Shown: positions 1 through 64,000 of the stretch, piece after piece
How the letters are laid out: the number at the start of each line of letters is the position of its first letter
Position numbering within the stretch: the first letter of the stretch is position 1
Source of the DNA: Mycobacterium sp. UM_CSW
GTDB taxonomy: Bacteria; Actinomycetota; Actinomycetes; Mycobacteriales; Mycobacteriaceae
DNA length: 64,000 bases
Direction of reading: 5' to 3'
Assembly (NCBI RefSeq): GCF_000455205.1
Contig: NZ_AUWQ01000014.1
Coordinates: forward strand, 62,001 to 126,000
The notes under the pieces: model-generated
The model's database searches: none
What the model was told of the DNA's origin: nothing
What the model saw: only the letters and a program-made list of their open reading frames with translations
Made by a program: the position numbers and the translations under genes

Positions 1-2
1 GG

Positions 3-800
3 TTTTCCCGGCTCTGGGCCGTCGACCACCTGGTGTTGCCCTACCACGTCACTTCGCTGTACGTGCTCGGCCGGCAACCCACCCCGGTGGCCGACGGTTG
101 GCTGTCGGACAACCTCGCGCCCAACTTCGAGATGATGACGACCCTGTCCTGGGTGGCGGGCCAGACCACCACGATCGGCCTGGGCACCTCGGTCGCTGTA
201 CTTCCGTTGCGCAATCCGATTGCCAATGCCAGGCAGCTCGCGACGCTGGACGCATTTTCCGGTGGTCGCTTGATCTACGGTGTCGGCGCCGGATGGTTGC
301 GCGAGGAGGCCACGGCGATGGGTGTGCCCTGGGACCGCCGCGGTGCTCGCAGCGAGGAGCATGTTGCGCTGCTGCGCACACTTTGGTGCGCGAACGATCC
401 CTATGTCGAATTCCACGGGCAGTTCTATGATTTCGCACCGATGGATCCGCGGCCGCAGCCCGCTCAGCGCCCTGTCCCGATCCTGGTGGGCGGGCACTCC
501 GAGACGGCGCTCGACCGCGCGGCGCGGATCGGGGACGGGTGGATTTCCGCGCCGACGTCCTCGGGTCGGCTGGCCGAACTCATCTCGAAGCTGGAGCGTC
601 TGGCGGAAGCACACGGCAGGCCGCTCGCGAGCTTGTACAAAGTCGCGGCTACCACGTATTCGGATAGCCGGTCGTTCTCAGAGTCATACGACGCCTGCCG
701 TCGACTGGGTATCGATCATCTGCAAGTACTCTTACCCGACGACGAGCCGCACCTCATCATCAACCGCTTCGCGGAGATCGCGGCCGTGTCGAACGGGTGA
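3..800 (+). CDS. LLM-class F420-dependent oxidoreductase (5' end outside window)
   Basis: The frame is open to the left edge, so the N terminus is missing; 265 residues are visible. It belongs to the luciferase-like monooxygenase fold, whose mycobacterial members mostly use coenzyme F420 for hydride transfer. Seen: WAVDHLVLPYH near the visible start, the barrel stretch LDAFSGGRLIYGVGAGW, and ILVGGHSETALDRAA in the second half, all typical of the family. A GTG at 33 lies inside the conserved part and is not a credible start. The substrate is unknown. It precedes an amidohydrolase gene on the same strand, with 226 bp between them. Confidence 0.85.
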   Translation, partial: FSRLWAVDHLVLPYHVTSLYVLGRQPTPVADGWLSDNLAPNFEMMTTLSWVAGQTTTIGLGTSVAVLPLRNPIANARQLATLDAFSGGRLIYGVGAGWLREEATAMGVPWDRRGARSEEHVALLRTLWCANDPYVEFHGQFYDFAPMDPRPQPAQRPVPILVGGHSETALDRAARIGDGWISAPTSSGRLAELISKLERLAEAHGRPLASLYKVAATTYSDSRSFSESYDACRRLGIDHLQVLLPDDEPHLIINRFAEIAAVSNG

Positions 801-898
801 ATCGTAGCCTCCAGGCATCAGTCGGATCCGTTTCACCGGACCAATCATGCCTGCGAAGGAATCTTGCCGTCCGCGACGGTTTCGGACAGTATTGGTTC

Positions 899-914
899 GA
901 GAACGTCTACTCTC
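899..914. promoter_or_regulatory. Candidate island operator box 1
   Basis: GAGAACGTCTACTCTC, one mismatch from the GAGAA-N6-TTCTC pattern that recurs across the island. It sits in the 226-bp gap before the amidohydrolase at 1027. The rest of the gap shows no gene; an in-frame upward extension of the amidohydrolase is open there but lacks family similarity. The site was found by eye only. Confidence 0.4.
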
Positions 915-1026
915 GATTTGTGATAGTGGCGTTGCCGATTGCCGTTCGCGCGGTATGCCATGCACATGGCGCAGGATCTGCGAGCAGCCTTTCGGCGATC
1001 TCGACTGCTTCGCGGAAAGGAACGAC

Positions 1027-2205
1027 ATGACCGAGCCCCGTGCGTTCGAGCTTTGGGACGCCGACAACCACATGTACGAGACGATCGACGCCTACACGCG
1101 CTATCTGCCGGAGAGATACTCCGAAGCATTGCAGTTCGTCGACGTCAACGGTCGCAAAAAGCTGCAGATCCTCGGCGTCATCACCGAGACCATTCCCAAC
1201 CCCACCTACGAGGTGATTCCCACTCCCGGCGCGTGGGCCGACTACTACCGCGGGATAAACCCGGAGGGTAAGACGCTGCGGGAGCTTGCCGAGCCGATCC
1301 GCTGTCCCGACGAATTCCGGCGACCCGACCTGCGCCTGGCGTTGATGGACCGCCAGGGCATTGACGGCGCACTGATGTTCCCGACCACGGCGGGCATGCT
1401 CGAGGAACGGACCAAGGGTGACGCGGAACTCACCCATGCGGTTACCCACGCCTTCAACCGCTGGCTGCTTGACGACTGGACGTTCAACTTCAAGGACCGC
1501 ATCTTCGCGGTTCCGGCGATCTCACTGAACGATCCTGCGAAGGGCGTCGCAGAACTCCAGTGGTGCCTGGAAAACGGGGCGAAGACGGTGCTGATCCGAC
1601 CGGCGCCCGTACCGCGGGAAGACGGAACGTCCCGCTCGCCGGCGCTACCCGAGTTCGACGACTTCTGGCGGCTGATTGAGTCATCGGGTATCTCGGTCCA
1701 GATGCACAACTCCGACTCCGGTTACGACCGCTATCTCTCAGACTGGGAGGGCGGTAACGAGTTCCAGGGCTTCCAGCTGACGAAGTTTCGTGGCTTCATC
1801 TATGAGGAGAGCCGCCACATCTTCGACACGCTGGCGGCGTTTATCGCGCACGGAGTGTTCGAGCGGTTTCCGGGCCTGCGCATCGGCGTGGTCGAGAACG
1901 GCGGGTCTTGGGCGAATCGTCTGATGGATGCGTTCGACCGGGTGTACCGCAAGAAACCGCGCGAATTCAGCGAGCACCCGTGCGATGTGTTCCGCAGGCA
2001 CGTGTGGGTGAACCCGTTCCACGAGGAGGACATGTCCCACCTCATCGACATTCTCGGTGCGGATCGGGTGATGTTCGGCTCGGACTACCCGCATCCCGAG
2101 GGGTTGGCGACGCCCGCGGACTTCGTCAAAGAGCTCGAAAACCTCCCGGCGACCACCGCAGCACGAGTCATGGGCGGCAACCTCAAGGAGCTGATCGGGG
2201 TCTAG
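1027..2205 (+). CDS. Amidohydrolase 2 family protein (PF04909)
   Basis: 392 residues. A metal-dependent TIM-barrel hydrolase/decarboxylase family related to ACMSD. Seen: DADNH at residues 11-15 (the D-x-H variant of the family's first metal motif), QMHNSDSGY mid-protein, and GSDYPHPEG near the C terminus carrying the expected metal/catalytic Asp. The ATG at 1027 is chosen because AAAGGA lies just upstream and similarity to the paralogue at 10691 begins there; the frame is open further up to 847. Family members hydrolyse or decarboxylate ring compounds, but the substrate here is unknown. It is a close relative of the genes at 6006 and 10691. Confidence 0.88.
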   Translation: MTEPRAFELWDADNHMYETIDAYTRYLPERYSEALQFVDVNGRKKLQILGVITETIPNPTYEVIPTPGAWADYYRGINPEGKTLRELAEPIRCPDEFRRPDLRLALMDRQGIDGALMFPTTAGMLEERTKGDAELTHAVTHAFNRWLLDDWTFNFKDRIFAVPAISLNDPAKGVAELQWCLENGAKTVLIRPAPVPREDGTSRSPALPEFDDFWRLIESSGISVQMHNSDSGYDRYLSDWEGGNEFQGFQLTKFRGFIYEESRHIFDTLAAFIAHGVFERFPGLRIGVVENGGSWANRLMDAFDRVYRKKPREFSEHPCDVFRRHVWVNPFHEEDMSHLIDILGADRVMFGSDYPHPEGLATPADFVKELENLPATTAARVMGGNLKELIGV

Positions 2206-2277
2206 ACAAGATCCGTAATCAGGTGGGTCAACCACAATTCCGCTATGCGCCTTTTCGGTTTGGTCGGTGGTCTCGAG

Positions 2278-3834
2278 TCATCGGCTCCCGAACCGCGTCC
2301 TTAGTTCGGTCTTGAGCACCTTGCCGGTGAGGTTGCGGGGCAGCGCATCGACGATTTCGAGTCGTTCGGGCGTCTTGTGCTTGCTCAGCCCTCGGGCCTG
2401 GCAATGTTCGAACACCGAGGAGAGCGTCACCGCCGCGCCCGGACGCGCGACGACGACAGCGCACACCCGTTCCCCGGTGCGCTCATCGGGCACGCCGATG
2501 ACCGCGACGTCGGCCACCGCAGGGTGGCTCGCCAACACGCCCTCGATCTCGAGTGCCGAGATGTTCTCCGCGTTGCGGATGATCGCATCCTTGATGCGCC
2601 CCGTGACGACGACGTTGCCCTCGTCGTCGATGCGTCCCAGATCGCCTGTGCGAAACCACCCCTCGGCGTCGAACGCTTGGGCATCCAAGGAGGCATCGAC
2701 GTACCCGAGGAAGCATTGCGGGCCCTTGAGCCGCAGCTCCCCCTCCTCCCCGGGCATAACCTGCCGCTCGGATTCGTCGACCACTCGCACCGATACGCCT
2801 GGCACGGGCTTGCCCACGGTGTGGTCCAGCAGTTCCGGGGGGCCGTTTGGCGCTTGAGCAGTAGCGACCGGAAATTCGGTCAGGCCCCAGGAATTGGCCA
2901 CACCGTCGACCGAAAAGACCTGCCGCACTTGATGGCCCAGCTCCGCGGTGATGGGCGCACCACCGCCGACGCAGCCACGCAGATCCGGATAGAGCGGTTC
3001 GTCGCCGTGCTTGGCCTGCGCCGCCATGAAGGCGACGAAAAACGGGGTGGCACTGCCCAACAATGTCGGGCGGTGCGCAGCGATGGCGAAGGGGGTCTCA
3101 ACGGCATCGAACGCGTCGAACAGCACCAATCGCATGCCGGTGCGCAGGCCGGCAGCGAGCATGGCCGCTCCCCCGATGTGCGACACGGGAAAAGCGATCG
3201 GGTTGACGTCGCTACTGGAGGCGCCGACGATGCCGACGACGCTTGCCGAGCCGGCGATGACCGAGCGGTCGCAGTGTCGCGCGCCTTTCGGGGCCGCCGT
3301 GGTGCCCGACGAGTAGTAGATCCAGCGCGGGTCCTCAGCGGACTGCGGCGGTGGAGGCAGTGTCGCCGGATCACCTTCAGGCAGTCGAAGTGCACCGGCG
3401 ATGGGTGCATCGTGGTCGATGACCACCACAGACATGGACTGGTCACGGTTGACCTTATGCGCGAGAGCGGTGTGGTCGAAATTGCGCCACACGCCGGGAA
3501 CAATGATGACATCGGTTCCGAGTTGCGTTGTCATAAAACGCAGTTCACTCTCCCGCCATATCGGCAGAACTGGGTTTTGGACGGCACCAAGGCGCGCCAG
3601 CGCCACCATGACGACCATCGTCTCCAGCGTCGTCGGCAGTTGCCAGGACACCACCGTCCCCGCACCAATTCCCCTATGCGCCAGTGCCGCTGCACACGTC
3701 AGGGCGGATTCGCAAAGCTGTCCGCACGACAGGGTGCGCCCGTAGTCGTCGACGAGGACCACTCGATCCGGATGCTCCCGCGCCGCCGTTTCGACGAGGG
3801 ACCAGTAGGTCTGCGCGGCTGGGAGTGCGGTCAT
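2278..3834 (-). CDS. Acyl-CoA synthetase (AMP-binding, FadD/AliA-like)
   Basis: 518 residues. It activates a carboxylic acid to its CoA thioester via an acyl-adenylate. Seen: the P-loop YYSSGTTAAPKGARH, the GWFRTGDLGRID motif, the hinge region VTGRIKDAIIRNAENIS, and the C-terminal catalytic lysine region LTGKVLKTEL. The start (MTALPAAQ) is at an ATG whose first bases overlap the TGA of the upstream ACAD gene (ATGA, 3831-3834), which implies translational coupling; the frame stays open upstream but inside the neighbour. It is the last gene of a four-gene minus-strand operon: amidohydrolase, small ACAD, large ACAD, ligase. The acid substrate is unknown. Confidence 0.9.
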   Translation of the reverse strand: MTALPAAQTYWSLVETAAREHPDRVVLVDDYGRTLSCGQLCESALTCAAALAHRGIGAGTVVSWQLPTTLETMVVMVALARLGAVQNPVLPIWRESELRFMTTQLGTDVIIVPGVWRNFDHTALAHKVNRDQSMSVVVIDHDAPIAGALRLPEGDPATLPPPPQSAEDPRWIYYSSGTTAAPKGARHCDRSVIAGSASVVGIVGASSSDVNPIAFPVSHIGGAAMLAAGLRTGMRLVLFDAFDAVETPFAIAAHRPTLLGSATPFFVAFMAAQAKHGDEPLYPDLRGCVGGGAPITAELGHQVRQVFSVDGVANSWGLTEFPVATAQAPNGPPELLDHTVGKPVPGVSVRVVDESERQVMPGEEGELRLKGPQCFLGYVDASLDAQAFDAEGWFRTGDLGRIDDEGNVVVTGRIKDAIIRNAENISALEIEGVLASHPAVADVAVIGVPDERTGERVCAVVVARPGAAVTLSSVFEHCQARGLSKHKTPERLEIVDALPRNLTGKVLKTELRTRFGSR

Positions 3835-5036
3835 CGGCTCGGCAAGCGCAGACGGCGCTTGGCCAAAATGTTGCGCATCATTTCCGAACTGCCACCGGAT
3901 ATCGTGTAGGCCCGAGACCACAGCCAGCATTCCCGCAAGCGTTGTCGGGCCTGTTCCACATCAGGCTTGGCAGCCCCCACGGCAACCGCCGACGCGGCCA
4001 GCTCAGCACCATAGGCCGCGATTCGGTGATATGTCTCGGCGAAGCTCAACTTCGCGATCGAGCCGTCGCCCGGTCGTTCCTCACCGGACGTCAGCCGCTC
4101 CACATGGTCGTCGATGAACGCCTTGGCCACCTCGGCCTCGACGGCCAACTCGGCCACCTGCTGACGGATATCGGCGGAGTCCAACGCCGGCACGCCGTCG
4201 ATGAGCGCGTGGCGGGCCACGGTAACCAGATCATCGATCAAGAGTTCGAGCAAGATGACGTTGCCGCCGATGCCGAATCGTTCAAAGTCCAGGCCGGCCA
4301 TGATGATCGACCAACCCTGGCCCGCCTCGCCGATCAGACTCTCCGCACCAAGCCTGACTCCGGTCAGGAAGACCTCATTGACCTCGATCGCGTCGCCGAT
4401 CGTGCGGATCGGGCGAACTTCGACACCGTCCGCCGAGAGCGGCACGGTGAAGACCGACAGGCCGTGGTGGCGCGTCGACGCCGGGTCGGTGCGGATCAGG
4501 GCGAGGCCCATGTCGGCCCAGTGCCCGTCCGTGATCCAGGTCTTTTGCCCGTCGATGACCCAGCCGCCGTCGGCTTGTCGCACGCCGCGGCTGCGCACGG
4601 CAGCGATGTCGCTGCCCGCGTCGGGTTCGCTGAGCAGTTGGCACCAAACGTGCTCGCTGCGCCGGATCGGCGGCAGCAGCCTTCGCTTCTGTTCTTCGGA
4701 TCCGAAGTGCAACAAGACGTGCGCGGCCAGGTTGACCTGGTCGACGGGCCGTGGCGCGCGGGCGCGCAGGATCTCCTCGCTGACGATGCGATCGTGCAGC
4801 GGGTGGTGGTCGTCGCGACCGCCGTACTCGGCCGGCCAGTCCGCACCGGCGAACCCGGCCTCGAACAGGCCGGCGAACCACGCGCGCAGCTGGGCCTCCT
4901 GCTCGGCGGTCTCGGGCGCCCGGTGACCTTCGCGCGCTTCGATCGCGGGCGCATGTTCGGCGATGTGTGCCCTGACCCGCTGCCTGAATTCGGCCAGCTG
5001 CGCATCTGTGGGCCGGTTCCCGACGACGCTTACCAA
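3831..5036 (-). CDS. Acyl-CoA dehydrogenase, large-subunit type
   Basis: 401 residues if started at TTG 5036. A FAD-dependent alpha,beta-dehydrogenase of acyl-CoA. Seen: the N-terminal domain with DWPAEYGG, the central LLSEPDAGSDIAAVRSRG flavin/substrate loop, and the C-terminal GGSSEMMRNILAKRRL motif typical of FadE proteins. The TTG overlaps the upstream stop by 7 nt; no ATG or GTG gives a family-length protein without running deep into the neighbour. Adjacent genes for a full-length and a short ACAD are the hallmark of the alpha2-beta2 heterotetrameric ACADs of mycobacterial steroid degradation, so it probably pairs with the 5030-5998 product. Confidence 0.88.
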   Translation of the reverse strand: MVSVVGNRPTDAQLAEFRQRVRAHIAEHAPAIEAREGHRAPETAEQEAQLRAWFAGLFEAGFAGADWPAEYGGRDDHHPLHDRIVSEEILRARAPRPVDQVNLAAHVLLHFGSEEQKRRLLPPIRRSEHVWCQLLSEPDAGSDIAAVRSRGVRQADGGWVIDGQKTWITDGHWADMGLALIRTDPASTRHHGLSVFTVPLSADGVEVRPIRTIGDAIEVNEVFLTGVRLGAESLIGEAGQGWSIIMAGLDFERFGIGGNVILLELLIDDLVTVARHALIDGVPALDSADIRQQVAELAVEAEVAKAFIDDHVERLTSGEERPGDGSIAKLSFAETYHRIAAYGAELAASAVAVGAAKPDVEQARQRLRECWLWSRAYTISGGSSEMMRNILAKRRLRLPSR

Positions 5037-5998
5037 CCCGACACCTCCGCCACGAGTGCCCGACTCGAGCGCGCCGTGCCGATCAGATGGCCGTTGGTGA
5101 AGACACGACGCAGCTCGTAATGCAGCGGATACTCCCAGGTGAAGCCGATGCCGCCGGACAGTTGCATGCATTCGTCGATGGCCGCGGTGGCGTTCGCAGC
5201 TACGAACGCGTGCGCCGCCGCCGTCAGCACGGTCGCCCGTTCGTCGGCTGACGCGATTGCCCGCGCCGCCCGCATGACGACGGCGCGCGCTTTGACCTCG
5301 AAGACAAGTAACTCGACGAGCCGGTGCTGAATCGCTTGAAAGCTCGCAATTGGCGCACCGAACGCGACGCGCTCCTTGAGGTAAGCGGTCAACCGTTCAA
5401 GGGTCATCGACACGGCTCCCACGGAATCGGCGGCAACCAGCAGCCGGGCCACGGCGACCAACTGGTCGGCCCGTTCGGGAGATCCGATCAAGGTGCCGGG
5501 CGCGTCCGTCACGTCGAAGCGCCATACCGTCCTGGTGACGTCCAGCAGGTCTGCGTCCAGCTCGAACCGGTCGCGATCCAGGTCACGCAGCAGGTGAATT
5601 CCGTTGCGTCCCAGCAGAAGGACGATGTCAACCGCATCGCCGCGGATGACCCGTGCGGTCTCGTCGAGGACGGCGAAGCCCGCGGCCACGGTGCCGTCGA
5701 GCAAGCCGGGCAGCAATTGTTCCCTGGCCTCCTTGGGTGCGCAGGCAAGCGCCGCTGCGCCCAGCGTGGTTCCGAACCACGTCGACGCGTCCTGCGCTCG
5801 CCCGAGTTCCTCGGCCACGACGCACGCCTCGACCGGACGCCAGCCCGTGCCGCCCATGGCCTCGTCGACGAGCAGCCCCGTCCAGTCCATCGCCGCAAGG
5901 TCCTTGACCGTTTCCCTCTCCCCGCGCTCGGCCAAGAACTGGCGCGCCGACGCTCTCAACAGGTCGAGCTCGACGGCGGATGAGTCCGGGTCTGTCAT
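5030..5998 (-). CDS. Acyl-CoA dehydrogenase, small-subunit type (FadE28-like)
   Basis: 322 residues, clearly shorter than the usual ~390. The N-terminal half is reduced, while the C-terminal helical domain is intact, with VAFGAPIASFQAIQHRL and IQ-LSGGIGFTWEYPLHYELRR as in FadE28-type subunits. It starts at ATG 5998, 7 bp after the stop of the amidohydrolase gene, and its stop overlaps the TTG start of the large ACAD. In known alpha2-beta2 ACADs one subunit has degenerate FAD-binding residues; that cannot be assigned here without an alignment. Confidence 0.87.
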   Translation of the reverse strand: MTDPDSSAVELDLLRASARQFLAERGERETVKDLAAMDWTGLLVDEAMGGTGWRPVEACVVAEELGRAQDASTWFGTTLGAAALACAPKEAREQLLPGLLDGTVAAGFAVLDETARVIRGDAVDIVLLLGRNGIHLLRDLDRDRFELDADLLDVTRTVWRFDVTDAPGTLIGSPERADQLVAVARLLVAADSVGAVSMTLERLTAYLKERVAFGAPIASFQAIQHRLVELLVFEVKARAVVMRAARAIASADERATVLTAAAHAFVAANATAAIDECMQLSGGIGFTWEYPLHYELRRVFTNGHLIGTARSSRALVAEVSGW

Positions 5999-6005
5999 GC
6001 CGTTG

Positions 6006-7202
6006 TTAGCTGCGGGAGAGCAGCTGGTCGGCGTTGTCGCGCATGATCCGCCGCTTGGTGGCGTCGTCGAGCGGATCGAGTAGCTTGGCGAACTCGGCCG
6101 GCACGGCCAGGCCTTCCGCGTGCGGGTAATCCGAGCCCATCACCAGGCAGTCGTCGTAACCCAGGCCCGCGACGATCGCCGGGATGTCGTCCTCGGGGTA
6201 CGGCACGACGCGAACATGGCGGCGGAAGATTGCCGAGGGCCGCTCCGTGAGCTTTCCGCCGATCCACGGGCCGTTGCGGCCCATGCCGCGACTCTTGTCC
6301 ATGTGCCGGACGAAGAACGGCACCCATTCCGCCCCGTGCTCGGCGACCAGGACGTTCAGGCCCGGGAAGCGACCGAACAGGTTGTCGAAGATGAGCGCGG
6401 ACAACGTCTCCTCGATCGGGCGCTGCCCATAGATGTTCATCCACTGCCACGCCGACATGTGCCACGAGGCCGGGTCGCGGTTCTGTCCCCACGCGGGCGA
6501 GATCGCATCGAAGTACCAGAACGGCATGATGTGGAACACCAGGACGCAGCCGGCCTCCTGCAGGCGTGCATAAACGGGGTCGAAGTACGGGTCGCCGGGC
6601 GACCGGCCATAGGCCGGCCCGGTCGGCAGTAGCACGAACTTCGCCCCCTGCGCGATGATCGCCTCGGTCTCTGCGATCGCAGAATCCAAGTCGCGCAACG
6701 ACATTAGCGCTGTGGCGTAGATTTTGTCTTCGTAGTTGAAGCTCCACTCCTCATCGAACCAACGGTTGAACGAGCGGAGATTCGCATACAGTGCCGCTGT
6801 GTCGTCGACATAGTGCTCGGCGGCCAGCGCCATGCCGCTTGGATAGATGACCATGCGCTCGATGTTCTGGTCCGCCATGACGGCCAGGCGCGCCGCACGC
6901 TCGATGAATTCCGGTTGCATGGGCTGCGGCTCGTAGGACTCCTCGGGGTTGCCCGATCCCATCTGCTTGAGCATCTCCTTGAGCGAGCCGGGCCGGTAAG
7001 CGACGTCGAGACCCAGACCACCCTCGCTGTTGAAGGTGGCGACGCGATGCCCGGCAAGGATCACCTCGACGCCGTCCGCCCCGCGCACAGTGGTGATCGC
7101 CCGGTCCCTGAACTTCTCCGGCAGATAACGGGTGAACGCGTCCCGCGTCTCGTAGCAGTGGGTGTCGCAGTCAAAGATGCCGTAATCGAGTTTGGTCGTC
7201 AC
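6006..7202 (-). CDS. Amidohydrolase 2 family protein (PF04909)
   Basis: 398 residues from GTG 7202. Seen: FDCDTH at residues 10-15 (metal motif variant D-x-H), LVFHIMPFWYF mid-protein, VLVAEHGAEW, and MGSDYPHAEG near the C terminus. The start is supported by AAGGAG at 7211-7216, 8 nt upstream; the longer open frame has no family similarity. It is the first gene of the minus-strand operon that continues with two ACADs and a ligase, so the amidohydrolase product probably feeds CoA-dependent beta-oxidation (inference). Substrate unknown. Confidence 0.88.
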   Translation of the reverse strand: MTTKLDYGIFDCDTHCYETRDAFTRYLPEKFRDRAITTVRGADGVEVILAGHRVATFNSEGGLGLDVAYRPGSLKEMLKQMGSGNPEESYEPQPMQPEFIERAARLAVMADQNIERMVIYPSGMALAAEHYVDDTAALYANLRSFNRWFDEEWSFNYEDKIYATALMSLRDLDSAIAETEAIIAQGAKFVLLPTGPAYGRSPGDPYFDPVYARLQEAGCVLVFHIMPFWYFDAISPAWGQNRDPASWHMSAWQWMNIYGQRPIEETLSALIFDNLFGRFPGLNVLVAEHGAEWVPFFVRHMDKSRGMGRNGPWIGGKLTERPSAIFRRHVRVVPYPEDDIPAIVAGLGYDDCLVMGSDYPHAEGLAVPAEFAKLLDPLDDATKRRIMRDNADQLLSRS

Positions 7203-7219
7203 CGCGTTGCTCCTTAAGC

Positions 7220-7235
7220 GAGAATGTAAATTCTC
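7220..7235. promoter_or_regulatory. Candidate island operator box 2 (perfect palindrome)
   Basis: GAGAATGTAAATTCTC, a perfect GAGAA-N6-TTCTC inverted repeat in the divergent region between the amidohydrolase (7202, minus) and ACAD (7450, plus) operons. It ends exactly 15 nt before TACTATCCTG at 7251, the same spacing as in the 33.4-kb promoter. Confidence 0.55.
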
Positions 7236-7237
7236 TA

Positions 7238-7260
7238 TTTCCAGAAAACATACTATCCTG
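7238..7260 (+). promoter_or_regulatory. Candidate promoter core, TTTCC-N-GAAA then TACTATCCTG
   Basis: TTTCCAGAAA followed by TACTATCCTG. TACTAT fits the mycobacterial -10 pattern TANNNT and the upstream palindromic box would overlap the -35 position. Nearly the same sequence (3 differences in 23 nt by eye) precedes the acyl-CoA ligase at 33426. The remaining ~190 nt to the ACAD start at 7450 hold a 64-codon open frame (7269-7463) without recognisable similarity. Confidence 0.45.
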
Positions 7261-7449
7261 ATGCGGCAATGGCTATCCCGGGCTGGATGGCCGAGGCGCC
7301 TGAGCAGCACGCGGCGCCGGCTCGGCCGCGACGGCACAGAGGAGACATGGCACCTTCACAATCGCTGGCGGACAACAGGATCGGGCAGGCGGCGCTGAGC
7401 TCGAGGATTCGCCCCGATTTCGCGACACGACCGAGTCCGGGGGCCGCGC

Positions 7450-8565
7450 GTGCCCACGAGTGAGGCCGACGAGATCCGCGGCGTGGTACGCGACTACCTG
7501 ACTGCCACATCTCCCAGCGAGACCGTGCGCAAGCTGATGGCGACCGACACCGGCCACGACGAGGCGTCGTGGCGTCAGATGGCCAGCGAGCTAGGCCTGC
7601 ACGGCATCGGTGTTCCCGAGCAGTGGGGCGGCGCGGGTGCCGGCATGGCCGAACTCGCCGTGGTCTTCGAGGAAATGGGGCGCGCGCTGCTTTGCTCCCC
7701 GTTCTTCGCCACCGTGGCTCTGGCGACACAGGCCATTCTCGCCAGCGGCGACGAGGCGGCGGCCGAAGAGTTCGTCCCCGGGCTCGTTGACGGCTCTGCC
7801 ACCGCGACGCTGATCCTCAACGGCCAACTCGACGCCTGGGACCCCGCCGCCGTGACATTGCGGGCCGAGCGCCACGGTGCCGCGTACCGGATCCACGGGG
7901 AGGCACCGCTCGTGATCGATGGTCATACCGCGGACGTCATCCTCGTCGCGGCCAGCACCGACGCCGGCATCTCGCTGCTGGCGATCCGCGCCGGCGCAGA
8001 GGCGGTCCGCCGCACACCACTGGCCGGCCTCGACCGCACCCGCAAGGTGGCCCACCTGGGGTTCGACGGGGCACCAGCGGGGTTGATCGGAGCGGACGGC
8101 GCGGCCGCGGGGTTTCTGGCGCGTGCCGCGGACCTCGCCGTCGTGGCGCTGGCCGCCGAACAGGTCGGCGCCGCCCAGCGCTGCCTCGACATGGCCGTCG
8201 ACTACGCCAAGAACCGGATTCAGTTCGGCCGGCCGATCGGCAGCTTCCAGGCGATCAAGCATCGGTGCGCCGACATGCTGGTCCAGGTCGAAGGTGCTCG
8301 TTCGGCCGAGGAACATGCGGCGGACGCGGCTGGCACCGATGACCTGCCGACAGCGGCGTCCGTCGCGAAAATGGTCTGTTCGGAAGCCTTCCTGCAGGTT
8401 GCGCTCGACAACATGCGCATCCACGGCGGCATCGGGTTCACCTGGGAACACGATGCCCACCTGTTCGTACGGCGCGCCAAAGCCAGCCAATTGATGTTCG
8501 GCGACCCCGACTACCACGCTCAACGCCTGGCCACACTCGTCTCCGGAATGAAAGGACCCTCGTGA
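7450..8565 (+). CDS. Acyl-CoA dehydrogenase (FadE28-like)
   Basis: 371 residues from GTG 7450. FAD-dependent acyl-CoA dehydrogenase fold: ELGLHGIGVPEQWGGAGAG in the N-terminal domain, IQFGRPIGSFQAIKHRCADM and MRIHGGIGFTWEHDAHL in the C-terminal helical domain, as in the small-subunit type. No partner ACAD lies beside it on this strand; the pair at 3831-5998 is divergent from it. Its stop overlaps the next gene's GTG (GTGA), so it is coupled to an F420-type oxidoreductase. The leader is unusually long (about 190 nt after the candidate promoter). Confidence 0.87.
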   Translation: MPTSEADEIRGVVRDYLTATSPSETVRKLMATDTGHDEASWRQMASELGLHGIGVPEQWGGAGAGMAELAVVFEEMGRALLCSPFFATVALATQAILASGDEAAAEEFVPGLVDGSATATLILNGQLDAWDPAAVTLRAERHGAAYRIHGEAPLVIDGHTADVILVAASTDAGISLLAIRAGAEAVRRTPLAGLDRTRKVAHLGFDGAPAGLIGADGAAAGFLARAADLAVVALAAEQVGAAQRCLDMAVDYAKNRIQFGRPIGSFQAIKHRCADMLVQVEGARSAEEHAADAAGTDDLPTAASVAKMVCSEAFLQVALDNMRIHGGIGFTWEHDAHLFVRRAKASQLMFGDPDYHAQRLATLVSGMKGPS

Positions 8566-9464
8566 CAGTTTGCTTCTCTCTCGAACTGCCCACCCAACGC
8601 GTCGAGGCGGTCGACGAGTTCGTGACCGCGGACGCGATCGCCGATATCGCACGTGTGGCCGAGGCAAGCGGATTCGCGGCGGTCCACGTGACCGATCACC
8701 CCGCGCCGGACGCGAAATGGCTCGACCACGGCGGACATCACGCCCTTGATCCGTTCGTCGCCTTGGCCTTCGCGGCGGCCGCAACCACCGACGTCAAGTT
8801 GCTGACCAATGTCTACATCGCCGCGTACCGCAACCCGTTCCTGGGTGCGAAGTCGATCCAAAGCCTCGCCGCACTGTCGAAGGGGCGGCTCATCCTCGGG
8901 ACCGCCGCGGGATACCTGAAGCCCGAATTCAGGGCCCTCGGAATCGATTTCGAAAACCGTGGCGCTCTGCTCGACGAGGCGCTCGACGTCCTCGACAAGG
9001 TACTCACCGGTGAAGACATTGCCTACGAAGGTACGTCGTTCGCCGCACGAGGGGTCCGGCTGCGCCCACTGCCCGCCACTCCGCCAGCGGTGTGGGTCGG
9101 CGGCAACAGCAAGCCTGCGGTCCGCCGAGCGGTGTCTCGCGCTCAGGGGTGGGCGCCGTTCAATACCTTCGGCTACGCCGCGGCGTCGCGCACGGCGGAG
9201 ATCTCGACGATCGACGAGTTGGAGCTCGCCATCGACTGGGCCAAGCAATACGCGGCCGAAATCGGCCGCACGGAACCGCTGGACATCTGCTTCTCCGCCG
9301 GAAACCTGTTGGACGACAACAGGTCAAACGACGAGCGTCACGCGACCATCGCGCGACTGGAGGCGGCGGGGGTCACCTGGCTGACCATCGCACCGGCGGG
9401 CGCCGACCGCGCCGAGGTCATCGACCGGTCCCGGGCCTTCGCCAAGGAATTCATCGCCGCCTGA
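8562..9464 (+). CDS. LLM-class F420-dependent oxidoreductase
   Basis: 300 residues, GTG start overlapping the preceding ACAD stop by 4 nt. Luciferase-like fold: VHVTDHPAPDAKW near the N terminus, LTNVYIAAYRNPF, LAALSKGRLILGTAAGYLK, then WVGGNSKPAVRRAVSRAQGW. Homologues transfer hydride to or from coenzyme F420. Coupling to an ACAD suggests it acts on a CoA-bound or ring intermediate of the same route (inference). Substrate unknown. Confidence 0.87.
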   Translation: MTVCFSLELPTQRVEAVDEFVTADAIADIARVAEASGFAAVHVTDHPAPDAKWLDHGGHHALDPFVALAFAAAATTDVKLLTNVYIAAYRNPFLGAKSIQSLAALSKGRLILGTAAGYLKPEFRALGIDFENRGALLDEALDVLDKVLTGEDIAYEGTSFAARGVRLRPLPATPPAVWVGGNSKPAVRRAVSRAQGWAPFNTFGYAAASRTAEISTIDELELAIDWAKQYAAEIGRTEPLDICFSAGNLLDDNRSNDERHATIARLEAAGVTWLTIAPAGADRAEVIDRSRAFAKEFIAA

Positions 9465-9470
9465 TTGGCC

Positions 9471-9908
9471 TCATGCCATCAGGCTGCCGGCCGCGAATGC
9501 ATCCACGTTGATGCGGCGATGCGCGAACAACCAGCGGCCGCTCACGGGGACCAGCACGTCGCGGTAACGGCCCCAATGGTCAAGGCCGATGTCAGTGTGG
9601 ACGGCGAAGTAACTGCTGACCTCGACGCGGTCGCGAGCGACCGCACCGAAGCGGATGCTGGAAACGTGGTGCCGGACGTGCGTCGGTGCTCGCCGCCCCG
9701 AGCTCGAAGGCTGGGTTACCGCGGCGCTCAAACCGGCCTCGATTTCTGCGGGTCCCGTGAGCGGTTGCGCGCCTCCGGTGAACTCCAAGATGCCGTCGTC
9801 GCTGAAGCAGTCCGCCAACGCCCGCAGATCGAATCGGTCCGTGGCCGCGGTGTAGTCGGCCAGGGTCTGGCGTACCGACTCCCGCACCTCGAGCTCCCAC
9901 GCCTGCAT
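9471..9908 (-). CDS. SnoaL/NTF2-like protein
   Basis: 145 residues. NTF2-like alpha+beta barrel as in ketosteroid isomerase, SnoaL cyclase and dioxygenase beta subunits. Seen: the family opening VRQTLADYTAATDRFDLRAL-ADCFSDDG, and YFAVHTDIGLDHWGRY with RWLFAHRRINVD at the end. ATG 9908 is chosen because AGGAGG (9913-9918) precedes it; a longer frame to 9938 exists. It faces the gene at 9959 divergently and ends 6 bp from the convergent LLM gene. The fold does not reveal the reaction. Confidence 0.8.
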   Translation of the reverse strand: MQAWELEVRESVRQTLADYTAATDRFDLRALADCFSDDGILEFTGGAQPLTGPAEIEAGLSAAVTQPSSSGRRAPTHVRHHVSSIRFGAVARDRVEVSSYFAVHTDIGLDHWGRYRDVLVPVSGRWLFAHRRINVDAFAAGSLMA

Positions 9909-9942
9909 CGGGCCTCCTCGTGGAAATTGAATCGTCACACAC

Positions 9943-9958
9943 GATAACGTGTATTCTC
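9943..9958. promoter_or_regulatory. Candidate operator box 3, abutting a start codon
   Basis: GATAACGTGTATTCTC, which read on the other strand is GAGAA-N6-TTATC. It directly precedes ATG 9959. TAACGT inside it fits a -10 hexamer placed 8 nt before the ATG, so the gene at 9959 may be transcribed leaderless from within the box. A very similar 16-mer occurs at 40319-40334 on the opposite strand. Confidence 0.5.
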
Positions 9959-10588
9959 ATGCCGCAACCAACGCTGACGGAACTGCTCACTCCGGATACC
10001 ACCGCCCTCGTGACCCAGGAGTGTCAGGGCGGCGTTATAGGGCCGCAGGCCGGCCTTCCCCTGCTCGCCGAAGAGGCCCGCCGCGAAGCCATCCCCAACA
10101 TCGCGAAGCTGCTCGACGCCGCCAGGGCGGCCGGTGTGACGGTCGTGCATTGCCTGATACAGCGGCGCGCCGACGGTCGTGGCTCGAATACGAACGGCCG
10201 ATTGTTCGCGGCGGGGAAATCCTTCACCGTCGACCTCACGCCCGGCAGCGCGGGTGCCTCCGTACTCCCGGAATTGGGCCCGCTCGACTCCGACCTCGTC
10301 CTCACTCGCATCCACGGCGTCGGCCCGATGTGCGGCACCGATCTGGACTCGGTGCTGCGCAATCTAGGGATAAAAACCATTGTCGGAGTGGGTGTGTCAG
10401 TTAATATCGCCATCACCAACTTCGTCATGGATGCGGTAAACCGTGGCTATCAGTTCGTCCTACCGCGTGATGCGGTCAGTGGGTACCCGCGGGAGTATGC
10501 CGATTTGATCATCGACAACACCCTGTCCCTGCTCGCCACGGTGACCCCGTCAAGTGCGGTTATCGACGTGTGGAATGCAGCGGTTTGA
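9959..10588 (+). CDS. Isochorismatase-fold (cysteine hydrolase-like) protein without the usual triad
   Basis: 209 residues from ATG 9959. The alpha/beta fold of isochorismatases/nicotinamidases is clear (TALVTQECQGG at the first strand, GTDLDSVLRNLGIKTIVGVG, then VSVNIAITNFVMDAVNRGY and LPRDAVSG). The family normally uses an Asp-Lys-Cys triad. By position, Asp is Glu21, Lys is Arg117, and Cys is Ile150/Ala151. It is therefore unlikely to be a standard cysteine hydrolase. Possible roles are an altered hydrolase, an isomerase, or a non-catalytic protein. No ribosome-binding site is visible, consistent with a leaderless start. Confidence 0.78.
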   Translation: MPQPTLTELLTPDTTALVTQECQGGVIGPQAGLPLLAEEARREAIPNIAKLLDAARAAGVTVVHCLIQRRADGRGSNTNGRLFAAGKSFTVDLTPGSAGASVLPELGPLDSDLVLTRIHGVGPMCGTDLDSVLRNLGIKTIVGVGVSVNIAITNFVMDAVNRGYQFVLPRDAVSGYPREYADLIIDNTLSLLATVTPSSAVIDVWNAAV

Positions 10589-10632
10589 CCTGTCGCTCGC
10601 GCCACACGATGTGGATGTTGTGCAGCAATAGT

Positions 10633-10647
10633 GATAACGTCGTTCTC
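10633..10647. promoter_or_regulatory. Candidate operator box 4 (15-nt variant)
   Basis: GATAACGTCGTTCTC, the same half-sites as box 3 but with a spacer one base shorter. It lies 43 nt upstream of ATG 10691. TAACGT could be the -10 hexamer. Confidence 0.4.
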
Positions 10648-10690
10648 GATTAGCGTAAATGCTCATATTCGCTGCTCAGGAGGAAGTCCC

Positions 10691-11884
10691 ATGTCTCGCC
10701 GTTCATTGCCGTACCCGGTTTTCGACATCGACAACCACATGTACGAGACGACGGACGCGCTCACCAAGTACCTCCCGAAGGAGCACCGCGGAAAGGTCGG
10801 CTACGTCGAGGTCAACGGCAGGCCCAAACTGGTTGTCAAGGACCACATCAGCCACATGATCCCCAACCCGACGTTCGCGCGTGTTGCCAGGCCTGGGAGC
10901 GCCGAGGACTACTTCCTGGGCAACAATCCCGAAGGCCTCAACTTCCGCGAGTTCGTCGGCGAGGCAATGGATGTCATCCCCGCATACCAGGCGCCCGCAC
11001 CCCGACTGGAGCTGATGGATGAGCTGGGCCTGGACCAGTGCGTGATGTACCCGACCCTCGCCAGCCTCATCGAGGAGCGCACCACCGACGACGTCATCCT
11101 CACCCACGCGATCATCCACGCGCTCAACGAGTGGATGCATGAACACTGGACGTTCAACTACCACGAGCGGATCTTCCCGACCCCCGTCATCTGCCTGCCG
11201 ATCGTGGACGAAGCCATCAGAGAATTTCACTGGTGCCTCGAGCGCGGTATGAAGACATTCCTGGTCCGGCCGGCACCGGTGCCCAGCCGCTTCGGCGGTT
11301 CGCGGTCCATGGGCCTGCCCGAGTTCGACCCGTTCTGGGAAGAGGTCGTCAACGCCGGCATGCCGGTCACCATGCACGCCTCGGACAGCGGCTACCAGAA
11401 ACACCTCATGGAGTGGGAGGGCGGCGACGAGTACCTGTCCTTCAAACCGAGTGCCCTCCGGGAGGTCGTGATGGGGCACCGGGCCATTGAGGACACTTTG
11501 GCAGCGATGATCTGCCACGGCGCGCTCTCACGGTTCCCGGACCTGAAGATCCTGTGCGTGGAGAACGGGAGCGGCTGGGTGCGCAACCTGCTCGAGCAAC
11601 TCAACACCGCATACAAGATCATGCCCAAGGAATTCGACGAGCATCCCGTCGAGGTATTCAAACGCAACATCTACATCCACCCGTTCCTCGAAGACGACGT
11701 CAAGGGAATCGTCGAGATTATGGGCGAGGACCACGTGATGTTCGGTTCCGATTTCCCGCACCCGGAGGGCATCGGCGACCCGCTGAGCTTTGTCGACCGG
11801 CTGGACGGCCTCTCGGACGACGTCAAAGCAAAGATTATGGGCGGCAACGCGATTGAGCAATTGGGGCTCAAGGTTCCGGCATGA
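10691..11884 (+). CDS. Amidohydrolase 2 family protein (PF04909)
   Basis: 397 residues. Start ATG 10691 is preceded by AGGAGG at 10678-10683. Seen: FDIDNH at residues 11-16, TMHASDSGYQKHLMEWEGGDEY, and GSDFPHPEG near the C terminus. It resembles the 1027 gene along its length (shared IPNPTF/TY, RPAPVP and SDSGY motifs), so the two are recent paralogues. Its stop overlaps the ATG of a MaoC hydratase gene (ATGA), so the two are translated together. The substrate is unknown. Confidence 0.9.
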   Translation: MSRRSLPYPVFDIDNHMYETTDALTKYLPKEHRGKVGYVEVNGRPKLVVKDHISHMIPNPTFARVARPGSAEDYFLGNNPEGLNFREFVGEAMDVIPAYQAPAPRLELMDELGLDQCVMYPTLASLIEERTTDDVILTHAIIHALNEWMHEHWTFNYHERIFPTPVICLPIVDEAIREFHWCLERGMKTFLVRPAPVPSRFGGSRSMGLPEFDPFWEEVVNAGMPVTMHASDSGYQKHLMEWEGGDEYLSFKPSALREVVMGHRAIEDTLAAMICHGALSRFPDLKILCVENGSGWVRNLLEQLNTAYKIMPKEFDEHPVEVFKRNIYIHPFLEDDVKGIVEIMGEDHVMFGSDFPHPEGIGDPLSFVDRLDGLSDDVKAKIMGGNAIEQLGLKVPA

Positions 11885-12360
11885 CCCAGGCGCCCACGTC
11901 TCCGAAGGAGTACGACGGGATCGCCGATTTCGAGGCGCATGTCGGCGAGCACCTCGGCTACAGCGACTGGCTTCGGGTCACCCAAAAGGAGATCGATCTG
12001 TTCGCCGAGGCGACCGGTGACCATCAGTGGATTCACGTCGACCCCGAGAAAGCGGCGGCCGGTCCCTACGGCAAGACCATCGCACACGGTTACTTGACAC
12101 TGTCGCTGGTGCCCGTTCTCGTAAAACAGATCTACCGGGTGACCGGGCTGTCGATGCAGGTGAACTACGGCTCCGACAAGCTCCGGTTCCCCGCGCCGGT
12201 ACCGGTCGACTCCCGCATCCGGGCCGGAGCCGAGCTACTCAAGGTCGAGCGCAGCGACCGCGGGGGGCGGGCCACGGTTCGTGTCACCGTCGAGGTCGAG
12301 GGAAACGACCGACCGGCTTGCGTCGTCGACACGATCGCAGCGATGGTTGACGACGGCTAG
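11881..12360 (+). CDS. MaoC-type (R)-specific enoyl-CoA hydratase
   Basis: 159 residues. Single hot-dog domain. The hydratase-2 signature is seen as FAEATGDHQWIHVDPEKAA, with the catalytic Asp at residue 47 and His at 52, followed by GKTIAHGYLTLSLVP. It would add water to a trans-2-enoyl-CoA. The length is normal for a one-domain MaoC protein. It overlaps the amidohydrolase stop by 4 nt and shares the 4-base CTAG end with the convergent CoA-transferase gene (12357-12360). Confidence 0.9.
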   Translation: MTQAPTSPKEYDGIADFEAHVGEHLGYSDWLRVTQKEIDLFAEATGDHQWIHVDPEKAAAGPYGKTIAHGYLTLSLVPVLVKQIYRVTGLSMQVNYGSDKLRFPAPVPVDSRIRAGAELLKVERSDRGGRATVRVTVEVEGNDRPACVVDTIAAMVDDG

Positions 12361-14759
12361 GCGTTGAGCAGGCGTTGCCCGATCACTTGTTGATCGCGCA
12401 GCGCGGCGATCTCCGCGTCGGAAAGTCCAAGTGCCCCCAGCACCTCGGTGTTGTGCTGCCCCAGCGTCGGAGCTGCGGTCCTGTGATGGTGTGCCGGACC
12501 CGGCGAAATCTGAAATGGCCAGCCCGGAAACCTCTGTCGACCAGTAATCGGGTGAACCAGATCCTGATAGTAACCACGCGCATCGAGCTGCTCGACCCCA
12601 TACATCTCGTCGGCTGCAAGTAATCGCGCCGCTGGGACGCCATGCCGGACAAGCGTCGCCACCAGCTCCTCGGCGGGTTGCGTGCACGTCCAACTCGCGA
12701 CAATCTCGTCGAACTGGTCATGATTATGCCGGCGAGCTTCTGCCGTCACGAATTTCGGGTCGCCTCGCAGATCAGCCCGGCCAAGGGCGCCCAGCATTGC
12801 AACCCAATCGGCGTCATGACGCACCGACAGCGCGATCCACTCGCCAGCGATACTGGTCGGATAGACACCCTGGGCGTATTCGCGGTGGCGGTTTCCCTCT
12901 CGTGGTCGCACCGCGCCCGTCAGCGAGTACTCGATCACAGGCTCGGCGGTCACTGCCGCGCCTACCTCGATCTGCGCGACCTCGATGAGCTGGCCCTCAC
13001 CGGTGGACCGCCTGTGCTCGAGCGCGGCCAGCAGCGCCACGCCCGCGTGTACACCGGCGATCGGATCGGCGGGCCCCTGCAGATTGCACGGCGGGCCGTC
13101 TGGGTAACCGGTCATGGCCGACATACCGGACACCTGTTCGATGTTTAGCGCCCAGCCCACATAGTCTCGCCACGGCCCCTCCAGCCCGAATCCGGGCATC
13201 CGCACCATAATCAGTGCAGGATTGATCTTCGCGAGCGAGTCGTAATCGAGTCCGAACTGCTCAACGACGCGCGGGGAGAAGTTCTCCACCACCACATCGG
13301 CTTCTGCGGCCAGCCGCAGAGCCAACTCGCGGCCGGCGGTCGAAGTGAGGTCAAGGGTGATGTCGCGTTTGTTGAGATTGGTTCCCTGCCAAAGCGGTCC
13401 GCGCTCATACCAGTCGTCCCCCTCACGGAGTAGAGAGCCGGAGTAGCGGTGGCCGTCGGGGCGCTGAATGGATTCGACCTTGATCACGTCAGCCCCGAAC
13501 GCGCCGAGGTAGCACGTCAGATATGCCCCCGCCCAGAAGGTGCTCAAGTCGAACACCTTCAATCCGGCGAAGGGTAAGACGTCCGGCGTCCTCTCGACGC
13601 CGCTGTCTCGGTGACGCGCACCGCGCTCGCTCCAGGCCGCCTGCGAGTCTTTTCCGCGGACCGGGGCAGGAAGTGGCGAAGGAACCGGCGTCTTCGAAAA
13701 CCGAAACGGGGCTCCGGGTCTGGTGAATCGCCATGCGTCAGCCACCACCTCGACGAAAAATCCTCGCTCGGCGTACTGCGGACAGTCCAGTACGGTATCG
13801 CCTTCGGTGACCGGCGCCGCGGGTATCCGCATGGCCTGACTCAGGTCGACCAGGTCGGCAACGGTCATCGCATCGAAAAACGGCTGCGCCTTGGCGAAAA
13901 ACTCATCGCGCTCGGGCCCGCCGAGCATGATCGCAATCTGGTGCTCGCCGAACTCGGGTAACCCGACCATGGCGCACACGTCGAGCCAGTGCTGGCCGGT
14001 CAGGCAGTTGATTCCGATCCAGCCATCCGCGGCACGCACGATACCCAACATCGGTGCCGCCTTCGAATTAGTCGGCAAACCAAGGCTTTTCAGGCGGGCT
14101 GCCATCAGCATGGGATAGGGCAGCGTCGACAGGAGTGTCTCCAACATCGAGACGTCCACCTCGACCGGCCGGTTCGTTCCGGCCTCGGCGATCCGCAGCG
14201 CCGTCAGCGCCCCTAAGGCCGCATACCCGCCGGCTATGTACTCCGGAATCCGTGCACCGGCCTGCACCGGCGCCCTCCCGGGGTCGCGCGCATTGACCCA
14301 GCCCCCAGCCGCCTGCAGGGTCAATGGAGTCGTCACCCGGTCACGCAGCGGCCCGTCCTGACCGAAGCTCGATATCCTGACCACGACGAGCTCCGGGTTG
14401 ATCCGGCCAAGAGCGTCCACGTCCAGACCCCAGTCCCGACGCTCGGGCGCGCCGGCGTCCAGGTCTTCGATAAACACATCCGCCTGGGCGATGAGCTCGT
14501 GAAGGTCCGCGAGCTCGCTATCACGTGCCAAGTTGACTGTGGCGCCGGACTTTCCGGCGTTGAGATACGCGAAAAGCCCGCTTCGTTCCGGATCAGGATC
14601 GGCCGACGGAAACGGACCCCACAGGCGCAACGGGTCACCCGATGGGGGCTCGACCTTGCAGACGTCGGCGCCAAGGTCGACGAGCAACTTGGCGCAGTAC
14701 GGACCCGCAATGTCGGAGGCCAGCTCAACAACACGCAAACCCGCAAGGGGCCCGTTCAC
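12357..14759 (-). CDS. Double-domain CaiB/BaiF (class III) CoA-transferase
   Basis: 800 residues from GTG 14759, twice the family length: two complete CaiB units fused head to tail. Unit 1 begins LAGLRVVELASDIAGPYCAK, unit 2 begins FAGLKVFDLSTFWAGAYLTC at about residue 410. The family forms a covalent acyl-Asp intermediate; unit 2 keeps an Asp in GPADPIAGVHAG, whereas unit 1 has Glu in ARIPEYIAGGYAALG. This recalls DddD-type fusions, in which one half is catalytic. The GTG overlaps the ALDH stop by 4 nt (GTGA), so the two are one operon. The frame extends upstream, but only inside the ALDH gene. Confidence 0.88.
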   Translation of the reverse strand: MNGPLAGLRVVELASDIAGPYCAKLLVDLGADVCKVEPPSGDPLRLWGPFPSADPDPERSGLFAYLNAGKSGATVNLARDSELADLHELIAQADVFIEDLDAGAPERRDWGLDVDALGRINPELVVVRISSFGQDGPLRDRVTTPLTLQAAGGWVNARDPGRAPVQAGARIPEYIAGGYAALGALTALRIAEAGTNRPVEVDVSMLETLLSTLPYPMLMAARLKSLGLPTNSKAAPMLGIVRAADGWIGINCLTGQHWLDVCAMVGLPEFGEHQIAIMLGGPERDEFFAKAQPFFDAMTVADLVDLSQAMRIPAAPVTEGDTVLDCPQYAERGFFVEVVADAWRFTRPGAPFRFSKTPVPSPLPAPVRGKDSQAAWSERGARHRDSGVERTPDVLPFAGLKVFDLSTFWAGAYLTCYLGAFGADVIKVESIQRPDGHRYSGSLLREGDDWYERGPLWQGTNLNKRDITLDLTSTAGRELALRLAAEADVVVENFSPRVVEQFGLDYDSLAKINPALIMVRMPGFGLEGPWRDYVGWALNIEQVSGMSAMTGYPDGPPCNLQGPADPIAGVHAGVALLAALEHRRSTGEGQLIEVAQIEVGAAVTAEPVIEYSLTGAVRPREGNRHREYAQGVYPTSIAGEWIALSVRHDADWVAMLGALGRADLRGDPKFVTAEARRHNHDQFDEIVASWTCTQPAEELVATLVRHGVPAARLLAADEMYGVEQLDARGYYQDLVHPITGRQRFPGWPFQISPGPAHHHRTAAPTLGQHNTEVLGALGLSDAEIAALRDQQVIGQRLLNA

Positions 14760-16219
14760 GCGGGCACTCCGATGGCCTTGGGCTCCATATAAGCCCGCAA
14801 TCCCATCACACCACCCTCCCGGCCGATTCCACTCTGGTTGAAGCCGCCGAACGGCGCATCGCCGGGAATCGTCCCGTTGATCGAGACCTGCCCGGTCCTG
14901 ATCCGGCGGGCGATCGCCACCGCGCGGTCGACGTCGCTTCCCCACACCGCGCCCCCGAGCCCGTACGCCGAATTGTTGGCGATGGCCACCGCGTCATCGT
15001 CGTCGCGATACCGCAACACAGTCAGCACGGGACCGAACACTTCCTCTTGCGCGATATACGAATCAGGCGAGGTGTCTGTCAGTATCGTTGGCTCGAAATA
15101 GAATCCATGGCTCAGATCCTTCGGGCGGCCTCCCCCGGCGACTACGGTAGCGCCATCGGCTTCGGCGCGTTCGACGAATCCCCCGACCCGGTCTCGATGC
15201 TCACGGCTGATTAGCGGGCCCATCGTTACCGCCGGGTCGGTGGGATCGCCGATCACCACCCCGCGAGCCAGCTGCGCAAGTCGATCCACTACTTCGTCGT
15301 GGAGCGCATCGGGCAACAGCAGCCTGCTGTTGAGGATGCAGGCCTGACCGGCATGCATCGTGCATCCTTCGAACAACAGCCGCTCCAACAATTCGTCGGT
15401 GACCTCGACGTCAGGCAATAGGACGGTCGCGGACTTGCCACCGCATTCCAGCAGAACGCGTTTCATCGTGGTCGCGGCACCGGCCATCACGTCACGGCCG
15501 ACGGCCGAGCTGCCGGTGAAGCTGACCATATTGACCCTGGGATCCAGGGTCAGGCTCCTGCTGGCCTCGACGCTGGTCGGGGTAACCACGTTGACGACAC
15601 CGGCGGGGATATCGGTTTGCTCCTCGACGATACGAGCCAGCGCGAGCCCGGCCAGGGGCGTCAACGGCGATGGCTTGAGCACGAGCGTATTTCCCGCCGC
15701 CAGCGCCGCACCCAGCTTCATCACGTTAATAGTGTGGGGGAAATTCCACGGGGTCATGGCGGCCACCACACCAAGCGGTTCGTAGCGCAACAGCGTGGTG
15801 CCCGCAGCGCCCCACGCGTCCATCGGTTCCTCGGCGGGCTCCATCGCGAGCTCGGCAGCGTGACCGACCATGAATGCCGGTCCTTCGACGTGGATCAAGC
15901 GCTCGTTTGCCGAACAACCCCACTCGGCCTGTGCGAGGGCGTAGAACTCCTCGCTGTTGGCCAGCAGCGCATCGCTGAGCTGTTGCAGGCATCTGGCTCG
16001 GTCCGCCGGCTCCGCCGCCGGCCAGGGACCCGAATCGAATGCGGCCCTGGCCGCTGCTACCGCCTGTTGGACCTGCGCAACGCTGGCGTCCGGCGCGCTA
16101 CCGATCACCGTCTCGGTCGCGGGGTTGACGACGTCGTAGCGCCCGCTGTCCGGATCGACCCATCGGCCGTCGATGTAATGCCCGTAGGAGTCCCGGAGAG
16201 ACCGTGAGCCAGCCATCAT
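14756..16219 (-). CDS. NAD(P)-dependent aldehyde dehydrogenase
   Basis: 487 residues (486 from the second ATG at 16216). It oxidises an aldehyde to the acid. Seen: MTPWNFPHTINV, the NAD-binding FTGSSAVGRDV, the general-base Glu in LLECGGKSA, the catalytic Cys at about residue 294 in HAGQACILNSRL, and EEVFGPVLTV. AGGAAGG lies immediately upstream; its spacing suits the second ATG slightly better. An open extension to 16276 has no family similarity. It shares the operon with the fused CoA-transferase and faces the igr-like operon divergently. Confidence 0.9.
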   Translation of the reverse strand: MMAGSRSLRDSYGHYIDGRWVDPDSGRYDVVNPATETVIGSAPDASVAQVQQAVAAARAAFDSGPWPAAEPADRARCLQQLSDALLANSEEFYALAQAEWGCSANERLIHVEGPAFMVGHAAELAMEPAEEPMDAWGAAGTTLLRYEPLGVVAAMTPWNFPHTINVMKLGAALAAGNTLVLKPSPLTPLAGLALARIVEEQTDIPAGVVNVVTPTSVEASRSLTLDPRVNMVSFTGSSAVGRDVMAGAATTMKRVLLECGGKSATVLLPDVEVTDELLERLLFEGCTMHAGQACILNSRLLLPDALHDEVVDRLAQLARGVVIGDPTDPAVTMGPLISREHRDRVGGFVERAEADGATVVAGGGRPKDLSHGFYFEPTILTDTSPDSYIAQEEVFGPVLTVLRYRDDDDAVAIANNSAYGLGGAVWGSDVDRAVAIARRIRTGQVSINGTIPGDAPFGGFNQSGIGREGGVMGLRAYMEPKAIGVPA

Positions 16220-16290
16220 CTGCCTGCCTTCCTGACTGCTTGATCGCGGCACGGCCCGGTGACGCGGCCACAACATACACTCTCTGACTG

Positions 16291-16319
16291 TGTGTACACG
16301 GCACCGAAGAAGCCGTCAA
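16291..16319 (-). promoter_or_regulatory. Sigma-A-like promoter for the ALDH/CoA-transferase operon
   Basis: On the minus strand TTGACG (16319-16314), a 17-nt spacer, then TACACA (16296-16291). Both hexamers are near consensus and point to the ALDH start ~70 nt away. Predicted by eye. Confidence 0.45.
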
Positions 16320-16356
16320 CGGCAATCAACCTTTATTTAAGCCAAATAGCCGGTAT

Positions 16357-16386
16357 TTGACAGACAAGTCGGCTCTACTGTAGACA
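16357..16386 (+). promoter_or_regulatory. Sigma-A-like promoter for the igr-like operon
   Basis: TTGACA (16357-16362), an 18-nt spacer, then TAGACA (16381-16386), about 65 nt before the P450 start codon. I found no GAGAA-N6-TTCTC box in this divergent region, unlike most other island promoters. Confidence 0.5.
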
Positions 16387-16450
16387 CCTTGGAAACGGAC
16401 ATTCTTTCTTTATCTGTCCGAACAGCTCTCAACGTCGAGGAAGGCCTACG

Positions 16451-17644
16451 GTGCCCACGACTACGGTTCCTTTGCACTCACCGGACTTCTACGCCGGCGA
16501 TCCCTACCCGATCTACCGGGAACTTCGCAACACCACGCCCGTCGTCTGGAACGACGTCACGAACTTCTGGGCGCTGTTGAAGTACGAGGACATCCGCTAC
16601 GTCTCCAGCCAGCCGTTGACCTTCACCTCGACGAAGGGCATCTCGATCCCGGATCCGGCCCAGCCCGAACCCGTTCAGGAGGGAAACCTGATCTTCACCG
16701 ATCCGCCGCGTCACCGGCAGCTTCGCAAGCTCATCAACTCCGGCTTCACCCGCCGCCAGGTGCAGTTGCTGGAACCTAAGGTGCGGGAGATCGTGCGCGG
16801 CATCGTGGACAATATCGACCCGACGAAGACCCAGCAGTTCGCCGAGGACATCGCGTCGCCCCTCCCGACCCGCATGATCGCGGAGATGTTGGGCGCCCCG
16901 ACCGAGGATTGGGAAAAGTTCCGGACGTGGTCCGACGCGGCGGTGGGAACCGCCGATCCGGATATCGAGATGGATCACCTCGTTGCACTCGGCGAGCTGT
17001 ACGAGTACTTCACCAAGCTCATCGCAGCTCGCCGTTCCGGCGAGGTGAGTGGGCAGGACGACTTGCTGAGCATCTTGGCTGCGGCCGAGGTCGACGGCGA
17101 ACAACTCAGCGATGCGGACCTGCTGAACTTCTCGTTTCTGTTGCTGGTCGCAGGCAACGAGACCACCCGCAACCTCATTGCACTGGGCACGTTGGCGTTG
17201 ATCGACCATCCCGATCAGTTCGCCCTACTGCGATCGGACCCCGCGCTGCTGCCGTGCGCCATCGAGGAGATGCTGCGATTCACCAGCCCGGTCACCCACA
17301 TGGCGCGCTGCGCCACCCAGGACGTGGAGATCCGCGGCCAACGGATCAAGGCCGGCGACACCGTCGTCATGCTCTACGGCGCCGCCAACCGCGACGAAGA
17401 GATCTTCGGCCCCACCTCCGAAGATTTCGACATCACGCGTAACCCCAACCCGCACATCGCGTTCGGTGCCGGTGAGCACGCTTGTCTCGGTGCACAGCTG
17501 GCGCGGCTGGAGGCCCGGGTGTTCTTCGAGGTCCTCCTGGGGACGTATCCGACGATCGAACTCACCGGAGACGTGACGAGACTGCGCGCCACCATGACGC
17601 CTGGCGTCAAGAGCATGCCGGTACGACTAGGGACGAGCAGCTGA
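16451..17644 (+). CDS. Cytochrome P450 (first gene of igr-like operon)
   Basis: 397 residues from GTG 16451, with GAGGAAGG upstream. Heme monooxygenase. Seen: I-helix LLVAGNETTRN, the E-x-x-R helix EEMLRFTSP, and the heme loop AFGAGEHACLGAQLAR with Cys345 as thiolate ligand. Soluble bacterial type, no membrane anchor. In the cholesterol igr operon the equivalent position holds CYP125, which oxidises the terminal side-chain methyl. The shared gene order suggests a similar terminal oxidation here, but the substrate is not shown. Its stop overlaps the next ATG by one base (TGATG). Confidence 0.9.
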   Translation: MPTTTVPLHSPDFYAGDPYPIYRELRNTTPVVWNDVTNFWALLKYEDIRYVSSQPLTFTSTKGISIPDPAQPEPVQEGNLIFTDPPRHRQLRKLINSGFTRRQVQLLEPKVREIVRGIVDNIDPTKTQQFAEDIASPLPTRMIAEMLGAPTEDWEKFRTWSDAAVGTADPDIEMDHLVALGELYEYFTKLIAARRSGEVSGQDDLLSILAAAEVDGEQLSDADLLNFSFLLLVAGNETTRNLIALGTLALIDHPDQFALLRSDPALLPCAIEEMLRFTSPVTHMARCATQDVEIRGQRIKAGDTVVMLYGAANRDEEIFGPTSEDFDITRNPNPHIAFGAGEHACLGAQLARLEARVFFEVLLGTYPTIELTGDVTRLRATMTPGVKSMPVRLGTSS

Positions 17645-18831
17645 TGGATTTCGACTACACCCCCGAACAGGAACAGCTCCGCAAGGACTACCGGACCCGG
17701 CTCGAGGCGGTCATGACCCCCGAGCGTCGCGCCGCTGTTGCCGACCTGCTCGAGGGAGGCCCCGCGATCGCCGAGTGCCGGCGCGCGCTCGGCGAAGCCG
17801 GCCTGCTCGGCGTCGCCTGGCCCGTCGAATACGGCGGCGGCGGGCTGACAGCGCTGGAGCAATACATTTTCTCGGAAGAGGCGCGCCGGGTCAACGCGCC
17901 GCTGCCGATGATCACCCTGAACACGGTCGGCCCCACACTCATTCAGTACGGAACCGAGGAGCAGAAGACCAAGTTCCTCCCCGCAATTCTCAAGGGAACT
18001 GTTGACTTCGCGATCGGCTACTCGGAGCCGGGTGCGGGAAGCGATCTCGCGTCGCTGCGCACCACGGCAGTTCGTGACGGCGACGAGTTCGTGATCAACG
18101 GCTCGAAGATGTTCACCAGCGGCGCCGAGTTCGCCGACTACATCTGGTTGGCTGCCCGCACCGATCCAAACGCCAAGAAACACAAGGGCATCACGCTTTT
18201 CATCGTGCCGACCGACTCGCCCGGGTTCTCCTGGAAGCCGCTGCACACGATGCCGGGAGTGTCCACCTACTACACGTTCTACGACGACGTCCGGGTACCC
18301 GAAAGTGCGATCGTTCTCGGCGAAAACCAGGGCTGGACGCTCGTGACAAACCAGCTCAACCTGGAACGCGCCGCCTTGGGCAACCTCGGCGCGCTGGAGC
18401 CGTTGTTCACGAAGACCCTCAAATGGGCCTCGACGACGCAGCTCGACGACGGGTTTGTCATCGACAAGCCGTGGGTGCAGCAGGCGCTCGCGCGGGTGGA
18501 AGCGCAAGTCGCCGCCTACCGACTGCTGAACCTGCGGGTCAACTCGACAATGAGCTCCGGGGCGCTTGGCATGGGTGAGGCTTCCGCGGCAAAGGTTTTC
18601 GGCACCGAACTCACCCAACAGGTAGCACGCGAACTCCTCGAAATCGTCGGGCAGGCCGGTGTGCGTAAGGACTCGGCGGCTCCCCTCAAGGGCGAGCTGG
18701 AGAGCGCATATCGGATGGCGGTCATCAACACATTCGGCGGTGGAGCCAACGAGCTTCAACGCGACATCATCGCCATGGCCGGTCTCGGGATGCCCCGCGC
18801 ACCCCGCGACATGCGGGCCAGCGCATCCTAG
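17644..18831 (+). CDS. Acyl-CoA dehydrogenase, large-subunit type (FadE29-like position)
   Basis: 395 residues, ATG 17644 within the P450 stop. Seen: MDFDYTPEQEQLRKDYR opening, LGVAWPVEYGGGGL, the flavin loop GYSEPGAGSDLASLRTTA, and the C-terminal FGGGANELQRDIIAMAG. With the gene at 19857 it would form an alpha2-beta2 ACAD like FadE28-FadE29, which desaturates a branched three-carbon CoA side chain. Here the two ACAD genes are separated by the split ChsH2-like genes rather than adjacent. Confidence 0.9.
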   Translation: MDFDYTPEQEQLRKDYRTRLEAVMTPERRAAVADLLEGGPAIAECRRALGEAGLLGVAWPVEYGGGGLTALEQYIFSEEARRVNAPLPMITLNTVGPTLIQYGTEEQKTKFLPAILKGTVDFAIGYSEPGAGSDLASLRTTAVRDGDEFVINGSKMFTSGAEFADYIWLAARTDPNAKKHKGITLFIVPTDSPGFSWKPLHTMPGVSTYYTFYDDVRVPESAIVLGENQGWTLVTNQLNLERAALGNLGALEPLFTKTLKWASTTQLDDGFVIDKPWVQQALARVEAQVAAYRLLNLRVNSTMSSGALGMGEASAAKVFGTELTQQVARELLEIVGQAGVRKDSAAPLKGELESAYRMAVINTFGGGANELQRDIIAMAGLGMPRAPRDMRASAS

Positions 18832-18848
18832 AAAGAAGGTGCTTAGCC

Positions 18849-19421
18849 GTGACTGAGACAACGAAGGACCCACTGCGCGAGCGCCTCGATGCGCTCATTG
18901 GCCAACCGATCAGTTCCGGACAGCCGGTCAAGGCGCCAGACCCCGTGAACGCCGCCATGATTCGGCACTGGGCGTACGCGTTGGACGACCTGAACCCCGC
19001 ATATCTGGATCCGGAGTTCGCCGCCTCCTCCCGCCACGGCGGCCTCGTCTCCCCTCCGGTGATGCTGCAGTCGTGGACCATGGCGCCACCCAAGCTTGTC
19101 GGCATCCATGAGCGAGGCGGAGTCCCGGTCGAGCTCAAGGAAAATCCGCTACAGTTCCTCGCCGATGCCGGCTACACGGGCACGGTCGCCACAAATTCCG
19201 AGTTCGAGATCGAGCGATACCCGCGCGTCGGTGACGACATCACGGCCGAAACTGTCTTCGAGACCATCTCCGACGAGAAAAAGACGGCGATGGGCAACGG
19301 CTACTTCGTCACCTGGATCACCACCTACCGCGATCAGAACGGTGAAGTGATCGGCCGCCAGCGGTTCCGCACCTTGCGATTCAAGACGGGTGGGTCCCCC
19401 GCCGGAACGGCCGGGGACTGA
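18849..19421 (+). CDS. MaoC-like hydratase subunit (ChsH2 N-terminal-domain-like)
   Basis: 190 residues from GTG 18849, preceded by AGAAGG. Hot-dog fold dehydratase with an N-terminal MaoC/FAS1-like region: RHWAYALDDLNPAYLDPEF then RHGGLVSPPVMLQSW, and RYPRVGDDITAETVFE. In M. tuberculosis the equivalent ChsH2 (Rv3542c) is one protein with this domain fused to a C-terminal DUF35 domain; here the protein stops and DUF35 is encoded by the next gene, which starts inside this stop. Likely partner: the ChsH1-like protein at 20963, forming a hydratase for a bulky enoyl-CoA. Confidence 0.85.
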   Translation: MTETTKDPLRERLDALIGQPISSGQPVKAPDPVNAAMIRHWAYALDDLNPAYLDPEFAASSRHGGLVSPPVMLQSWTMAPPKLVGIHERGGVPVELKENPLQFLADAGYTGTVATNSEFEIERYPRVGDDITAETVFETISDEKKTAMGNGYFVTWITTYRDQNGEVIGRQRFRTLRFKTGGSPAGTAGD

Positions 19422-19834
19422 TGGCCAACAGACTTGCTCCATCGATCAGCCCGGACACCGAGTTCTTCTGGTCGGGCCTGAAAGAACACAAGCTGCTGAT
19501 CCAGCAATGCGCGGACTGCAAGACGTTGCGGGTGCCGCCTCGGCCGATGTGCGGACACTGTCAGTCCCTGAACTGGGGTTCCGTCGAATCGACCGGGCGT
19601 GGCGTTGTTTACAGCTTCATAATGCCGAAATATCCGCCGCTGCCCTTCCTCCAATACCCCTATGTGGTGGCATTGATCGAACTCGACGAAGGCGTGCGCA
19701 TCGTCTCGAACCTCTGCGACATCGAGCCCGAGGCGATCGAGGTGGGGCTCCCCGTCGAGGTCTTCTACGAAAAGTTCGAAGCAATCCCGAGCGGCGATGA
19801 GCTGGTTCTGCACCAGTTCCGGCCGGTGCGCTGA
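19421..19834 (+). CDS. Zinc-ribbon/OB-fold (DUF35) protein, ChsH2 C-terminal-domain-like
   Basis: 137 residues. Four cysteines at residues 30, 33, 44 and 47 (CADC ... MCGHC) form a rubredoxin-like zinc ribbon, followed by an OB-fold with FIMPKYPPLPFLQYPYVVAL. In the steroid pathway the ChsH2 DUF35 domain binds the Ltp2 protein and is required for its retro-aldol cleavage; the Ltp2-like partner here is at 21412. The ATG overlaps the previous stop by one base (TGATG), giving equal co-translation of the two halves. Confidence 0.88.
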   Translation: MANRLAPSISPDTEFFWSGLKEHKLLIQQCADCKTLRVPPRPMCGHCQSLNWGSVESTGRGVVYSFIMPKYPPLPFLQYPYVVALIELDEGVRIVSNLCDIEPEAIEVGLPVEVFYEKFEAIPSGDELVLHQFRPVR

Positions 19835-19856
19835 CCAACGAGAAATAAGGGCGAGC

Positions 19857-20966
19857 ATGGACTTTTCCTTCACCGAAGAACAAGAGACCGTCGGCAAGGT
19901 GGCGCGTCAGCTCTTCGAGCACCGCGCCACCCCCGAACGTCTCACGGAACTGGAATCAGGCGAGGTTCGCTTCGACGAAGCGCTGTGGCGCGAGTTGGCA
20001 TCCTCGGACCTGCTGGGTATCGCGCTGCCCGAGTCCGTCGGCGGCAGTGGCGGAGGCTTCCTCGAGCTCGGCGTGCTGCTCGCCGAGGTCGGCTGGAGCG
20101 TTGCGCCGGTCCCCGTCTACGCGACCCTCATGCTCGGCGCGGATACTATTGCGCGGCACGGTGATTCGGTAATTCAGCAGCTCTACTTGCCAAAAGTCGT
20201 GGACGGCAGTGCGATTCTGACCGCCGGACTTGCCGAGCCGGGCAACTCGGATCCGACCACGCCGCGCACCACCGCACGCGCCGATGGGGACATCTGGATC
20301 CTGGACGGCAGCAAGGAGCTGGTGCCCGCAGCGCAGCTCGCCGACGCCATAGTGGTTTCGGCGCTCGCCGCCGACGGACCCGGGCTATTCATCATCGAGG
20401 CGGCGACAGCCGGGGTGAGCGTCACGCCGGCGACCACCACCAACGGGGAGCCCTACGCGGACGTCGAGCTCACCGGCGCCGTCGGACACCGACTCAACAA
20501 CACCCGCGGGGCGGACGCGGTCGGTTCGCTGTACACCAGGGCGCTCGTCGGGCTGTGCGCAATGCAGGTCGGCGTGGCCGAACGAGCGCTGAAGTTCGCC
20601 GCTTCCTACACCAGCGAACGCGAGCAATTCGGCAGGCCGATCGGCTCATTCCAGGCGGTGCAGCAACGGCTGGCCGATGCCTTCATCGACGTCGAGGCGA
20701 TCCGCTGGACCACCTGGCACGCGGCCTGGCTGATCGATGAGGGCCGGCCCGCGAGCCGCGAAGCGGCGATCGCCAAGTTCTGGGCCGCCGAGGCCGGTGC
20801 TCGGGTTGTCGCATCGGCCCAGCAAGTACATGGCGGGATGGGCATCGACATCACCTACCCGCTCCACCGCTATTTTCTGTGGGCCAAGCAAATCGAGCTT
20901 TCGCTCGGCTCTGCCTCCCAACAACTCGCCCGCCTCGGCGCCGCATACCCGGAAGGAAGCAAATGA
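19857..20966 (+). CDS. Acyl-CoA dehydrogenase, small-subunit type (FadE28-like)
   Basis: 369 residues from ATG 19857. Seen: MDFSFTEEQETVGKVARQL, LGIALPESVGGSGGG, EQFGRPIGSFQAVQQRLADAF, and QQVHGGMGIDITYPLHRYF. The region where catalytic ACADs carry a conserved flavin loop is divergent here (TAGLAEPGNSDPTTPRTT), consistent with the partner rather than the FAD-binding role in an alpha2-beta2 enzyme. An upstream open stretch to 19797 overlaps the DUF35 gene and was not used. Its stop overlaps the next ATG (ATGA). Confidence 0.88.
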   Translation: MDFSFTEEQETVGKVARQLFEHRATPERLTELESGEVRFDEALWRELASSDLLGIALPESVGGSGGGFLELGVLLAEVGWSVAPVPVYATLMLGADTIARHGDSVIQQLYLPKVVDGSAILTAGLAEPGNSDPTTPRTTARADGDIWILDGSKELVPAAQLADAIVVSALAADGPGLFIIEAATAGVSVTPATTTNGEPYADVELTGAVGHRLNNTRGADAVGSLYTRALVGLCAMQVGVAERALKFAASYTSEREQFGRPIGSFQAVQQRLADAFIDVEAIRWTTWHAAWLIDEGRPASREAAIAKFWAAEAGARVVASAQQVHGGMGIDITYPLHRYFLWAKQIELSLGSASQQLARLGAAYPEGSK

Positions 20967-21415
20967 CCTCCACCGTCGACCGCACCACCACACGGGCGTG
21001 GAACTCCATCAATGTGGGCGACGAAGTCACCCCGATGGACGTACCGGTGACCACCACGCTGATCGTCGCTGGCGCCATCGCATCCCGTGACTACATGCCG
21101 GTACACCACGACCGTGACTTTGCCAATTCGCAAGGCTCCAAAGATATTTTCCTCAACATCTTGACGACCAACGGCCTCTGCGTGAAGTTCTTGCACGACT
21201 GGGCGGGCCCCGAGGCGATGATCAAAAAGCTGTCCATTCGACTCGGCGTACCGGCCTACCCGAATGACCCGCTGCGATTTACGGGATCGGTGACCGGCAA
21301 GTCGTCGGCCGACGGTGAAGGGCTGATCGAGGTCACGTTCAAGGGCACCAACAGCCTGGGCGACCATGTCTCGGGAACCGCGGTGCTCAGCCTCCTTCAA
21401 GGTGTCAATGCATGA
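20963..21415 (+). CDS. MaoC-like hydratase subunit (ChsH1-like)
   Basis: 150 residues. Short hot-dog protein with the hydratase-2 residues in IASRDYMPVHHDRDFA: Asp43 and His48, five residues apart as in active MaoC enzymes. The long ORF beginning at 20879 is only an upstream extension; ATG 20963 overlaps the ACAD stop. In the cholesterol pathway ChsH1 supplies catalytic residues and ChsH2 helps bind the bulky substrate. Stop overlaps the next ATG (ATGA). Confidence 0.88.
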   Translation: MTSTVDRTTTRAWNSINVGDEVTPMDVPVTTTLIVAGAIASRDYMPVHHDRDFANSQGSKDIFLNILTTNGLCVKFLHDWAGPEAMIKKLSIRLGVPAYPNDPLRFTGSVTGKSSADGEGLIEVTFKGTNSLGDHVSGTAVLSLLQGVNA

Positions 21416-22581
21416 GCGACGGTATTGGCGGCAAGGCGGCGGTCGTCGGCATCGGCCAAACCGAGTTTTCCAAGGAATCGGGCCGCACCGAGATGCAGCT
21501 CGCCTGCGAGGCGGTACTTGCTGCCATCCGCGACGCCGGGCTGAAGCCCGCCGACATCGACGGCATGGTCACCTTCAGCGTCGACGAGAACGAGGAAATC
21601 GAGGTAGCCCGTAACGTCGGAATTCGTGACCTGACGTTCTTCACCAGAGTCCCGCATGGCGGCGGGGCCGCCGCGGGCACCGTGATGCAGGCGGCGATGG
21701 CGGTTGCGACGGGCGCGGCGGAAGCGGTGGTGTGCTACCGCGCGTTCAACGAGCGCTCCGGCTTCCGCTTCGGGGGCGCCGGCCGCCAGCCGGGCGTGAC
21801 GCCGCTGTGGATGGCGCCCTACGCGCCGTTTGGGTTCATGACGCCCGCCGCCTGGGTCGCGTTGCACGCTCAGCGCTACATGACGACTTACGGTGTGACC
21901 AATGCCGATTTCGGCAAGATCTCGGTCATCGACCGCAAGCATGCCGCGAAGAACCCGGACGCCTGGTTCTATGGCAAGCCGATAACCATTGAGCAGCACC
22001 AGCAGTCGCGCTGGATTATCGAGCCGGTGTTGCGGCTCCTCGACTGCTGTCAGGAAAGCGATGGTGGTGTTGCGATAGTGGTGACCAGCGTCGAGCGAGC
22101 GCGAGACCTGGCCAAGCCGCCCGCCGTCATCACCGCCGCCGCGCAGGGCGCCGCCTCCGACGGCGAAGTGATGACGAGCTACTACCGCGAGGACATCACA
22201 GGCCTGCCCGAGATGGGCGTGGTCGGTGACAAGCTGTGGCGCGATTCCGGCCTTAAACCGCAGGACATTTCGACCGCGTTCCTCTACGACCACTTCACGC
22301 CCTTCGTCTTCACCCAACTCGAAGAGCTGGGATTCTGCGGGCGGGGAGAGGCCAAGGACTTCGTCTCGGTCGACGAGTTGTCGCTCGGCGGCCGGATGCC
22401 GATCAACACCAACGGCGGCCTGCTCGGCGAGGCATACATCCACGGCATGAACGGCATCACCGAGGGCGTCCGTCAGGTTCGCGGCACATCGCACAATCAG
22501 GTGGACAAGGTCGAACACGTACTCGTCACATCGGGCACGGGCGTCCCGACGAGCGGTCTGATCCTCGCGCCGGATCGCTGA
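21412..22581 (+). CDS. Ltp2-like thiolase-fold lipid-transfer protein / retro-aldolase
   Basis: 389 residues, the length of Ltp2 (Rv3540c) family proteins. Thiolase fold: KAAVVGIGQTEFSKESG, LACEAVLAAIRDAGLKPADI, PHGGGAAAGTVMQAAMAV, ALHAQRYMTTYGV, and the C-terminal GGRMPINTNGGLLGEAYIHG. The usual thiolase nucleophilic Cys region is replaced by GGGAAAG, so it should not be thiolytic. Ltp2 uses tyrosines to cleave a beta-hydroxyacyl-CoA with a tertiary alcohol, releasing propionyl-CoA, and needs the DUF35 domain (here at 19421). Last enzyme of the operon; TetR follows after 23 bp. Confidence 0.9.
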   Translation: MSDGIGGKAAVVGIGQTEFSKESGRTEMQLACEAVLAAIRDAGLKPADIDGMVTFSVDENEEIEVARNVGIRDLTFFTRVPHGGGAAAGTVMQAAMAVATGAAEAVVCYRAFNERSGFRFGGAGRQPGVTPLWMAPYAPFGFMTPAAWVALHAQRYMTTYGVTNADFGKISVIDRKHAAKNPDAWFYGKPITIEQHQQSRWIIEPVLRLLDCCQESDGGVAIVVTSVERARDLAKPPAVITAAAQGAASDGEVMTSYYREDITGLPEMGVVGDKLWRDSGLKPQDISTAFLYDHFTPFVFTQLEELGFCGRGEAKDFVSVDELSLGGRMPINTNGGLLGEAYIHGMNGITEGVRQVRGTSHNQVDKVEHVLVTSGTGVPTSGLILAPDR

Positions 22582-22604
22582 GTTCGCCGATGCAAGGGAG
22601 CCTG

Positions 22605-23201
22605 ATGACCCGCGCGACCGCCGTTGACACCCGCGCGGTGCTCATCTCTGCCGCCTTCACCTGCTTCCGAACGCACGGGCTGCGAAAGACGACGATCGTC
22701 GACATCGCGCGGGCGGCGGAGGTGTCGAGGAGCACGTTCTACGAGTACTTCCGGGACAAGGAAACGATTGTCGAGGCCTGTGCGGAGGCGGCGTCGCAGG
22801 GCTTCTACCGCAAGCTGGCCAGGGCAATCGAGCGCGACGGCGGCGGCACCCTCGAGGACAAACTGGTCCGGGCAGGCGTTTTCGTCACCCAGGCCCGCCG
22901 ACTCGTGGAATCGGAGTTGTATTTCGACCAAGAACAAGTCGACCTGATGTTGACGAAGAATGCGTCGACGCTGCTCCGCGAGTGTGGCGAATTTCTCGCG
23001 CCGTACATCTCGGCGGCGAGGCTGACCGGTGAGGTGCGCAGCGACCTCGACATTCGGTCGGCCTCGGAGTGGTTTGCGCGAATCTTGTTCTCGTTGTTCA
23101 CAACCCCGTCGCCCTATCACGACGCTAACGACGTCGCGGTAGCCGACTTCGTCCGCTCGTATGTCGTGCGGGGATTCGTCCATGACCGACGCAAGAGGTA
23201 G
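22605..23201 (+). CDS. TetR-family transcriptional regulator
   Basis: 198 residues. N-terminal helix-turn-helix TTIVDIARAAEVSRSTFYEYF followed by a ligand-binding helical domain. ATG 22605 is preferred because AGGGAG lies 5 nt upstream; an in-frame ATG at 22590 adds five residues. It is co-directional with the igr-like operon and likely its local regulator, possibly sensing an acyl-CoA as many FadE-linked TetRs do (inference). No separate promoter is visible in the 23-bp gap. Confidence 0.88.
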   Translation: MTRATAVDTRAVLISAAFTCFRTHGLRKTTIVDIARAAEVSRSTFYEYFRDKETIVEACAEAASQGFYRKLARAIERDGGGTLEDKLVRAGVFVTQARRLVESELYFDQEQVDLMLTKNASTLLRECGEFLAPYISAARLTGEVRSDLDIRSASEWFARILFSLFTTPSPYHDANDVAVADFVRSYVVRGFVHDRRKR

Positions 23202-23210
23202 CAGCGCCCC

Positions 23211-24083
23211 TCATGGCACTCTGTGTCGTCCCACTCGGTCGATCTCGCGCAGCAGTGGTTGCGCCGTAGCCCGGATTTCACTCATCGTCATAACGCGTAG
23301 CGGGTGGAACCCGAGAATGAGTCGCACATGGCCTGTCTCGTCCAAAACGGGCGCCGAGATTGTGGCAACCGGGAGCTCATCGTGTGCGCTGTCGCCGGAT
23401 AGCAAGTTCGCCGAAATGAATTCGACGCGCAGTTGGTCGATAACGGAGCGCACATTGTGGGGCACAGTCTCGTTAGACAACGTTTCGATCGCATGAGCCG
23501 CCTGCGCGAGCGCCGGGGTCATCCAATCGACGTCATAACCGCGGTCGCGCGTCTGAGCCAACACCGTGCGAAGGCGCTCTCCCAGCGACGTGTCTCCGGC
23601 CGCGCCGCGCTGAATCCACGATTCCTGTTCGCTTGGGATATCCCATGCGGCGCAGGCGATCCCGAACGGCGGGGCATACGGGATGCGATCGAGTGAAGCG
23701 ACCCGTTTGGTAGCGCCGTCGGGAGTTTCGAACGCGGTGATCACCAGTTCGTCTCCAGTGCGCTCGACTACCGAGGCCGGCGCACCGGTCGCCTCAGCGA
23801 GACGGCGGATGGCTTGGCGAGCGACAGCAAGAAGTGGGCGCGCCGCTTCGAACCTCTCCGCTACGAGGGCCACAGTGGGGCCAAGGTCGAACTTCTTGGA
23901 AATAGGATCCCGGGTCGCCCAACCGCGGTCGCACAGCGTCTTGAGTATGGAATGCGCCGTGGCCTGAGAAAGGCCGAGGTCGCGAGCGACGTCGGAGAAG
24001 CGGTGCCCGCCACCCTCCGGCTTGCTCAGCAACTCAACGACATCGAGGACACGCTCGGCCGGTGCTGAAGTGACCCCGCGCAT
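23211..24083 (-). CDS. IclR-family transcriptional regulator
   Basis: 290 residues. Winged helix: FSDVARDLGLSQATAHSIL-KTLCDRGWATRD, then the IclR effector domain beginning LLAVARQAIRRLAEATG. Start ATG 24083 gives a typical IclR opening (APAERVLDVVELLSKP). IclR proteins usually control neighbouring catabolic operons and bind short palindromes. The divergent region to the dehydrogenase at 24169 contains a perfect 16-bp inverted repeat (24138-24153) and a variant of the recurring island box. It is therefore a candidate for the island regulator, as are the two TetRs. Confidence 0.88.
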   Translation of the reverse strand: MRGVTSAPAERVLDVVELLSKPEGGGHRFSDVARDLGLSQATAHSILKTLCDRGWATRDPISKKFDLGPTVALVAERFEAARPLLAVARQAIRRLAEATGAPASVVERTGDELVITAFETPDGATKRVASLDRIPYAPPFGIACAAWDIPSEQESWIQRGAAGDTSLGERLRTVLAQTRDRGYDVDWMTPALAQAAHAIETLSNETVPHNVRSVIDQLRVEFISANLLSGDSAHDELPVATISAPVLDETGHVRLILGFHPLRVMTMSEIRATAQPLLREIDRVGRHRVP

Positions 24084-24127
24084 CTTGACTCCCCTCGCGC
24101 CGCATTCTACGGTCGACTCAATATTCG

Positions 24128-24141
24128 GATAAATAGTTCTC
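24128..24141. promoter_or_regulatory. Candidate operator box 5 (short variant)
   Basis: GATAAATAGTTCTC: half-sites GATAA and TTCTC with only 4 nt between. It lies in the IclR/dehydrogenase divergent region. Weak because the spacer is shortened. Confidence 0.3.
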
Positions 24142-24153
24142 TAATAGTAGAGA
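24138..24153. promoter_or_regulatory. Candidate IclR operator, perfect inverted repeat
   Basis: TCTCTA-ATAG-TAGAGA, 6-bp arms with a 4-nt spacer, 15 bp before the GTG of the dehydrogenase gene and ~55 bp from the IclR start. The position fits autoregulation and control of the divergent operon. Confidence 0.4.
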
Positions 24154-24168
24154 TTAGTCAACGAGGAT

Positions 24169-25227
24169 GTGAGTGGGGTGCGTGCCGTAGTGCTGCGGGG
24201 CGGTGAGCTTACGGTTCGCGAGACGGCCGATCCCGTTCCCGGGCAGGGTGATTTGCTGCTCAAGACGCTCAGCACCGCGATCTGCGCGTCCGATGTGCAC
24301 TTCATGGACCATCCGGAGTTGGCGATCGACGATCCGACGGGCCGGTCGCTCTACGACCCCGACCGCGACATTGTCTTGGGGCACGAGTTCGTGGGTGAGG
24401 TGATCGGCCATGGCCCTGGGTGCGGAGATGCCTTCCCGATCGGGGCGAGGGTGACGTCGATGCCGATCCGGTTGGTGGACGGCGGCGCCGGGGGTCTACG
24501 CATCATCGGACAGCACCCCGAGGCGCAGGGCAGTTTCGGTGAGTTGCTGGTTGTACCAGAGGCAACGGCGAGGGTGGTCGAAGGTGCGGTGTCCAGTGAT
24601 GCGGTCGCCGTGGTCGACGCCTTCGCCGTCGGCGAGTTCTACGTCCGCGCCTCGAACTTGCAGCCCGGCGAGATCCCGATCGTCCTAGGCGCGGGTGCCA
24701 TCGGGCTGTCCGCGGTCGCTGCGCTGAGCGCACGTGGGGTTGATCCGATCATTGTGTCCGACTTCAGCGCCGACCGACGCGAACTGGCCCACAGGGGGTT
24801 CGGCGCGCATGTTCTGGTCGACCCGGCACAGCAGTCGGTGTTCGAGGTCTTCCGCAAGGTTCGTGCCGAACGCCACCTGGCCGGCTCCGCCGTGGTGTTC
24901 GAATGTGTTGGTGCTGCGGGTCTGATCGACAAGATTGTCGCGGAGGCGGAGTTCTCGTCGCGCATCTACTGCGCGGGCGGCTGGTACACCGGCGACACCC
25001 TCGACATCACCACAGCCACGCGAAACGGGCTCACTCTGCAGTTCGGTGGAGGGCCGTTGCCGCAGGACTGGTACGGCGTTCTGGATGCGGTCGTCGAGGG
25101 GAAGCTGGACCCGATACCCAGCGTCGGCGACATCATCGGTCTGGACGAGGTGCCCGCGGCGCTGGAGGCGGCGCGGCGGTCCGAAGGGCCACCCCGCGTC
25201 GTGATCCACCCGAACGGTGATCTCTGA
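24169..25227 (+). CDS. Zinc-dependent medium-chain dehydrogenase without structural-zinc lobe
   Basis: 352 residues from GTG 24169 (AACGAGG upstream). MDR superfamily: catalytic zinc ligands Cys39 (TAICASDVHFMDH) and His71-Glu72 (GHEFVGEV), cofactor fold VLGAGAIGLSAVAALSARG. The Cys4 structural-zinc motif found in most alcohol dehydrogenases is absent between residues ~90 and 120. It would oxidise an alcohol or reduce a ketone with NAD(P). First gene of a four-gene operon with SnoaL-like, SDR and F420-type genes. Confidence 0.87.
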   Translation: MSGVRAVVLRGGELTVRETADPVPGQGDLLLKTLSTAICASDVHFMDHPELAIDDPTGRSLYDPDRDIVLGHEFVGEVIGHGPGCGDAFPIGARVTSMPIRLVDGGAGGLRIIGQHPEAQGSFGELLVVPEATARVVEGAVSSDAVAVVDAFAVGEFYVRASNLQPGEIPIVLGAGAIGLSAVAALSARGVDPIIVSDFSADRRELAHRGFGAHVLVDPAQQSVFEVFRKVRAERHLAGSAVVFECVGAAGLIDKIVAEAEFSSRIYCAGGWYTGDTLDITTATRNGLTLQFGGGPLPQDWYGVLDAVVEGKLDPIPSVGDIIGLDEVPAALEAARRSEGPPRVVIHPNGDL

Positions 25228-25634
25228 TGTCGGACCGCGACGACGTTTTCGACCTCACCGTCCGGTACGCAACGGCAATCGACAGCCAGCAATACGGGCT
25301 TCTCACGACAGTCTTCACCGAGGATGCGCACGTCGACTACGGTGTGGTCGGCCAGTTGACCGGCGGCGCAGAGGTTGCACAGTTTATGGAGGCAGCCCAC
25401 GTCGGCGCGGCGCACACGATCCATCGAATGACCAACCAGGCCATAGCAATAGACACCGACACCGCGACGATGCGCACCTACGTCGACGCACTGATCCTGA
25501 TGGAGGACGGCTCGGGCGCGAACCCCGTCGGTTACTACGACGACCACGCCGTACGGACGCCGGACGGTTGGCGGATCGACCGTCGTACCTACACCTCGGT
25601 TCGGCTCGCGGCAGTGGCGGGCGCCCATGGGTGA
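25227..25634 (+). CDS. SnoaL/NTF2-like protein
   Basis: 135 residues. NTF2-like fold of the SnoaL_4 type: VRYATAIDSQQYGLLTTVF-TEDAHVDYG, HTIHRMTNQAIAIDTDTATM, and a final GWRIDRRTYTSVR. ATG overlaps the dehydrogenase stop by one base (TGATG), and the gene's own end overlaps the SDR start by 8 nt. The fold includes isomerases, cyclases and dehydratases; the reaction cannot be called. Confidence 0.85.
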   Translation: MSDRDDVFDLTVRYATAIDSQQYGLLTTVFTEDAHVDYGVVGQLTGGAEVAQFMEAAHVGAAHTIHRMTNQAIAIDTDTATMRTYVDALILMEDGSGANPVGYYDDHAVRTPDGWRIDRRTYTSVRLAAVAGAHG

Positions 25635-26460
25635 CATCGCACAAAGATACGGACCGTGGGCGGTGATCGTCGGCGCGTCCGACGGATGCGGCGCGCTGTT
25701 CGCCGAGCGGTTGGCGCAGGAAGGAGTGAACGTTGCGCTCGTCGCTCGTCGCCAGCACCTTCTCGACGCGGTGGCCGAGGCGATTCACGAGCGCACCGGT
25801 GCCGAAACTCGGACGCTAGCCATCGATCTCACCGAGGCCGACGCTTCGCAGTCCATTATCGACGCCACCGCAGATCTCGAGGTCGGCATGCTGGTGTACT
25901 GCGCCGGCGGGGATCCGAATTACCAACCTTTTCTTGCCAATCCGGTATCGGCGGCCGAAGCCCTGCTGCAACGCAACTGCCTGGTGCTGATGCGGTTGTG
26001 TCACCACTTCGCGGGCCTCATGGTTGAGCGAGGACGAGGCGGCATCGTGAACTTTACTTCGGGTGCTGCGCTGGCCGGCGGCCGAAACATGGTGGCATAC
26101 GGAGGAACCAAGGCCTTCGATATGGTTTTCACCGAGGGGCTGTGGGCGGAGTTGCACGACAAGGGTGTGGACGTCCTGGGTCTGGTCCTCGGCATGACCG
26201 ACACACCGGCTCTGCGGCAACTGGAGTTCGAGCGTGGCCGACTCAAATCTGTCGACGAGGTCCCCCCGGGTGCGGTGACCGCGGCGAGCGTGGTGAATGA
26301 GGCGTTCGCCAACCTTGGCAACGGACCGACGATCGCCACGGGCGATGACGTCCGGATGGCGTCTGAACTTTTCAAGTCCATGTCGCGCAACGAAGTGGTT
26401 CGTCTGATCATGCAGGCAAGTGCCGAAGTCATGGGTTCCGACGCGCGGCAACTGGATTAG
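25627..26460 (+). CDS. Short-chain dehydrogenase/reductase (SDR)
   Basis: 277 residues. Rossmann start IVGASDGCGALFAERLA, VYCAGG in place of NNAG, active site Ser in NFTSGAALAGG, Tyr-x-x-x-Lys as YGGTK. NAD(P)-dependent alcohol/ketone interconversion, substrate unknown. It overlaps the SnoaL-like gene by 8 nt and is followed after 8 bp by an F420-type gene, so all belong to one transcript. Confidence 0.87.
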   Translation: MGDIAQRYGPWAVIVGASDGCGALFAERLAQEGVNVALVARRQHLLDAVAEAIHERTGAETRTLAIDLTEADASQSIIDATADLEVGMLVYCAGGDPNYQPFLANPVSAAEALLQRNCLVLMRLCHHFAGLMVERGRGGIVNFTSGAALAGGRNMVAYGGTKAFDMVFTEGLWAELHDKGVDVLGLVLGMTDTPALRQLEFERGRLKSVDEVPPGAVTAASVVNEAFANLGNGPTIATGDDVRMASELFKSMSRNEVVRLIMQASAEVMGSDARQLD

Positions 26461-26468
26461 ACAGGGCT

Positions 26469-27422
26469 ATGTTCACCCTTCGCTTCGACATACGAGCGCC
26501 CTCCATCGGAGCGCCGGCCACCGAGTTGTACGCCGCGGCCAGTGAGATGTCGGCATGGGCCGAGCAGCATGGCTGTATCGCCGTTGTACTGTGCGAACAC
26601 CACTGCGCAGACGACGGTTATCTGCCGTCGCCGTTGCTGCTCGGCGCGGCCATTGCCGCTCGCACGAAGCAACTGATGATGAACCTGACGATTTTGCTGC
26701 CCTTCTACGATCCGGCGCGGCTGGCCGAGGACATGGCCGTGCTGGATCACATCAGCGCGGGCAGAGCCACCTATGTATTCGGAATCGGATATCGCGCTGA
26801 GGAATACGCTCACTTCGGACTCTCGATGTCCGACCGCGGCAGGCTGGCTGACGAGAAGCTCGGCCTGCTACGCCGCCTCCTTGCCGGCGAAGAGATCGAA
26901 CACGGCGGCAGGCGAATGAAGGTCACCCCACGACCGCGCACGCCGGAAGGTCCCATGATGAGCTGGGGCGGTGCCAGCCTGGCAGCCGCCCGGCGTGCTG
27001 GGCGCAACGGCCTCGGGTTGCTTGCCAACGGCGGCGTGCCCGGAATGCGGGAAGCCTACGAAAAAGCATGCCGCGACAACGGGTTCGAGCCCGGCTTCGT
27101 CCTCATCCCCGGACGTGACGCGGCGACCAACTGCTTTGTCGCCGACGACGTCGACGCGGCGTGGGATGAGATCGGCAAGTACCTCCTGCACGACGCAATG
27201 GCCTACTCGGAGTGGAACCCCGACAACGCCGTGTCCGCCAACATCACCACCGCCACAACCATCGACGAGCTTCGCAATACGTCGTCACATGTGATCCTCT
27301 CGGTCGACGAAGCGCGGGAGCGCATCGCAGCAGGCGAGGTGTTCAACATCTCGCCGTTATGCGGCGGGATACCGCCCGCGATCGCATGGCCCTACTTAAA
27401 GAGATTCGCCGAGCTGCACTAG
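26469..27422 (+). CDS. LLM-class F420-dependent oxidoreductase
   Basis: 317 residues, ATG 26469. Luciferase-like fold: VVLCEHHCADDGY, the ILLPFYDPARLAEDMAVLD helix, ISAGRATYVFGIGYRAEEY, and MMSWGGASLAAARRAGRNG. Last gene of the 24169-27422 operon; the following 222 bp hold only the P450 promoter region. Substrate unknown. Confidence 0.87.
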   Translation: MFTLRFDIRAPSIGAPATELYAAASEMSAWAEQHGCIAVVLCEHHCADDGYLPSPLLLGAAIAARTKQLMMNLTILLPFYDPARLAEDMAVLDHISAGRATYVFGIGYRAEEYAHFGLSMSDRGRLADEKLGLLRRLLAGEEIEHGGRRMKVTPRPRTPEGPMMSWGGASLAAARRAGRNGLGLLANGGVPGMREAYEKACRDNGFEPGFVLIPGRDAATNCFVADDVDAAWDEIGKYLLHDAMAYSEWNPDNAVSANITTATTIDELRNTSSHVILSVDEARERIAAGEVFNISPLCGGIPPAIAWPYLKRFAELH

Positions 27423-27521
27423 CCGAAAGGACATGAGATGACCCGGGACCGCGTGGCGCTACACGAAAGGATTACCTTCGCGAAGTGGGAGGGCGGCGTG
27501 GGGGCCTAGGCTCCAGCCGAT

Positions 27522-27537
27522 GAGAAGGCCAGTTCTC
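27522..27537. promoter_or_regulatory. Candidate operator box 6 (perfect palindrome)
   Basis: GAGAAGGCCAGTTCTC, a perfect GAGAA-N6-TTCTC match in the 222-bp gap before the P450 at 27645. No gene is seen in the gap; no clear -10 hexamer stands out. Confidence 0.5.
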
Positions 27538-27644
27538 GGCAGTCCGTGGCGGTCTTTACGCGGGGGCGGAGAAAGTGAGGCGCTGAACGGATCGGCCGCG
27601 TGACTCAAGATCACGTGGCGCACATCGAAACGTAAAGGAGGGCA

Positions 27645-28871
27645 ATGAGCGATCAGTCCGGCACGCCTCCGGGATCCGTTCACTTTGATCCCTTCTCGGA
27701 TGAATTCTTCAACGATCCGTTTGAGACTTACCGCCAACTACGCGATCGGGCGCCGGTCTACTACAGCACGCAGTACGACTTCTGGGCCCTTTCCCGCTAT
27801 GAGGATGTCGCGCCCGCGATGCGTGATCACGAAACGTATTCCTCGGCGAAGGGTGTGACCCTCGATCATTTCATCGATCCTGACGCGATGGTCCCCCACG
27901 GGGTGATCATCATGATGGACCCTCCGCAGCACACCAGGATGCGGTCGCTGGTGAACAAGGTATTCACCCCACGTGCAATCGCCAAGCTCGAGCCGATGAT
28001 CCGGAATGTGATCGACACAATCGCGCAGACCATCGATGTGACGTCGTTCGACATGGTCGAGGACTTCTCGGCGCTGTTCCCCGTCGAGATCATCACCACG
28101 ATGTTGGGGGTGCCGCCGGACGGTCGCCAGCAGATCCGGCACTGGCTCGACGCGCTGCTGGAACGCGAACCGGGAAACATCAGCACGACGCCGCACGGCC
28201 GCGAGTCGGCGGTGACCATGTGGAGGTATTACTACGACCTTGTCGTCGAGAAACGCGCCAACCCGCAAGACGACATGATTTCGCGACTCACCCAGGTCGA
28301 GGTCGAACGCGATGACGGCACCATGACCCGCCTCGACGACACGGAAATTTCGGCCTTTGCGTCGATGCTCGGCGGTGCGGGCGCCGAGACGGTGACCAAG
28401 CTGGTCGCCAGCGCCGCAGTGGTGTTTGCGCGACACCAGGACCAATGGCAGGCACTGAGGCGAGACCGAAGCCTCATCCCCGGCGCCTTCGAAGAGCTGC
28501 TGCGTTACGAGGGACCGTCACAATACGACATCCGTTGGAGCAAAGTCGATGTTGAGCTTCATGGCACGGTGATACCCCAGCACAAGCCGGTGATGCTCAT
28601 CAATGGTTCGGCGACCAGGGATGAGCGTGCGTTCGTCGATGCAGATCGCTTCGACATCTATCGTCGGCACTCCGGCCACAACCTGGGATTCGGCTACGGA
28701 ATACACAGCTGTCTCGGCGCGGCACTGGCGCGCATGGAGGGACGCATTGCCATCGATGTCCTGTTGGACTTGATCCCCGAGTTCGAGGTGGACGTCGCGG
28801 GCCTGCAACGGGTCAAGATGCCGAATGTCTTCGGATGGGGACGCGTACCCGTGCGTGCGGTAGCGCAATGA
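27645..28871 (+). CDS. Cytochrome P450
   Basis: 408 residues, ATG 27645 preceded by AAAGGAGG. Seen: I-helix MLGGAGAETVTKL (acid-Thr pair replaced by Glu-Thr), EELLRYEGPSQ helix, and heme loop GFGYGIHSCLGAALAR with Cys356. It is a close paralogue of the P450 at 30194, which lies on the other strand (both have FDPFS-x-x-FF, APVYYS, DFWAL-x-RYEDVAPA and DHETYSSAKG). One of three P450s in the 27-47 kb part. It is followed after 63 bp by a DAP-dehydrogenase-like gene. Confidence 0.9.
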   Translation: MSDQSGTPPGSVHFDPFSDEFFNDPFETYRQLRDRAPVYYSTQYDFWALSRYEDVAPAMRDHETYSSAKGVTLDHFIDPDAMVPHGVIIMMDPPQHTRMRSLVNKVFTPRAIAKLEPMIRNVIDTIAQTIDVTSFDMVEDFSALFPVEIITTMLGVPPDGRQQIRHWLDALLEREPGNISTTPHGRESAVTMWRYYYDLVVEKRANPQDDMISRLTQVEVERDDGTMTRLDDTEISAFASMLGGAGAETVTKLVASAAVVFARHQDQWQALRRDRSLIPGAFEELLRYEGPSQYDIRWSKVDVELHGTVIPQHKPVMLINGSATRDERAFVDADRFDIYRRHSGHNLGFGYGIHSCLGAALARMEGRIAIDVLLDLIPEFEVDVAGLQRVKMPNVFGWGRVPVRAVAQ

Positions 28872-28934
28872 TCCGCCGTAACCGTGGAGCACGATGATGT
28901 CGGCTCCTGGCAAAACGACATAGGAGATTGAACG

Positions 28935-30059
28935 GTGGCAACTGAGAAGTCTGGAAGGTATCGCGTTGTTCACGTAGGTACGGGACTGACCGGGAAGGAG
29001 GCACTCCGGGCAATCATCGATGATCCGGCACTGGAACTCGTCGGAGTCAAAGTGTCCACGCCCGAGAAGGCCGGAGTCGACGTGGGTCGCCTGTGTGGCG
29101 GAGCGGATGTCGGTATATCGGCAACCGACGACCTCGACGCGGTGCTGGCTCTCACGCCGGACTGTGTTACCTACTGTGCCACCGCCGTCCGGCGCGAGAA
29201 CGATGCAATTGCCGACATCGTCACCTACCTCGAGGCGGGGATCAACGTTGTGACGATCTCGACGATCCCGATGGTGTACCCGCCTGCGGCGCCGCCGGAG
29301 TGGCGCACGGCCGTAGCAGCCGCAGCGGCAAAGGGTAATTCGACTTTCTACGCCACCGGCGCCGAGCCGGGCTTTATCAGTCTTAACATCCCTACCGCCC
29401 TGCTTGCCGGCGCTGGAATCGTGGAGTCCTATCGGATGGACGAATACGCGATCGACCTCGACAAGTCCTATCCCATTTGGGATGTCTTACATGAATCCAT
29501 GGGGTTTGGAAAGCCAGACGGCCACGTGCCCGCTCGAATCGCGTCGGGCAAGGTCAACCACGATTGGGAGACCGTGGTGCGCTACATCGCCGACATCCTC
29601 GGCCTGGAACTCGACGGAGTTGAGCTGGATTGGGAAACGTTGCTCGCACCAACGGATCTGGAAACCGCAATCGGCGTGATTCCGGAAGGGACGATTTGCG
29701 CGCACCGGTGGCAGCTCGCCGGCGTCATCGATGATCGGCCAGTGGTCGCGGTGCAGTATTTCGCAACGGTAAGCTCTACACCCTGGCCGCAGCGGTGGCC
29801 GAGGCCGTCGAGGGAAAACCAAGGTGGCATGGTCATCCGAGTCGAGGGACAGCCCAGTATGTGTCTGGAACTGTACTTCGAGCAATCGCCATCGGATCGA
29901 GTCAATCCGGGTGTCGCGGTCACAGCGCTGGCTGCGGTCAACTCCATACCCGAAGTCGTCGACGCCGCACCTGGAGTACTTGGCTATCCCTTGGCGGGTC
30001 CAGCAGTCGTGAGCAGGCAATCACGAACTAGATCTCTCCGTTATCGCGCTACCCGCTGA
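28935..30059 (+). CDS. DAP-dehydrogenase/dihydrodipicolinate-reductase-like oxidoreductase, copy 1
   Basis: 374 residues from GTG 28935 (GGAGATTG upstream). N-terminal Rossmann VVHVGTGLTGKEALRAII with ELVGVKVSTPEKAGVDVGRL, central Cys/Thr-rich substrate region, and the C-terminal domain seen in 2,4-diaminopentanoate dehydrogenase-like proteins (VNSIPEVVDAAPG). It is much longer than true DapB (~250 aa) and lies in no lysine context. First of six paralogues in 22 kb. The last ~12 residues differ from the paralogues; I considered a frameshift but the in-frame alignment holds to PGVLGYPL. Reaction unknown. Confidence 0.82.
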   Translation: MATEKSGRYRVVHVGTGLTGKEALRAIIDDPALELVGVKVSTPEKAGVDVGRLCGGADVGISATDDLDAVLALTPDCVTYCATAVRRENDAIADIVTYLEAGINVVTISTIPMVYPPAAPPEWRTAVAAAAAKGNSTFYATGAEPGFISLNIPTALLAGAGIVESYRMDEYAIDLDKSYPIWDVLHESMGFGKPDGHVPARIASGKVNHDWETVVRYIADILGLELDGVELDWETLLAPTDLETAIGVIPEGTICAHRWQLAGVIDDRPVVAVQYFATVSSTPWPQRWPRPSRENQGGMVIRVEGQPSMCLELYFEQSPSDRVNPGVAVTALAAVNSIPEVVDAAPGVLGYPLAGPAVVSRQSRTRSLRYRATR

Positions 30060-30136
30060 TGGCACGGTCGACGACCACATCAAGGCGCCAAACCTCAACC
30101 TACAATGCTGTCTTCACGCAGGAAGTTCACGGTGTA

Positions 30137-30154
30137 GGCCTGATACGTCAGGCC
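30137..30154. terminator. Hairpin between convergent genes
   Basis: GGCCTGA-TACG-TCAGGCC: 7-bp perfect stem with 4-nt loop, in the 134-bp gap between the convergent copy-1 gene and the P450 at 30194. No U-tract follows, as is common for mycobacterial hairpins. It could end transcription from both sides. The rest of the gap holds nothing else. Confidence 0.4.
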
Positions 30155-30193
30155 GTTGCGATCGAGGCCGATGAGATCGAGAGCGAACGCGAC

Positions 30194-31426
30194 TCAACCC
30201 CTCTTTCGCACGGGCACATTGGCCCAGCCAAAAACATTCGACATGGCCACCCGGCGCAACCCGCCGCGGTCGACTTCGTACTCGGGGATGAGGTCGAGCA
30301 GCGCGTCGAGTGCGATGCGGCTTTCCATCCTCGCCAGCGCCGCTCCCAGACAGCTGTGGATGCCGTAGCCGAAGGCGAGATTGAAGCCCATCTTGCGCTC
30401 ACGGTCGATGTCCAGGCGATCGGGATCCGGGAACATCCGTTCATCGCGCGTCGCTGAGCCGGTGACGAGCAGCACGGCGCTACCTTCGGGAATCACCTTG
30501 CCGTGCAGCATCACATCGCGGGTGGCAGTGCGAACCTGGTACTGCGACGGTGCCTCGTAGCGCAACAACTCTTCGATTGCCGCGGGAATCTTGCTGCGGT
30601 CCTGGCGCAACTTCTGCCACTGGTCGGGAAAGTCGGCGAAGGCCACGATGGCGTTGCCGATCAGCTTGGTCACCGTCTCCGCGCCAGCGCCTCCGAGCAT
30701 GGTCGCGAACCCGGTGATGTCTACGTCGCTGAGTTTCTCCACTTTCCCGTCACGCTCGATCTCCGTCTCGATGAGCCGGCTGATCATGTCATCGCGGGGT
30801 TCGGCGCGCCGCTGCTGCACAAGGTTGTAGTAGTAGATACCGGTCTTCGTCGACGCCTCGAAACCCTCTGCGGGGACGGCGATCTGCCCCGGGCGTCGTT
30901 CGAGCAGCAGGTCGAGCCAGTGCCGAATCTGATCACGATCCTGCTTCGGCACCCCGAGCATGGTGGTGATGATCTCGTTCGGAAACAGGGCCGAGAAGTC
31001 GGCGACCACGTCGAAGGAAGACGGGTCGATAGCGTGGATACGTTCGTAAACCTTATCGCGCACCATGCCTTCCAGCGCGGCAATGGCGCGCGGGGTGAAC
31101 ACACTACTGACCAGTCCGCGCATCTTGTTGTGCTCCGGTGGGTCCATCGAAATGATCACCTTCGGCACCGGTAGCGCATCGTCGTGCGCGTGCACCATGT
31201 CCAGGGTCGCGCCCTTGGCCGACGAATAGGTTTCGTGGTCCTTGGTGGCGGGCGCCACGTCTTCGTACCGGGTAAGGGCCCAGAAATCCCACTTGGCGCT
31301 GTAATAGACGGGCGCTTCGTCGCGTAGCCGACGATAGGTGTCAAATGCGCCGTCGAAGAAGTCCTGAGAGAACGGGTCGAATTCCACTGGATCACCGACA
31401 ACAGCCTCTGGTGTCGCCGCGCTCAT
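30194..31426 (-). CDS. Cytochrome P450
   Basis: 410 residues. ATG 31426 is chosen because it overlaps the TGA of the CoA-transferase (ATGA). Seen: I-helix MLGGAGAETVTKL, EELLRYEAPSQ helix, heme loop AFGYGIHSCLGAALAR with Cys359. Close paralogue of the P450 at 27645. Co-transcribed with a CaiB CoA-transferase, which suggests that its substrate or product is handled as a CoA ester (inference). Confidence 0.9.
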   Translation of the reverse strand: MSAATPEAVVGDPVEFDPFSQDFFDGAFDTYRRLRDEAPVYYSAKWDFWALTRYEDVAPATKDHETYSSAKGATLDMVHAHDDALPVPKVIISMDPPEHNKMRGLVSSVFTPRAIAALEGMVRDKVYERIHAIDPSSFDVVADFSALFPNEIITTMLGVPKQDRDQIRHWLDLLLERRPGQIAVPAEGFEASTKTGIYYYNLVQQRRAEPRDDMISRLIETEIERDGKVEKLSDVDITGFATMLGGAGAETVTKLIGNAIVAFADFPDQWQKLRQDRSKIPAAIEELLRYEAPSQYQVRTATRDVMLHGKVIPEGSAVLLVTGSATRDERMFPDPDRLDIDRERKMGFNLAFGYGIHSCLGAALARMESRIALDALLDLIPEYEVDRGGLRRVAMSNVFGWANVPVRKRG

Positions 31427-32655
31427 AGAATCGCCCCGTTCTCTTTGTAATTCGCGATGGTGTCCCAATCCAAGCCTGCCTCCATCAACACCTCTTCAGT
31501 GTGTTGGCCGTGTTCGGGAGCCCCCGGCGGGACAACGGCCTGTTCGTCGAACTGGACGGGGTTGGTAGGCAGTGCGTACGGCGAACCGTTCATCGTCGTC
31601 GTGTGCGCGATATAGCCATTCGCGGTCACCGCCGGGTCGTGGCACACCTCCCCCGGCGTCTGCACCACGCCCCAGGCGCCGGAAAGGTCTGCGAGGGCTT
31701 CACGCCATTCGGCCAGTGTGCGTTGGGCGAACGCATTGTCCATCAGCGAAATCAGTTCCGTCCGGTTGGCGAAACGTGTTGCCGCCTCCGCAAATCGCGC
31801 ATCATCGACGAGCTCGGGCAGGCCGATGGCGCGCATCGCTTCCGGGTAGAACTTGTCGAGTTGCAGCATCATCAGCTGGACGTAGCGATCGTCTTTGGTG
31901 CGGTAGGTCCCAACCAACGGATTGGGCGCGTCGGCGTGGCGCCAGTTCGGGACCGCGCCGCCGCCGTGGATCTGGCTGACGGCGATGTCCGGGCTGAGGT
32001 TCCAGGCCGCAAGCCCGAGGAGGGAGACATCCACCAGCGATCCCTGTCCGGTGGTCGCCTTTCGGTACAGCGCGGCGGCGATGCCGCCGGCGATCGTCAT
32101 TCCTCCGAGCAGGTCGCCGAAAGCGGGTCGCGAGCGCACCAGTTCCTCGGCGTCCTCGGTGAGCATGGTGGCGATGCCGCCGCGCGCCCAGTAGGAAACG
32201 CCGTCATAACCGGGCTTGTCGGCATCGGGCCCCTTCGGACCGTGGCCCGACCCGCGTACGTACACGATGCTTGGGTTGGCGGCTCTGATGTCGTCGACGT
32301 CGATGCCCATTTTCTTGCGCCGGCTGGGCAGGTAGCTGGTGAGGAACACATCGCAGGTCGCGGCCAGCTTGCGGATAACGTCTTGGCCGCCGGGAGTACT
32401 GAGATCGACGCCGATCGACTTCTTCCCCCGATTGGGTATCTCGATCATGTAGTTGACCGTGCCACCACCCTCGTCCACGATGCCCATCGTGACGAGGCCG
32501 CGTTGCGGGTCACCTCCCTCACGCGGCTCGACCTTGATGACCTCGGCCCCCCATTCCGCCAGGATGGCGCCGGCCGACGGAACAAAGGTCCACGCGGCAA
32601 CCTCCAGCACGCGGACACCGCTGAGTACTTTGTCGGCGGAAATGACGGCCTCCAT
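31423..32655 (-). CDS. CaiB/BaiF (class III) CoA-transferase
   Basis: 410 residues, ATG 32655. Moves CoA from a donor thioester to a carboxylic acid. Seen: LSGVRVLEVAAWTFVPSAGA, GAEVIKVEPREGGDPQRG, IGVDLSTPGGQDVIRKL, YVRGSGHGPKGP, and an Asp in the FGDLLGGM motif at the position of the family nucleophile. One CaiB unit of normal length, unlike the fused enzyme at 12357. First gene of a two-gene operon with the P450. Confidence 0.9.
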   Translation of the reverse strand: MEAVISADKVLSGVRVLEVAAWTFVPSAGAILAEWGAEVIKVEPREGGDPQRGLVTMGIVDEGGGTVNYMIEIPNRGKKSIGVDLSTPGGQDVIRKLAATCDVFLTSYLPSRRKKMGIDVDDIRAANPSIVYVRGSGHGPKGPDADKPGYDGVSYWARGGIATMLTEDAEELVRSRPAFGDLLGGMTIAGGIAAALYRKATTGQGSLVDVSLLGLAAWNLSPDIAVSQIHGGGAVPNWRHADAPNPLVGTYRTKDDRYVQLMMLQLDKFYPEAMRAIGLPELVDDARFAEAATRFANRTELISLMDNAFAQRTLAEWREALADLSGAWGVVQTPGEVCHDPAVTANGYIAHTTTMNGSPYALPTNPVQFDEQAVVPPGAPEHGQHTEEVLMEAGLDWDTIANYKENGAIL

Positions 32656-32725
32656 TGGTCGGGGTGGGACAGGTGCGAGCGCACCAATAGCTTAGCAACG
32701 GCGGAAACGCCTGCTCACATTGAAT

Positions 32726-32741
32726 GAGAATGTCAGTTTCC
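32726..32741. promoter_or_regulatory. Candidate operator box 7
   Basis: GAGAATGTCAGTTTCC, ~70 bp upstream of the CoA-transferase start (minus strand). The right half is TTTCC instead of TTCTC, as in box 9. Confidence 0.38.
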
Positions 32742-32779
32742 GCCCAGCTTGTAAACCAAGGGCACCATGCGGAACGGAC

Positions 32780-33349
32780 CTACGGGCACGCCGACAGCCG
32801 TTCCGGCAGGCCCGGATCCCCATCGGCCCAAAAAGCCTGCCAAGTCGGCATGCGTTGGGGCATGGCCGCGCGCAACGGAATGTCGGTCGGCCAGCGCATG
32901 AACTCTGGCCCCGGTCGCTCCGTCACATCGACTGAATACCAGGGATGCTCGCGCCGCTTCACGAAACACCACTGGCCATCGCGGCGCTCATAGACGTCGT
33001 CGTAACGCATCGTGATCACATACCAACCATCGCCGTCCTCGTGTTCCGCCCGGCAGTAGACAGATCCACTTGCATAATCGGCATCGAAGAAGTCGAATTG
33101 GTGACCACAGATCAGATGAATGCTGCGGTAGAACCGTCGAAGCACGCGGTCGTACCAACGCTTCAACGCATCCCGGCCACTGCCCTCCGCGCCTGCGTCG
33201 ACATCGTCGACGAACAGGGCCACCAAGGCGTCGAGGTCCCGGGCATCGAGGGCCATCGCATATTTGCTGGGCAGCTGACTGATTGCGAGGCTCGATTCCA
33301 CCCGGTCCAATCTGTCGTCGGCTCTTGAGCTCCGCATTTCTGTGGCCAT
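32780..33349 (-). CDS. SnoaL/NTF2-like protein
   Basis: 189 residues, ATG 33349. SnoaL_4-type fold: ISQLPSKYAMALDARDLDAL opening, HLICGHQFDFFDADYASG, YVITMRYDDVYERRDGQW. The ~40-residue proline-rich C-terminal tail (MPTWQAFWADGDPGLPERL) is longer than in the two other SnoaL-like proteins here. It is divergent from the acyl-CoA ligase at 33426 and shares its promoter region. Function unknown. Confidence 0.83.
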   Translation of the reverse strand: MATEMRSSRADDRLDRVESSLAISQLPSKYAMALDARDLDALVALFVDDVDAGAEGSGRDALKRWYDRVLRRFYRSIHLICGHQFDFFDADYASGSVYCRAEHEDGDGWYVITMRYDDVYERRDGQWCFVKRREHPWYSVDVTERPGPEFMRWPTDIPLRAAMPQRMPTWQAFWADGDPGLPERLSACP

Positions 33350-33379
33350 GGCGGATATTGTAAGCGGAGCCCGGTGAGC

Positions 33380-33395
33380 GAGAACCGGTGTTACC
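33380..33395. promoter_or_regulatory. Candidate operator box 8
   Basis: GAGAACCGGTGTTACC, a GAGAA-N6-TTxxC variant. It ends 15 nt before TACTATCCTG, exactly as box 2 does at 7.2 kb. Confidence 0.42.
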
Positions 33396-33397
33396 GT

Positions 33398-33420
33398 TTT
33401 CCGGAAAGCCTACTATCCTG
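33398..33420 (+). promoter_or_regulatory. Candidate promoter core, twin of the one at 7238
   Basis: TTTCCGGAAA then TACTATCCTG, ending 5 nt before ATG 33426. With TACTAT as -10 the transcript would start within a few bases of the ATG, so the ligase mRNA may be nearly leaderless; no ribosome-binding site is visible. Confidence 0.48.
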
Positions 33421-33425
33421 CGGTC

Positions 33426-35036
33426 ATGCCCTTCCCGAAGATCTCACCCACGATTCCCGCCCTGGTGAGATTTTCCGCAGCACGCTTCGGAGCTAAGGCT
33501 TTCCTCATCGCCGACGACCAGGTGTTGACCTATGCCGATCTCGATCGACGCTCGGCTGCACTGGCGACCACCCTGTTGGCGCAGGGCATCGGCAAAGGCG
33601 ATCATGTCGGAATCCTGATGCCCAACAGCGTCGACTGGGCGCTGGCCTGGTTTGCCACCACACGCATCGGCGCGGTGGCCGTTCCACTCAACACCTTCTA
33701 CAGGGCGTCCGAACTGGCCTGGACTGCGCGTCATGCCGACCTGAAGGCGATCCTCTCCTGGTCACGATTCCGCAATCAGGACTTCCTCGACCGTCTGGAG
33801 GAAGCGCTGCCGGGGCTCGCCAATCAACCTGAACCAGGCCGCATCGCGGTGCGAAAAGCCCCGTTTCTGCGGACCGTCGCGGTGTGGGGACCCTCCGATC
33901 GGCCCTGGACGACAATGATCAACGCCGATGGCGCAGTGTCCGCCGGCGATAGCGACTTCCTCGTCGACGTGGAATCGTGCGTGACACCGGCTGACGACGT
34001 GATGATCATTTACACCTCTGGAAGTACCGGTGACCCCAAGGGGCCGGTGCACACCCACGGAACGCTGGTCCGCCACACCTACAACCTCACCTTCAGCTAT
34101 GGCGTCACCCACGATTCCGTCATGTTTACGGCAATGCCCTTTTTCTGGGTGGGGGGACTGATCACCGGGTTGCATGCGGTAATCCACCACGGCGCGACGC
34201 TGGTCACGCAGCCCGCATTCGACCCCGCTGAGGCCTTGGACCTGATGGAGCGCCACCGCGCGACGATCACGCTGGGCTGGCCGCAGCAGGGCAAGACGCT
34301 GGCCGAACATCCCGGCTTCTCCGCACGCGATCTGAGCTCGGTGGAACGCACCAGTATGCCCGCAATGGTGCCACCCGAGCGGCGACCCAAGGGCCCGAAT
34401 GCTCTGGGCATGACGGAATTGTGCGGCAATCACATCGGGGTCGACCCGTATGTGCCGCAACCGCCCGATCGGTCAGAAACGGGCGGCGTATCAATCGAGG
34501 GGCTCCAGCACTTGCTCGTCGACCCCGACACAGCACAGCCGGCGCCCATCGGCACATCAGGCGAAATCTGGGTGCGCGGGTACTCGTTGATGCAACGTTT
34601 GCACAAGCGTGAGCGGGAAGAGGTGTTCACCCCGGACGGCTACTACCGGACCGGCGACTGCGGCGTCGAATACGACGACGGTTGGATCAAATTTACCGGG
34701 CGGTTGGGTGATCTGATCAAGACGGGTGGCGGCACCAACGTCACCCCCAGCGAAGTCGAACTGGCACTGGCCGAGTGCGACGGCGTGCTCGAGGCATACG
34801 TGGTCGGAGCCCAGAGCGATCACGGAACGGTGGTCGCCGCCGCGGTGGTGCCGCGCGGCGAATCAGCGCTGGACGGCGAGGGCTTGCGGGCGCAGCTGCG
34901 TGGCCGGCTCTCGGCGTACAAGGTGCCGAAGTTCATCTGGGTCACCACGAAACAGGATCTCCCCTTCACGGCGACCGGGAAGGTGAAGAAGTCGGAATTG
35001 GCGCGGCAGCTCAGCGGGCTGTTGTCGGCCCGCTAA
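33426..35036 (+). CDS. Acyl-CoA synthetase (AMP-binding, FadD-like)
   Basis: 536 residues. Seen: P-loop IIYTSGSTGDPKGPVHTHG, the aromatic motif region MPFFWVGGLITGLHAV, GYYRTGDCGVEYDDG, the hinge FTGRLGDLIKTGGGTNV, and the C-terminal FTATGKVKKSEL with the catalytic Lys. It makes an acyl-CoA from an unknown acid plus ATP and CoA. It is less similar to the ligase at 2278 than two isozymes would be, so it probably has a different substrate. Ends tail to tail with the VOC gene, sharing CTAA (35033-35036). Confidence 0.9.
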   Translation: MPFPKISPTIPALVRFSAARFGAKAFLIADDQVLTYADLDRRSAALATTLLAQGIGKGDHVGILMPNSVDWALAWFATTRIGAVAVPLNTFYRASELAWTARHADLKAILSWSRFRNQDFLDRLEEALPGLANQPEPGRIAVRKAPFLRTVAVWGPSDRPWTTMINADGAVSAGDSDFLVDVESCVTPADDVMIIYTSGSTGDPKGPVHTHGTLVRHTYNLTFSYGVTHDSVMFTAMPFFWVGGLITGLHAVIHHGATLVTQPAFDPAEALDLMERHRATITLGWPQQGKTLAEHPGFSARDLSSVERTSMPAMVPPERRPKGPNALGMTELCGNHIGVDPYVPQPPDRSETGGVSIEGLQHLLVDPDTAQPAPIGTSGEIWVRGYSLMQRLHKREREEVFTPDGYYRTGDCGVEYDDGWIKFTGRLGDLIKTGGGTNVTPSEVELALAECDGVLEAYVVGAQSDHGTVVAAAVVPRGESALDGEGLRAQLRGRLSAYKVPKFIWVTTKQDLPFTATGKVKKSELARQLSGLLSAR

Positions 35037-35473
35037 GGGTTAATCGGTTGTCCGTCAGCCATGTTCGTACTCATCAGCGTCAACGGGATGCCGAACAGCG
35101 GCTCGAGCTTGACTTCGGTCAACTCGAAGCCGTCGCCCTCGTGCCGCTGCCGGAAGTCCGACTTGACGCCGTATCGCGCGGCGATGTGTTCGCCGGCAGC
35201 ACAATCGGCGGTACGCACGATCACCGAGAACAGCCCGTCGCCGTTGCGGGCCAGAAAGTCCGCCGCTGTACCCGCCTCGGTTGGCGCGGCCGCGGTGGGC
35301 GCGATGAGCTCGAACCCGCGATCCCAGTCGAGGCGGATCTGCAGGCCGAGGTGCTCCAGTTCGAAAGCTTGGAACTGAAAACCCAGAGCGCTCAGGTAAT
35401 CCGCGGCAAGGTCGAGTCGCTCGAGGCCGATCGCGAAAACAACGTGGTGCAACAGTGGCAGTGCCCCGGACAT
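35033..35473 (-). CDS. VOC/glyoxalase-fold protein
   Basis: 146 residues. Vicinal-oxygen-chelate fold: LHHVVFAIGLERLDLAADYLSALGF opening, RLDWDRGFELIAP, and GLFSVIVRTADCAAGEHIAARYG in the second module. The start MSGALP at 35473 is chosen because the VOC fold begins at once after it; no strong ribosome-binding site. Metal ligands cannot be assigned with confidence. VOC proteins include dioxygenases, epimerases and lyases. Confidence 0.8.
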   Translation of the reverse strand: MSGALPLLHHVVFAIGLERLDLAADYLSALGFQFQAFELEHLGLQIRLDWDRGFELIAPTAAAPTEAGTAADFLARNGDGLFSVIVRTADCAAGEHIAARYGVKSDFRQRHEGDGFELTEVKLEPLFGIPLTLMSTNMADGQPINP

Positions 35474-35516
35474 GTGAATGACTTTACGATGTCGGAGAAG
35501 GATTACCTCCGAATTC

Positions 35517-35532
35517 GGAAACATTGATTCTC
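35517..35532. promoter_or_regulatory. Candidate operator box 9
   Basis: Minus-strand reading GAGAATCAATGTTTCC, almost the same as box 7. It lies between the divergent VOC (35473) and SDR (35586) genes. TAGATT at 35540 could be the -10 hexamer of the SDR. Confidence 0.42.
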
Positions 35533-35585
35533 ATTGCGGTAGATTTGCGGCTGCATATGCACAAATCTGCGCAGAGAGGCGCGTC

Positions 35586-36374
35586 GTGGCACTGGAACAG
35601 TTCAAGCTAGACGGTCAGGTTGCGATAGTCACCGGCGCCGGGCGAGGTGTCGGCGAGGGCATCGCGAAGGTCCTCGCAGAGGCAGGTGCCACGGTCGTCG
35701 GCACGGCCCGAACGACGTCCGAGGTGCAACGCACGATCACGGAAATCGAAGAAGCGGGCGGAAAGGGCCTTGCGCTCACTGCCGACGCGCTCGAGCGCTC
35801 CGACAGCGAGCGTGTGGTGCGGACCGCGGTCGACGAGTTCGGCCGCATCGACATACTGGTCAACAACGTTGGTTTCGCCACCTACGGACCGTTTCTGAGC
35901 CTCACCGACGATAACCTTCGCCAAACGTTCGACTACTGCGTCACAACCGCCTTCGTCATGAGCCAGCTTGCCGTGCCCCACATGTTGGATGTGGGGCGGG
36001 GTTCGATCGTCAACATCTCCTCCGGAGCCGGTCGATTCGGAATCCGCGGATTACTGCCCTACTCGGTGGCCAAGGGCGGGCTCGAAGCACTGACCCGAGC
36101 CATGGCCCAAGAGCTCGCCCCCAAGATCCGCGTGAATGCCATCGCCCTGGGTGCATTCATGACGACCGGGCTGCAGTCGAGCTTCGACCTGATGCCCGGC
36201 TCCGAGGAGAAATTGAAAGAGCTGACGCCGCTGCATCGTATTGGTGACGTCGCAGACCTCGGCCGGCTGACGTTGTACCTGTGCACTAGGGATTGTTACG
36301 CCACCAATTCGACCTTCATCGTCGACGGTGGCCTGCAAGGGCCGAATTCATCACTTCCGATCCCCGATCTGTAG
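35586..36374 (+). CDS. Short-chain dehydrogenase/reductase (SDR)
   Basis: 262 residues from GTG 35586 (GAGAGG upstream). Classical SDR: TGAGRGVGEGIAKVLAEAG, NNVG, Ser in NISSGAGRFGIRG, YSVAK, and the C-terminal IVDGGLQG. NAD(P)-dependent oxidoreductase. An open extension to 35478 overlaps the divergent promoter and was rejected. It is followed after 31 bp by DAP-dehydrogenase-like copy 2. Confidence 0.88.
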   Translation: MALEQFKLDGQVAIVTGAGRGVGEGIAKVLAEAGATVVGTARTTSEVQRTITEIEEAGGKGLALTADALERSDSERVVRTAVDEFGRIDILVNNVGFATYGPFLSLTDDNLRQTFDYCVTTAFVMSQLAVPHMLDVGRGSIVNISSGAGRFGIRGLLPYSVAKGGLEALTRAMAQELAPKIRVNAIALGAFMTTGLQSSFDLMPGSEEKLKELTPLHRIGDVADLGRLTLYLCTRDCYATNSTFIVDGGLQGPNSSLPIPDL

Positions 36375-36405
36375 CCACGAAGCACCGAGCGAAGGAGCAA
36401 GGCCC

Positions 36406-37485
36406 GTGCCCGACAAAGTGTTACGCGTAGCGGTCATATCGACAGGCGGTGTGGGCAGCATCGCGGTGCGGGCGATCAACCGCCGAGCGCACCTCGACCT
36501 GATCGGGGTGTGGGTGCACAGTCCCGAGAAGACCGGGCGCGACGCCGGCGAGATCGTCGGCCTTGGCCCCATCGGCGTGACGACCACATCCGACCTCGAC
36601 GACATCATCAAGCTCAGGCCAGACTGCGTGGTCTACGCAGCTTTGGGTGCCGACATGGATGCGGCCGCAGTTCCCGACTATGTCCGTTTTCTGAACGCCG
36701 GCATCAACGTCGTCACGACCAACACACCGGGAATGATGTTTCCCGACAGATGGATTCCCGATCTGGCAGATCAAGTGCGAGCGGCGGCGCTCGCCGGCGG
36801 CGTCACGATATACACCTCGGGTATCGAACCGGGTTTCGCCGGTGATCAGTTCGCCGTCATGCTGTCGACCCTGTCCAACACCATCCGATCGGTCCGCGCG
36901 CAGGAGATCATCGACTACTCGGCCTACCCCAATGAGTACTCGATGTTCGACGCGATGGGCTTCGGTCGTCCGCTGGACTTCACGCCGCTGCTCGAGCTGG
37001 AAGGCGCACAGCGGTTCGCCTGGGGACCACCGATAGGTCTGGTGGCACGAGCCCTCGGCGTTGAGCTCGACGAGGTGACGGAACGTTACGAGCGGGTGAT
37101 CACGCCACGCGACCTCCACGTGGCGTGCGGGCTGATACCTGCCGGCACCTGTGGGGCGGTGCGTGCCGAGACCACTGGTGTCGTCGGCGGCCATCCGGTC
37201 ATCACCATCGAACACATCAACCGCATGGCCCCCGATCTCGCACCCGAATGGGCGTCGGCGCCGCACGGCACCTACCGCATCGTCATCGAAGGCGAACCGC
37301 ACATCCACTGCGATCTTCGGTTCGGTACCGAACCGACGGCGAAGTCCGCGAACGACGATGCCATGGAGGCGACAGCCATGCGCGTGGTCAACGCCATCCC
37401 TTACGTTGTCGATGCCGCCCCCGGCATCGCCACCTCGCTGGATCTGCCGATCACCGCGCCCCGCGACGCATTGGATTTCGGCTAG
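36406..37485 (+). CDS. DAP-dehydrogenase-like oxidoreductase, copy 2
   Basis: 359 residues from GTG 36406, with GAAGGAG 8 nt upstream. Rossmann VISTGGVGSIAVRAI, then GVWVHSPEKTGRDAGEIVG, YTSGIEPGFAGDQ in the central region, and MRVVNAIPYVVDAAPGIATS at the end. Same two-domain layout as the other five copies. Co-directional with the SDR upstream; ends tail to tail with the next SDR, sharing CTAG (37482-37485). Confidence 0.85.
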   Translation: MPDKVLRVAVISTGGVGSIAVRAINRRAHLDLIGVWVHSPEKTGRDAGEIVGLGPIGVTTTSDLDDIIKLRPDCVVYAALGADMDAAAVPDYVRFLNAGINVVTTNTPGMMFPDRWIPDLADQVRAAALAGGVTIYTSGIEPGFAGDQFAVMLSTLSNTIRSVRAQEIIDYSAYPNEYSMFDAMGFGRPLDFTPLLELEGAQRFAWGPPIGLVARALGVELDEVTERYERVITPRDLHVACGLIPAGTCGAVRAETTGVVGGHPVITIEHINRMAPDLAPEWASAPHGTYRIVIEGEPHIHCDLRFGTEPTAKSANDDAMEATAMRVVNAIPYVVDAAPGIATSLDLPITAPRDALDFG

Positions 37486-38264
37486 ACGGTGAACATCGGG
37501 CCACGAGGCGCGCCCCTCACCTCGTTGCCGCCGTCGATCGCGAAACTCTGCCCGGTCATCCAACTCGACTCGGGGCCGGCGAGGTACCGGACGCCGGGCG
37601 CGATATCGTCGGAGACCCCAAGCCGGCCCAACGGGACACGTTCAAGGAAGCTGCTGGTCAACTCCTCCAGGTGAATGTAGCCCTGGGTGGTGGCCGCCTC
37701 GGTCAAACCCGGCCGGACGGCGTTGACGCGAATTCCTTTCGGCCCGAGTTCCGATGCCGCCACCCGGATCATCATCTCGAGCGCGGCCTTGCCGGCCGAA
37801 TAGTGCCCGAGTCCCTCCATCGGGATCTTCGATGACGTCGACGAGATGAACACGATTGACCCGCCGTTCGTCATCAGCGGGGCCGAGTAGCGCATCGCCA
37901 GGAAATTGGACCGCAGATTGCCCATGACGAAGTTGGTGAAGGTCTCGAGGTCCTGCTCGATCAACGGACCTGTGCCCCCGATGGCCACCGTCCCGAGGAC
38001 GATGTCTAGCCGCCCGTTGACGTCAAAGGCCGCCTGGGCGGCTGCTGCGACGGTCGCCTCGTCTTCCGGATCGCCCTTGTCGAGTACGACTTCGGCCTCC
38101 GGAGCTACGGCGAGGATGCCCTCGCGGGTCGCTTCCAGGCGCGTGCTCGACCTGCCGAGCAGGTATAGCGTCGCACCGTCGGCGGCCAACAGCCTGGCAC
38201 TCGCCTGAGCGATTCCGGCCGAGGCGCCCAGAATGAACGCGGTCTGTCCGTCAAGTACACCCAT
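37482..38264 (-). CDS. Short-chain dehydrogenase/reductase (SDR)
   Basis: 260 residues. FILGASAGIAQASARLLAADG (TGxxxGxG modified), Ser in VFISSTSSKIP, YSAGK, and a final FAIDGGNEV. The usual NNAG is GTVA. ATG 38264 is only 7 nt from operator box 10a, so it may be leaderless with TATTCT as -10. Divergent from the mycofactocin-type SDR. Confidence 0.86.
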   Translation of the reverse strand: MGVLDGQTAFILGASAGIAQASARLLAADGATLYLLGRSSTRLEATREGILAVAPEAEVVLDKGDPEDEATVAAAAQAAFDVNGRLDIVLGTVAIGGTGPLIEQDLETFTNFVMGNLRSNFLAMRYSAPLMTNGGSIVFISSTSSKIPMEGLGHYSAGKAALEMMIRVAASELGPKGIRVNAVRPGLTEAATTQGYIHLEELTSSFLERVPLGRLGVSDDIAPGVRYLAGPESSWMTGQSFAIDGGNEVRGAPRGPMFTV

Positions 38265-38271
38265 GCGATCG

Positions 38272-38287
38272 TAGAATACTCATTCTC
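38272..38287. promoter_or_regulatory. Candidate operator box 10a
   Basis: TAGAATACTCATTCTC, one base from the GAGAA-N6-TTCTC pattern, 7 nt upstream of the minus-strand SDR start. The minus-strand TATTCT inside it fits a -10 hexamer 8 nt before the ATG. Confidence 0.48.
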
Positions 38288-38294
38288 GGCCAAA

Positions 38295-38310
38295 GATAAA
38301 GGAAGTTCTC
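38295..38310. promoter_or_regulatory. Candidate operator box 10b
   Basis: GATAAAGGAAGTTCTC, 30 bp upstream of GTG 38341. TAGCGT at 38329-38334, 6 nt before the GTG, fits a -10 hexamer and would give a leaderless transcript. Two boxes in one 76-bp divergent region suggest one per direction. Confidence 0.45.
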
Positions 38311-38340
38311 ATAGGCGGCGTGCTGATGTAGCGTACCTGT

Positions 38341-39162
38341 GTGCCAGACATGACCGGCAAGGTTGTATTCATCACGGGAGCCGCCCGCGGCCAGGGCCGT
38401 GCCCACGCCGTCAGGTTGAGCGCCGACGGCGCCGACACCATCCTCGTCGACATCGCGGGCCCACTGCCGCCAAGCGTCCCATACGATTCGGCCATCCCCG
38501 AGGAGTTGGCCGAAAGCGCCGACCTCGTCGCTGCGAACGGCAGACGCGCCGTCACCGCGATCGTCGACACCCGCGATTACGACGCGTTGTGTGCCGCGGT
38601 CGACAAGGGCGTCGCCCAATTAGGCCGGCTCGATGTGATCGTCGCCAACGCCGGTATTTGCTGCCCGGCCGCTTGGGATCAAGCCTCCCCCAGCGATTTT
38701 CAGGACACCGTCAACATCAACCTGGTCGGGACTTGGAACACGGTGATGGCCGGCGCGAAGCACATTATTGCCGGTGGGCGGGGCGGGTCGATCATCCTCA
38801 TCGGATCCGTCGCGGGGCTGAAGGTAGAGCCTTTTATGGTGGCCTACACCGCGAGTAAGCACGGCGTCACTGGACTCGCGCGCTCGTTCGCAGTGGAACT
38901 CGGCCGGTACGACATCCGGGTGAACAGTCTCCATCCTGGATCGGTCGCGACGCCGATGGGTAGTGGGCGGATGATCGAAGCGATGCAGCAGGCAGCGGAA
39001 TCGTACCCGCATCCTCAGTACGGCTTCAGCAAACAACTCCTTCCCAACGCGGTGACGATGCCCGACGACGTCGCCAACGCTGTTGCGTGGCTCGCGTCGG
39101 ATGAGTCGAGATTTGTTACCGCGGCGGCCATTTCCGTTGACGTCGGAGTCGCCCAGGCGTAG
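38341..39162 (+). CDS. Mycofactocin-coupled SDR-type oxidoreductase
   Basis: 273 residues, GTG 38341. Carries the signature of the mycofactocin-dependent SDR subfamily: VVFITGAARGQGRAHAVRL, an insertion after IVDIAG before LAAN-x-x-R, then VANAGICCPAAW, SVAGLKVEPFMVAY-x-x-SKHGV, and VHP-like LHPGSVATPM. These enzymes keep nicotinamide bound and pass electrons to the peptide-derived redox carrier mycofactocin. It would oxidise an alcohol. The mft biosynthesis genes are not in this window. Confidence 0.87.
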   Translation: MPDMTGKVVFITGAARGQGRAHAVRLSADGADTILVDIAGPLPPSVPYDSAIPEELAESADLVAANGRRAVTAIVDTRDYDALCAAVDKGVAQLGRLDVIVANAGICCPAAWDQASPSDFQDTVNINLVGTWNTVMAGAKHIIAGGRGGSIILIGSVAGLKVEPFMVAYTASKHGVTGLARSFAVELGRYDIRVNSLHPGSVATPMGSGRMIEAMQQAAESYPHPQYGFSKQLLPNAVTMPDDVANAVAWLASDESRFVTAAAISVDVGVAQA

Positions 39163-39198
39163 CAGGACCGCGCTCCCGCACGAGTCGAACGAAGTGGC

Positions 39199-40263
39199 TC
39201 ACTTGTAGAAGGGTCCAGGCTTGCCTGCTTCCTCGAGATGCCCATAAGGGTCGTACACCTTGACATTCGGGTACGGATTCTGCTCGTACGCGGGCGCGGA
39301 CAATCCCGCGGCCCGCAGCGCGGACAGCGCCGCCAGCGGCACGCTGAACGAAAGCAGCCCCACCGCAACCGACACGAGGAGCTGGCGCGTCAAGGTGACG
39401 GTGTTGTCGCGCCCCCGCGCCGGAACCCAGCGCGCAATGCGGTTGATCAGGACCAGCCCGCCGTGCTCGTCGCGGACACACATCGCGGCGACCATCCCGA
39501 AGATGATCGAGTCGTATACCGCCATGATCAGTGGGAAATAGAGATGGCCGACTCGCAATACCGGCCCGACCGCTTCGGTGTAGAAGAAAATGCCGAAACG
39601 CATCCAGGTGAACTGGATCAGCCCATTGATTGGGATTGCGACCAGTGTTGCGCCGAGGAACACCGCCACCAGTCGATGGCGGGCGAACCAACTCGTGCGC
39701 CGCATCAGCGGGTCGACAAATCGGTCATGCAGCTTCAGGAAAGCTAAACCGTTGAGGAGGTAGTACGCGGCGTATCCGCCGAGAAAGGCCAGCGCGGGCT
39801 CCAGGTCCGGCGAAATGTTCACGTACGGCCAGGACAGCGGAAAGTGCAGCATGCGCGGGTCGAAGATCGCGAATGTCGCCCAGTTGGCCAAGGGATCCAG
39901 CGCCCCAGTGATCAGGCCGGCGAAAGCGATCACCACCGTCCAGTGCACCTTGCGCTGTCGCACCGAGAGCCACACCAGCGTTCCGATCAGGCCGATCGCC
40001 ATTGGAATTGAGCTGAGACCAACTGCCAACGGCCAGTTGTCGAAGCCGAGGAACGGCGGATACGGTGCCGGACCCGGGTTTGGGTTGGTGATCCGGGGAT
40101 TGTCGTGAGTACCCGATTGGATGTTCGCAACGGTCACGATTGCGAAGACCAGGTAGGCCACGATAAACAGCCCCCACCCAGCCCTGCACAACGAACGCCC
40201 GCCGCCCGGCCCAACCGGCTCGATGAAAGCCGAATCGGTACCGTAGTCAACGGGGTTCGTCAT
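39199..40263 (-). CDS. AveC-like (spirocyclase AveC family) membrane protein
   Basis: 354 residues, ATG 40263. Integral membrane protein with about seven hydrophobic segments, for example LFIVAYLVFAIVTVANI, VGLSSIPMAIGLIGTLVWL, FLGGYAAYYLLNGLAFL and LLVSVAVGLLSFSVPLAAL. Between them lie conserved NWATFAIFDPRMLHFP-type and NPYPNVKVYDPYG stretches. AveC of avermectin biosynthesis is a bifunctional dehydratase/spirocyclase; mycobacterial homologues are uncharacterised. Its presence in a catabolic cluster suggests a membrane step on a hydrophobic polyketide- or terpenoid-like molecule (inference). The family call rests on my recollection of its sequence pattern. Confidence 0.7.
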   Translation of the reverse strand: MTNPVDYGTDSAFIEPVGPGGGRSLCRAGWGLFIVAYLVFAIVTVANIQSGTHDNPRITNPNPGPAPYPPFLGFDNWPLAVGLSSIPMAIGLIGTLVWLSVRQRKVHWTVVIAFAGLITGALDPLANWATFAIFDPRMLHFPLSWPYVNISPDLEPALAFLGGYAAYYLLNGLAFLKLHDRFVDPLMRRTSWFARHRLVAVFLGATLVAIPINGLIQFTWMRFGIFFYTEAVGPVLRVGHLYFPLIMAVYDSIIFGMVAAMCVRDEHGGLVLINRIARWVPARGRDNTVTLTRQLLVSVAVGLLSFSVPLAALSALRAAGLSAPAYEQNPYPNVKVYDPYGHLEEAGKPGPFYK

Positions 40264-40318
40264 GTGGCAGCCCGACAATCCCTTCTTCCACGTCCCGAGA
40301 TAACACGTCCGACCGGTT

Positions 40319-40334
40319 GAGAATAGACGTTATC
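40319..40334. promoter_or_regulatory. Candidate operator box 11
   Basis: GAGAATAGACGTTATC; read toward the AveC-like gene it is GATAACGTCTATTCTC, 14 of 16 bases the same as box 3 (9943). It lies 55 bp from the ATG at 40263. Confidence 0.5.
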
Positions 40335-40371
40335 GCGAACCGCGAACAAGGTGTGACAGGATCGTCTGGGA

Positions 40372-41214
40372 TCAGCCCACCGTCTCCGCGGGCTTCCCGC
40401 TGTTGCCTTTGATGACAGGCATGTTTGTCCACGTCCCCTGATCGTCCCGATACCACCCCGCGGCGGCCAGCGCTCCGCCGTCGGCATGCACCACAGTCCC
40501 CGACACCCAGGCGGCCAGCGGGCTCGCCAGAAACAGAACGCAGCCCGCAATGTCCTGCGGGGTCCCGAAGCGGCCCAGCGGAATCCAGCGCGGAATATGA
40601 TGCCGGTGCGATTCGTGAATCATGCGGTCGAGCGGCACCTGGGCGCTATCGGTTGTCTCGGGCGCCACGGCATTCACCCGGATGCCCTCCGGGCCCAATT
40701 CGAGGGCGAGGCTCATCGTAAAGCCCGTCACCGCAGCCTTGAACGCGCCGTATACCGCAAACCGAGGTATCCCCCGGAAGCCCTCGATCGACGAGACGTT
40801 TGTGATGCTCGCGTTCCCGTCGGCGGCGCGCAGCAGGGGCAGCATGGCGCGGCTGACCAGGAAGATGTGCTTGAGATTCACCCGATAAACGTCATCGATC
40901 TGCTCGTCGGTGAGCCGCTCGAAAGGCGTCGGTCGCGTCACGAAATGGCCGACGTTGTTCACCAGCACGTCAAGACGCCCATACCGCTTGCCGATCGTCT
41001 CGGCGAGCGCCGTCACGTCGGCGGCGGCGGTCGCGTCGCCGGTGACTACGAGCCCCCGCTCGTCGAGCAGGCTGCGCAGGTCCTCAGACCGCGCAGAGTC
41101 GAGTTCGAGTGCGACGACCGACGCGCCCAGGTCGGCGAATGCCATCGCCGTGGCGCGTCCGATGCCCGCACCCGCGCCGGTGACAAGCGCAACCTTGCCC
41201 TTGAAGTCGATCAT
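40372..41214 (-). CDS. Short-chain dehydrogenase/reductase (SDR)
   Basis: 280 residues, ATG 41214 with AGGAGG at 41219-41224. Classical SDR: ALVTGAGAGIGRATAMAFADLG, NNVG, NVSSIEGFRG, the catalytic motif as YGAFK (Tyr and Lys kept), and HADGGALAA near the end. A ~25-residue tail after the usual SDR end (WYRDDQGTWTNMP) is unusual. An upstream open frame to 41277 crosses the operator sites and was not used. Confidence 0.87.
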   Translation of the reverse strand: MIDFKGKVALVTGAGAGIGRATAMAFADLGASVVALELDSARSEDLRSLLDERGLVVTGDATAAADVTALAETIGKRYGRLDVLVNNVGHFVTRPTPFERLTDEQIDDVYRVNLKHIFLVSRAMLPLLRAADGNASITNVSSIEGFRGIPRFAVYGAFKAAVTGFTMSLALELGPEGIRVNAVAPETTDSAQVPLDRMIHESHRHHIPRWIPLGRFGTPQDIAGCVLFLASPLAAWVSGTVVHADGGALAAAGWYRDDQGTWTNMPVIKGNSGKPAETVG

Positions 41215-41235
41215 GTCGCCTCCTGTTTCCACGAC

Positions 41236-41251
41236 GGAGCAATGTTGCTCC
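41236..41251. promoter_or_regulatory. Second palindrome in the SDR divergent region
   Basis: GGAGCAA-TG-TTGCTCC, perfect 7-bp arms. Unrelated to the GAGAA box beside it, it lies between that box and the minus-strand SDR start, in a repressor-like position. Confidence 0.38.
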
Positions 41252-41259
41252 ACGCTATC

Positions 41260-41275
41260 GATAATGTTAATTCTC
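41260..41275. promoter_or_regulatory. Candidate operator box 12
   Basis: GATAATGTTAATTCTC, one base from the palindromic pattern, between divergent SDR genes (41214 minus, 41328 plus). A poorer second copy, GAGAATCGCGGTAACC, follows at 41282-41297. Confidence 0.48.
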
Positions 41276-41327
41276 ATATGAGAGAATCGCGGTAACCCTA
41301 ATCATCAATTAGTCAAAGAAGCGGGAA

Positions 41328-42086
41328 ATGAGCGACCGGCACTCCAACATCGCTGGAACGCGGATGCTGATCATCGGAGCGTCCTCCGGCATCGGGCAGG
41401 CGTTGGCAAATGCCGCCCACGCCAGGGGCGCCGAGGTGGCACTCGCCGCACGGCGGTTGGATCGCCTATCGGAACTTGCCGATCGGCTCGACGGCTCGGC
41501 ATACGAGCTCGACGTGTCCGACCCGCAAGCCATCGAATCCGTCATCGGCGACGTCGCCGCCAAGTTCGGCGGGCTCGACGCGGTGGTGTTCACCAGTGCC
41601 GTGGTGCCATTCGCGCTGATCGAGGACACCGATGTGCAGACCTGGCTGCATGCGTTCTCCGTTAACGCAGTCGGCGCCTCTCACGTGTTGCGAGCGGCCC
41701 TGCCACACTTGGCGGACAACGCGGTGGTCGTCGTCGCGTCGAGCCACGACGTCGGCCGGCCCCGTGCAGGCGTTGCCGCCTACCACGCGAGCAAGGCGGC
41801 GCTCGACGAGATCCTGCGGTCCTGGCGGGCCGAGCATCCCGACCTCGCGGTGATCCGGGTAAGCGTCGGTCCCACCGAAGACACCGAGATCCTGCGCGGC
41901 GCCGACCGCGACCTGCTCGCCGATCTGTACCGGTCCTGGGCGCAGAAAGGCCAGATTCCCGCCAAGATGTCCGCCGTCGTGGACGTGGCCAACGCGATGC
42001 TTTCCCTGATCGCCGTTTCGCGTGCGAACCCCACTGTGGTCAGCGAAATCGTGCATCTGGCGCCCCGAATCGTTAAGGGCCAGTAG
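41328..42086 (+). CDS. Short-chain dehydrogenase/reductase (SDR)
   Basis: 252 residues, ATG 41328 after AGCGGGAA. MLIIGASSGIGQALANAAHARG, FTSA in place of NNAG, Ser in VVASSHDVG, YHASK. It resembles the SDR at 52184 in the active-site half (YHASKAALDEILRSWRAEHP against YAVTKGALDKLVEAWRMEHP). Both end without the usual xDGG motif, so they form a subfamily of their own. Substrate unknown. First of two or three co-directional genes. Confidence 0.86.
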   Translation: MSDRHSNIAGTRMLIIGASSGIGQALANAAHARGAEVALAARRLDRLSELADRLDGSAYELDVSDPQAIESVIGDVAAKFGGLDAVVFTSAVVPFALIEDTDVQTWLHAFSVNAVGASHVLRAALPHLADNAVVVVASSHDVGRPRAGVAAYHASKAALDEILRSWRAEHPDLAVIRVSVGPTEDTEILRGADRDLLADLYRSWAQKGQIPAKMSAVVDVANAMLSLIAVSRANPTVVSEIVHLAPRIVKGQ

Positions 42087-42120
42087 CGCTTCATCGGCAA
42101 CTCTACGAAAGGACAGGTCA

Positions 42121-42924
42121 ATGGACCTTGGCTTCGAGGGTGCGACGGCGGTCGTGAGCGGAGGCAGCAAGGGGATGGGCCTGGCAGTCGCCGAGAGCCT
42201 CGGGGCCGAGGGCGCTTCGGTGGCAATCATGGCACGCGGTCGGACCACGTTGGACGCGGCTGCGGAGCAAATCCGGCGGGCGGGCGCCCCCGAGGTGCTG
42301 GCGATCAGCGTCGACATGGCCGACGCGGTGTCCATCGCGGCGGGGTTCGCAGCCGTTGATGATGCCTGGGGCCGCCTGAATGTCCTGGTGCACACGGTCG
42401 GTCCTAATGCGGGCGCGTTCGAGGAGCTTGACGACGACGACTGGCACGCGGCATTCGATCTCGGCATGCTCTCGGCGGTGCGCTCGGTCCGCGCCGCACT
42501 GCCATTGTTGCGATCGGCCGACTGGGCTCGCATCGTTACCCTCTCGGCACACTCGATCCAGCGCCAGAGCCCGCGTCTGGTCGCCTATACGGCTAGCAAA
42601 TCGGCACTGTCGAGCTTTACCAAGAACTTATCTAAAAGCCTTGGCGCCGAGGGCATCCTGGTCAACTGTGTGTGCCCGGGCACCATCGTAACGGCTAGTT
42701 TCACCGAGATCCTTCGCGATGTGCTGGCCGCAGATGGGCTGGACTCGTCCGATCCGAAGGATGTCATGAGGTGGGTCGAGAAGACCTACGGGCATCCCTG
42801 TGACGTCGGTCGTGCCGGGTTGCCCGAAGAGGTCGCGTCCGTCACCGCATATCTGGCGTCACGGCGAAACGGCTACGTGACCGGAGCCACCGTCAACGTC
42901 GACGGCGGGTCGGACTTCATCTAG
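42121..42924 (+). CDS. Short-chain dehydrogenase/reductase (SDR)
   Basis: 267 residues, ATG 42121, AAAGGA upstream. AVVSGGSKGMGLAVAESLGAEG, VHTVGPNAG at the NNAG position, Ser in TLSAHSIQRQ, YTASK, and VNVDGGSDFI at the end. The cofactor loop ARGRTTLDAAA points to NADP. Downstream of the 41328 SDR by 34 bp, likely the same transcript. Confidence 0.87.
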   Translation: MDLGFEGATAVVSGGSKGMGLAVAESLGAEGASVAIMARGRTTLDAAAEQIRRAGAPEVLAISVDMADAVSIAAGFAAVDDAWGRLNVLVHTVGPNAGAFEELDDDDWHAAFDLGMLSAVRSVRAALPLLRSADWARIVTLSAHSIQRQSPRLVAYTASKSALSSFTKNLSKSLGAEGILVNCVCPGTIVTASFTEILRDVLAADGLDSSDPKDVMRWVEKTYGHPCDVGRAGLPEEVASVTAYLASRRNGYVTGATVNVDGGSDFI

Positions 42925-42928
42925 CGGA

Positions 42929-43010
42929 GGTGAGGACGCCCGTTGAGAACGTGACCCCACGCAACGTGAGAGTAAAGATTACCGGCGCGGCTAGAGTAAG
43001 CGTCCTCACC
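42929..43010. repeat. 11-bp inverted repeat flanking the copy-3 promoter region
   Basis: GGTGAGGACGC at 42929-42939 and its exact reverse complement GCGTCCTCACC at 43000-43010, separated by 60 bp. It lies in the gap between the SDR stop and the TTG start at 43034. It could be a long-range hairpin (terminator or attenuator) or paired protein sites. A weak island box (GAGAGTAAAGATTACC, 42968-42983) lies inside. Confidence 0.5.
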
Positions 43011-43033
43011 AGGGTTTGAAGGGAGTCCAGAAA

Positions 43034-44131
43034 TTGACCGCGCATTCCCGACGACTTCGAGTCATCCAGTGGGCGACCGGCGCTGTGGGCACTGAGATGA
43101 TCAACACGATCCTCGACCATCGGCCCGATCTCGAACTGGTCGGGGCGCGGGTGTATTCCGACTTCAAACATGGTGTCGACGTTGGGACGCTGGCCGACCG
43201 GAGCCCGATTGGCGTCACCGCCACCACCGATGTCGCCGAAATTCTGGCGACGGACGCCGACATCGTCCTCTACGCACCATCTTTCACAAGCCTCGACGAT
43301 GTGTGCGCGCTGCTGGAGAGCGGGAAAAACGTTGCGACGGTCTCGTTTCTGTTCCATCCCCGGCGCATCGGCGATGCCGACCGCCGGCGGCTGTTGGCGG
43401 CATGCAAGAAGGGCAACAGCACGATCCACGCCAGTGGTCTCAACCCGGGCAACCTCTCCGGCGTGCTGCCGCTGGCCCTGTCCGGGATGAGCCGCACTAT
43501 CGACCGGTTCACCCTGCAGGAGCGCGCCGATTGGTCGCTGTGGGAAAGCACCGGAATCACCTTCGACGGAATGTGGTTCGGACGACCTCCCGAGGACATC
43601 ACCCCCACGGCTAACGAGTTCCTGACGTTCAACACCGCCTTGTTCACCCAACAGACCTGGTTCATCGCCGACACCTTGAACGCGGCGATCGACGATGTCA
43701 CGGTCAGCGTCGACGCGGTGCCGGCGACAAAGGACTTCCAGATCTTCGAGCATCAGGTGCGCGCGGGCACGACCGCCGGTCAGCGCTGGAACTTCGTTGG
43801 ACTCCGCAACGGCGAGCCGCTCATCGAGTTCGAGACGCTGTGGACGGTTGGTGGAGAATACCCCGACCATTGGCCCACACCGCAAGACGGCTGGACCCTC
43901 ACGCTCGAAGGGGACCCATCGATGCGGGTGCATTTCTTCTGCCTGGCCAGCTACACGCGGCCGGCGTCGGTCGAGGAGCATGTGCGGGCTGGGCTTGTCG
44001 CCGTTGCGATGCAGGTCGTCAATGCCATACCCGCGATATGTTCCGCGCCCGCGGGTTTCGCCACGATGGCGGATCTGCCGCTGATCCGCAGCTATACGGG
44101 TTTCGGCGGCGGGCCCGTCAACGCAGACTGA
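43034..44131 (+). CDS. DAP-dehydrogenase-like oxidoreductase, copy 3
   Basis: 365 residues from TTG 43034, chosen because GAAGGGAG lies 8 nt upstream; another in-frame TTG at 43016 has no such site. Rossmann IQWATGAVGTEMINTIL, ELVGARVYSDFKHGVDVGTL, HASGLNPGNLSG central, and MQVVNAIPAICSAPAGF at the end. Same layout as the other copies; the sequence of the substrate half differs, so the copies probably do not share one substrate. Confidence 0.84.
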   Translation: MTAHSRRLRVIQWATGAVGTEMINTILDHRPDLELVGARVYSDFKHGVDVGTLADRSPIGVTATTDVAEILATDADIVLYAPSFTSLDDVCALLESGKNVATVSFLFHPRRIGDADRRRLLAACKKGNSTIHASGLNPGNLSGVLPLALSGMSRTIDRFTLQERADWSLWESTGITFDGMWFGRPPEDITPTANEFLTFNTALFTQQTWFIADTLNAAIDDVTVSVDAVPATKDFQIFEHQVRAGTTAGQRWNFVGLRNGEPLIEFETLWTVGGEYPDHWPTPQDGWTLTLEGDPSMRVHFFCLASYTRPASVEEHVRAGLVAVAMQVVNAIPAICSAPAGFATMADLPLIRSYTGFGGGPVNAD

Positions 44132-44181
44132 CGCGTGGAACCGACTGTGCTCGCTGTTCCGCGGTGCGCTCCGGCGGACTT

Positions 44182-45246
44182 CTACGCCGTCGGCATGACG
44201 CCGCGCTCGGTCCAGTGCGCGACGAACGGGGCGATCGTCGAGAGGTCGTAAAGCCCCGGCTCAGCCGCAATCACGGCCGGGATGGCGTTGATGGCATGCA
44301 TGGCCGTTGCCAGGCAACCCTGTTCGGCGTGATCCTCGTCCTGGGCGCCGATCACGAGATGGAAACTCATGTTGGGCTTGCCCTCGAAAGCCACCTGATA
44401 ACCGATCTCCGTGGGCCAGTCGGGGGCCAGATCGTCGGCCATCCTGGTGAGATGCTCTATCGCGAGCGTGGTCTCGCCGCAGTCGACCACCACACCAAAT
44501 CGCATGGCGCCCACGGTTCCCGCGGGTATCTCCCCGGCCGCCACCGTCAGCGCCCTCGGTGTCGTCGCGACCTCGCGAAACCCCTCGACGGATCGAATCT
44601 CGAGCCCGAGCGCCTGCGCCAGCACCGTCGCGCTGCCGATCCAGGCGCTCGCGGCGTAGTCGGTGTTGGTCAGCAAGGGCGTCGTGTCGTCCGGTGCATG
44701 ACCAAAACCCATCGCGTTGAAAATCAGGTCGTGGCTGGCGTAGGTCGAGTAGTTCAGCACCTCCCGCACACTAATGCGGCTGGTGCGCTCCGTGAGTCGC
44801 GTCAGAATCGGCGCCAGTGACTCACCGACGAAGCCCGGGTATAGGCCCAGCCCGAGGAACGAGGAACCGCCCGCACGACAAGCTTTTTCGATGCCGTCGG
44901 CCAGCGATTCGTGCAGCGACCGGGGATGGATGAACCGGCTGCCGGTGGCCACCACGTTCTTGCCCGAAGCCAGCAAGTCGCAGACATCGGAAAAGCAGCC
45001 GGGCGTGTCGGTTTCGACCTTTCCCATATACAGCACGACGTCGGCGTCGGTGGCGATCACGGCGTCACGGTCGGCAGAGGTCAGCACGCCCGCATCGGGA
45101 GCCCCGCACAAGGTGCCCGCGTCGAGGCCGGCTTTTGCCGGGTCGTACACCCGCACGGCGACCAATTCCAGGTCCGGACGGCCCAACACGTGGCGCAGCG
45201 ACATCATTCCGGTCACCCCGGTCGCCCATTGGATCACGCGGGTCAT
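44182..45246 (-). CDS. DAP-dehydrogenase-like oxidoreductase, copy 4
   Basis: 354 residues, ATG 45246. VIQWATGVTGMMSLRHVLG, ELVAVRVYDPAKAGLDAGTL, LGLGLYPGFVGESL, IEHLTRMADDLAPDWP, MHAINAIPAVIAAEPG. It is the second gene of an operon, 12 bp after the P450 at 45259, so this P450 and this oxidoreductase probably act on successive intermediates (inference). Convergent with copy 3. Confidence 0.86.
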   Translation of the reverse strand: MTRVIQWATGVTGMMSLRHVLGRPDLELVAVRVYDPAKAGLDAGTLCGAPDAGVLTSADRDAVIATDADVVLYMGKVETDTPGCFSDVCDLLASGKNVVATGSRFIHPRSLHESLADGIEKACRAGGSSFLGLGLYPGFVGESLAPILTRLTERTSRISVREVLNYSTYASHDLIFNAMGFGHAPDDTTPLLTNTDYAASAWIGSATVLAQALGLEIRSVEGFREVATTPRALTVAAGEIPAGTVGAMRFGVVVDCGETTLAIEHLTRMADDLAPDWPTEIGYQVAFEGKPNMSFHLVIGAQDEDHAEQGCLATAMHAINAIPAVIAAEPGLYDLSTIAPFVAHWTERGVMPTA

Positions 45247-45258
45247 ATCAGGCGAACC

Positions 45259-46509
45259 TCAATCCCATACCACGTCCAGCCGCGGCGGCGAACGGAACAT
45301 CGTGCCGCTCACATAGGGCGGCGGGGCGTCGGGATCGAGCCGCAGGCCCGGAAGTTGGTCGAAGAGCGCGTTGAAGAACTTGGTGCTCTCCAACCGTGCC
45401 AAGTGCATTCCGAGGCATAGATGGGCTCCGTGACCGAACCCGATGTGCGGCTTGCGTTCCCGGAAGATGTTGAAGGATTCGGGGTCGTCCCAGCGCGTCT
45501 CGTCATGGTTGGCACTGCCGAGGTTCACCATCATGGTCGATCCTTTCGGGATGTCCATTCCGAAGAATTCGGTGTCGGTGCTGACCTCTCGAATGAAATT
45601 GAGCAGAGGCGTCTCCCACCGGATGCCCTCCTCGATCGCTTGCGGCAACAGACTGCGGTCGGCGCGGACCGCGTCGAGTTGGTCGGTGTGGGTCAACAGG
45701 GCCAGCGCGAGGCTCGCTGTGGATCGCGACGTGGTCTCCGCTCCGGCGGGTAGAAGATTGCGCATGAATCCGTAGATTTGCTCGTCGGACATTTTGACGC
45801 CGTCGATCTCGGCCTGCGACAGGATGGTCACCATGTCGTCCTTCGGCGACTTGCGTCGATCGGCGAGCACGCCGACGAAGTACTCCTTCATCTCCGCCGA
45901 CGCTTTCATGGCGGTCTCCATGTCTGCACGAAAGCCGAGCAGGTCGATCGCCAGCCGGTGAAACTCTCGGATATCTGATTCCGGCAATCCGAGAAGCGCC
46001 GCGATGATCCGCACCGGGATCGGCATGAATACCGCGTCGACCAAGTCGGCACGCTTGTCGTCGCGGAACTTCGCGATCGTGCGATCGACCAGCGGCTCCA
46101 CCAGTTCGGAGTCCCAACGTTTCATCGAGGACTTGGCGAAGGCGAACTCGTGCAACCGGCGGTAAGTGGCGTGCTCCGGCTCCTGCATCTCCAGGATGGT
46201 CGGTCCCTGTAGCGGCCGCACCATGTCTTCGTAGATTCGCGTGCTGAAGGTGAGATTGTCGGTGAAGACGGCTTTGACGGCGTCGAACGAGTACGCCGTG
46301 AATGTCTTCTTGCCCGCCGGCCCGTCCTCAGGGACGCCCATCTCCGGCCAGCCTGGGTGAACGGGCGCCTTATCGCGCAGTTCGCGCAGCAACGGATAGG
46401 GGGTCGCGTCGCCGTCGGCGCCCATCCCGGCGTTGAACTTCTCCTGTGCCTCGCGGATGCGCTGCGCCCGGATCGTTTCGAAGTCGTCGGTAACCGCCGG
46501 CTCGACCAC
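45259..46509 (-). CDS. Cytochrome P450
   Basis: 416 residues from GTG 46509, GAGGTGG upstream. I-helix LLPAGAETTSRS, E-x-x-R as EEGIRWETPL, heme loop GFGHGAHLCLGMHLAR with Cys365. It is unlike the two paralogous P450s at 27.6 and 30.2 kb, so a different substrate or position is likely. The promoter region contains a paired palindromic operator shared with the divergent copy 5. Confidence 0.9.
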   Translation of the reverse strand: MVEPAVTDDFETIRAQRIREAQEKFNAGMGADGDATPYPLLRELRDKAPVHPGWPEMGVPEDGPAGKKTFTAYSFDAVKAVFTDNLTFSTRIYEDMVRPLQGPTILEMQEPEHATYRRLHEFAFAKSSMKRWDSELVEPLVDRTIAKFRDDKRADLVDAVFMPIPVRIIAALLGLPESDIREFHRLAIDLLGFRADMETAMKASAEMKEYFVGVLADRRKSPKDDMVTILSQAEIDGVKMSDEQIYGFMRNLLPAGAETTSRSTASLALALLTHTDQLDAVRADRSLLPQAIEEGIRWETPLLNFIREVSTDTEFFGMDIPKGSTMMVNLGSANHDETRWDDPESFNIFRERKPHIGFGHGAHLCLGMHLARLESTKFFNALFDQLPGLRLDPDAPPPYVSGTMFRSPPRLDVVWD

Positions 46510-46531
46510 GTGCCACCTCGCGTACGCTCGA

Positions 46532-46576
46532 TCAACCTACATGCTGTCGGTTGCAAACGTACATCATGTAGGTTGA
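46532..46576. promoter_or_regulatory. Double TetR-type operator between P450 and copy 5
   Basis: TCAACCTACATG (46532-46543) and its exact reverse complement CATGTAGGTTGA (46565-46576), 21 bp apart. Each arm also pairs with a nearer imperfect half: CAACC...GGTTG spans 46533-46553, and CAAAC...GGTTG spans 46554-46575. So two ~21-bp operators may lie side by side. It is centred in the 116-bp divergent region and would control both genes. Confidence 0.55.
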
Positions 46577-46625
46577 ACGAACCAGAACCCCGGCAAATTG
46601 CGAAAGCACAACCTGGAGAGTTTGA

Positions 46626-47699
46626 TTGGCTATTCGAGTAGCGCAATGGGCGACGGGCGCGGTTGGTCGCGCCGCGCTGCAGGAACTCATCGAGAATCCT
46701 CATTATCAACTGGTCGGTGTGCTGGTGTACGACCCGGCAAAAACCGGCCTTGACGCCGGCGCGCTGTGCGGGCTGCCGCCGACAACGGGCGTGATCGCCA
46801 CGGCGGACAAGGACGACATCATCGCGCTGGGCGCCGATGTCGTCGTGCACGCGGCCAGCAAGGCCCACGCGATCGAGACGAATGCCGAGGACATCTGCCG
46901 GCTACTCGCGGCGGGCAGCACGGTCATCACGACGACGTCGTACAACCATTTGCCCACCTACGGCGCGGAAACCGAGGCGGCGTTCGTCGAAGCCTGCCGA
47001 CGGGGCGGGTCGCGGTTCCACGCCGCCGGCGAGAACCCCGGTTTCATGTTCGAGCGCCTGGTCGCCACGGTGACGGGGTTGAGCAAGACGATCGACCGGA
47101 TCGACCTCTATGAAGCCACCGACGTTTCGGCCGTCGACAGCCGGCCGATGCTCGTCGACCTGATGGGCATGGGCAGGCCGCCCGAGGACGTCAGCGTCGA
47201 TTCCCCGATCATCAAAAAGCTCGACATGGCCTACCGCCAGGCGCTCAACGCCACGGCCGACGTCCTGGGGATCAGCCTGTCGCACATCGACGTGACGGTC
47301 GACGCGACCACGCTGCCCCATGACATCGAGGTCCTCGCGGGGACGATCGAGGCGGGAACGGTTGTCGGGCAGCGATTCTCGTGGACCGGTCACTGGTCGG
47401 GGCGCCCGCTGCTGGCCATCCACGAGGAGTGGGTACTCACCCGCGACCTTCCCCAGTGGAATATGGCACCGCTGGCGCCCGGCGCGAAGGCGCCGCTCAT
47501 CCGCGCCGTCATCAAAGGCCAGCCGAACTTCGAACTGCAGCTCGACGTCGGATCCGACGCTCCAGCGCCGGCGGGCCAGCACGCCATCCCAGGTCACCTG
47601 ATGATCGCGATGGGCGCGGTTCGCGCCATCCCCTACGTGCTTGCCCAGCCGCCCGGCATCGTGACCGCGCCGGTGTTCGGTGCGATCCAACTAGCGTGA
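46626..47699 (+). CDS. DAP-dehydrogenase-like oxidoreductase, copy 5
   Basis: 357 residues from TTG 46626 with GGAGAG just upstream. VAQWATGAVGRAALQELIE, QLVGVLVYDPAKTGLDAGAL, HAAGENPGFMFERL, and MGAVRAIPYVLAQPPGIVT. Divergent from the P450/copy-4 operon and probably co-regulated with it through the double operator. Ends overlapping the convergent solute-binding-protein gene by 9 bp. Confidence 0.85.
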   Translation: MAIRVAQWATGAVGRAALQELIENPHYQLVGVLVYDPAKTGLDAGALCGLPPTTGVIATADKDDIIALGADVVVHAASKAHAIETNAEDICRLLAAGSTVITTTSYNHLPTYGAETEAAFVEACRRGGSRFHAAGENPGFMFERLVATVTGLSKTIDRIDLYEATDVSAVDSRPMLVDLMGMGRPPEDVSVDSPIIKKLDMAYRQALNATADVLGISLSHIDVTVDATTLPHDIEVLAGTIEAGTVVGQRFSWTGHWSGRPLLAIHEEWVLTRDLPQWNMAPLAPGAKAPLIRAVIKGQPNFELQLDVGSDAPAPAGQHAIPGHLMIAMGAVRAIPYVLAQPPGIVTAPVFGAIQLA

Positions 47700-48836
47700 G
47701 CTGAGAGCGACCGCGCGCGCGATGTGGTCGCTGGGAGCCGCATGGAACACGTGTGCGCTGCCGTCAGCCAGCACCCGTCGGGCCACGAGATAGTCCGAAC
47801 CCATCCAGCCCTGCCGGATGAACCGGCCGAACCGCAAAAACGTCCCCGGGGCGCCGCTGGCCGATGGAACGAGCTTCACCTGCTCCATCCCGTTCTTCAC
47901 ACCCTCTCCGGTCAGCGGGCGCGCCGCGGCGATGGCGCGCACGATCACAGTGGCCGCGTCGTGCGACAAGCCTGGCATCGAATGTCCGGGCCGGCGTCCG
48001 TATCGGGCCTCGAACCGGTCGAGGAACGCCTGCCCGACGGTATTGCGCTCGTCGTAGCTGTCCAGACCGATCCAGCCGGACAGGTGGCGCCTCCACTCCG
48101 CGTTGATGTGCGCCATTTCGAAAGCCGTTGTCGTGTACCGCGGCGGATCCCAGCCCCTAGCCAGAAGCGCATCCGTAAAGCCCCACAGACCGTGCCCGAA
48201 CCCGACGTGCACCAGCGCGTCGGGTTCCGACGCGCGCAACGCTGCCACCGCTTCAGTCTTGTCGGCCTCCACCTGCGGAATCGCCACGGTCGCAACGACG
48301 TTCAAACCGGCTGCGTCGTAGGCTTTCTGAGCGAAGGCGAGGTACTCCTTGCCGATCAGCGATGACTCGTAGGCAATCGCGATCCGCGACCGGCCGTCGC
48401 CGATCATCACCGCGGCCAGCATCACCGGCTCCTCGGCCATCGAACCGTTGTTCAGCGCGAAGCACCACTCGCCGAGCGCACCCTCCGAACCTGAGAGGGT
48501 GACGATCGGAACGCGAGCGGTGGCATCGACGTGCGAACGCAGCGGCACCACGTTGTCCGACACCCACGGACCGTAGATCGCCAGACAACCCTCCGCCACA
48601 AGCTCGTCAAAGGCCCGTTCGACCGCGAGATACGTTCCGTTGGGCAGGCCGACCACGTTGCGGGTGACGAGTTCGATCGGCCGGTCGATGAGCCCGGAGG
48701 ATACGGCTTCATCCATCACCAGCCGCAGCGCATCGACGCTGTCGCTGTCGGTGTCGCCGGTAGTCGGATAATCGTTGAGCAAGCCAACTTTCAACGGAGC
48801 GACCGAACCGTATGCGCGAACATCATCGTCTGCCAT
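47691..48836 (-). CDS. Orphan ABC-type (LivJ-like) solute-binding protein
   Basis: 381 residues from ATG 48836. Type-1 periplasmic-binding fold: LKVGLLNDYPTTGDTDSDS, FDELVAEGCLAIYGPWVSDN, IVTLSGSEGALGEWCF, IAIAYESSLIGKEYL, and GWIGLDSYDERNTVGQAFLDRFEARYG. There is no Sec signal or lipobox at this start. An in-frame upstream ATG at 48878 adds only a weak hydrophobic stretch without positive charges. No ABC permease or ATPase gene is in the window. It may bind a pathway compound in the cytoplasm, or use transporter parts encoded elsewhere. Confidence 0.8.
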   Translation of the reverse strand: MADDDVRAYGSVAPLKVGLLNDYPTTGDTDSDSVDALRLVMDEAVSSGLIDRPIELVTRNVVGLPNGTYLAVERAFDELVAEGCLAIYGPWVSDNVVPLRSHVDATARVPIVTLSGSEGALGEWCFALNNGSMAEEPVMLAAVMIGDGRSRIAIAYESSLIGKEYLAFAQKAYDAAGLNVVATVAIPQVEADKTEAVAALRASEPDALVHVGFGHGLWGFTDALLARGWDPPRYTTTAFEMAHINAEWRRHLSGWIGLDSYDERNTVGQAFLDRFEARYGRRPGHSMPGLSHDAATVIVRAIAAARPLTGEGVKNGMEQVKLVPSASGAPGTFLRFGRFIRQGWMGSDYLVARRVLADGSAHVFHAAPSDHIARAVALSSR

Positions 48837-48974
48837 AGCGGCAACATACAGGATGAAGGTTGTCGCGACCGAGTGCATCCCGAACCCCGCGGGTCGGAAA
48901 CGGTGATTTACGAAAAATGCATATCCGACCTCTGTCGGTGTACCTTTCGAGTGGGCCCGCCCAAAGGAGACGCA

Positions 48975-50099
48975 ATGACGCTCGCATCGCCGCTGCAATC
49001 ACACCGCCCGTCCGCCGACAAGAGGTATCGCGTCATCCAATGGGGCATGGGAAATGTCGGCACGTTGGCGCTGCGGCACTTCGCACACAACCCTCTCTAC
49101 GAAGTGGTCGGAGTGCTCTGCAATCGCCCAGAGAAGGTCGGCAGAGACGCGGGCGAGCTGGTCGGGGTGGGGCCGATCGGCGTGCTCGCAACCACGGACA
49201 AGGCGGCCCTGGAAGCCCTCGACGCCGACTGCGTGTTCTACGCGCCACTCTGGTCGGACGTCGACGAGATCTGCCGGCTGCTGCGCGGAGGTAAAAGCGT
49301 CGTCGCCTCGGGTGGCGCGTGGTGGCATCGGACCGAGACCAACAGCGCGGACATCGACAAGATCGAAGCGGCGTGCCAAGAGGGCGGTACTTCGTTTCAT
49401 GGAGGTGGCATCCACCCCGGCTATGCGGCGGACCTGCTCGTCCTGACGCTGGCCCGGATCGTCGGCAAGACCGACCACATCCATATCTACGAGGCGGTGA
49501 ACTTCAACAGGGACACCCTGAAGTATCTGGACGAAATGGGTTTCGGGAAAACCCCGTCCGAGTTCGCGAAGGGAAATCTCTTCCAGGATGCCTGGTCGTT
49601 GTTCGCGCAGTCGCTGACGATGGTCGTCGAAGGGCTGGGCAAAACGGTGGAAAAGTTCACGACCGACGTGGAGTTGGGCACGGCCACCCGCGATATTCCT
49701 TATGAGGGGACCCCGGACATGGACATGCCGGGCCTTAAAGGGGTTATCCAGCAGGGCACCGTCGCATCCCAACATCACCTGTGGACGGCGTGGGTGGACG
49801 GCCGGCCATTCATCACGTTGCACGAGTTGTACTCGTTCATCGAACACGACGCCATCGAACCGAAGCCTGATTGGGAGCCGTATTACCACTACCGCGTGGT
49901 GATCGAAGGCGATCCGGGAACCGAGCTGATTCTGCGGGGCAGCCAGGAAGCCCGCGAGCACGCGAAGCCTGGCTATGTCGGCTATGCCTGGACGGCGATG
50001 GAACCCGTGAACTCGATCCCCGCCATCTGCGACGCGCCGCCGGGTTTCAAGTCGCACGCCGAGCTCGGCCTGATGACCGTTCGCGGGATCGTGCGCTGA
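48975..50099 (+). CDS. DAP-dehydrogenase-like oxidoreductase, copy 6
   Basis: 374 residues from ATG 48975, AAAGGAGA upstream; a long open frame runs upstream to 48531 but without similarity. Rossmann VIQWGMGNVGTLALRHFA, VVGVLCNRPEKVGRDAGEL, FHGGGIHPGYAADLL, then AWTAMEPVNSIPAICDAPPGF. The region around YEAVNFNRDTLKYLDEMGF is distinctive. Followed after 58 bp by a TetR gene that carries its own palindromic operator, so the regulator may respond to this copy's substrate. Confidence 0.86.
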   Translation: MTLASPLQSHRPSADKRYRVIQWGMGNVGTLALRHFAHNPLYEVVGVLCNRPEKVGRDAGELVGVGPIGVLATTDKAALEALDADCVFYAPLWSDVDEICRLLRGGKSVVASGGAWWHRTETNSADIDKIEAACQEGGTSFHGGGIHPGYAADLLVLTLARIVGKTDHIHIYEAVNFNRDTLKYLDEMGFGKTPSEFAKGNLFQDAWSLFAQSLTMVVEGLGKTVEKFTTDVELGTATRDIPYEGTPDMDMPGLKGVIQQGTVASQHHLWTAWVDGRPFITLHELYSFIEHDAIEPKPDWEPYYHYRVVIEGDPGTELILRGSQEAREHAKPGYVGYAWTAMEPVNSIPAICDAPPGFKSHAELGLMTVRGIVR

Positions 50100-50122
50100 A
50101 GAAAACAACCGGCCGGGCAACT

Positions 50123-50143
50123 CAACATTCAACCTGAATGTTG
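50123..50143. promoter_or_regulatory. TetR operator (perfect palindrome)
   Basis: CAACATTCA, a 3-nt spacer (ACC), then TGAATGTTG: perfect 9-bp arms over 21 bp, ending 14 bp before ATG 50158 of the TetR gene. Typical position and size for TetR autorepression. The outer CAAC/GTTG also ends the 46533-46553 site. Confidence 0.65.
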
Positions 50144-50157
50144 CTACGATCGCCGGC

Positions 50158-50790
50158 ATGGCGAAGCGCGGTGGGGCGGCCGACGAACGGAGGGCCAGGG
50201 GGGAGCAGACTCGTCTGGACCTGATCGACGCGGGGCGCGAACTCTTCGTGGAATACGGATTTTTCAACACGAGCATCAGCGACATCGTGACCAAGTCGGG
50301 CGTCGGGACTCGGGGTGCGTTCTACCACCACTTCAAGGACAAGGCCGAGCTGTTCCGCGCCGTGTTCGAAGACGTCGAGAACGACCTCACACTTCGGTCC
50401 ATCGCCGCTCCCCCGCCGGGGACGGACCCCTGGGAGCGGCTCACGAGGGGTCTACACGGGTTCCTGGAAGCGGCACAGGAGCCCGCGGTGCAGCGGGTGA
50501 TACTCGTCGACGGACCGGTGGTACTGGGCTGGCAAACCCTGCGCGAAATCCAGGAGGGCAACAGCATCGCCCTTATCAATGAGGTGGTCCGCGAGGCGAT
50601 TGCTGAAGGAATCATCGACGATCAGCCCGTCGGGGAGCTGACGCACATGATCGTCGCCGCGCTCGAGGAAGCCTCGCTTCTGGTGGCGCATGCCGCAAAC
50701 CCCAGCAGGGCGCGCCGGCGGGCCGGCAAAGTCCTCGACCGTCTCCTGCTCTCATTTGCCGTCGAGCCCCAAAAAGTCCTGCGGCGGTGA
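50158..50790 (+). CDS. TetR-family transcriptional regulator
   Basis: 210 residues, ATG 50158. N-terminal HTH: ELFVEYGFFNTSISDIVTKSG, VGTRGAFYHHFKDKAELF. Helical ligand domain with GLHGFLEAAQEPAVQRVIL-VDGPVVLGW, which is common in TetRs near catabolic genes. It almost certainly binds the palindrome at 50123-50143 and represses itself. Likely targets are copy 6 upstream and the 50911-56048 operon downstream (inference). Confidence 0.9.
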   Translation: MAKRGGAADERRARGEQTRLDLIDAGRELFVEYGFFNTSISDIVTKSGVGTRGAFYHHFKDKAELFRAVFEDVENDLTLRSIAAPPPGTDPWERLTRGLHGFLEAAQEPAVQRVILVDGPVVLGWQTLREIQEGNSIALINEVVREAIAEGIIDDQPVGELTHMIVAALEEASLLVAHAANPSRARRRAGKVLDRLLLSFAVEPQKVLRR

Positions 50791-50828
50791 TCCGTGCGGC
50801 CAATGCTTCGCGGCGCCTTGCTGCCGTC

Positions 50829-50848
50829 ATGGAAATGCTTATTTCCAT
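50829..50848. promoter_or_regulatory. Palindrome ATGGAAAT-GCTT-ATTTCCAT
   Basis: Perfect 8-bp arms with a 4-nt spacer in the 120-bp gap after the TetR gene, ~62 bp before ATG 50911. It contains GGAAA-N6-TTTCC, which resembles the TTTCC half-sites of boxes 7 and 9. It may also end the TetR transcript. Confidence 0.45.
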
Positions 50849-50874
50849 AAATCGAAATAGCGCCTCTGCTTTCT

Positions 50875-50890
50875 GATAATCTCGTTTTCA
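50875..50890. promoter_or_regulatory. Candidate operator box 13 (weak)
   Basis: GATAATCTCGTTTTCA, GATAA-N6 with a poor right half, 20 bp before ATG 50911. GATAAT may simply be the -10 hexamer. Confidence 0.28.
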
Positions 50891-50910
50891 ACCTCTGCCC
50901 AAGGAGACCC

Positions 50911-52191
50911 ATGCAGCCCGAAGACATGATCCTGGTGAGCGTCGACGACCACCTGGTCGAGCCCCCGAACCTGTTCGAGGGCAGGGTCGCAAGCAAGTAC
51001 GCCGACCAGACGCCGCGAGTCATCCGCCAACCCGACGGGTCGGAGGTCTGGACTTTCAACGGTGCGATCATTCCCAACATCGGCCTCAACGCCGTGGCGG
51101 GGCGCCCGCGCGAGGAGTACGGCATCGAGCCCACCGCCTTCGACGAGATGCGGCCGGGCTGCTACGACATCCACGAGCGGATCAAGGACATGGACGCGGG
51201 CGGCGTGCTCGGGTCGATGTGCTTCCCGTCCTTTCCCGGCTTCGCCGGCCGGTTGTTCGCGACCCACCCCGACAAGGACCTCGCGCTCGCCGTCACCCAG
51301 GCGTACAACGACTGGCACATCGACGACTGGTGCGGCTCCTATCCGGGACGGTTCCTTCCGATGGGGCTGCCCGTGCTCTGGGATCCGGAGTTGTGCGCCA
51401 AAGAGATCCGCCGTAACGCCGATAAAGACTGCCACTCCGTGACTTTCACCGAAAACCCCGCCACGCTCGGATTCCCGAGCTTCCACGACGAGTACTGGGA
51501 TCCGATGTGGCGGGCGCTGTCGGACACCAACACGGTGCTCTCGGTACACTTGGGGTCCTCGGGCAAGATCACGATGACGGCCGACAACGCCCCCATCGAC
51601 GTCATGATCACGCTGCAGCCGATGAATGTGTGCTCGGCGGCCGCCGACCTACTCTGGTCGCGCGTCATCAAGAAGTTCCCCGACGTCCGGTTCGCACTTT
51701 CCGAGGGCGGCACCGGATGGATCCCCTACTTCATCGATCGGCTGGACCGCACCTACGAGATGCATCACCTGTGGACCGGCCAGGACTTCGGCGGCAGGCT
51801 GCCCAGCGAAATCTTCCGAGAACGCTTTCTGACCTGCTTCATCGCCGATCCGATCGGAATCAAACTCCGCCACGACATCGGCATCGACAACATCGCTTGG
51901 GAGTGCGACTACCCGCACTCCGATTCGTCGTGGCCCTTGGCGGCCGAAGAACTCGCCCTCGTCATGGCCGGGCTGCCCGACGACGAAGTCAACAAGATCA
52001 CCTACGAGAACGCTTGCCGGTGGTATTCGTTCGATCCGTTCAAACACCGCACCCGCGAGCGGTGCACGGTGGGGGCCCTGCGCGCCGAGGCGGGTGACCA
52101 CGACGTCGAGATCCGCAGCTTCGACCACGCCCGGTTCGAACGCACCATAGGTGCAACCCTCGGCTCCGTGAGCGCGAAGCTCGATGTCTGA
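50911..52191 (+). CDS. Amidohydrolase 2 family protein (PF04909)
   Basis: 426 residues, ATG 50911 after AAGGAGA. Seen: VSVDDHLVEPPNLFEG at residues 10-25 (metal motif D-x-D-D-H), HLGSSGKITMT, ALSEGGTGWIPYF, and the late WECDYPHSDSSWP. It is longer and more distant than the three amidohydrolases of the first 12 kb. C-terminal extension after ENACRWYSFDPF. Its stop overlaps the SDR start by 8 nt; it opens a five-gene operon with SDR, ALDH, ADH and a small gene. Confidence 0.89.
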   Translation: MQPEDMILVSVDDHLVEPPNLFEGRVASKYADQTPRVIRQPDGSEVWTFNGAIIPNIGLNAVAGRPREEYGIEPTAFDEMRPGCYDIHERIKDMDAGGVLGSMCFPSFPGFAGRLFATHPDKDLALAVTQAYNDWHIDDWCGSYPGRFLPMGLPVLWDPELCAKEIRRNADKDCHSVTFTENPATLGFPSFHDEYWDPMWRALSDTNTVLSVHLGSSGKITMTADNAPIDVMITLQPMNVCSAAADLLWSRVIKKFPDVRFALSEGGTGWIPYFIDRLDRTYEMHHLWTGQDFGGRLPSEIFRERFLTCFIADPIGIKLRHDIGIDNIAWECDYPHSDSSWPLAAEELALVMAGLPDDEVNKITYENACRWYSFDPFKHRTRERCTVGALRAEAGDHDVEIRSFDHARFERTIGATLGSVSAKLDV

Positions 52192-52978
52192 CAACGAACA
52201 ACGCCCGTTGCGAGTCGCGGTCGTGGGCGCCTCCTCGGGTCTGGGCCGATGCATCGGAATCGGGCTCGCACAGCGGGGCGCGCATGTCGCGCTGTTGGCG
52301 CGTCGATACGACAGGCTGGTCGAAGCGGCCAAGGAAGCGGGCAACGGTGCGGTAGCCGTCGCCTGCGACGTCACCGTAACCGACAGTTGCCAGAAAGCGA
52401 TCTCCGAGGCGGTCGGCGCGCTGGGCGGCCTCGACGCCCTGGTGTACACGACCGGCATGGGCGTGCTCGCGCCACTGCGCGATGTGACTGCGGAACAATG
52501 GGCGCAGTTGTTCGCGACTAATGTCACCGGCGCTTCGCTTGTCACCGCCGCGGCCGCGCCACACTTGGCCGCGGCGGCGGGTTCGGCCGTGTACCTGTCG
52601 TCGCTGAGTGCGTCCTATACGACTCCCTGGCCGATGCTCGGAGCCTACGCGGTGACGAAGGGCGCGTTGGACAAACTCGTCGAGGCCTGGCGCATGGAAC
52701 ATCCGGAGATCGGCTTCACCCGCCTCGCGGTGGGCGACAGTCTCGGCGGCAGCGGCGACGCGCAGACCGAGTTCAACAAGAGCTGGGATCCCGACGCGTT
52801 GGAGACGGCCATCCGGTTCTGGATGGAGAACAAGTACATGCTTGGTGGGTTGGTTGACGCGGAGCATCTGACCGAAGTGGTCAATTCCGTGATCCGTTGC
52901 GGGAATAGCAGTTTCATCCCTTACCTAACCCTTGCCCCGCGCACCTCCGACGCAGTGAAGGAACTTCGCAAATGGTGA
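52184..52978 (+). CDS. Short-chain dehydrogenase/reductase (SDR)
   Basis: 264 residues, ATG 52184. VAVVGASSGLGRCIGIGLAQRG, LARRYDRLVEAA, YTTGMG at NNAG, Ser in YLSSLSASYT, YAVTK. Related to the SDR at 41328. It overlaps the amidohydrolase stop by 8 nt and the ALDH start by 7 nt, so translation of all three is coupled. Confidence 0.87.
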   Translation: MSDNEQRPLRVAVVGASSGLGRCIGIGLAQRGAHVALLARRYDRLVEAAKEAGNGAVAVACDVTVTDSCQKAISEAVGALGGLDALVYTTGMGVLAPLRDVTAEQWAQLFATNVTGASLVTAAAAPHLAAAAGSAVYLSSLSASYTTPWPMLGAYAVTKGALDKLVEAWRMEHPEIGFTRLAVGDSLGGSGDAQTEFNKSWDPDALETAIRFWMENKYMLGGLVDAEHLTEVVNSVIRCGNSSFIPYLTLAPRTSDAVKELRKW

Positions 52979-54444
52979 ACCACGAACCGCGAATGCTGAT
53001 CGATGGCAAGCTCGTCGAGTCCGAGACCGGGCGGCAGTTCGAAAACGTCAACCCGGCGACGGAGGACGTCCTGGGCACCACCAGCGACGGTACCCGCGCC
53101 GACATGGAGCGTGCGATCGCCGCGGCGCGGCACGCGTTCGACAACACCGAGTGGTCGCGCGACGGCGAAGCGCGCGCCGAGGGACTGCGGCAGCTGCAGG
53201 CGGCGCTGGAAGCCGAACGCGAGGACTTGCGAGCCGAACTGGTCGCCGAAGTCGGCTGTCCCGTGTTATCCACCTATGGACCGCAGCTTGACGTGCCCCT
53301 CAAGGAAGCCCTCTCCTGGCCCGCCGACATGATCCGCGAATTCGCATGGAAGCGTTCGCTTCCGGACAAGGACGCGTTCGGCATGGGCAGCCTGACCACC
53401 CGCGAGGTGTGGAAGGAGCCGATCGGCGTCGTCGGCGTCATCACCCCGTGGAACTTCCCCTTCGAGATCATCCTCAACAAGATCGGTCCAATCCTCGCGA
53501 TGGGGAACACGTGCGTGCTCAAGCCCGCCCCGGACACTCCGTGGAACGCCACCAGGATCGGCCGAATCGTCGCCGAGCAGACGGACATCCCGCCCGGCGT
53601 CATCAACATTGTCCCATCATCCGATCACCTTGTCGGCGAGGCGATTTCGACGTCGCCGCTGGTCGATATGGTGGCGTTCACCGGTTCGACGGCCACCGGC
53701 AGGCGCATCATGGCCGCCGCCGCCGAAACCGTCAAGCCAACGTTCCTCGAACTCGGCGGCAAGTCCGTGTACCTGGTTCTCGACGAGGACGGAGACATCA
53801 GCGGACCGGTGGATGGCAGCGCATTCATCTGCATGCACGCCGGGCAGGGTTGCGCCATGCCTACCCGCCTGCTGGTGCCCAACTCACGCTACGACGAGGC
53901 AGTCGAACTAGTCACGGCTGCAATGGAAAAAAACAAGTACGGAGACCCCACCGATCCGTCGGTGCTGCAGGGACCTCTGGTTTCCAAGAAGCAGCAAGAT
54001 CGGGTACTCGGCTATATCGAGAAGGGCAAGCAGGAAGGCGCCCGACTGGTCACTGGCGGCAAGGTGCCCAAGCATCTGCCGAAAGGCTATTTCGTCGAGC
54101 CGACTGTGTTCGCCAATGTCGACAACAAGATGACCATCGCCCAGGAGGAGATCTTCGGTCCTGTGCTGTCGGTCATCGGGTTTGACGGGGATGACGACGC
54201 GGTGCGGATCGCCAACGACTCGATCTATGGCCTGTCGGGCGTCGTGTTCGCCAATGACCTCGACCGCGCGAAATCCGTGGCGAGCCGGATCAGGACCGGG
54301 ACGCTCGGCATCAACGGCGGTCTCTGGTACGGCGCCGACGCCCCGTTCGGCGGCTACAAGCAGTCCGGCGTCGGCCGTCAGTGCGGCATCGAGGGACTTG
54401 AGATTTTCACCGAGACAAAGACGGTCGGCTGGCCGGCGTCCTGA
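52972..54444 (+). CDS. NAD(P)-dependent aldehyde dehydrogenase
   Basis: 490 residues, ATG 52972 (an alternative GTG lies at 52975). VITPWNFPFEIILNKIG, FTGSTATGRRIMAAA, Glu in FLELGGKSVYLVL, catalytic Cys294 in HAGQGCAMPTRL, EEIFGPVLSVIGF. It oxidises an aldehyde to the acid. Directly followed by an NDMA-type alcohol dehydrogenase, so alcohol to aldehyde to acid in one operon is likely. About one third identical by impression to the ALDH at 14756, thus not a recent duplicate. Confidence 0.91.
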   Translation: MVNHEPRMLIDGKLVESETGRQFENVNPATEDVLGTTSDGTRADMERAIAAARHAFDNTEWSRDGEARAEGLRQLQAALEAEREDLRAELVAEVGCPVLSTYGPQLDVPLKEALSWPADMIREFAWKRSLPDKDAFGMGSLTTREVWKEPIGVVGVITPWNFPFEIILNKIGPILAMGNTCVLKPAPDTPWNATRIGRIVAEQTDIPPGVINIVPSSDHLVGEAISTSPLVDMVAFTGSTATGRRIMAAAAETVKPTFLELGGKSVYLVLDEDGDISGPVDGSAFICMHAGQGCAMPTRLLVPNSRYDEAVELVTAAMEKNKYGDPTDPSVLQGPLVSKKQQDRVLGYIEKGKQEGARLVTGGKVPKHLPKGYFVEPTVFANVDNKMTIAQEEIFGPVLSVIGFDGDDDAVRIANDSIYGLSGVVFANDLDRAKSVASRIRTGTLGINGGLWYGADAPFGGYKQSGVGRQCGIEGLEIFTETKTVGWPAS

Positions 54445-54465
54445 CTCCCAACGAAAGAAGCGACA

Positions 54466-55629
54466 ATGAAGTCCAAAGCAGCAGTGTTGCGCGGCGTCGG
54501 TGTGGACTGGGAAGTCACCGAAGTCGACCTCGACCCACCACATGCGGGTGAAGTCCTGGTCAAGATGGCGTACGCGGGAATTTGTCACTCGGACGAGCAC
54601 TTCTACACCGGCGACAGTGTGCCGACCCCGGAGATGGAAGAAATGATGCGGGCGTCGGACATACCGGTCCCCGAGTGGTTTCCCATGCTTGGCGGCCACG
54701 AGGGCTCCGGTGTCGTCGAGGCGGTCGGCCCCGGGGTCAAGACACTCAAACCCGGTGACCATGTGGCCATCTCGTTCCTGCCTGCTTGCGGTAGCTGCCG
54801 ATGGTGTGCGACCGGGCACACATACCTGTGCGACATTGGCGCCGACATCTACAGCAAAGCGATGACCACCGACGGCACCCGACGGCGCCACCTCGACGGC
54901 GAAGACCTCATGGCCATGATGCAGGTCGGCACCTTCTCCGAATACGTGGTGGCGTCCGAGCGTTCGCTCGTGAAAGTGAACGACTGGATCCCCCTGGAGG
55001 CCGCGTCACTGGTGTCCTGTGGTGTGACAACAGGTTTCGGGTCGGGATCCGTCGCGGCGGGCACGGGAGCGGGTGACACCGTCGTGGTGATTGGTGTCGG
55101 CGGAATCGGGATGAACGCCGTGCAGGGCGCAAAGGTCGCGGGCGCCAAGCACATCGTCGCTGTCGACCCCAACGAGTTCAAGCGTGAAGTCGCGCCGACG
55201 TTCGGCGCCACCCACACCGCTGTCGACGCCGGTGCGGCAGTGGAACTGGTCAAGGAGATCACCTGGGGAGTCATGGCCGATCGCGTCGTTCTCACCCCAG
55301 GGGTCGTACCCGCAGACCTGATCTTTACGGCGATGATGTTGTTGCGCAAGGGCGGAACCTGTGTGCTGACAGGGATGGCCAAGATCACCGACATGATGGT
55401 CCCGATGATGCTCGGTGACATGGTCAACTCCTGCAAGACCTTCAAAGGGGCGCTCTACGGTGAGATGAACCCGCGCGAAGCCATGCCCAAGCTGCTATCG
55501 ATGTACGAGGCGGGCCAGATCAAGCTCGACGAGCTGGTAACTCAGAAGTACAAGCTCGACGACATCAACGAAGCCATGAAAGACCTTCGCGCGGGCAAGA
55601 ACATCCGCGGCGTAATCGCCTTCGAGTAG
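54466..55629 (+). CDS. NDMA-type, mycofactocin-dependent zinc alcohol dehydrogenase
   Basis: 387 residues, ATG 54466, AAAGAAG upstream. Catalytic zinc motifs YAGICHSDEHFYTGD and GGHEGSGVVEAVGPG; structural zinc lobe with four Cys in ACGSCRWCATGHTYLC; cofactor fold VIGVGGIGMNAVQGAKVAG. The long insert around MEEMMRASDIPVPEWFPML and the DLMAMMQVGTFSEYVV pattern match the NDMA-dependent class, whose bound NADH is re-oxidised via mycofactocin. It oxidises primary or secondary alcohols. Confidence 0.88.
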   Translation: MKSKAAVLRGVGVDWEVTEVDLDPPHAGEVLVKMAYAGICHSDEHFYTGDSVPTPEMEEMMRASDIPVPEWFPMLGGHEGSGVVEAVGPGVKTLKPGDHVAISFLPACGSCRWCATGHTYLCDIGADIYSKAMTTDGTRRRHLDGEDLMAMMQVGTFSEYVVASERSLVKVNDWIPLEAASLVSCGVTTGFGSGSVAAGTGAGDTVVVIGVGGIGMNAVQGAKVAGAKHIVAVDPNEFKREVAPTFGATHTAVDAGAAVELVKEITWGVMADRVVLTPGVVPADLIFTAMMLLRKGGTCVLTGMAKITDMMVPMMLGDMVNSCKTFKGALYGEMNPREAMPKLLSMYEAGQIKLDELVTQKYKLDDINEAMKDLRAGKNIRGVIAFE

Positions 55630-55658
55630 TTGCCGGTAGCAAAAAGGAATTGGACGCG

Positions 55659-56048
55659 ATGAGCATCCCTGATGGACCTACCGCAGGCTCGTTCCGCCTG
55701 GATCCGGCCGCCGACGTATGGACACTCGTCCGCGAACTGGTGGCAGGGCAACGCCGTATCGCCGAGATCGAACAAATGCTCACGGCTGCACAAGCCGAGC
55801 CCGCCAACGACGTCGACGAGATGCTGAGTCTTTCCTTTGGCCCCAAAAACGATTCTGACCTGGCCATGTTGAAGGCGCTCTGGTATCAGCGGACACTCCC
55901 AAAACTTATTGCGCAACTGGGTCTCGCCCTTGAGGTCCACGAAGCGTTCGGCGACCCCATCGATGCGGCCCGCGGGCAAAACACCGGCTCCGGTTCGTCC
56001 AAGCGCGACTTTGTGCGCCGGAAAACCCTGCGCGGCAACGCTTCCTAA
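55659..56048 (+). CDS. Small protein of unknown function
   Basis: 129 residues. ATG 55659 is chosen over TTG 55650 because AAAAAGGAA lies ~9 nt before it. No family recognised. Seen: [22 protein letters not shown], an amphipathic, coiled-coil-prone stretch, then [20 protein letters not shown] and a basic end ([11 protein letters not shown]). No signal or membrane segment. It is the last gene of the 50911 operon and sits 29 bp behind the alcohol dehydrogenase, so an accessory role to that enzyme is possible. Shares CTAA with mshC at the tail. Confidence 0.75.
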
Positions 56049-57280
56049 AGCTGCACCCCGAGCAGCGCGTCGACCGCGGTCGCCACCGACGCCGGCGCAC
56101 TGGCATCGTGGCCCCCGTACTCGAGTGCGTCGGTCGCCCAACCATCAAGCGCGGCAAGAGCTTTCGGTGTGTCGAGGTCGTCGGCCAGGTAGCGACGCAC
56201 GCGGGCGATGACGTCGGCGGCATCCGGGCTGGCGGTCAGGGCGGTCGCGGCCCGCCAACGCCCCAGCCGCTCGGTCGCGTCGTCGAGCACCTGCCGGCTC
56301 CAGGACCGGTCCGCGCGGTAGTGCCCGGCCAAGAGGCCCAGCCGGATCGCCGCCGGCTCGACACCCTGTGCACGCAACTCCGACACCAGGATCAGGTTGC
56401 CGCGGCTCTTGGACATCTTGTGCCCGTCCCAGCCGATCATGCCGGCGTGCACGTAGTGGCGGGCGAATCGCCGCTCGCCGCGGACACATTCGGCGTGGGC
56501 GGCGGTGAATTCGTGATGCGGGAAGATCAGGTCGCTGCCGCCGCCCTGGATGTCCACGGGGCTGCCGATGCGGCTGAGCGCGATCGCCGCGCACTCGACG
56601 TGCCAGCCGGGCCGGCCGGCGCCGAAGGGCGAGGGCCAGCTGGGCTCGCCGGGCCGCGCCGCCCGCCACAACAGGGCGTCCAGTTCGTCGGTCTTGCCGG
56701 TGCGGTCCGGGTCGCCGCCGCGCTCGGCGAACAGCTGCAGCATGGTGTCGCGGTCATAGCCGGACTCGTAGCCGAACTGCACGGTGGCGTCCGCCCGGTA
56801 GTAGATGTCGGGATAGTCGCCGTCGAGGACGTACGCCGCACCCGACGCCAGCATCTTCTCGACGAGCTCCACCACTTCGGCGATCGCCTCGGTCGCCCCG
56901 ACGTACTCGCGCGGCGGCAGTATCCGCAGCGCCGTCATGTCCTGGCGGAAGAGGTCGACCTCCCGGTCGCCCAGCTCGCGCCAGTCGACGCCGTCGCGCT
57001 CGGCGCGCTCGAGCAGGGGGTCGTCGATGTCGGTGACGTTCTGCACGTAGTGGACGTCGTGGCCGAGGTCCAGCCACTGCCGGTGCACCAGGTCGAAGGC
57101 CAGGTAGGTGGCCGCGTGACCGAGGTGGGTGGCGTCGTAGGGGGTGATGCCGCAGACGTACATGGTTGCCTTGGATCCGGCCGCCACCGGACGCACCTGC
57201 CGGTCGGACGTGTCATACAACCGCAGCTCCGGGCCGCGCCCCGGCAGCACCGGGACCTGTGCGGAAGACCACGTCTGCAT
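56045..57280 (-). CDS. mshC: Cysteine:glucosaminyl-inositol ligase (mycothiol biosynthesis)
   Basis: 411 residues, the length of MshC. It joins cysteine to GlcN-Ins using ATP, the third step of mycothiol synthesis. It derives from cysteinyl-tRNA synthetase: zinc-ligand Cys43 in [16 protein letters not shown], the HIGH-like HLGH at 52-55, [22 protein letters not shown], and [13 protein letters not shown]. The start [10 protein letters not shown] at ATG 57280 matches the known N terminus; the frame is open further upstream but inside cysQ. First core-genome gene right of the island. Confidence 0.96.
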
Positions 57281-57306
57281 AACGTCGACTCTAAACGCGC
57301 ACCGGA

Positions 57307-58095
57307 TCAGCGAAATTCCTGGCGGATGGCGCCGAGGAGGATCGGGGCCAGCTCGGCGCGGCACATGACGAAGTCGGGCAGGTACGGGTCGAGCTGGTTG
57401 TAGCGCAGCGGCGAGCCGTCCAGCCGCGACGCGTGCATGCCGGCGGCCATCAGCACCCCGGCCGGGGCGGCCGAGTCCCATTCCCACTGCCCCCCGGCGT
57501 GAACATAGGCGTCGACGTCGCCGTCGATGACGGCCATCGCCTTGGCGCCCGCCGATCCGATCGCCACGGGCTGAATGTGCAGCGTCTGGCGGATGCGATA
57601 CAGCACCGCGGGCGGCCGGGTGGCGCTGACCGCGATCCGGATGGTCCCGGGGATGCCGGTGCGCGCGGCGCCGGCGGTCACGGTGTCGCTGCGGTACACC
57701 GTGTTGCCACGGGCGGGCAGCGAGACGGCCGCGTCGGTGATCTCGCGCTGCCCGTCGGTGGGCCGCTGCCACAGCGCGATGTGGACCGCCCAGTCGTCGC
57801 GTCCCGGCGTGGAGAACTCGCGGGTGCCGTCCAGCGGGTCGATGATCCACACCCGGTCGTGATTGACCCGGGAAAGGTCGTCGTAGGCCTCCTCGCTGAG
57901 CACCGCGTCGCCGGGCCGCTCGGCCCGCAGCCGGCGCAGGATCAACGCGTTCGCCAGGCTGTCCCCCGCGTCGCCTAGGGCCCAGGGATGGCCGAAACCG
58001 ATTTCGTCGCGCACCTTGAGCAACAGCTCACCCGCGTCCGCGGCGAGATCGGCGGCGAGGGCGGCGTCCGTCATCTCACCCGGCGCGGAAGTCAC
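57307..58095 (-). CDS. cysQ: 3'-phosphoadenosine-5'-phosphate phosphatase CysQ
   Basis: 262 residues from GTG 58095 (an ATG at 58074 is the alternative). Mg-dependent inositol-monophosphatase-superfamily enzyme that removes PAP made during sulfate assimilation; the mycobacterial enzyme also acts on inositol phosphates and fructose-1,6-bisphosphate. Seen: metal motif [20 protein letters not shown], the earlier SEEAYDD, and [19 protein letters not shown]. Strongly similar along its whole length to Rv2131c as I remember it. Upstream of mshC by 26 bp, same strand. Confidence 0.95.
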
Positions 58096-58149
58096 CGGTT
58101 CAGTATCGCCGACGACCTTGCCCGCTTTATCCGGTGGCGGCGACCCGCA

Positions 58150-58974
58150 CTAGAACGCCGGCCAGGGAATGGGGCGGTGCCGGTTAGGCGCCGGCATGAC
58201 CGGGTTGTCCAGCAGCCGGCACGCGCGCCGGCGCAGCGCCGCGATTTCCGCGCTGGTGATGTGCCCGGCCAGCTCGTCGGCGAACGAGCCGGCCAGCGAA
58301 TCGGCGAGCCCGGCGATCGCCTCGCACGTGTTGTCGTCGATCGGCTTGCCGGCCCAGCCCCACAGCACGGTCCGCAGCTTGTTCTCCACGTGCAGGGACA
58401 CCCCGTGGTCGACGCCGTAGATGTGGCCCTCGAGGTCGCGCAGGACGTGGCCGCCCTTGCGATCGGCGTTGTTGATCAGCACGTCGAACACCGCCATCCG
58501 CCACAACCGGATGTCGTCGGCGTGCATCAGGACCACCTCGTCGCCGGCGTAGTCGTAGGCCCGCAGCACCGGCAGATACCCCGGCTCATGTTTGTCGGCG
58601 GGAAACAGGTCGACCAGGTCGGGCAGGCTCGTGGGGGGCGAATCCACCGCGTCACCGGGCTGCTGTATCCACAGCTGCAGCATGCCCGGGCCCGCCGGCC
58701 CGTGCCGAATGATGGTGTGGGGCACGATGTTCCAGCCCAGCTGCACCGACACCAGGTACGCCCCTAGTTCGCGCCCGGCCAGGGTTCCGTCCGGGAAATC
58801 CCACAGCGGCGCCTCGCCGGAGATCGGTTTGTAGACGCAGTGCACGCTGGCCTCGCCGAGCGTCGACTCGCACAGGAAGGTGGCGTTGCTGGCGGAGCGG
58901 ATGCGTCCGAGGACCGTCAGTTCGCCGTCCCGCAGCACCTCCCGCTCGTGCGCCTCGTTATTCCTCGGCGTCAT
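58150..58974 (-). CDS. SCO1664-family protein (phosphoinositide-kinase-like fold)
   Basis: 274 residues, ATG 58974, which overlaps the DUF3090 gene by 17 nt. Resembles Rv2133c. Seen: GEAPLWDFPDGTLAGRELGAYLVS near the N terminus and the kinase-like catalytic stretch VFDVLINNADRKGGHVL followed by IYGVDHGVSLH, which contain the Asn and Asp of a PI3/4-kinase-type loop. Function unproven; a small-molecule or protein kinase activity has been suggested for the fold. Confidence 0.9.
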   Translation of the reverse strand: MTPRNNEAHEREVLRDGELTVLGRIRSASNATFLCESTLGEASVHCVYKPISGEAPLWDFPDGTLAGRELGAYLVSVQLGWNIVPHTIIRHGPAGPGMLQLWIQQPGDAVDSPPTSLPDLVDLFPADKHEPGYLPVLRAYDYAGDEVVLMHADDIRLWRMAVFDVLINNADRKGGHVLRDLEGHIYGVDHGVSLHVENKLRTVLWGWAGKPIDDNTCEAIAGLADSLAGSFADELAGHITSAEIAALRRRACRLLDNPVMPAPNRHRPIPWPAF

Positions 58975-59545
58975 CGTCGGGCCCGAGAAGCGCGCTGCGC
59001 TTGTAGCCGTTGGTGCGCGCGCAGATGTGGCCCTCGGGGTCCAGCGGTTCGTCGCACAGCGGGCACGGCGGACGGCCGGCCGAGATGACGCGGTTGGAGC
59101 GGGTGGCGAATTGGCGTGCCGACTCCGGCGTCAGGAAGACCCGCACCGCGTCGGGGCCTTCCTCGGTGTCGTCGAGCACGACCGAGGCGTCGAACTCGGC
59201 GTCGGTGACGGCCAGCAACTCGACCACCACCGTCTGCGCCTCCGAGTCCCAGCCGAGGCCCATCGTCCCGACCCGGAACTCCGCGTCGACGGGCGTGATC
59301 AACGGGCTGAGGTCGTCGATCTCGGCGGGCTCCGGCGGAACCGGCGTGCCGAACCTGCGGTTCACCTCGAGCAGCAGCGCGCCGATGCGCTCCGCGAGCA
59401 CCGCGACCTGTTGCTTCTCCAAGACCACCGACACCACCCGCGAATCGCCCACGGCCTGTATGTAAAACGTGCGATTTCCGGGCTGGCCGACGGTCCCGGC
59501 CACGAAGCGGTCGGGCGTGCGGAAGACGTGAATTGCGCGGGCCAT
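58958..59545 (-). CDS. DUF3090 family protein
   Basis: 195 residues, ATG 59545 preceded by GGAGG. Resembles Rv2134c. Seen: ARAIHVFRTPDRFVAGTVG at the start, a long acidic middle, and a C-terminal putative zinc-binding CPLCDEPLDPEGHICA-type Cys cluster. Always found next to the SCO1664-family and histidine-phosphatase genes in mycobacteria as far as I recall. Function unknown. About 60 bp separate it from the phosphatase gene. Confidence 0.9.
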   Translation of the reverse strand: MARAIHVFRTPDRFVAGTVGQPGNRTFYIQAVGDSRVVSVVLEKQQVAVLAERIGALLLEVNRRFGTPVPPEPAEIDDLSPLITPVDAEFRVGTMGLGWDSEAQTVVVELLAVTDAEFDASVVLDDTEEGPDAVRVFLTPESARQFATRSNRVISAGRPPCPLCDEPLDPEGHICARTNGYKRSALLGPDDDAEE

Positions 59546-59608
59546 GGCACCTCCAAAATACCGGCTGTTGCCGTCGCCGTGCGATTCGATTGCCCCGCCG
59601 CAGCGAAA

Positions 59609-60376
59609 CTAATCAGTCGACCCGCCGACCACCGCGTCGCTCGTCGGCACCGCTTCGGCCGGCCCGGTTTGCGACTCCCCTTTCGACTCATCGTGAGCCT
59701 CATCACCCTTGGTCTCGTCCTTCGGCGGCGGCCCCGCCCGCAACGCGGCGGACAGCCGGCCGCCCGTGTGGTTGACGTGCAACACGAATGGCCGCAGCGG
59801 GGTGTAGCGGATCACGGTCACCGACCCGGGGTCGGCGGTGACGCGCTGGAACCCGTCCAGGTGCATGCCGTACGCGTCGGCGACGACGGACTTGATGACG
59901 TCACCGTGGGTGCAGGCCACCCAGAGCACGTCGGCGCCGTCTTCTCCGCCGAGTTCTCCGGCCAGCCGCCGGTCGTGCGCGCGGATGGCCGCGACCGCAC
60001 GAGCCTGCACCTGCGCCAGGCCCTCGCCCCCGGGGAACACCGCCGCGCTGGGGTGGGCCTGGACCACCCGCCACAACGGCTCCTTCGTCAGCTCGCCGAT
60101 CTTGCGGCCTGTCCAGTCGCCGTAGTCCACCTCGGCGAGCTCCTCGTCGATCAGGGGCTCTAGGCACAGCGCCTCGGCCAGCGGCTCGACGGTGCGCCGA
60201 CAGCGCAGCAGCGGGGAGGTGACCACCGCGCGGATCGGCAGGTCGCCGATCCGGTCGATCAGCCCGGCGGCCTGCTCGCGGCCCTTGTCGTCGAGGTCGA
60301 CGCCCTCCGACCGCCCAGCCAGCACACCGGCGGTGTTCGAGGTGGAGCGGCCGTGCCTGAGCAGGATGACGGTCAC
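59609..60376 (-). CDS. Histidine phosphatase (phosphoglycerate-mutase-like)
   Basis: 255 residues from GTG 60376. Resembles Rv2135c. Catalytic RHG in VILLRHGRSTSNTAGVL with His as phosphoryl acceptor, second-half SPLLRCRRTVEPLA, Glu in EELAEVDYGDW, and the late CTHGDVIK supplying the second His. A ~35-residue acidic C-terminal tail (KDETKGDEAHDESKGE) is a low-complexity addition. Substrate unknown; not a clear gpm enzyme. Confidence 0.92.
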   Translation of the reverse strand: MTVILLRHGRSTSNTAGVLAGRSEGVDLDDKGREQAAGLIDRIGDLPIRAVVTSPLLRCRRTVEPLAEALCLEPLIDEELAEVDYGDWTGRKIGELTKEPLWRVVQAHPSAAVFPGGEGLAQVQARAVAAIRAHDRRLAGELGGEDGADVLWVACTHGDVIKSVVADAYGMHLDGFQRVTADPGSVTVIRYTPLRPFVLHVNHTGGRLSAALRAGPPPKDETKGDEAHDESKGESQTGPAEAVPTSDAVVGGSTD

Positions 60377-60417
60377 GACGACGACCGTACTCGGTACGGG
60401 CGGGCGCGACTGGTTCG

Positions 60418-60720
60418 CTAGCGGGAGACCGGCACGGCGTGCGCGATCGAGTCGCGGACCGCGGCGGTCAGACTGCGCTCGTCGGTGAGGTCGATGTCGA
60501 CCAGGCCGCGAATCGCCCGCGCGACCACGTCCTCGGCCTGCGGAACGGGGCCGGAGAGGCGTGGGCGGTAAATTTCGACAACGAGCGAGCGGTGCTCGAT
60601 GTGGAAGGAGAAACTGCGCCCATCACCGAGTTGTCCGTACCCGCTGGCAAAGATTCCCGTCGAGATGTCCTCGACAGCAAACTCTTTGTCTGCGACATGC
60701 CGGTCAACGATGACGGTCAT
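60418..60720 (-). CDS. Small conserved mycobacterial protein (Rv2137c-like)
   Basis: 100 residues, ATG 60720. IVDRHVADKEFAVEDIST, YGQLGDGRSFSFHIEHRSL and VVARAIRGLVDIDLTDERSL; no recognisable catalytic motif, signal or membrane segment. 41 bp upstream of the phosphatase gene. In M. tuberculosis, as I recall, uppP (Rv2136c) lies between the two; here there is no space for it. Confidence 0.8.
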   Translation of the reverse strand: MTVIVDRHVADKEFAVEDISTGIFASGYGQLGDGRSFSFHIEHRSLVVEIYRPRLSGPVPQAEDVVARAIRGLVDIDLTDERSLTAAVRDSIAHAVPVSR

Positions 60721-60830
60721 GACGCGACGATACCTCTCCAGTCCGACCCCATGCAGGCAACATGGCCATATTGGATGCGAAACCGTTCCCTAAAATTTGA
60801 ATTTCACATTGGTGACGCGAGGGAAAATAA

Positions 60831-61898
60831 TTGCTGCGACGACGTACGGGCGACAAACCGGCAGTCCAGGGCGCCTTCCTTGCGGTGGCGTTTTTGCTGG
60901 TAGCGGTGGCGGGTTGCTCGGGCGATCCGCTCGGTAGCGCACCGCCCACGATCGAACCGGCCCAGCCGGCCGTCTCCCCGCCGACGTCGCAACCCGCGGC
61001 CGGCACGGTGCGACAGCTGGCCGGCCACGGCGCCGCGGCAATCTTCGACGCGGCCACCCGTCAACTGGCCGTCCTGGCCCCCGGCGGCGACCCGGAGGCG
61101 CCCGCCAGCCTCACCGAATTCGGTGACCCGCAGGCCGCGCCGCGGGTGGTCGACCTGCCGGGCCCGGCGACCGCGTTGACCGGCGACGGCCGCGGCACGG
61201 CCTTCCTGGCCACCCGGGGCGGCTACTTCGTGGTCGACCTGTCCGCCGGCCGCGCGACCCGCGTACCCGTCGCCAACGCCCAGCAGGTCGACTTCACGGC
61301 CGTCGCCCAGCGAGCCGACGGAACGCTGGTGCTGGGCAGCGCGGACGGCGCCCTCTACACCTTCGCCTCCCGGACACCGGCCTCGGTACGCAGCGCCACC
61401 ATCAGCACCCGCAACAAGATCTTCGCGCGTGTGGATGCGATTGTGGCACAAGGGAATACGATAGTGGTGCTGGATCGGGGCCAGACCTCGGTGACGACGA
61501 TCGGCGCCGACGGACGCGCCGAGCAGGCGCTGCGAGCCGGGGAGGGCGCCACCACCGTTGCCGCCGACTCGCTGGGCCGCGTCCTGGTCGCCGACACCCG
61601 CGGCGGGCAGCTGCTGGTCTACGGCGTCGATCCGCTGATCCTGCGGCAGGCCTACCCGGTGCGGCAGTCCCCGTACGGCCTGGCCGGTTCCCGGGGGCTG
61701 GCCTGGGTGTCCCTCACCGCGGCGAACGTCGTCATTGGTTACGATCTGTCAACCGGAATTCCCGTCGAAAGGGTGCGATACCCAACCGTGCAGCAACCCA
61801 ACTCGCTGGCTTTTGACGAAGCGTCGGGCACCTTGTACGTGGTGTCGGGGTCGGGTGCGGGTGTCCAGGTCATCGAGCACGCGGCGGGCACGCCGTGA
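60831..61898 (+). CDS. lppL: LppL-like lipoprotein
   Basis: 355 residues from TTG 60831 with GAGGG upstream. Lipoprotein signal: basic RRRTGDKP, hydrophobic [14 protein letters not shown], lipobox VAGC with Cys29 as acylated residue, then a Pro-rich linker. The rest looks like a beta-propeller: repeated blades such as [40 protein letters not shown] and [17 protein letters not shown]. Matches Rv2138 in place and type. Divergent from the 60418 gene; stop overlaps the next GTG (GTGA). Confidence 0.88.
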
Positions 61899-62158
61899 CG
61901 AGCCGTCAAGAACCGCGGTGGAGTCGGCTGCCGGCGGGCTGGGAAGCGGAGATGTCCGACGAATACGAATGGATCCCGCTGCGCCTGCCGCCGGAAGTGA
62001 CGCGACTCAGCGCGTCCATCCGGCTGTCCATCGAGGCCGAATATCGCGGCTGGGAGCTCACCCGGGTGCGCCTCTACACCGACGGCAGCCGACGGGTGTT
62101 GTTGCGCCGCAAGAAGACTCGTCTGGACAGCCGGCGGCCCGACCAACCGGAATTGTGA
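61895..62158 (+). CDS. Small DUF5703-type protein
   Basis: 87 residues from GTG 61895, overlapping the lppL-like stop (GTGA) and the pyrD start (TGATG). Seen: [40 protein letters not shown] and a basic tail VLLRRKKTR. Conserved small gene in front of pyrD in mycobacteria. No function known; soluble. Confidence 0.82.
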
Positions 62159-63276
62159 TGTACCGGCTTACCCGCCGGCTGTTGTTCCTGTTACCGCCCG
62201 AACGCATACACACGCTGGTGTTCGCACTGCTGCGCGCCGTCACGGTCCTGCCCGCCGCGCGGCGGTCGCTGCATCGACGGCTCGGCCCGACCGACCCGGT
62301 GCTGGCCAGCACGGTGTTCGGGGTGCGTTTCCCCGGACCGCTGGGCCTGGCCGCCGGCTTCGACAAGGACGGCAAGGGGCTGCTCACCTGGGGTGCGTTG
62401 GGTTTCGGGTATGCCGAGGTGGGCACCGTCACGGCGCAACCCCAGCCCGGCAACCCCGGCCCGCGTCTGTTCCGGCTGCCCGCCGATCGGGCCCTGCTGA
62501 ACCGGATGGGGTTCAACAATCGCGGCGCCGGCGCGCTGGCGATCCGCCTCACCCATCGCCGCCCCGACGTGCCGATCGGGGTCAACATCGGCAAGACGAA
62601 GGCGGTCGCGGCCGCCGACGCCATCGGCGACTATCGGGCCAGCGCCCGGCTGGTGGGGCCGCTCGCGTCGTATCTGGTGGTCAACGTCAGCTCGCCGAAC
62701 ACGCCAGGGCTGCGCGACCTGCAGGCCGTGGAATCGCTGCGGCCGATCCTGCAGGGCGTCTTGCTGGAGGCCTCGACGACGTCGACGCCGGTGCTGGTCA
62801 AGATCGCACCCGATCTTTCAGATTCCGACGTCGACGACATCGCCGACCTGGCCGTCGAGCTGGGCCTGGCCGGCATCGTCGCGACCAACACCACCGTGTC
62901 ACGGGAGGGACTGAACACGCCGGGCGTGAAAAAGCTTGGCGCGGGCGGTATCTCGGGGCCGCCGGTGGCGCGCAGGGCGGTCGAGGTGCTGCATCGGCTC
63001 TACGGCCGGGTGGGTGACCGGCTGGTACTCATCAGCGTGGGCGGCATCGAGACGGCCGACGACGCGTGGGAACGGATCACCGCAGGCGCGTCGCTGCTGC
63101 AGGGCTACACCGGCTTCATCTACGGAGGAGGCTTGTGGCCCAAGCACATTCACGACGGCATTGCCCGCCGCCTGCATGACGGCGGGTTCGCGTCACTCGG
63201 CGACGCGGTGGGGTCCGCGGCCATCGACCCGGGCCGACCGACGGGGGGCTCGGAACGGCTCGGGGAGCCGGGATAG
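62158..63276 (+). CDS. pyrD: Dihydroorotate dehydrogenase (quinone), class 2
   Basis: 372 residues, ATG 62158. Fourth step of pyrimidine synthesis: dihydroorotate to orotate, electrons to menaquinone. N-terminal membrane-associating helices ([20 protein letters not shown]) mark class 2. FMN and substrate motifs: [29 protein letters not shown]-type loop, [24 protein letters not shown] with the catalytic Ser region, [16 protein letters not shown] and [13 protein letters not shown]. Co-translated with the two genes upstream. Confidence 0.96.
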
Positions 63277-63388
63277 CCGTCCTATTTGGCGTGTGTCAAT
63301 TAAAACGGTTGAACGCCTTGCCAATACGACGCCGCGCGTTGCGGGTTGTGCATTTGTACAACTAACTGCTAGAAACAGGGTTTAGCCA

Positions 63389-63413
63389 GTCACATTTTGG
63401 TGAACATTGTGAC
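63389..63413. promoter_or_regulatory. Inverted repeat in the PE-gene promoter region
   Basis: GTCACA, 13 nt, TGTGAC in the 184-bp gap between pyrD and the PE gene. The half-sites are those of CRP-like regulators but in reversed order, so a CRP site is doubtful. No other feature is seen in the gap. Confidence 0.25.
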
Positions 63414-63460
63414 CGGTATCTCAGTGGGCTAATCGGGAGAGCCTTCGAGGGGAGATGGCC

Positions 63461-64000
63461 ATGTCATTTGTCGTTGCTGCGCCGGAAACGGTAGGGGCCG
63501 CCGCCGGGGATTTGGCGGGCATTGGTTCCGCGCTGCGAGAGGCCACCGCGGCCGCAGCGGGCCAGACGACCGCCATTACCACCGCTGCCGCCGATGACGT
63601 GTCGCTGGCCGTCTCGGAGCTATTCGGTGCGTACGGGCAGCAATTCCAGGCGATGACCGCCCAGGCGGCGGCATTTCACAACGAGTTTGTGAACCTGCTG
63701 AACGGTGGGGCGGCGGCTTACCTCGGTACCGAGCTCGCCAATGCCCAGCAGGCCATGATCGGCGAATTCACCGCCAACGGCGCGGCTGCGTCCGCCCCGC
63801 TTCTCGGCGGGTTGCTCGGCGGGGGCGGGCTGCTCGGTGGGGGCGGTCTCCTCGGCGGCTCGAGCGGCAGCGGCGGCCTGCTCGGCGGACTCGACGGACT
63901 GCTCGGCCTCGGCACCGGCGGGGGCGGGCTGCTCGGCGGGCTGGGCACCGGGTTGGGCCAACTCTTCGCACCCCTCAACACCATCGGCAGCCAATTCGCC
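63461..64000 (+). CDS. PE-family protein with Gly-rich tail (3' end outside window)
   Basis: 180 codons are visible and the frame is open at the right edge. PE domain: MSFVVAAPETVGAAAGDLAGI, SALREATAAAAGQTTAI, ADDVSLAVSELFGAYGQQFQ, then AAAFHNEFVNLLNGGAAAYL; next a Leu/Gly-rich repeat region (GGLLGGGGLLGGGGLLGGS). ATG 63461 is preferred to ATG 63455 because AGGGGAG ends directly before the latter. PE proteins are exported by ESX type VII systems, usually with a PPE partner. The Gly-rich tail suggests PE_PGRS-like or PE with unique C terminus. Confidence 0.88.
   Translation, partial: MSFVVAAPETVGAAAGDLAGIGSALREATAAAAGQTTAITTAAADDVSLAVSELFGAYGQQFQAMTAQAAAFHNEFVNLLNGGAAAYLGTELANAQQAMIGEFTANGAAASAPLLGGLLGGGGLLGGGGLLGGSSGSGGLLGGLDGLLGLGTGGGGLLGGLGTGLGQLFAPLNTIGSQFA

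Follow-up and report, generated by a model that had tools for sequence, protein, structure and literature searches.

A recurring palindrome in a mycobacterial catabolic island as the probable operator of an autoregulated TetR-family repressor

Which protein reads the short palindrome that recurs in promoter gaps of a Mycobacterium sp. UM_CSW gene island? The window analysed here, a stretch of 64,000 nucleotides (contig NZ_AUWQ01000014.1, positions 62,001 to 126,000), covers part of an island of about 81 kb that extends to the left beyond it and resembles steroid or terpenoid catabolism. A sequence-only reading of the window had proposed 15 sites of a GAGAA-N6-TTCTC element, the mark of an island-specific regulon, and had named as candidate regulators an IclR (23211) and two TetRs (22605, here P0002, and 50158, here P0003). 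None of the three fits, and a better candidate is encoded outside the window: the element is very probably the operator of P0001, an autoregulated TetR-family repressor encoded inside the same catabolic island. The analysis was computational and covered the motif itself, how it is conserved, spaced and paired, how it co-occurs with P0001 and where in the P0001 promoter it lies.

Definition and distribution of the element

The claim that GAGAA-N6-TTCTC recurs stands for the strict form, with 9 matches at no more than one mismatch in the window against 1.2 expected, a number reached in 0 of 100 shuffles. With up to two mismatches, the 20 matches in the window correspond to chance (17.2 ± 4.1 in shuffles). 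The consensus was refined to GRDAAY-N3/4-RTTHYC, i.e. a 15- or 16-bp dyad with the half-site GRDAAY; across five islands, dyad spacings from N0 to N12 showed enrichment at N3 and N4 only. A genome-wide scan, which the sequence-only reading had suggested as a check, bore out the concentration in the island, since 11 of the 24 distinct sites of GRDAAYNNNNRTTHYC in the 6.39 Mb genome fall within its 81 kb (1.3% of the genome), compared with 4 sites genome-wide for the reversed control. Two of these 11 strict sites (46692 and -15082), at first taken as conserved, lie inside coding frames, where both correspond to ENPH(F/Y) codons, and were counted as chance.

A PWM was built from fixed seeds. These include the promoter site of P0001 in this genome as well as the 38272/38295 pair, which makes the tests of autoregulation and pairing slightly circular. 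At scores of at least 13, the island contains 18 matches (10 intergenic, 7 at most 150 nt from an ORF start and 1 deep in coding sequence), the remaining 53 kb of contig sequence has 0, and 400 kb of this genome taken as background have 7; rebuilt without the -15082 seed, the PWM gives 19, 0 and 6, respectively. Iteration of the PWM at a low threshold was dropped, as it drifted to 152 matches versus 43-72 in 20 Markov controls.

Site conservation was judged in up to five species (this genome and four relatives, which are not independent of each other), wherever the region exists. Twelve of the 15 proposed sites hold up (Table 1). Good sites are those at 7220, 9943, 10633 (15-nt form), 32726, 33380, 35517, 38272, 38295 (altered in G001), 40319 and 41260, while 899 and 50875 are weaker and were accepted, the latter being a 15-mer with a strict fit in this genome and in G118 but changes in the remaining three species. 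Three positions fail: 24128 belongs to a different palindrome, 42968 is present in this genome only, and 27522, a perfect dyad, is also confined to this genome, with a partial copy in G116. Overlooked in the sequence-only reading were the sites at 50831 (GGAAAY-N4-ATTTCC, 5/5 species), 10655 and 16391; the last stands before the igr-like operon, where none had been reported. The coding-frame match at 46692 had likewise not been among the proposed sites. The absence of the motif from the housekeeping genes (56-64 kb) is true at PWM scores of at least 13, with one match of 11.5 at 60791. To the left of the window, further motif promoters are found at -24363, -19648, -14483 and -9504, and another, at -3061, occurs here and in G118 only. 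No consistent offset was observed between -10-like elements and the operators (best 6/146), and overlap of operators with promoters is therefore not claimed.

Table 1. Regulators, predicted operators and related matches; positions are those of the window, negative to its left
Feature	Position	Strand	Remarks
P0001, TetR-family	-20687 to -19899 (contig C14:41313-42101)	-	about 20 kb left of window, same island
Predicted operator	899..914		G000 and G118 only (2/5 species); weak partner 22.5 bp downstream
Predicted operator	7220..7235		between amidohydrolase (-) and acyl-CoA dehydrogenase (+); 5/5 species; weak partner at 7242
Predicted operator	9943..9958		immediately 5' of isochorismatase-type gene ATG; 5/5 species; partner very weak here
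Predicted operator pair	10633..10670		15-mer GATAACGTCGTTCTC and weaker 16-mer GTAAATGCTCATATTC (10655), centres 22.5 bp apart; 5' of amidohydrolase
Probable operator GGAAACGGACATTCTT	16391..16406		5' of CYP125-type / igr-like operon; identical in 5/5 species; without partner at 22-23 bp
P0002, TetR	22590..23201	+	end of igr-like operon; not the motif regulator, judging by co-occurrence
IclR-type regulator	23211..24083	-	own operator at 24138-24153
IclR-type operator TCTCTAATAGTAGAGA	24138..24153		overlapped by proposed site 24128
Predicted operator	32726..32741		5' of CoA-transferase gene; partner 23 bp upstream
Predicted operator	33380..33395		divergent SnoaL-type / acyl-CoA ligase promoter; weak partner 22.5 bp downstream
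Predicted operator	35517..35532		divergent promoter, gene at 35033 and SDR gene; 4 species; without partner at 22-23 bp
Predicted paired operators	38272..38310		38272 and 38295, 23 bp apart; divergent SDR genes
Predicted operator	40319..40334		5' of 39199-40278 (-); 4 species; 22.5 bp second position below zero (mean -0.5)
Predicted operator	41260..41275		divergent SDR promoter; 4 species; partner 22 bp downstream
P0003-type operators, two	46533..46575		22 bp apart; divergent P450 / DAP_DH-type promoter; 5 species
Motif-like match	46692..46707		inside coding frame (ENPHY); counted as chance
P0003-type operator	48842..48862		probably upstream of true start of DAP_DH-type gene
P0003-type operator	50123..50143		P0003's own promoter
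P0003, TetR-family	50158..50790	+	likely regulator of second, small promoter set
Predicted operators	50831..50889		16-mer GGAAATGCTTATTTCC and 15-mer GATAATCTCGTTTTC at 50875, about 44 bp apart; 5' of amidohydrolase operon

P0001 and the other candidate regulators

P0001 carries PF00440, the TetR N-terminal DNA-binding domain (E 1.4e-7), and its HTH region is nearly invariant in 29 sequences; a sequence search of the PDB returned only distant TetR-family matches, e.g. EthR. A search across the order (397 genomes) found P0001 at E ≤ 1e-60 in 9 of them, all belonging to one genus. Among 148 sampled genomes of the genus, the 35 with a P0001 orthologue of at least 70% all harbour at least 7 matches of GRDAAYNNNNATTCTC, versus at most 4 in the other 113; these counts include up to two coding-frame matches per genome (orthologues of -15082 and 46692), and the worst-case margin between motif-rich and motif-poor genomes is therefore 5 versus 4. 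For the reversed control pattern, the two groups are alike (13 matches in the 35 genomes, 35 in the 113). The AUC for separating them is 1.0 for P0001, 0.971 for P0002 and 0.884 for the IclR. With the genome-wide scan and the conservation in four relatives, this co-occurrence upholds the proposed island-specific regulon, of which P0001 is the likely master regulator; it is in part co-inheritance, because P0001 travels with the island.

With regard to autoregulation, a PWM site of at least 12 lies within 400 nt upstream in 56 of 59 P0001 loci, also with the PWM lacking the -15082 seed, compared with 82 of 993 random 400-nt windows from the same loci. At 32 loci the site is found 22-31 nt before the start, and at a Williamsia locus (66% identity) at -78. 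Three loci (L110, L115 and L138), two of which are close orthologues, are exceptions without a good upstream site. The P0001 promoter of this genome has one good site only (score 14.4), located 250 nt from the start and without a partner at 22-23 bp. Furthermore, P0001 paralogues (61-66% identity) carry a sister motif, GAGAG-N5-TTCTC, upstream in 4 of 6 cases, with 0 occurrences in 400 kb of background. A regulator encoded elsewhere, with P0001 as only one of its targets, would need to be distributed like P0001 and also to account for the sister motif at the P0001 paralogues, and appears decidedly unlikely.

Concerning the candidates within the window, orthologues of P0002 are present in 32 of the 35 motif-rich genomes, and the conserved site 16391 precedes its operon. 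However, G007, G133 and G043 keep the motif without P0002 at 67% or more, and G090 possesses P0002 at 70% with zero motif matches. In addition, the layout of the operon ending in P0002 resembles that of the operon controlled by KstR3, a local operon regulator in Mycolicibacterium neoaurum (PMC10398937). This TetR regulates a thiolase/DUF35/reductase steroid side-chain operon, and its deletion raised four clustered genes; the word 'motif' is absent from the main text (PMC10398937). Judging from layout, KstR3 is likely a kin of P0002 rather than of P0001, and a role of P0002 as regulator of the GAGAA motif is extremely improbable.

Orthologues of P0003 (at least 62%) accompany the motif in all 35 motif-rich genomes and occur in G045 as well, but its promoter harbours a different dyad, CAACMTWCA-N3-TGNAKGTTG, also given as CAACATTCA-N3-TGAATGTTG, which all 19 upstream regions contain (14 exactly, 5 with a single mismatch), whereas none of the 19 has a GAGAA-motif match of at least 12. 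Moreover, G045 has P0003 at 78%, yet no strict-motif match, and a single PWM match of 12.9 near P0003. Binding of the GAGAA dyad by P0003 is thus very unlikely. At one mismatch, the P0003 dyad occurs at three places in this genome, all near P0003; the DAP_DH-type ORF in this region was called from 48531, and its family match starts only at residue 166. As for the IclR, its gene is part of the island and is retained in the four close relatives, but an orthologue of at least 56% is lacking in 18 of the 35 motif-rich genomes, the matches of about 50% in those genomes being taken as a paralogue that is also present on contig C27 of this genome. At all 12 loci, the IclR promoter holds another dyad, TCTC[TG]AnTAT[TC]nGAGA, which differs by a single base at two of them and is overlapped in 3 of the 12 regions by a weak GAGAA-motif match (12.0). 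The chance that the IclR regulates the motif is close to negligible. A search of plasmids with the IclR returned only matches below 60%.

Paired dyads and comparison with known systems

Sixteen promoters were selected by eye once the PWM scan had been run; at 11 of them, the best second copy of the dyad is found at a distance of 22-23 bp and is usually the weaker one (binomial 6e-14, with 101 distances tried). A P0001 dimer would bind a dyad of GRDAAY half-sites with 3 or 4 central bases, and a second dyad about two helical turns away would seat another dimer on roughly the same face; the pairs suggest side-by-side P0001 dimers, which would keep RNA polymerase away. P0001 would be released by a compound derived from the island, perhaps a steroid- or terpenoid-like substrate as its CoA thioester, and about 16 promoters would then be induced together. 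The embedded TetR P0003 and the IclR would run a few promoters via palindromes of their own. We infer direct binding and repression by P0001, as well as cooperativity, ligand and substrate. On a wider scale, and as a possibility that we place a little short of probable, the island may be run by layered autoregulated repressors with separate palindrome codes. P0001 would be the main one, using an operator of about 38 bp with two 15/16-bp dyads two helical turns apart, and graded second sites would tune about 16 promoters cooperatively; P0003 would use the same 22-bp register with another code at 46533/46555.

The motif of KstR has an AAC-N2-GTT core, and none was seen by eye in the aligned sites, in agreement with the sequence-only reading. 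KstR gave a handle on cholesterol as substrate; P0001, its operators and its inducer would similarly offer a direct handle for finding the substrate of the island. The operator pairs, and the paralogues that carry sister motifs, may also provide a natural test of how TetR DNA specificity changes. For KstR2, a 14-bp motif, AnCAAGnnCTTGnT, is described, with three sites, and sites 22-82 bp from most starts (PMC3068626); its CAAG/CTTG core is likewise absent from the aligned sites by eye, as had been stated. Both systems share with the one proposed here a TetR inside a steroid-type cluster that it is thought to control, autoregulation and palindromes in divergent promoters. Unlike that of KstR2, the element here is a 15/16-bp GRDAAY dyad, present at about 16 promoters and mostly paired at 22-23 bp. 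No published description of the motif or its regulator was recognised among the listed titles and abstract openings of the open-access literature. Most likely, the regulon is new and its regulator unnamed, their type, the autoregulated TetR, being already known.

Two dimers per operator, as predicted here, are reminiscent of QacR, CprB, CgmR and Ms6564, described as a dimer of dimers, with two dimers sharing 22-32 bp and those of CprB sitting on opposite sides of the DNA (PMC4150764). In contrast with the overlap seen for QacR and CprB, the paired operators of the island comprise two separate palindromes side by side, their centres 22-23 bp apart.

The catabolic island

The window was placed at C14:62001-126000 within the 6.39 Mb genome, ORFs were called, and 50 window proteins plus 10 proteins left of it (negative coordinates) were scanned with Pfam, ten window proteins also with NCBIfam. 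By these domain hits, the island of about 81 kb is rich in acyl-CoA dehydrogenases, SDRs, P450s, amidohydrolases, DAP_DH-type proteins and CoA transferases, and also contains an igr-like operon. The closest solved structures to the P450 at 16451 include mycobacterial lipid/steroid P450s (CYP125, CYP124 and CYP142 types), and the thiolase at 21412 is closest to the lipid-transfer protein 6ok1 (E 2e-169); we infer a steroid- or terpenoid-like substrate. Synteny is kept in three other genus genomes (G116, G134 and G118), and in G001 up to the contig end. Two stretches of CoA-transferase family III lie within one 862-aa ORF at 12357-14945. For the ORF at -15297..-14188 the called frame is wrong; the true minus-strand gene, in the region -15300 to -14470 (about 6700-7530 of locus L007), presumably resembles an aldolase (VGPSDLTAEMG...). 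An M. avium subspecies paper includes dihydrodipicolinate reductase, amidohydrolase, OB-fold and SDR genes among DBO90_RS12280-12630, which may come from a related island (PMC7876471).

Enrichment, form and conservation of the GAGAA motif

The recurring element noticed from the sequence alone exceeds chance at up to one mismatch (9 window matches vs 1.2 expected), but not at up to two (20 vs 17.2). The expected concentration in a genome-wide scan was found: 24 distinct sites fit GRDAAYNNNNRTTHYC, and the 81 kb island accounts for 11, two of these in coding frames (46692, and -15082 left of the window); the reversed control gave 4. With a motif matrix (score at least 13), 18 matches fell in the island, none in the remaining 53 kb of the contig and 7 in 20 background stretches of 20 kb, and on the island DNA of five species the matrix gave 83 matches vs 1-26 for 20 column-permuted palindromic matrices.

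Within the islands, the half-sites GRDAAY and RTTHYC are spaced by 3 or 4 bases (15- and 16-mers) and almost never otherwise among spacings of 0 to 12. In cross-species alignments the flanks diverge and the dyad is retained, with substitutions obeying the half-site rule, such as GATAAT, GAGAAT and GGAAAT at 41260. Of the 15 sites of the sequence-only reading, 12 found support, which for 899 came from two of five species only and for 50875 was only loose in three. The others were dropped, 24128 being part of a different palindrome, and 27522 and 42968 lacking conservation; 50831, 10655 and 16391 had been overlooked.

Pairing was assessed in 16 curated promoters, as the mean over 2-5 species of the highest-scoring second dyad at 10-60 bp. 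This lay 22-23 bp off in 11 (binomial probability 6e-14, 101 distances tried), with partner means of 4.6-17.3 bits in 10 of them; at 40319 the partner scores -0.5, no real match. The other five gave 23.5 (-14483), 44.5 (50831), 16.5 (-19648), 49 (16391) and 16 (35517). In 30 of 56 promoters of P0001 from other genomes, the second dyad fits best at a distance of 21.5, 22.0 or 23.0 (10, 16 and 4, respectively). Such spacing suggests two dimers side by side.

Coordinates of the P0001 gene, putative operators and P0003-type palindromes (window numbering)
Feature	Coordinates	Strand or context	Conservation
P0001 gene	-20687 to -19899 (C14:41313-42101)	minus	
Putative operator	-24363 + 15-mer -24340	divergent promoter	four species
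Putative operator	-19648	between P0001 and divergent amidohydrolase	four species
Putative operator	-14483 + -14460	divergent aldolase/thiolase promoter	four species
Putative operator	-9504 + -9526		four species
Motif site	-3061		only this genome and G118
P0003-type palindrome	46533-46575 (pair 22 bp apart), 48842-48862, 50123-50143	three promoters by P0003	five islands

Candidate regulators

Matches to GRDAAYNNNNATTCTC were counted in 148 genus genomes and set against orthologues of each candidate. The 35 genomes with an orthologue (at least 70%) of P0001, a TetR-family protein encoded outside the window, hold 7-17 matches and the remaining 113 hold 0-4, a separation possibly as narrow as 5 vs 4, since up to two matches per genome may be coding. 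In three genomes whose sole relative of P0001 is a 61-62% paralogue, the counts are 3, 0 and 2. Because the genomes are related, no probability was put on this co-occurrence. When all matches were listed for six motif-rich genomes, many lay on the same contig or stretch as P0001; some also lay away from it in G133, G079 and G043, and in G030 and G043 they were scattered over several contigs.

The regulators proposed earlier fared less well. The IclR at 23211 and the TetR P0002 (22590) fail in discordant genomes. The TetR P0003 (50158) differs from P0001 in distribution solely in G045, where it is present with zero strict motif matches, and its own-promoter dyad is different. The motif occurs within 400 nt upstream of P0001 in 56 of 59 loci from named genomes (exceptions: L110, L115 and the distant Dietzia locus L138), 22-31 nt ahead of the start in 32. 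By contrast, the 19 P0003 upstream regions compared (from 36 genomes with an orthologue of at least 62%) held no match scoring at least 12 (top score 10.7), and all 19 carry CAACMTWCA-N3-TGNAKGTTG directly upstream, 14 exactly and five with one mismatch. That dyad occurs genome-wide at three places when one mismatch is allowed, all within the island, and at four places in each of five islands when three are allowed. On promoter sequence, these regions decide for P0001 over P0003 as candidate regulator. A separate dyad, TCTCTAATAGTAGAGA, sits in the divergent IclR/alcohol dehydrogenase promoter (24138-24153); all 12 loci compared carry it (two with one base altered), and the contig has no other occurrence at two mismatches. 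Upstream of P0001 paralogues (61-66%), GAGAG-N5-TTCTC is present in four of six (L187, L188, L189 and L190) and absent from 400 kb of background, which ties this protein family to the GAGAA half-site. This sister palindrome is a natural example of a shifted operator.

Proposed mechanism, known systems and distribution

The sites lie near start codons, mostly in divergent gaps, and in P0001's own promoter; that at 9943 is immediately ahead of the ATG. TetR-family proteins are usually repressors released by a compound, and this behaviour, with the site placement, suggests that P0001 would be a repressor let go by a pathway compound, although the same sites could conceivably serve activation instead. 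Jointly, the best explanation, which we consider very probable, is that the motif is the operator of P0001 as an autoregulated TetR-family repressor, our confidence being slightly lowered by the weak contrary matches.

The KstR2 motif differs from the GAGAA motif (PMC3068626), and the palindrome TCCCGGT[C/G]ACCGGGA predicted in a Nocardioides lithocholate study is likewise unlike it (PMC7593942). KstR3 of M. neoaurum, a regulator of a small thiolase-DUF35 operon, resembles kin of P0002, judged by gene layout only (PMC10398937). Since a literature search gave no recognisable description of the motif or of P0001, the putative P0001 regulon would be a new one of a familiar type, with an unusual paired operator. 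In the genome collection, the named genome with the closest P0001 is Mycobacterium sp. 1245805.9 (98% identical), and the other named close matches come from Mycobacterium, Mycolicibacterium or related mycobacteria, with one from Williamsia (66%) and one from Dietzia (30%). Two genomes, G071 and G073, have two P0001 orthologue copies apiece.
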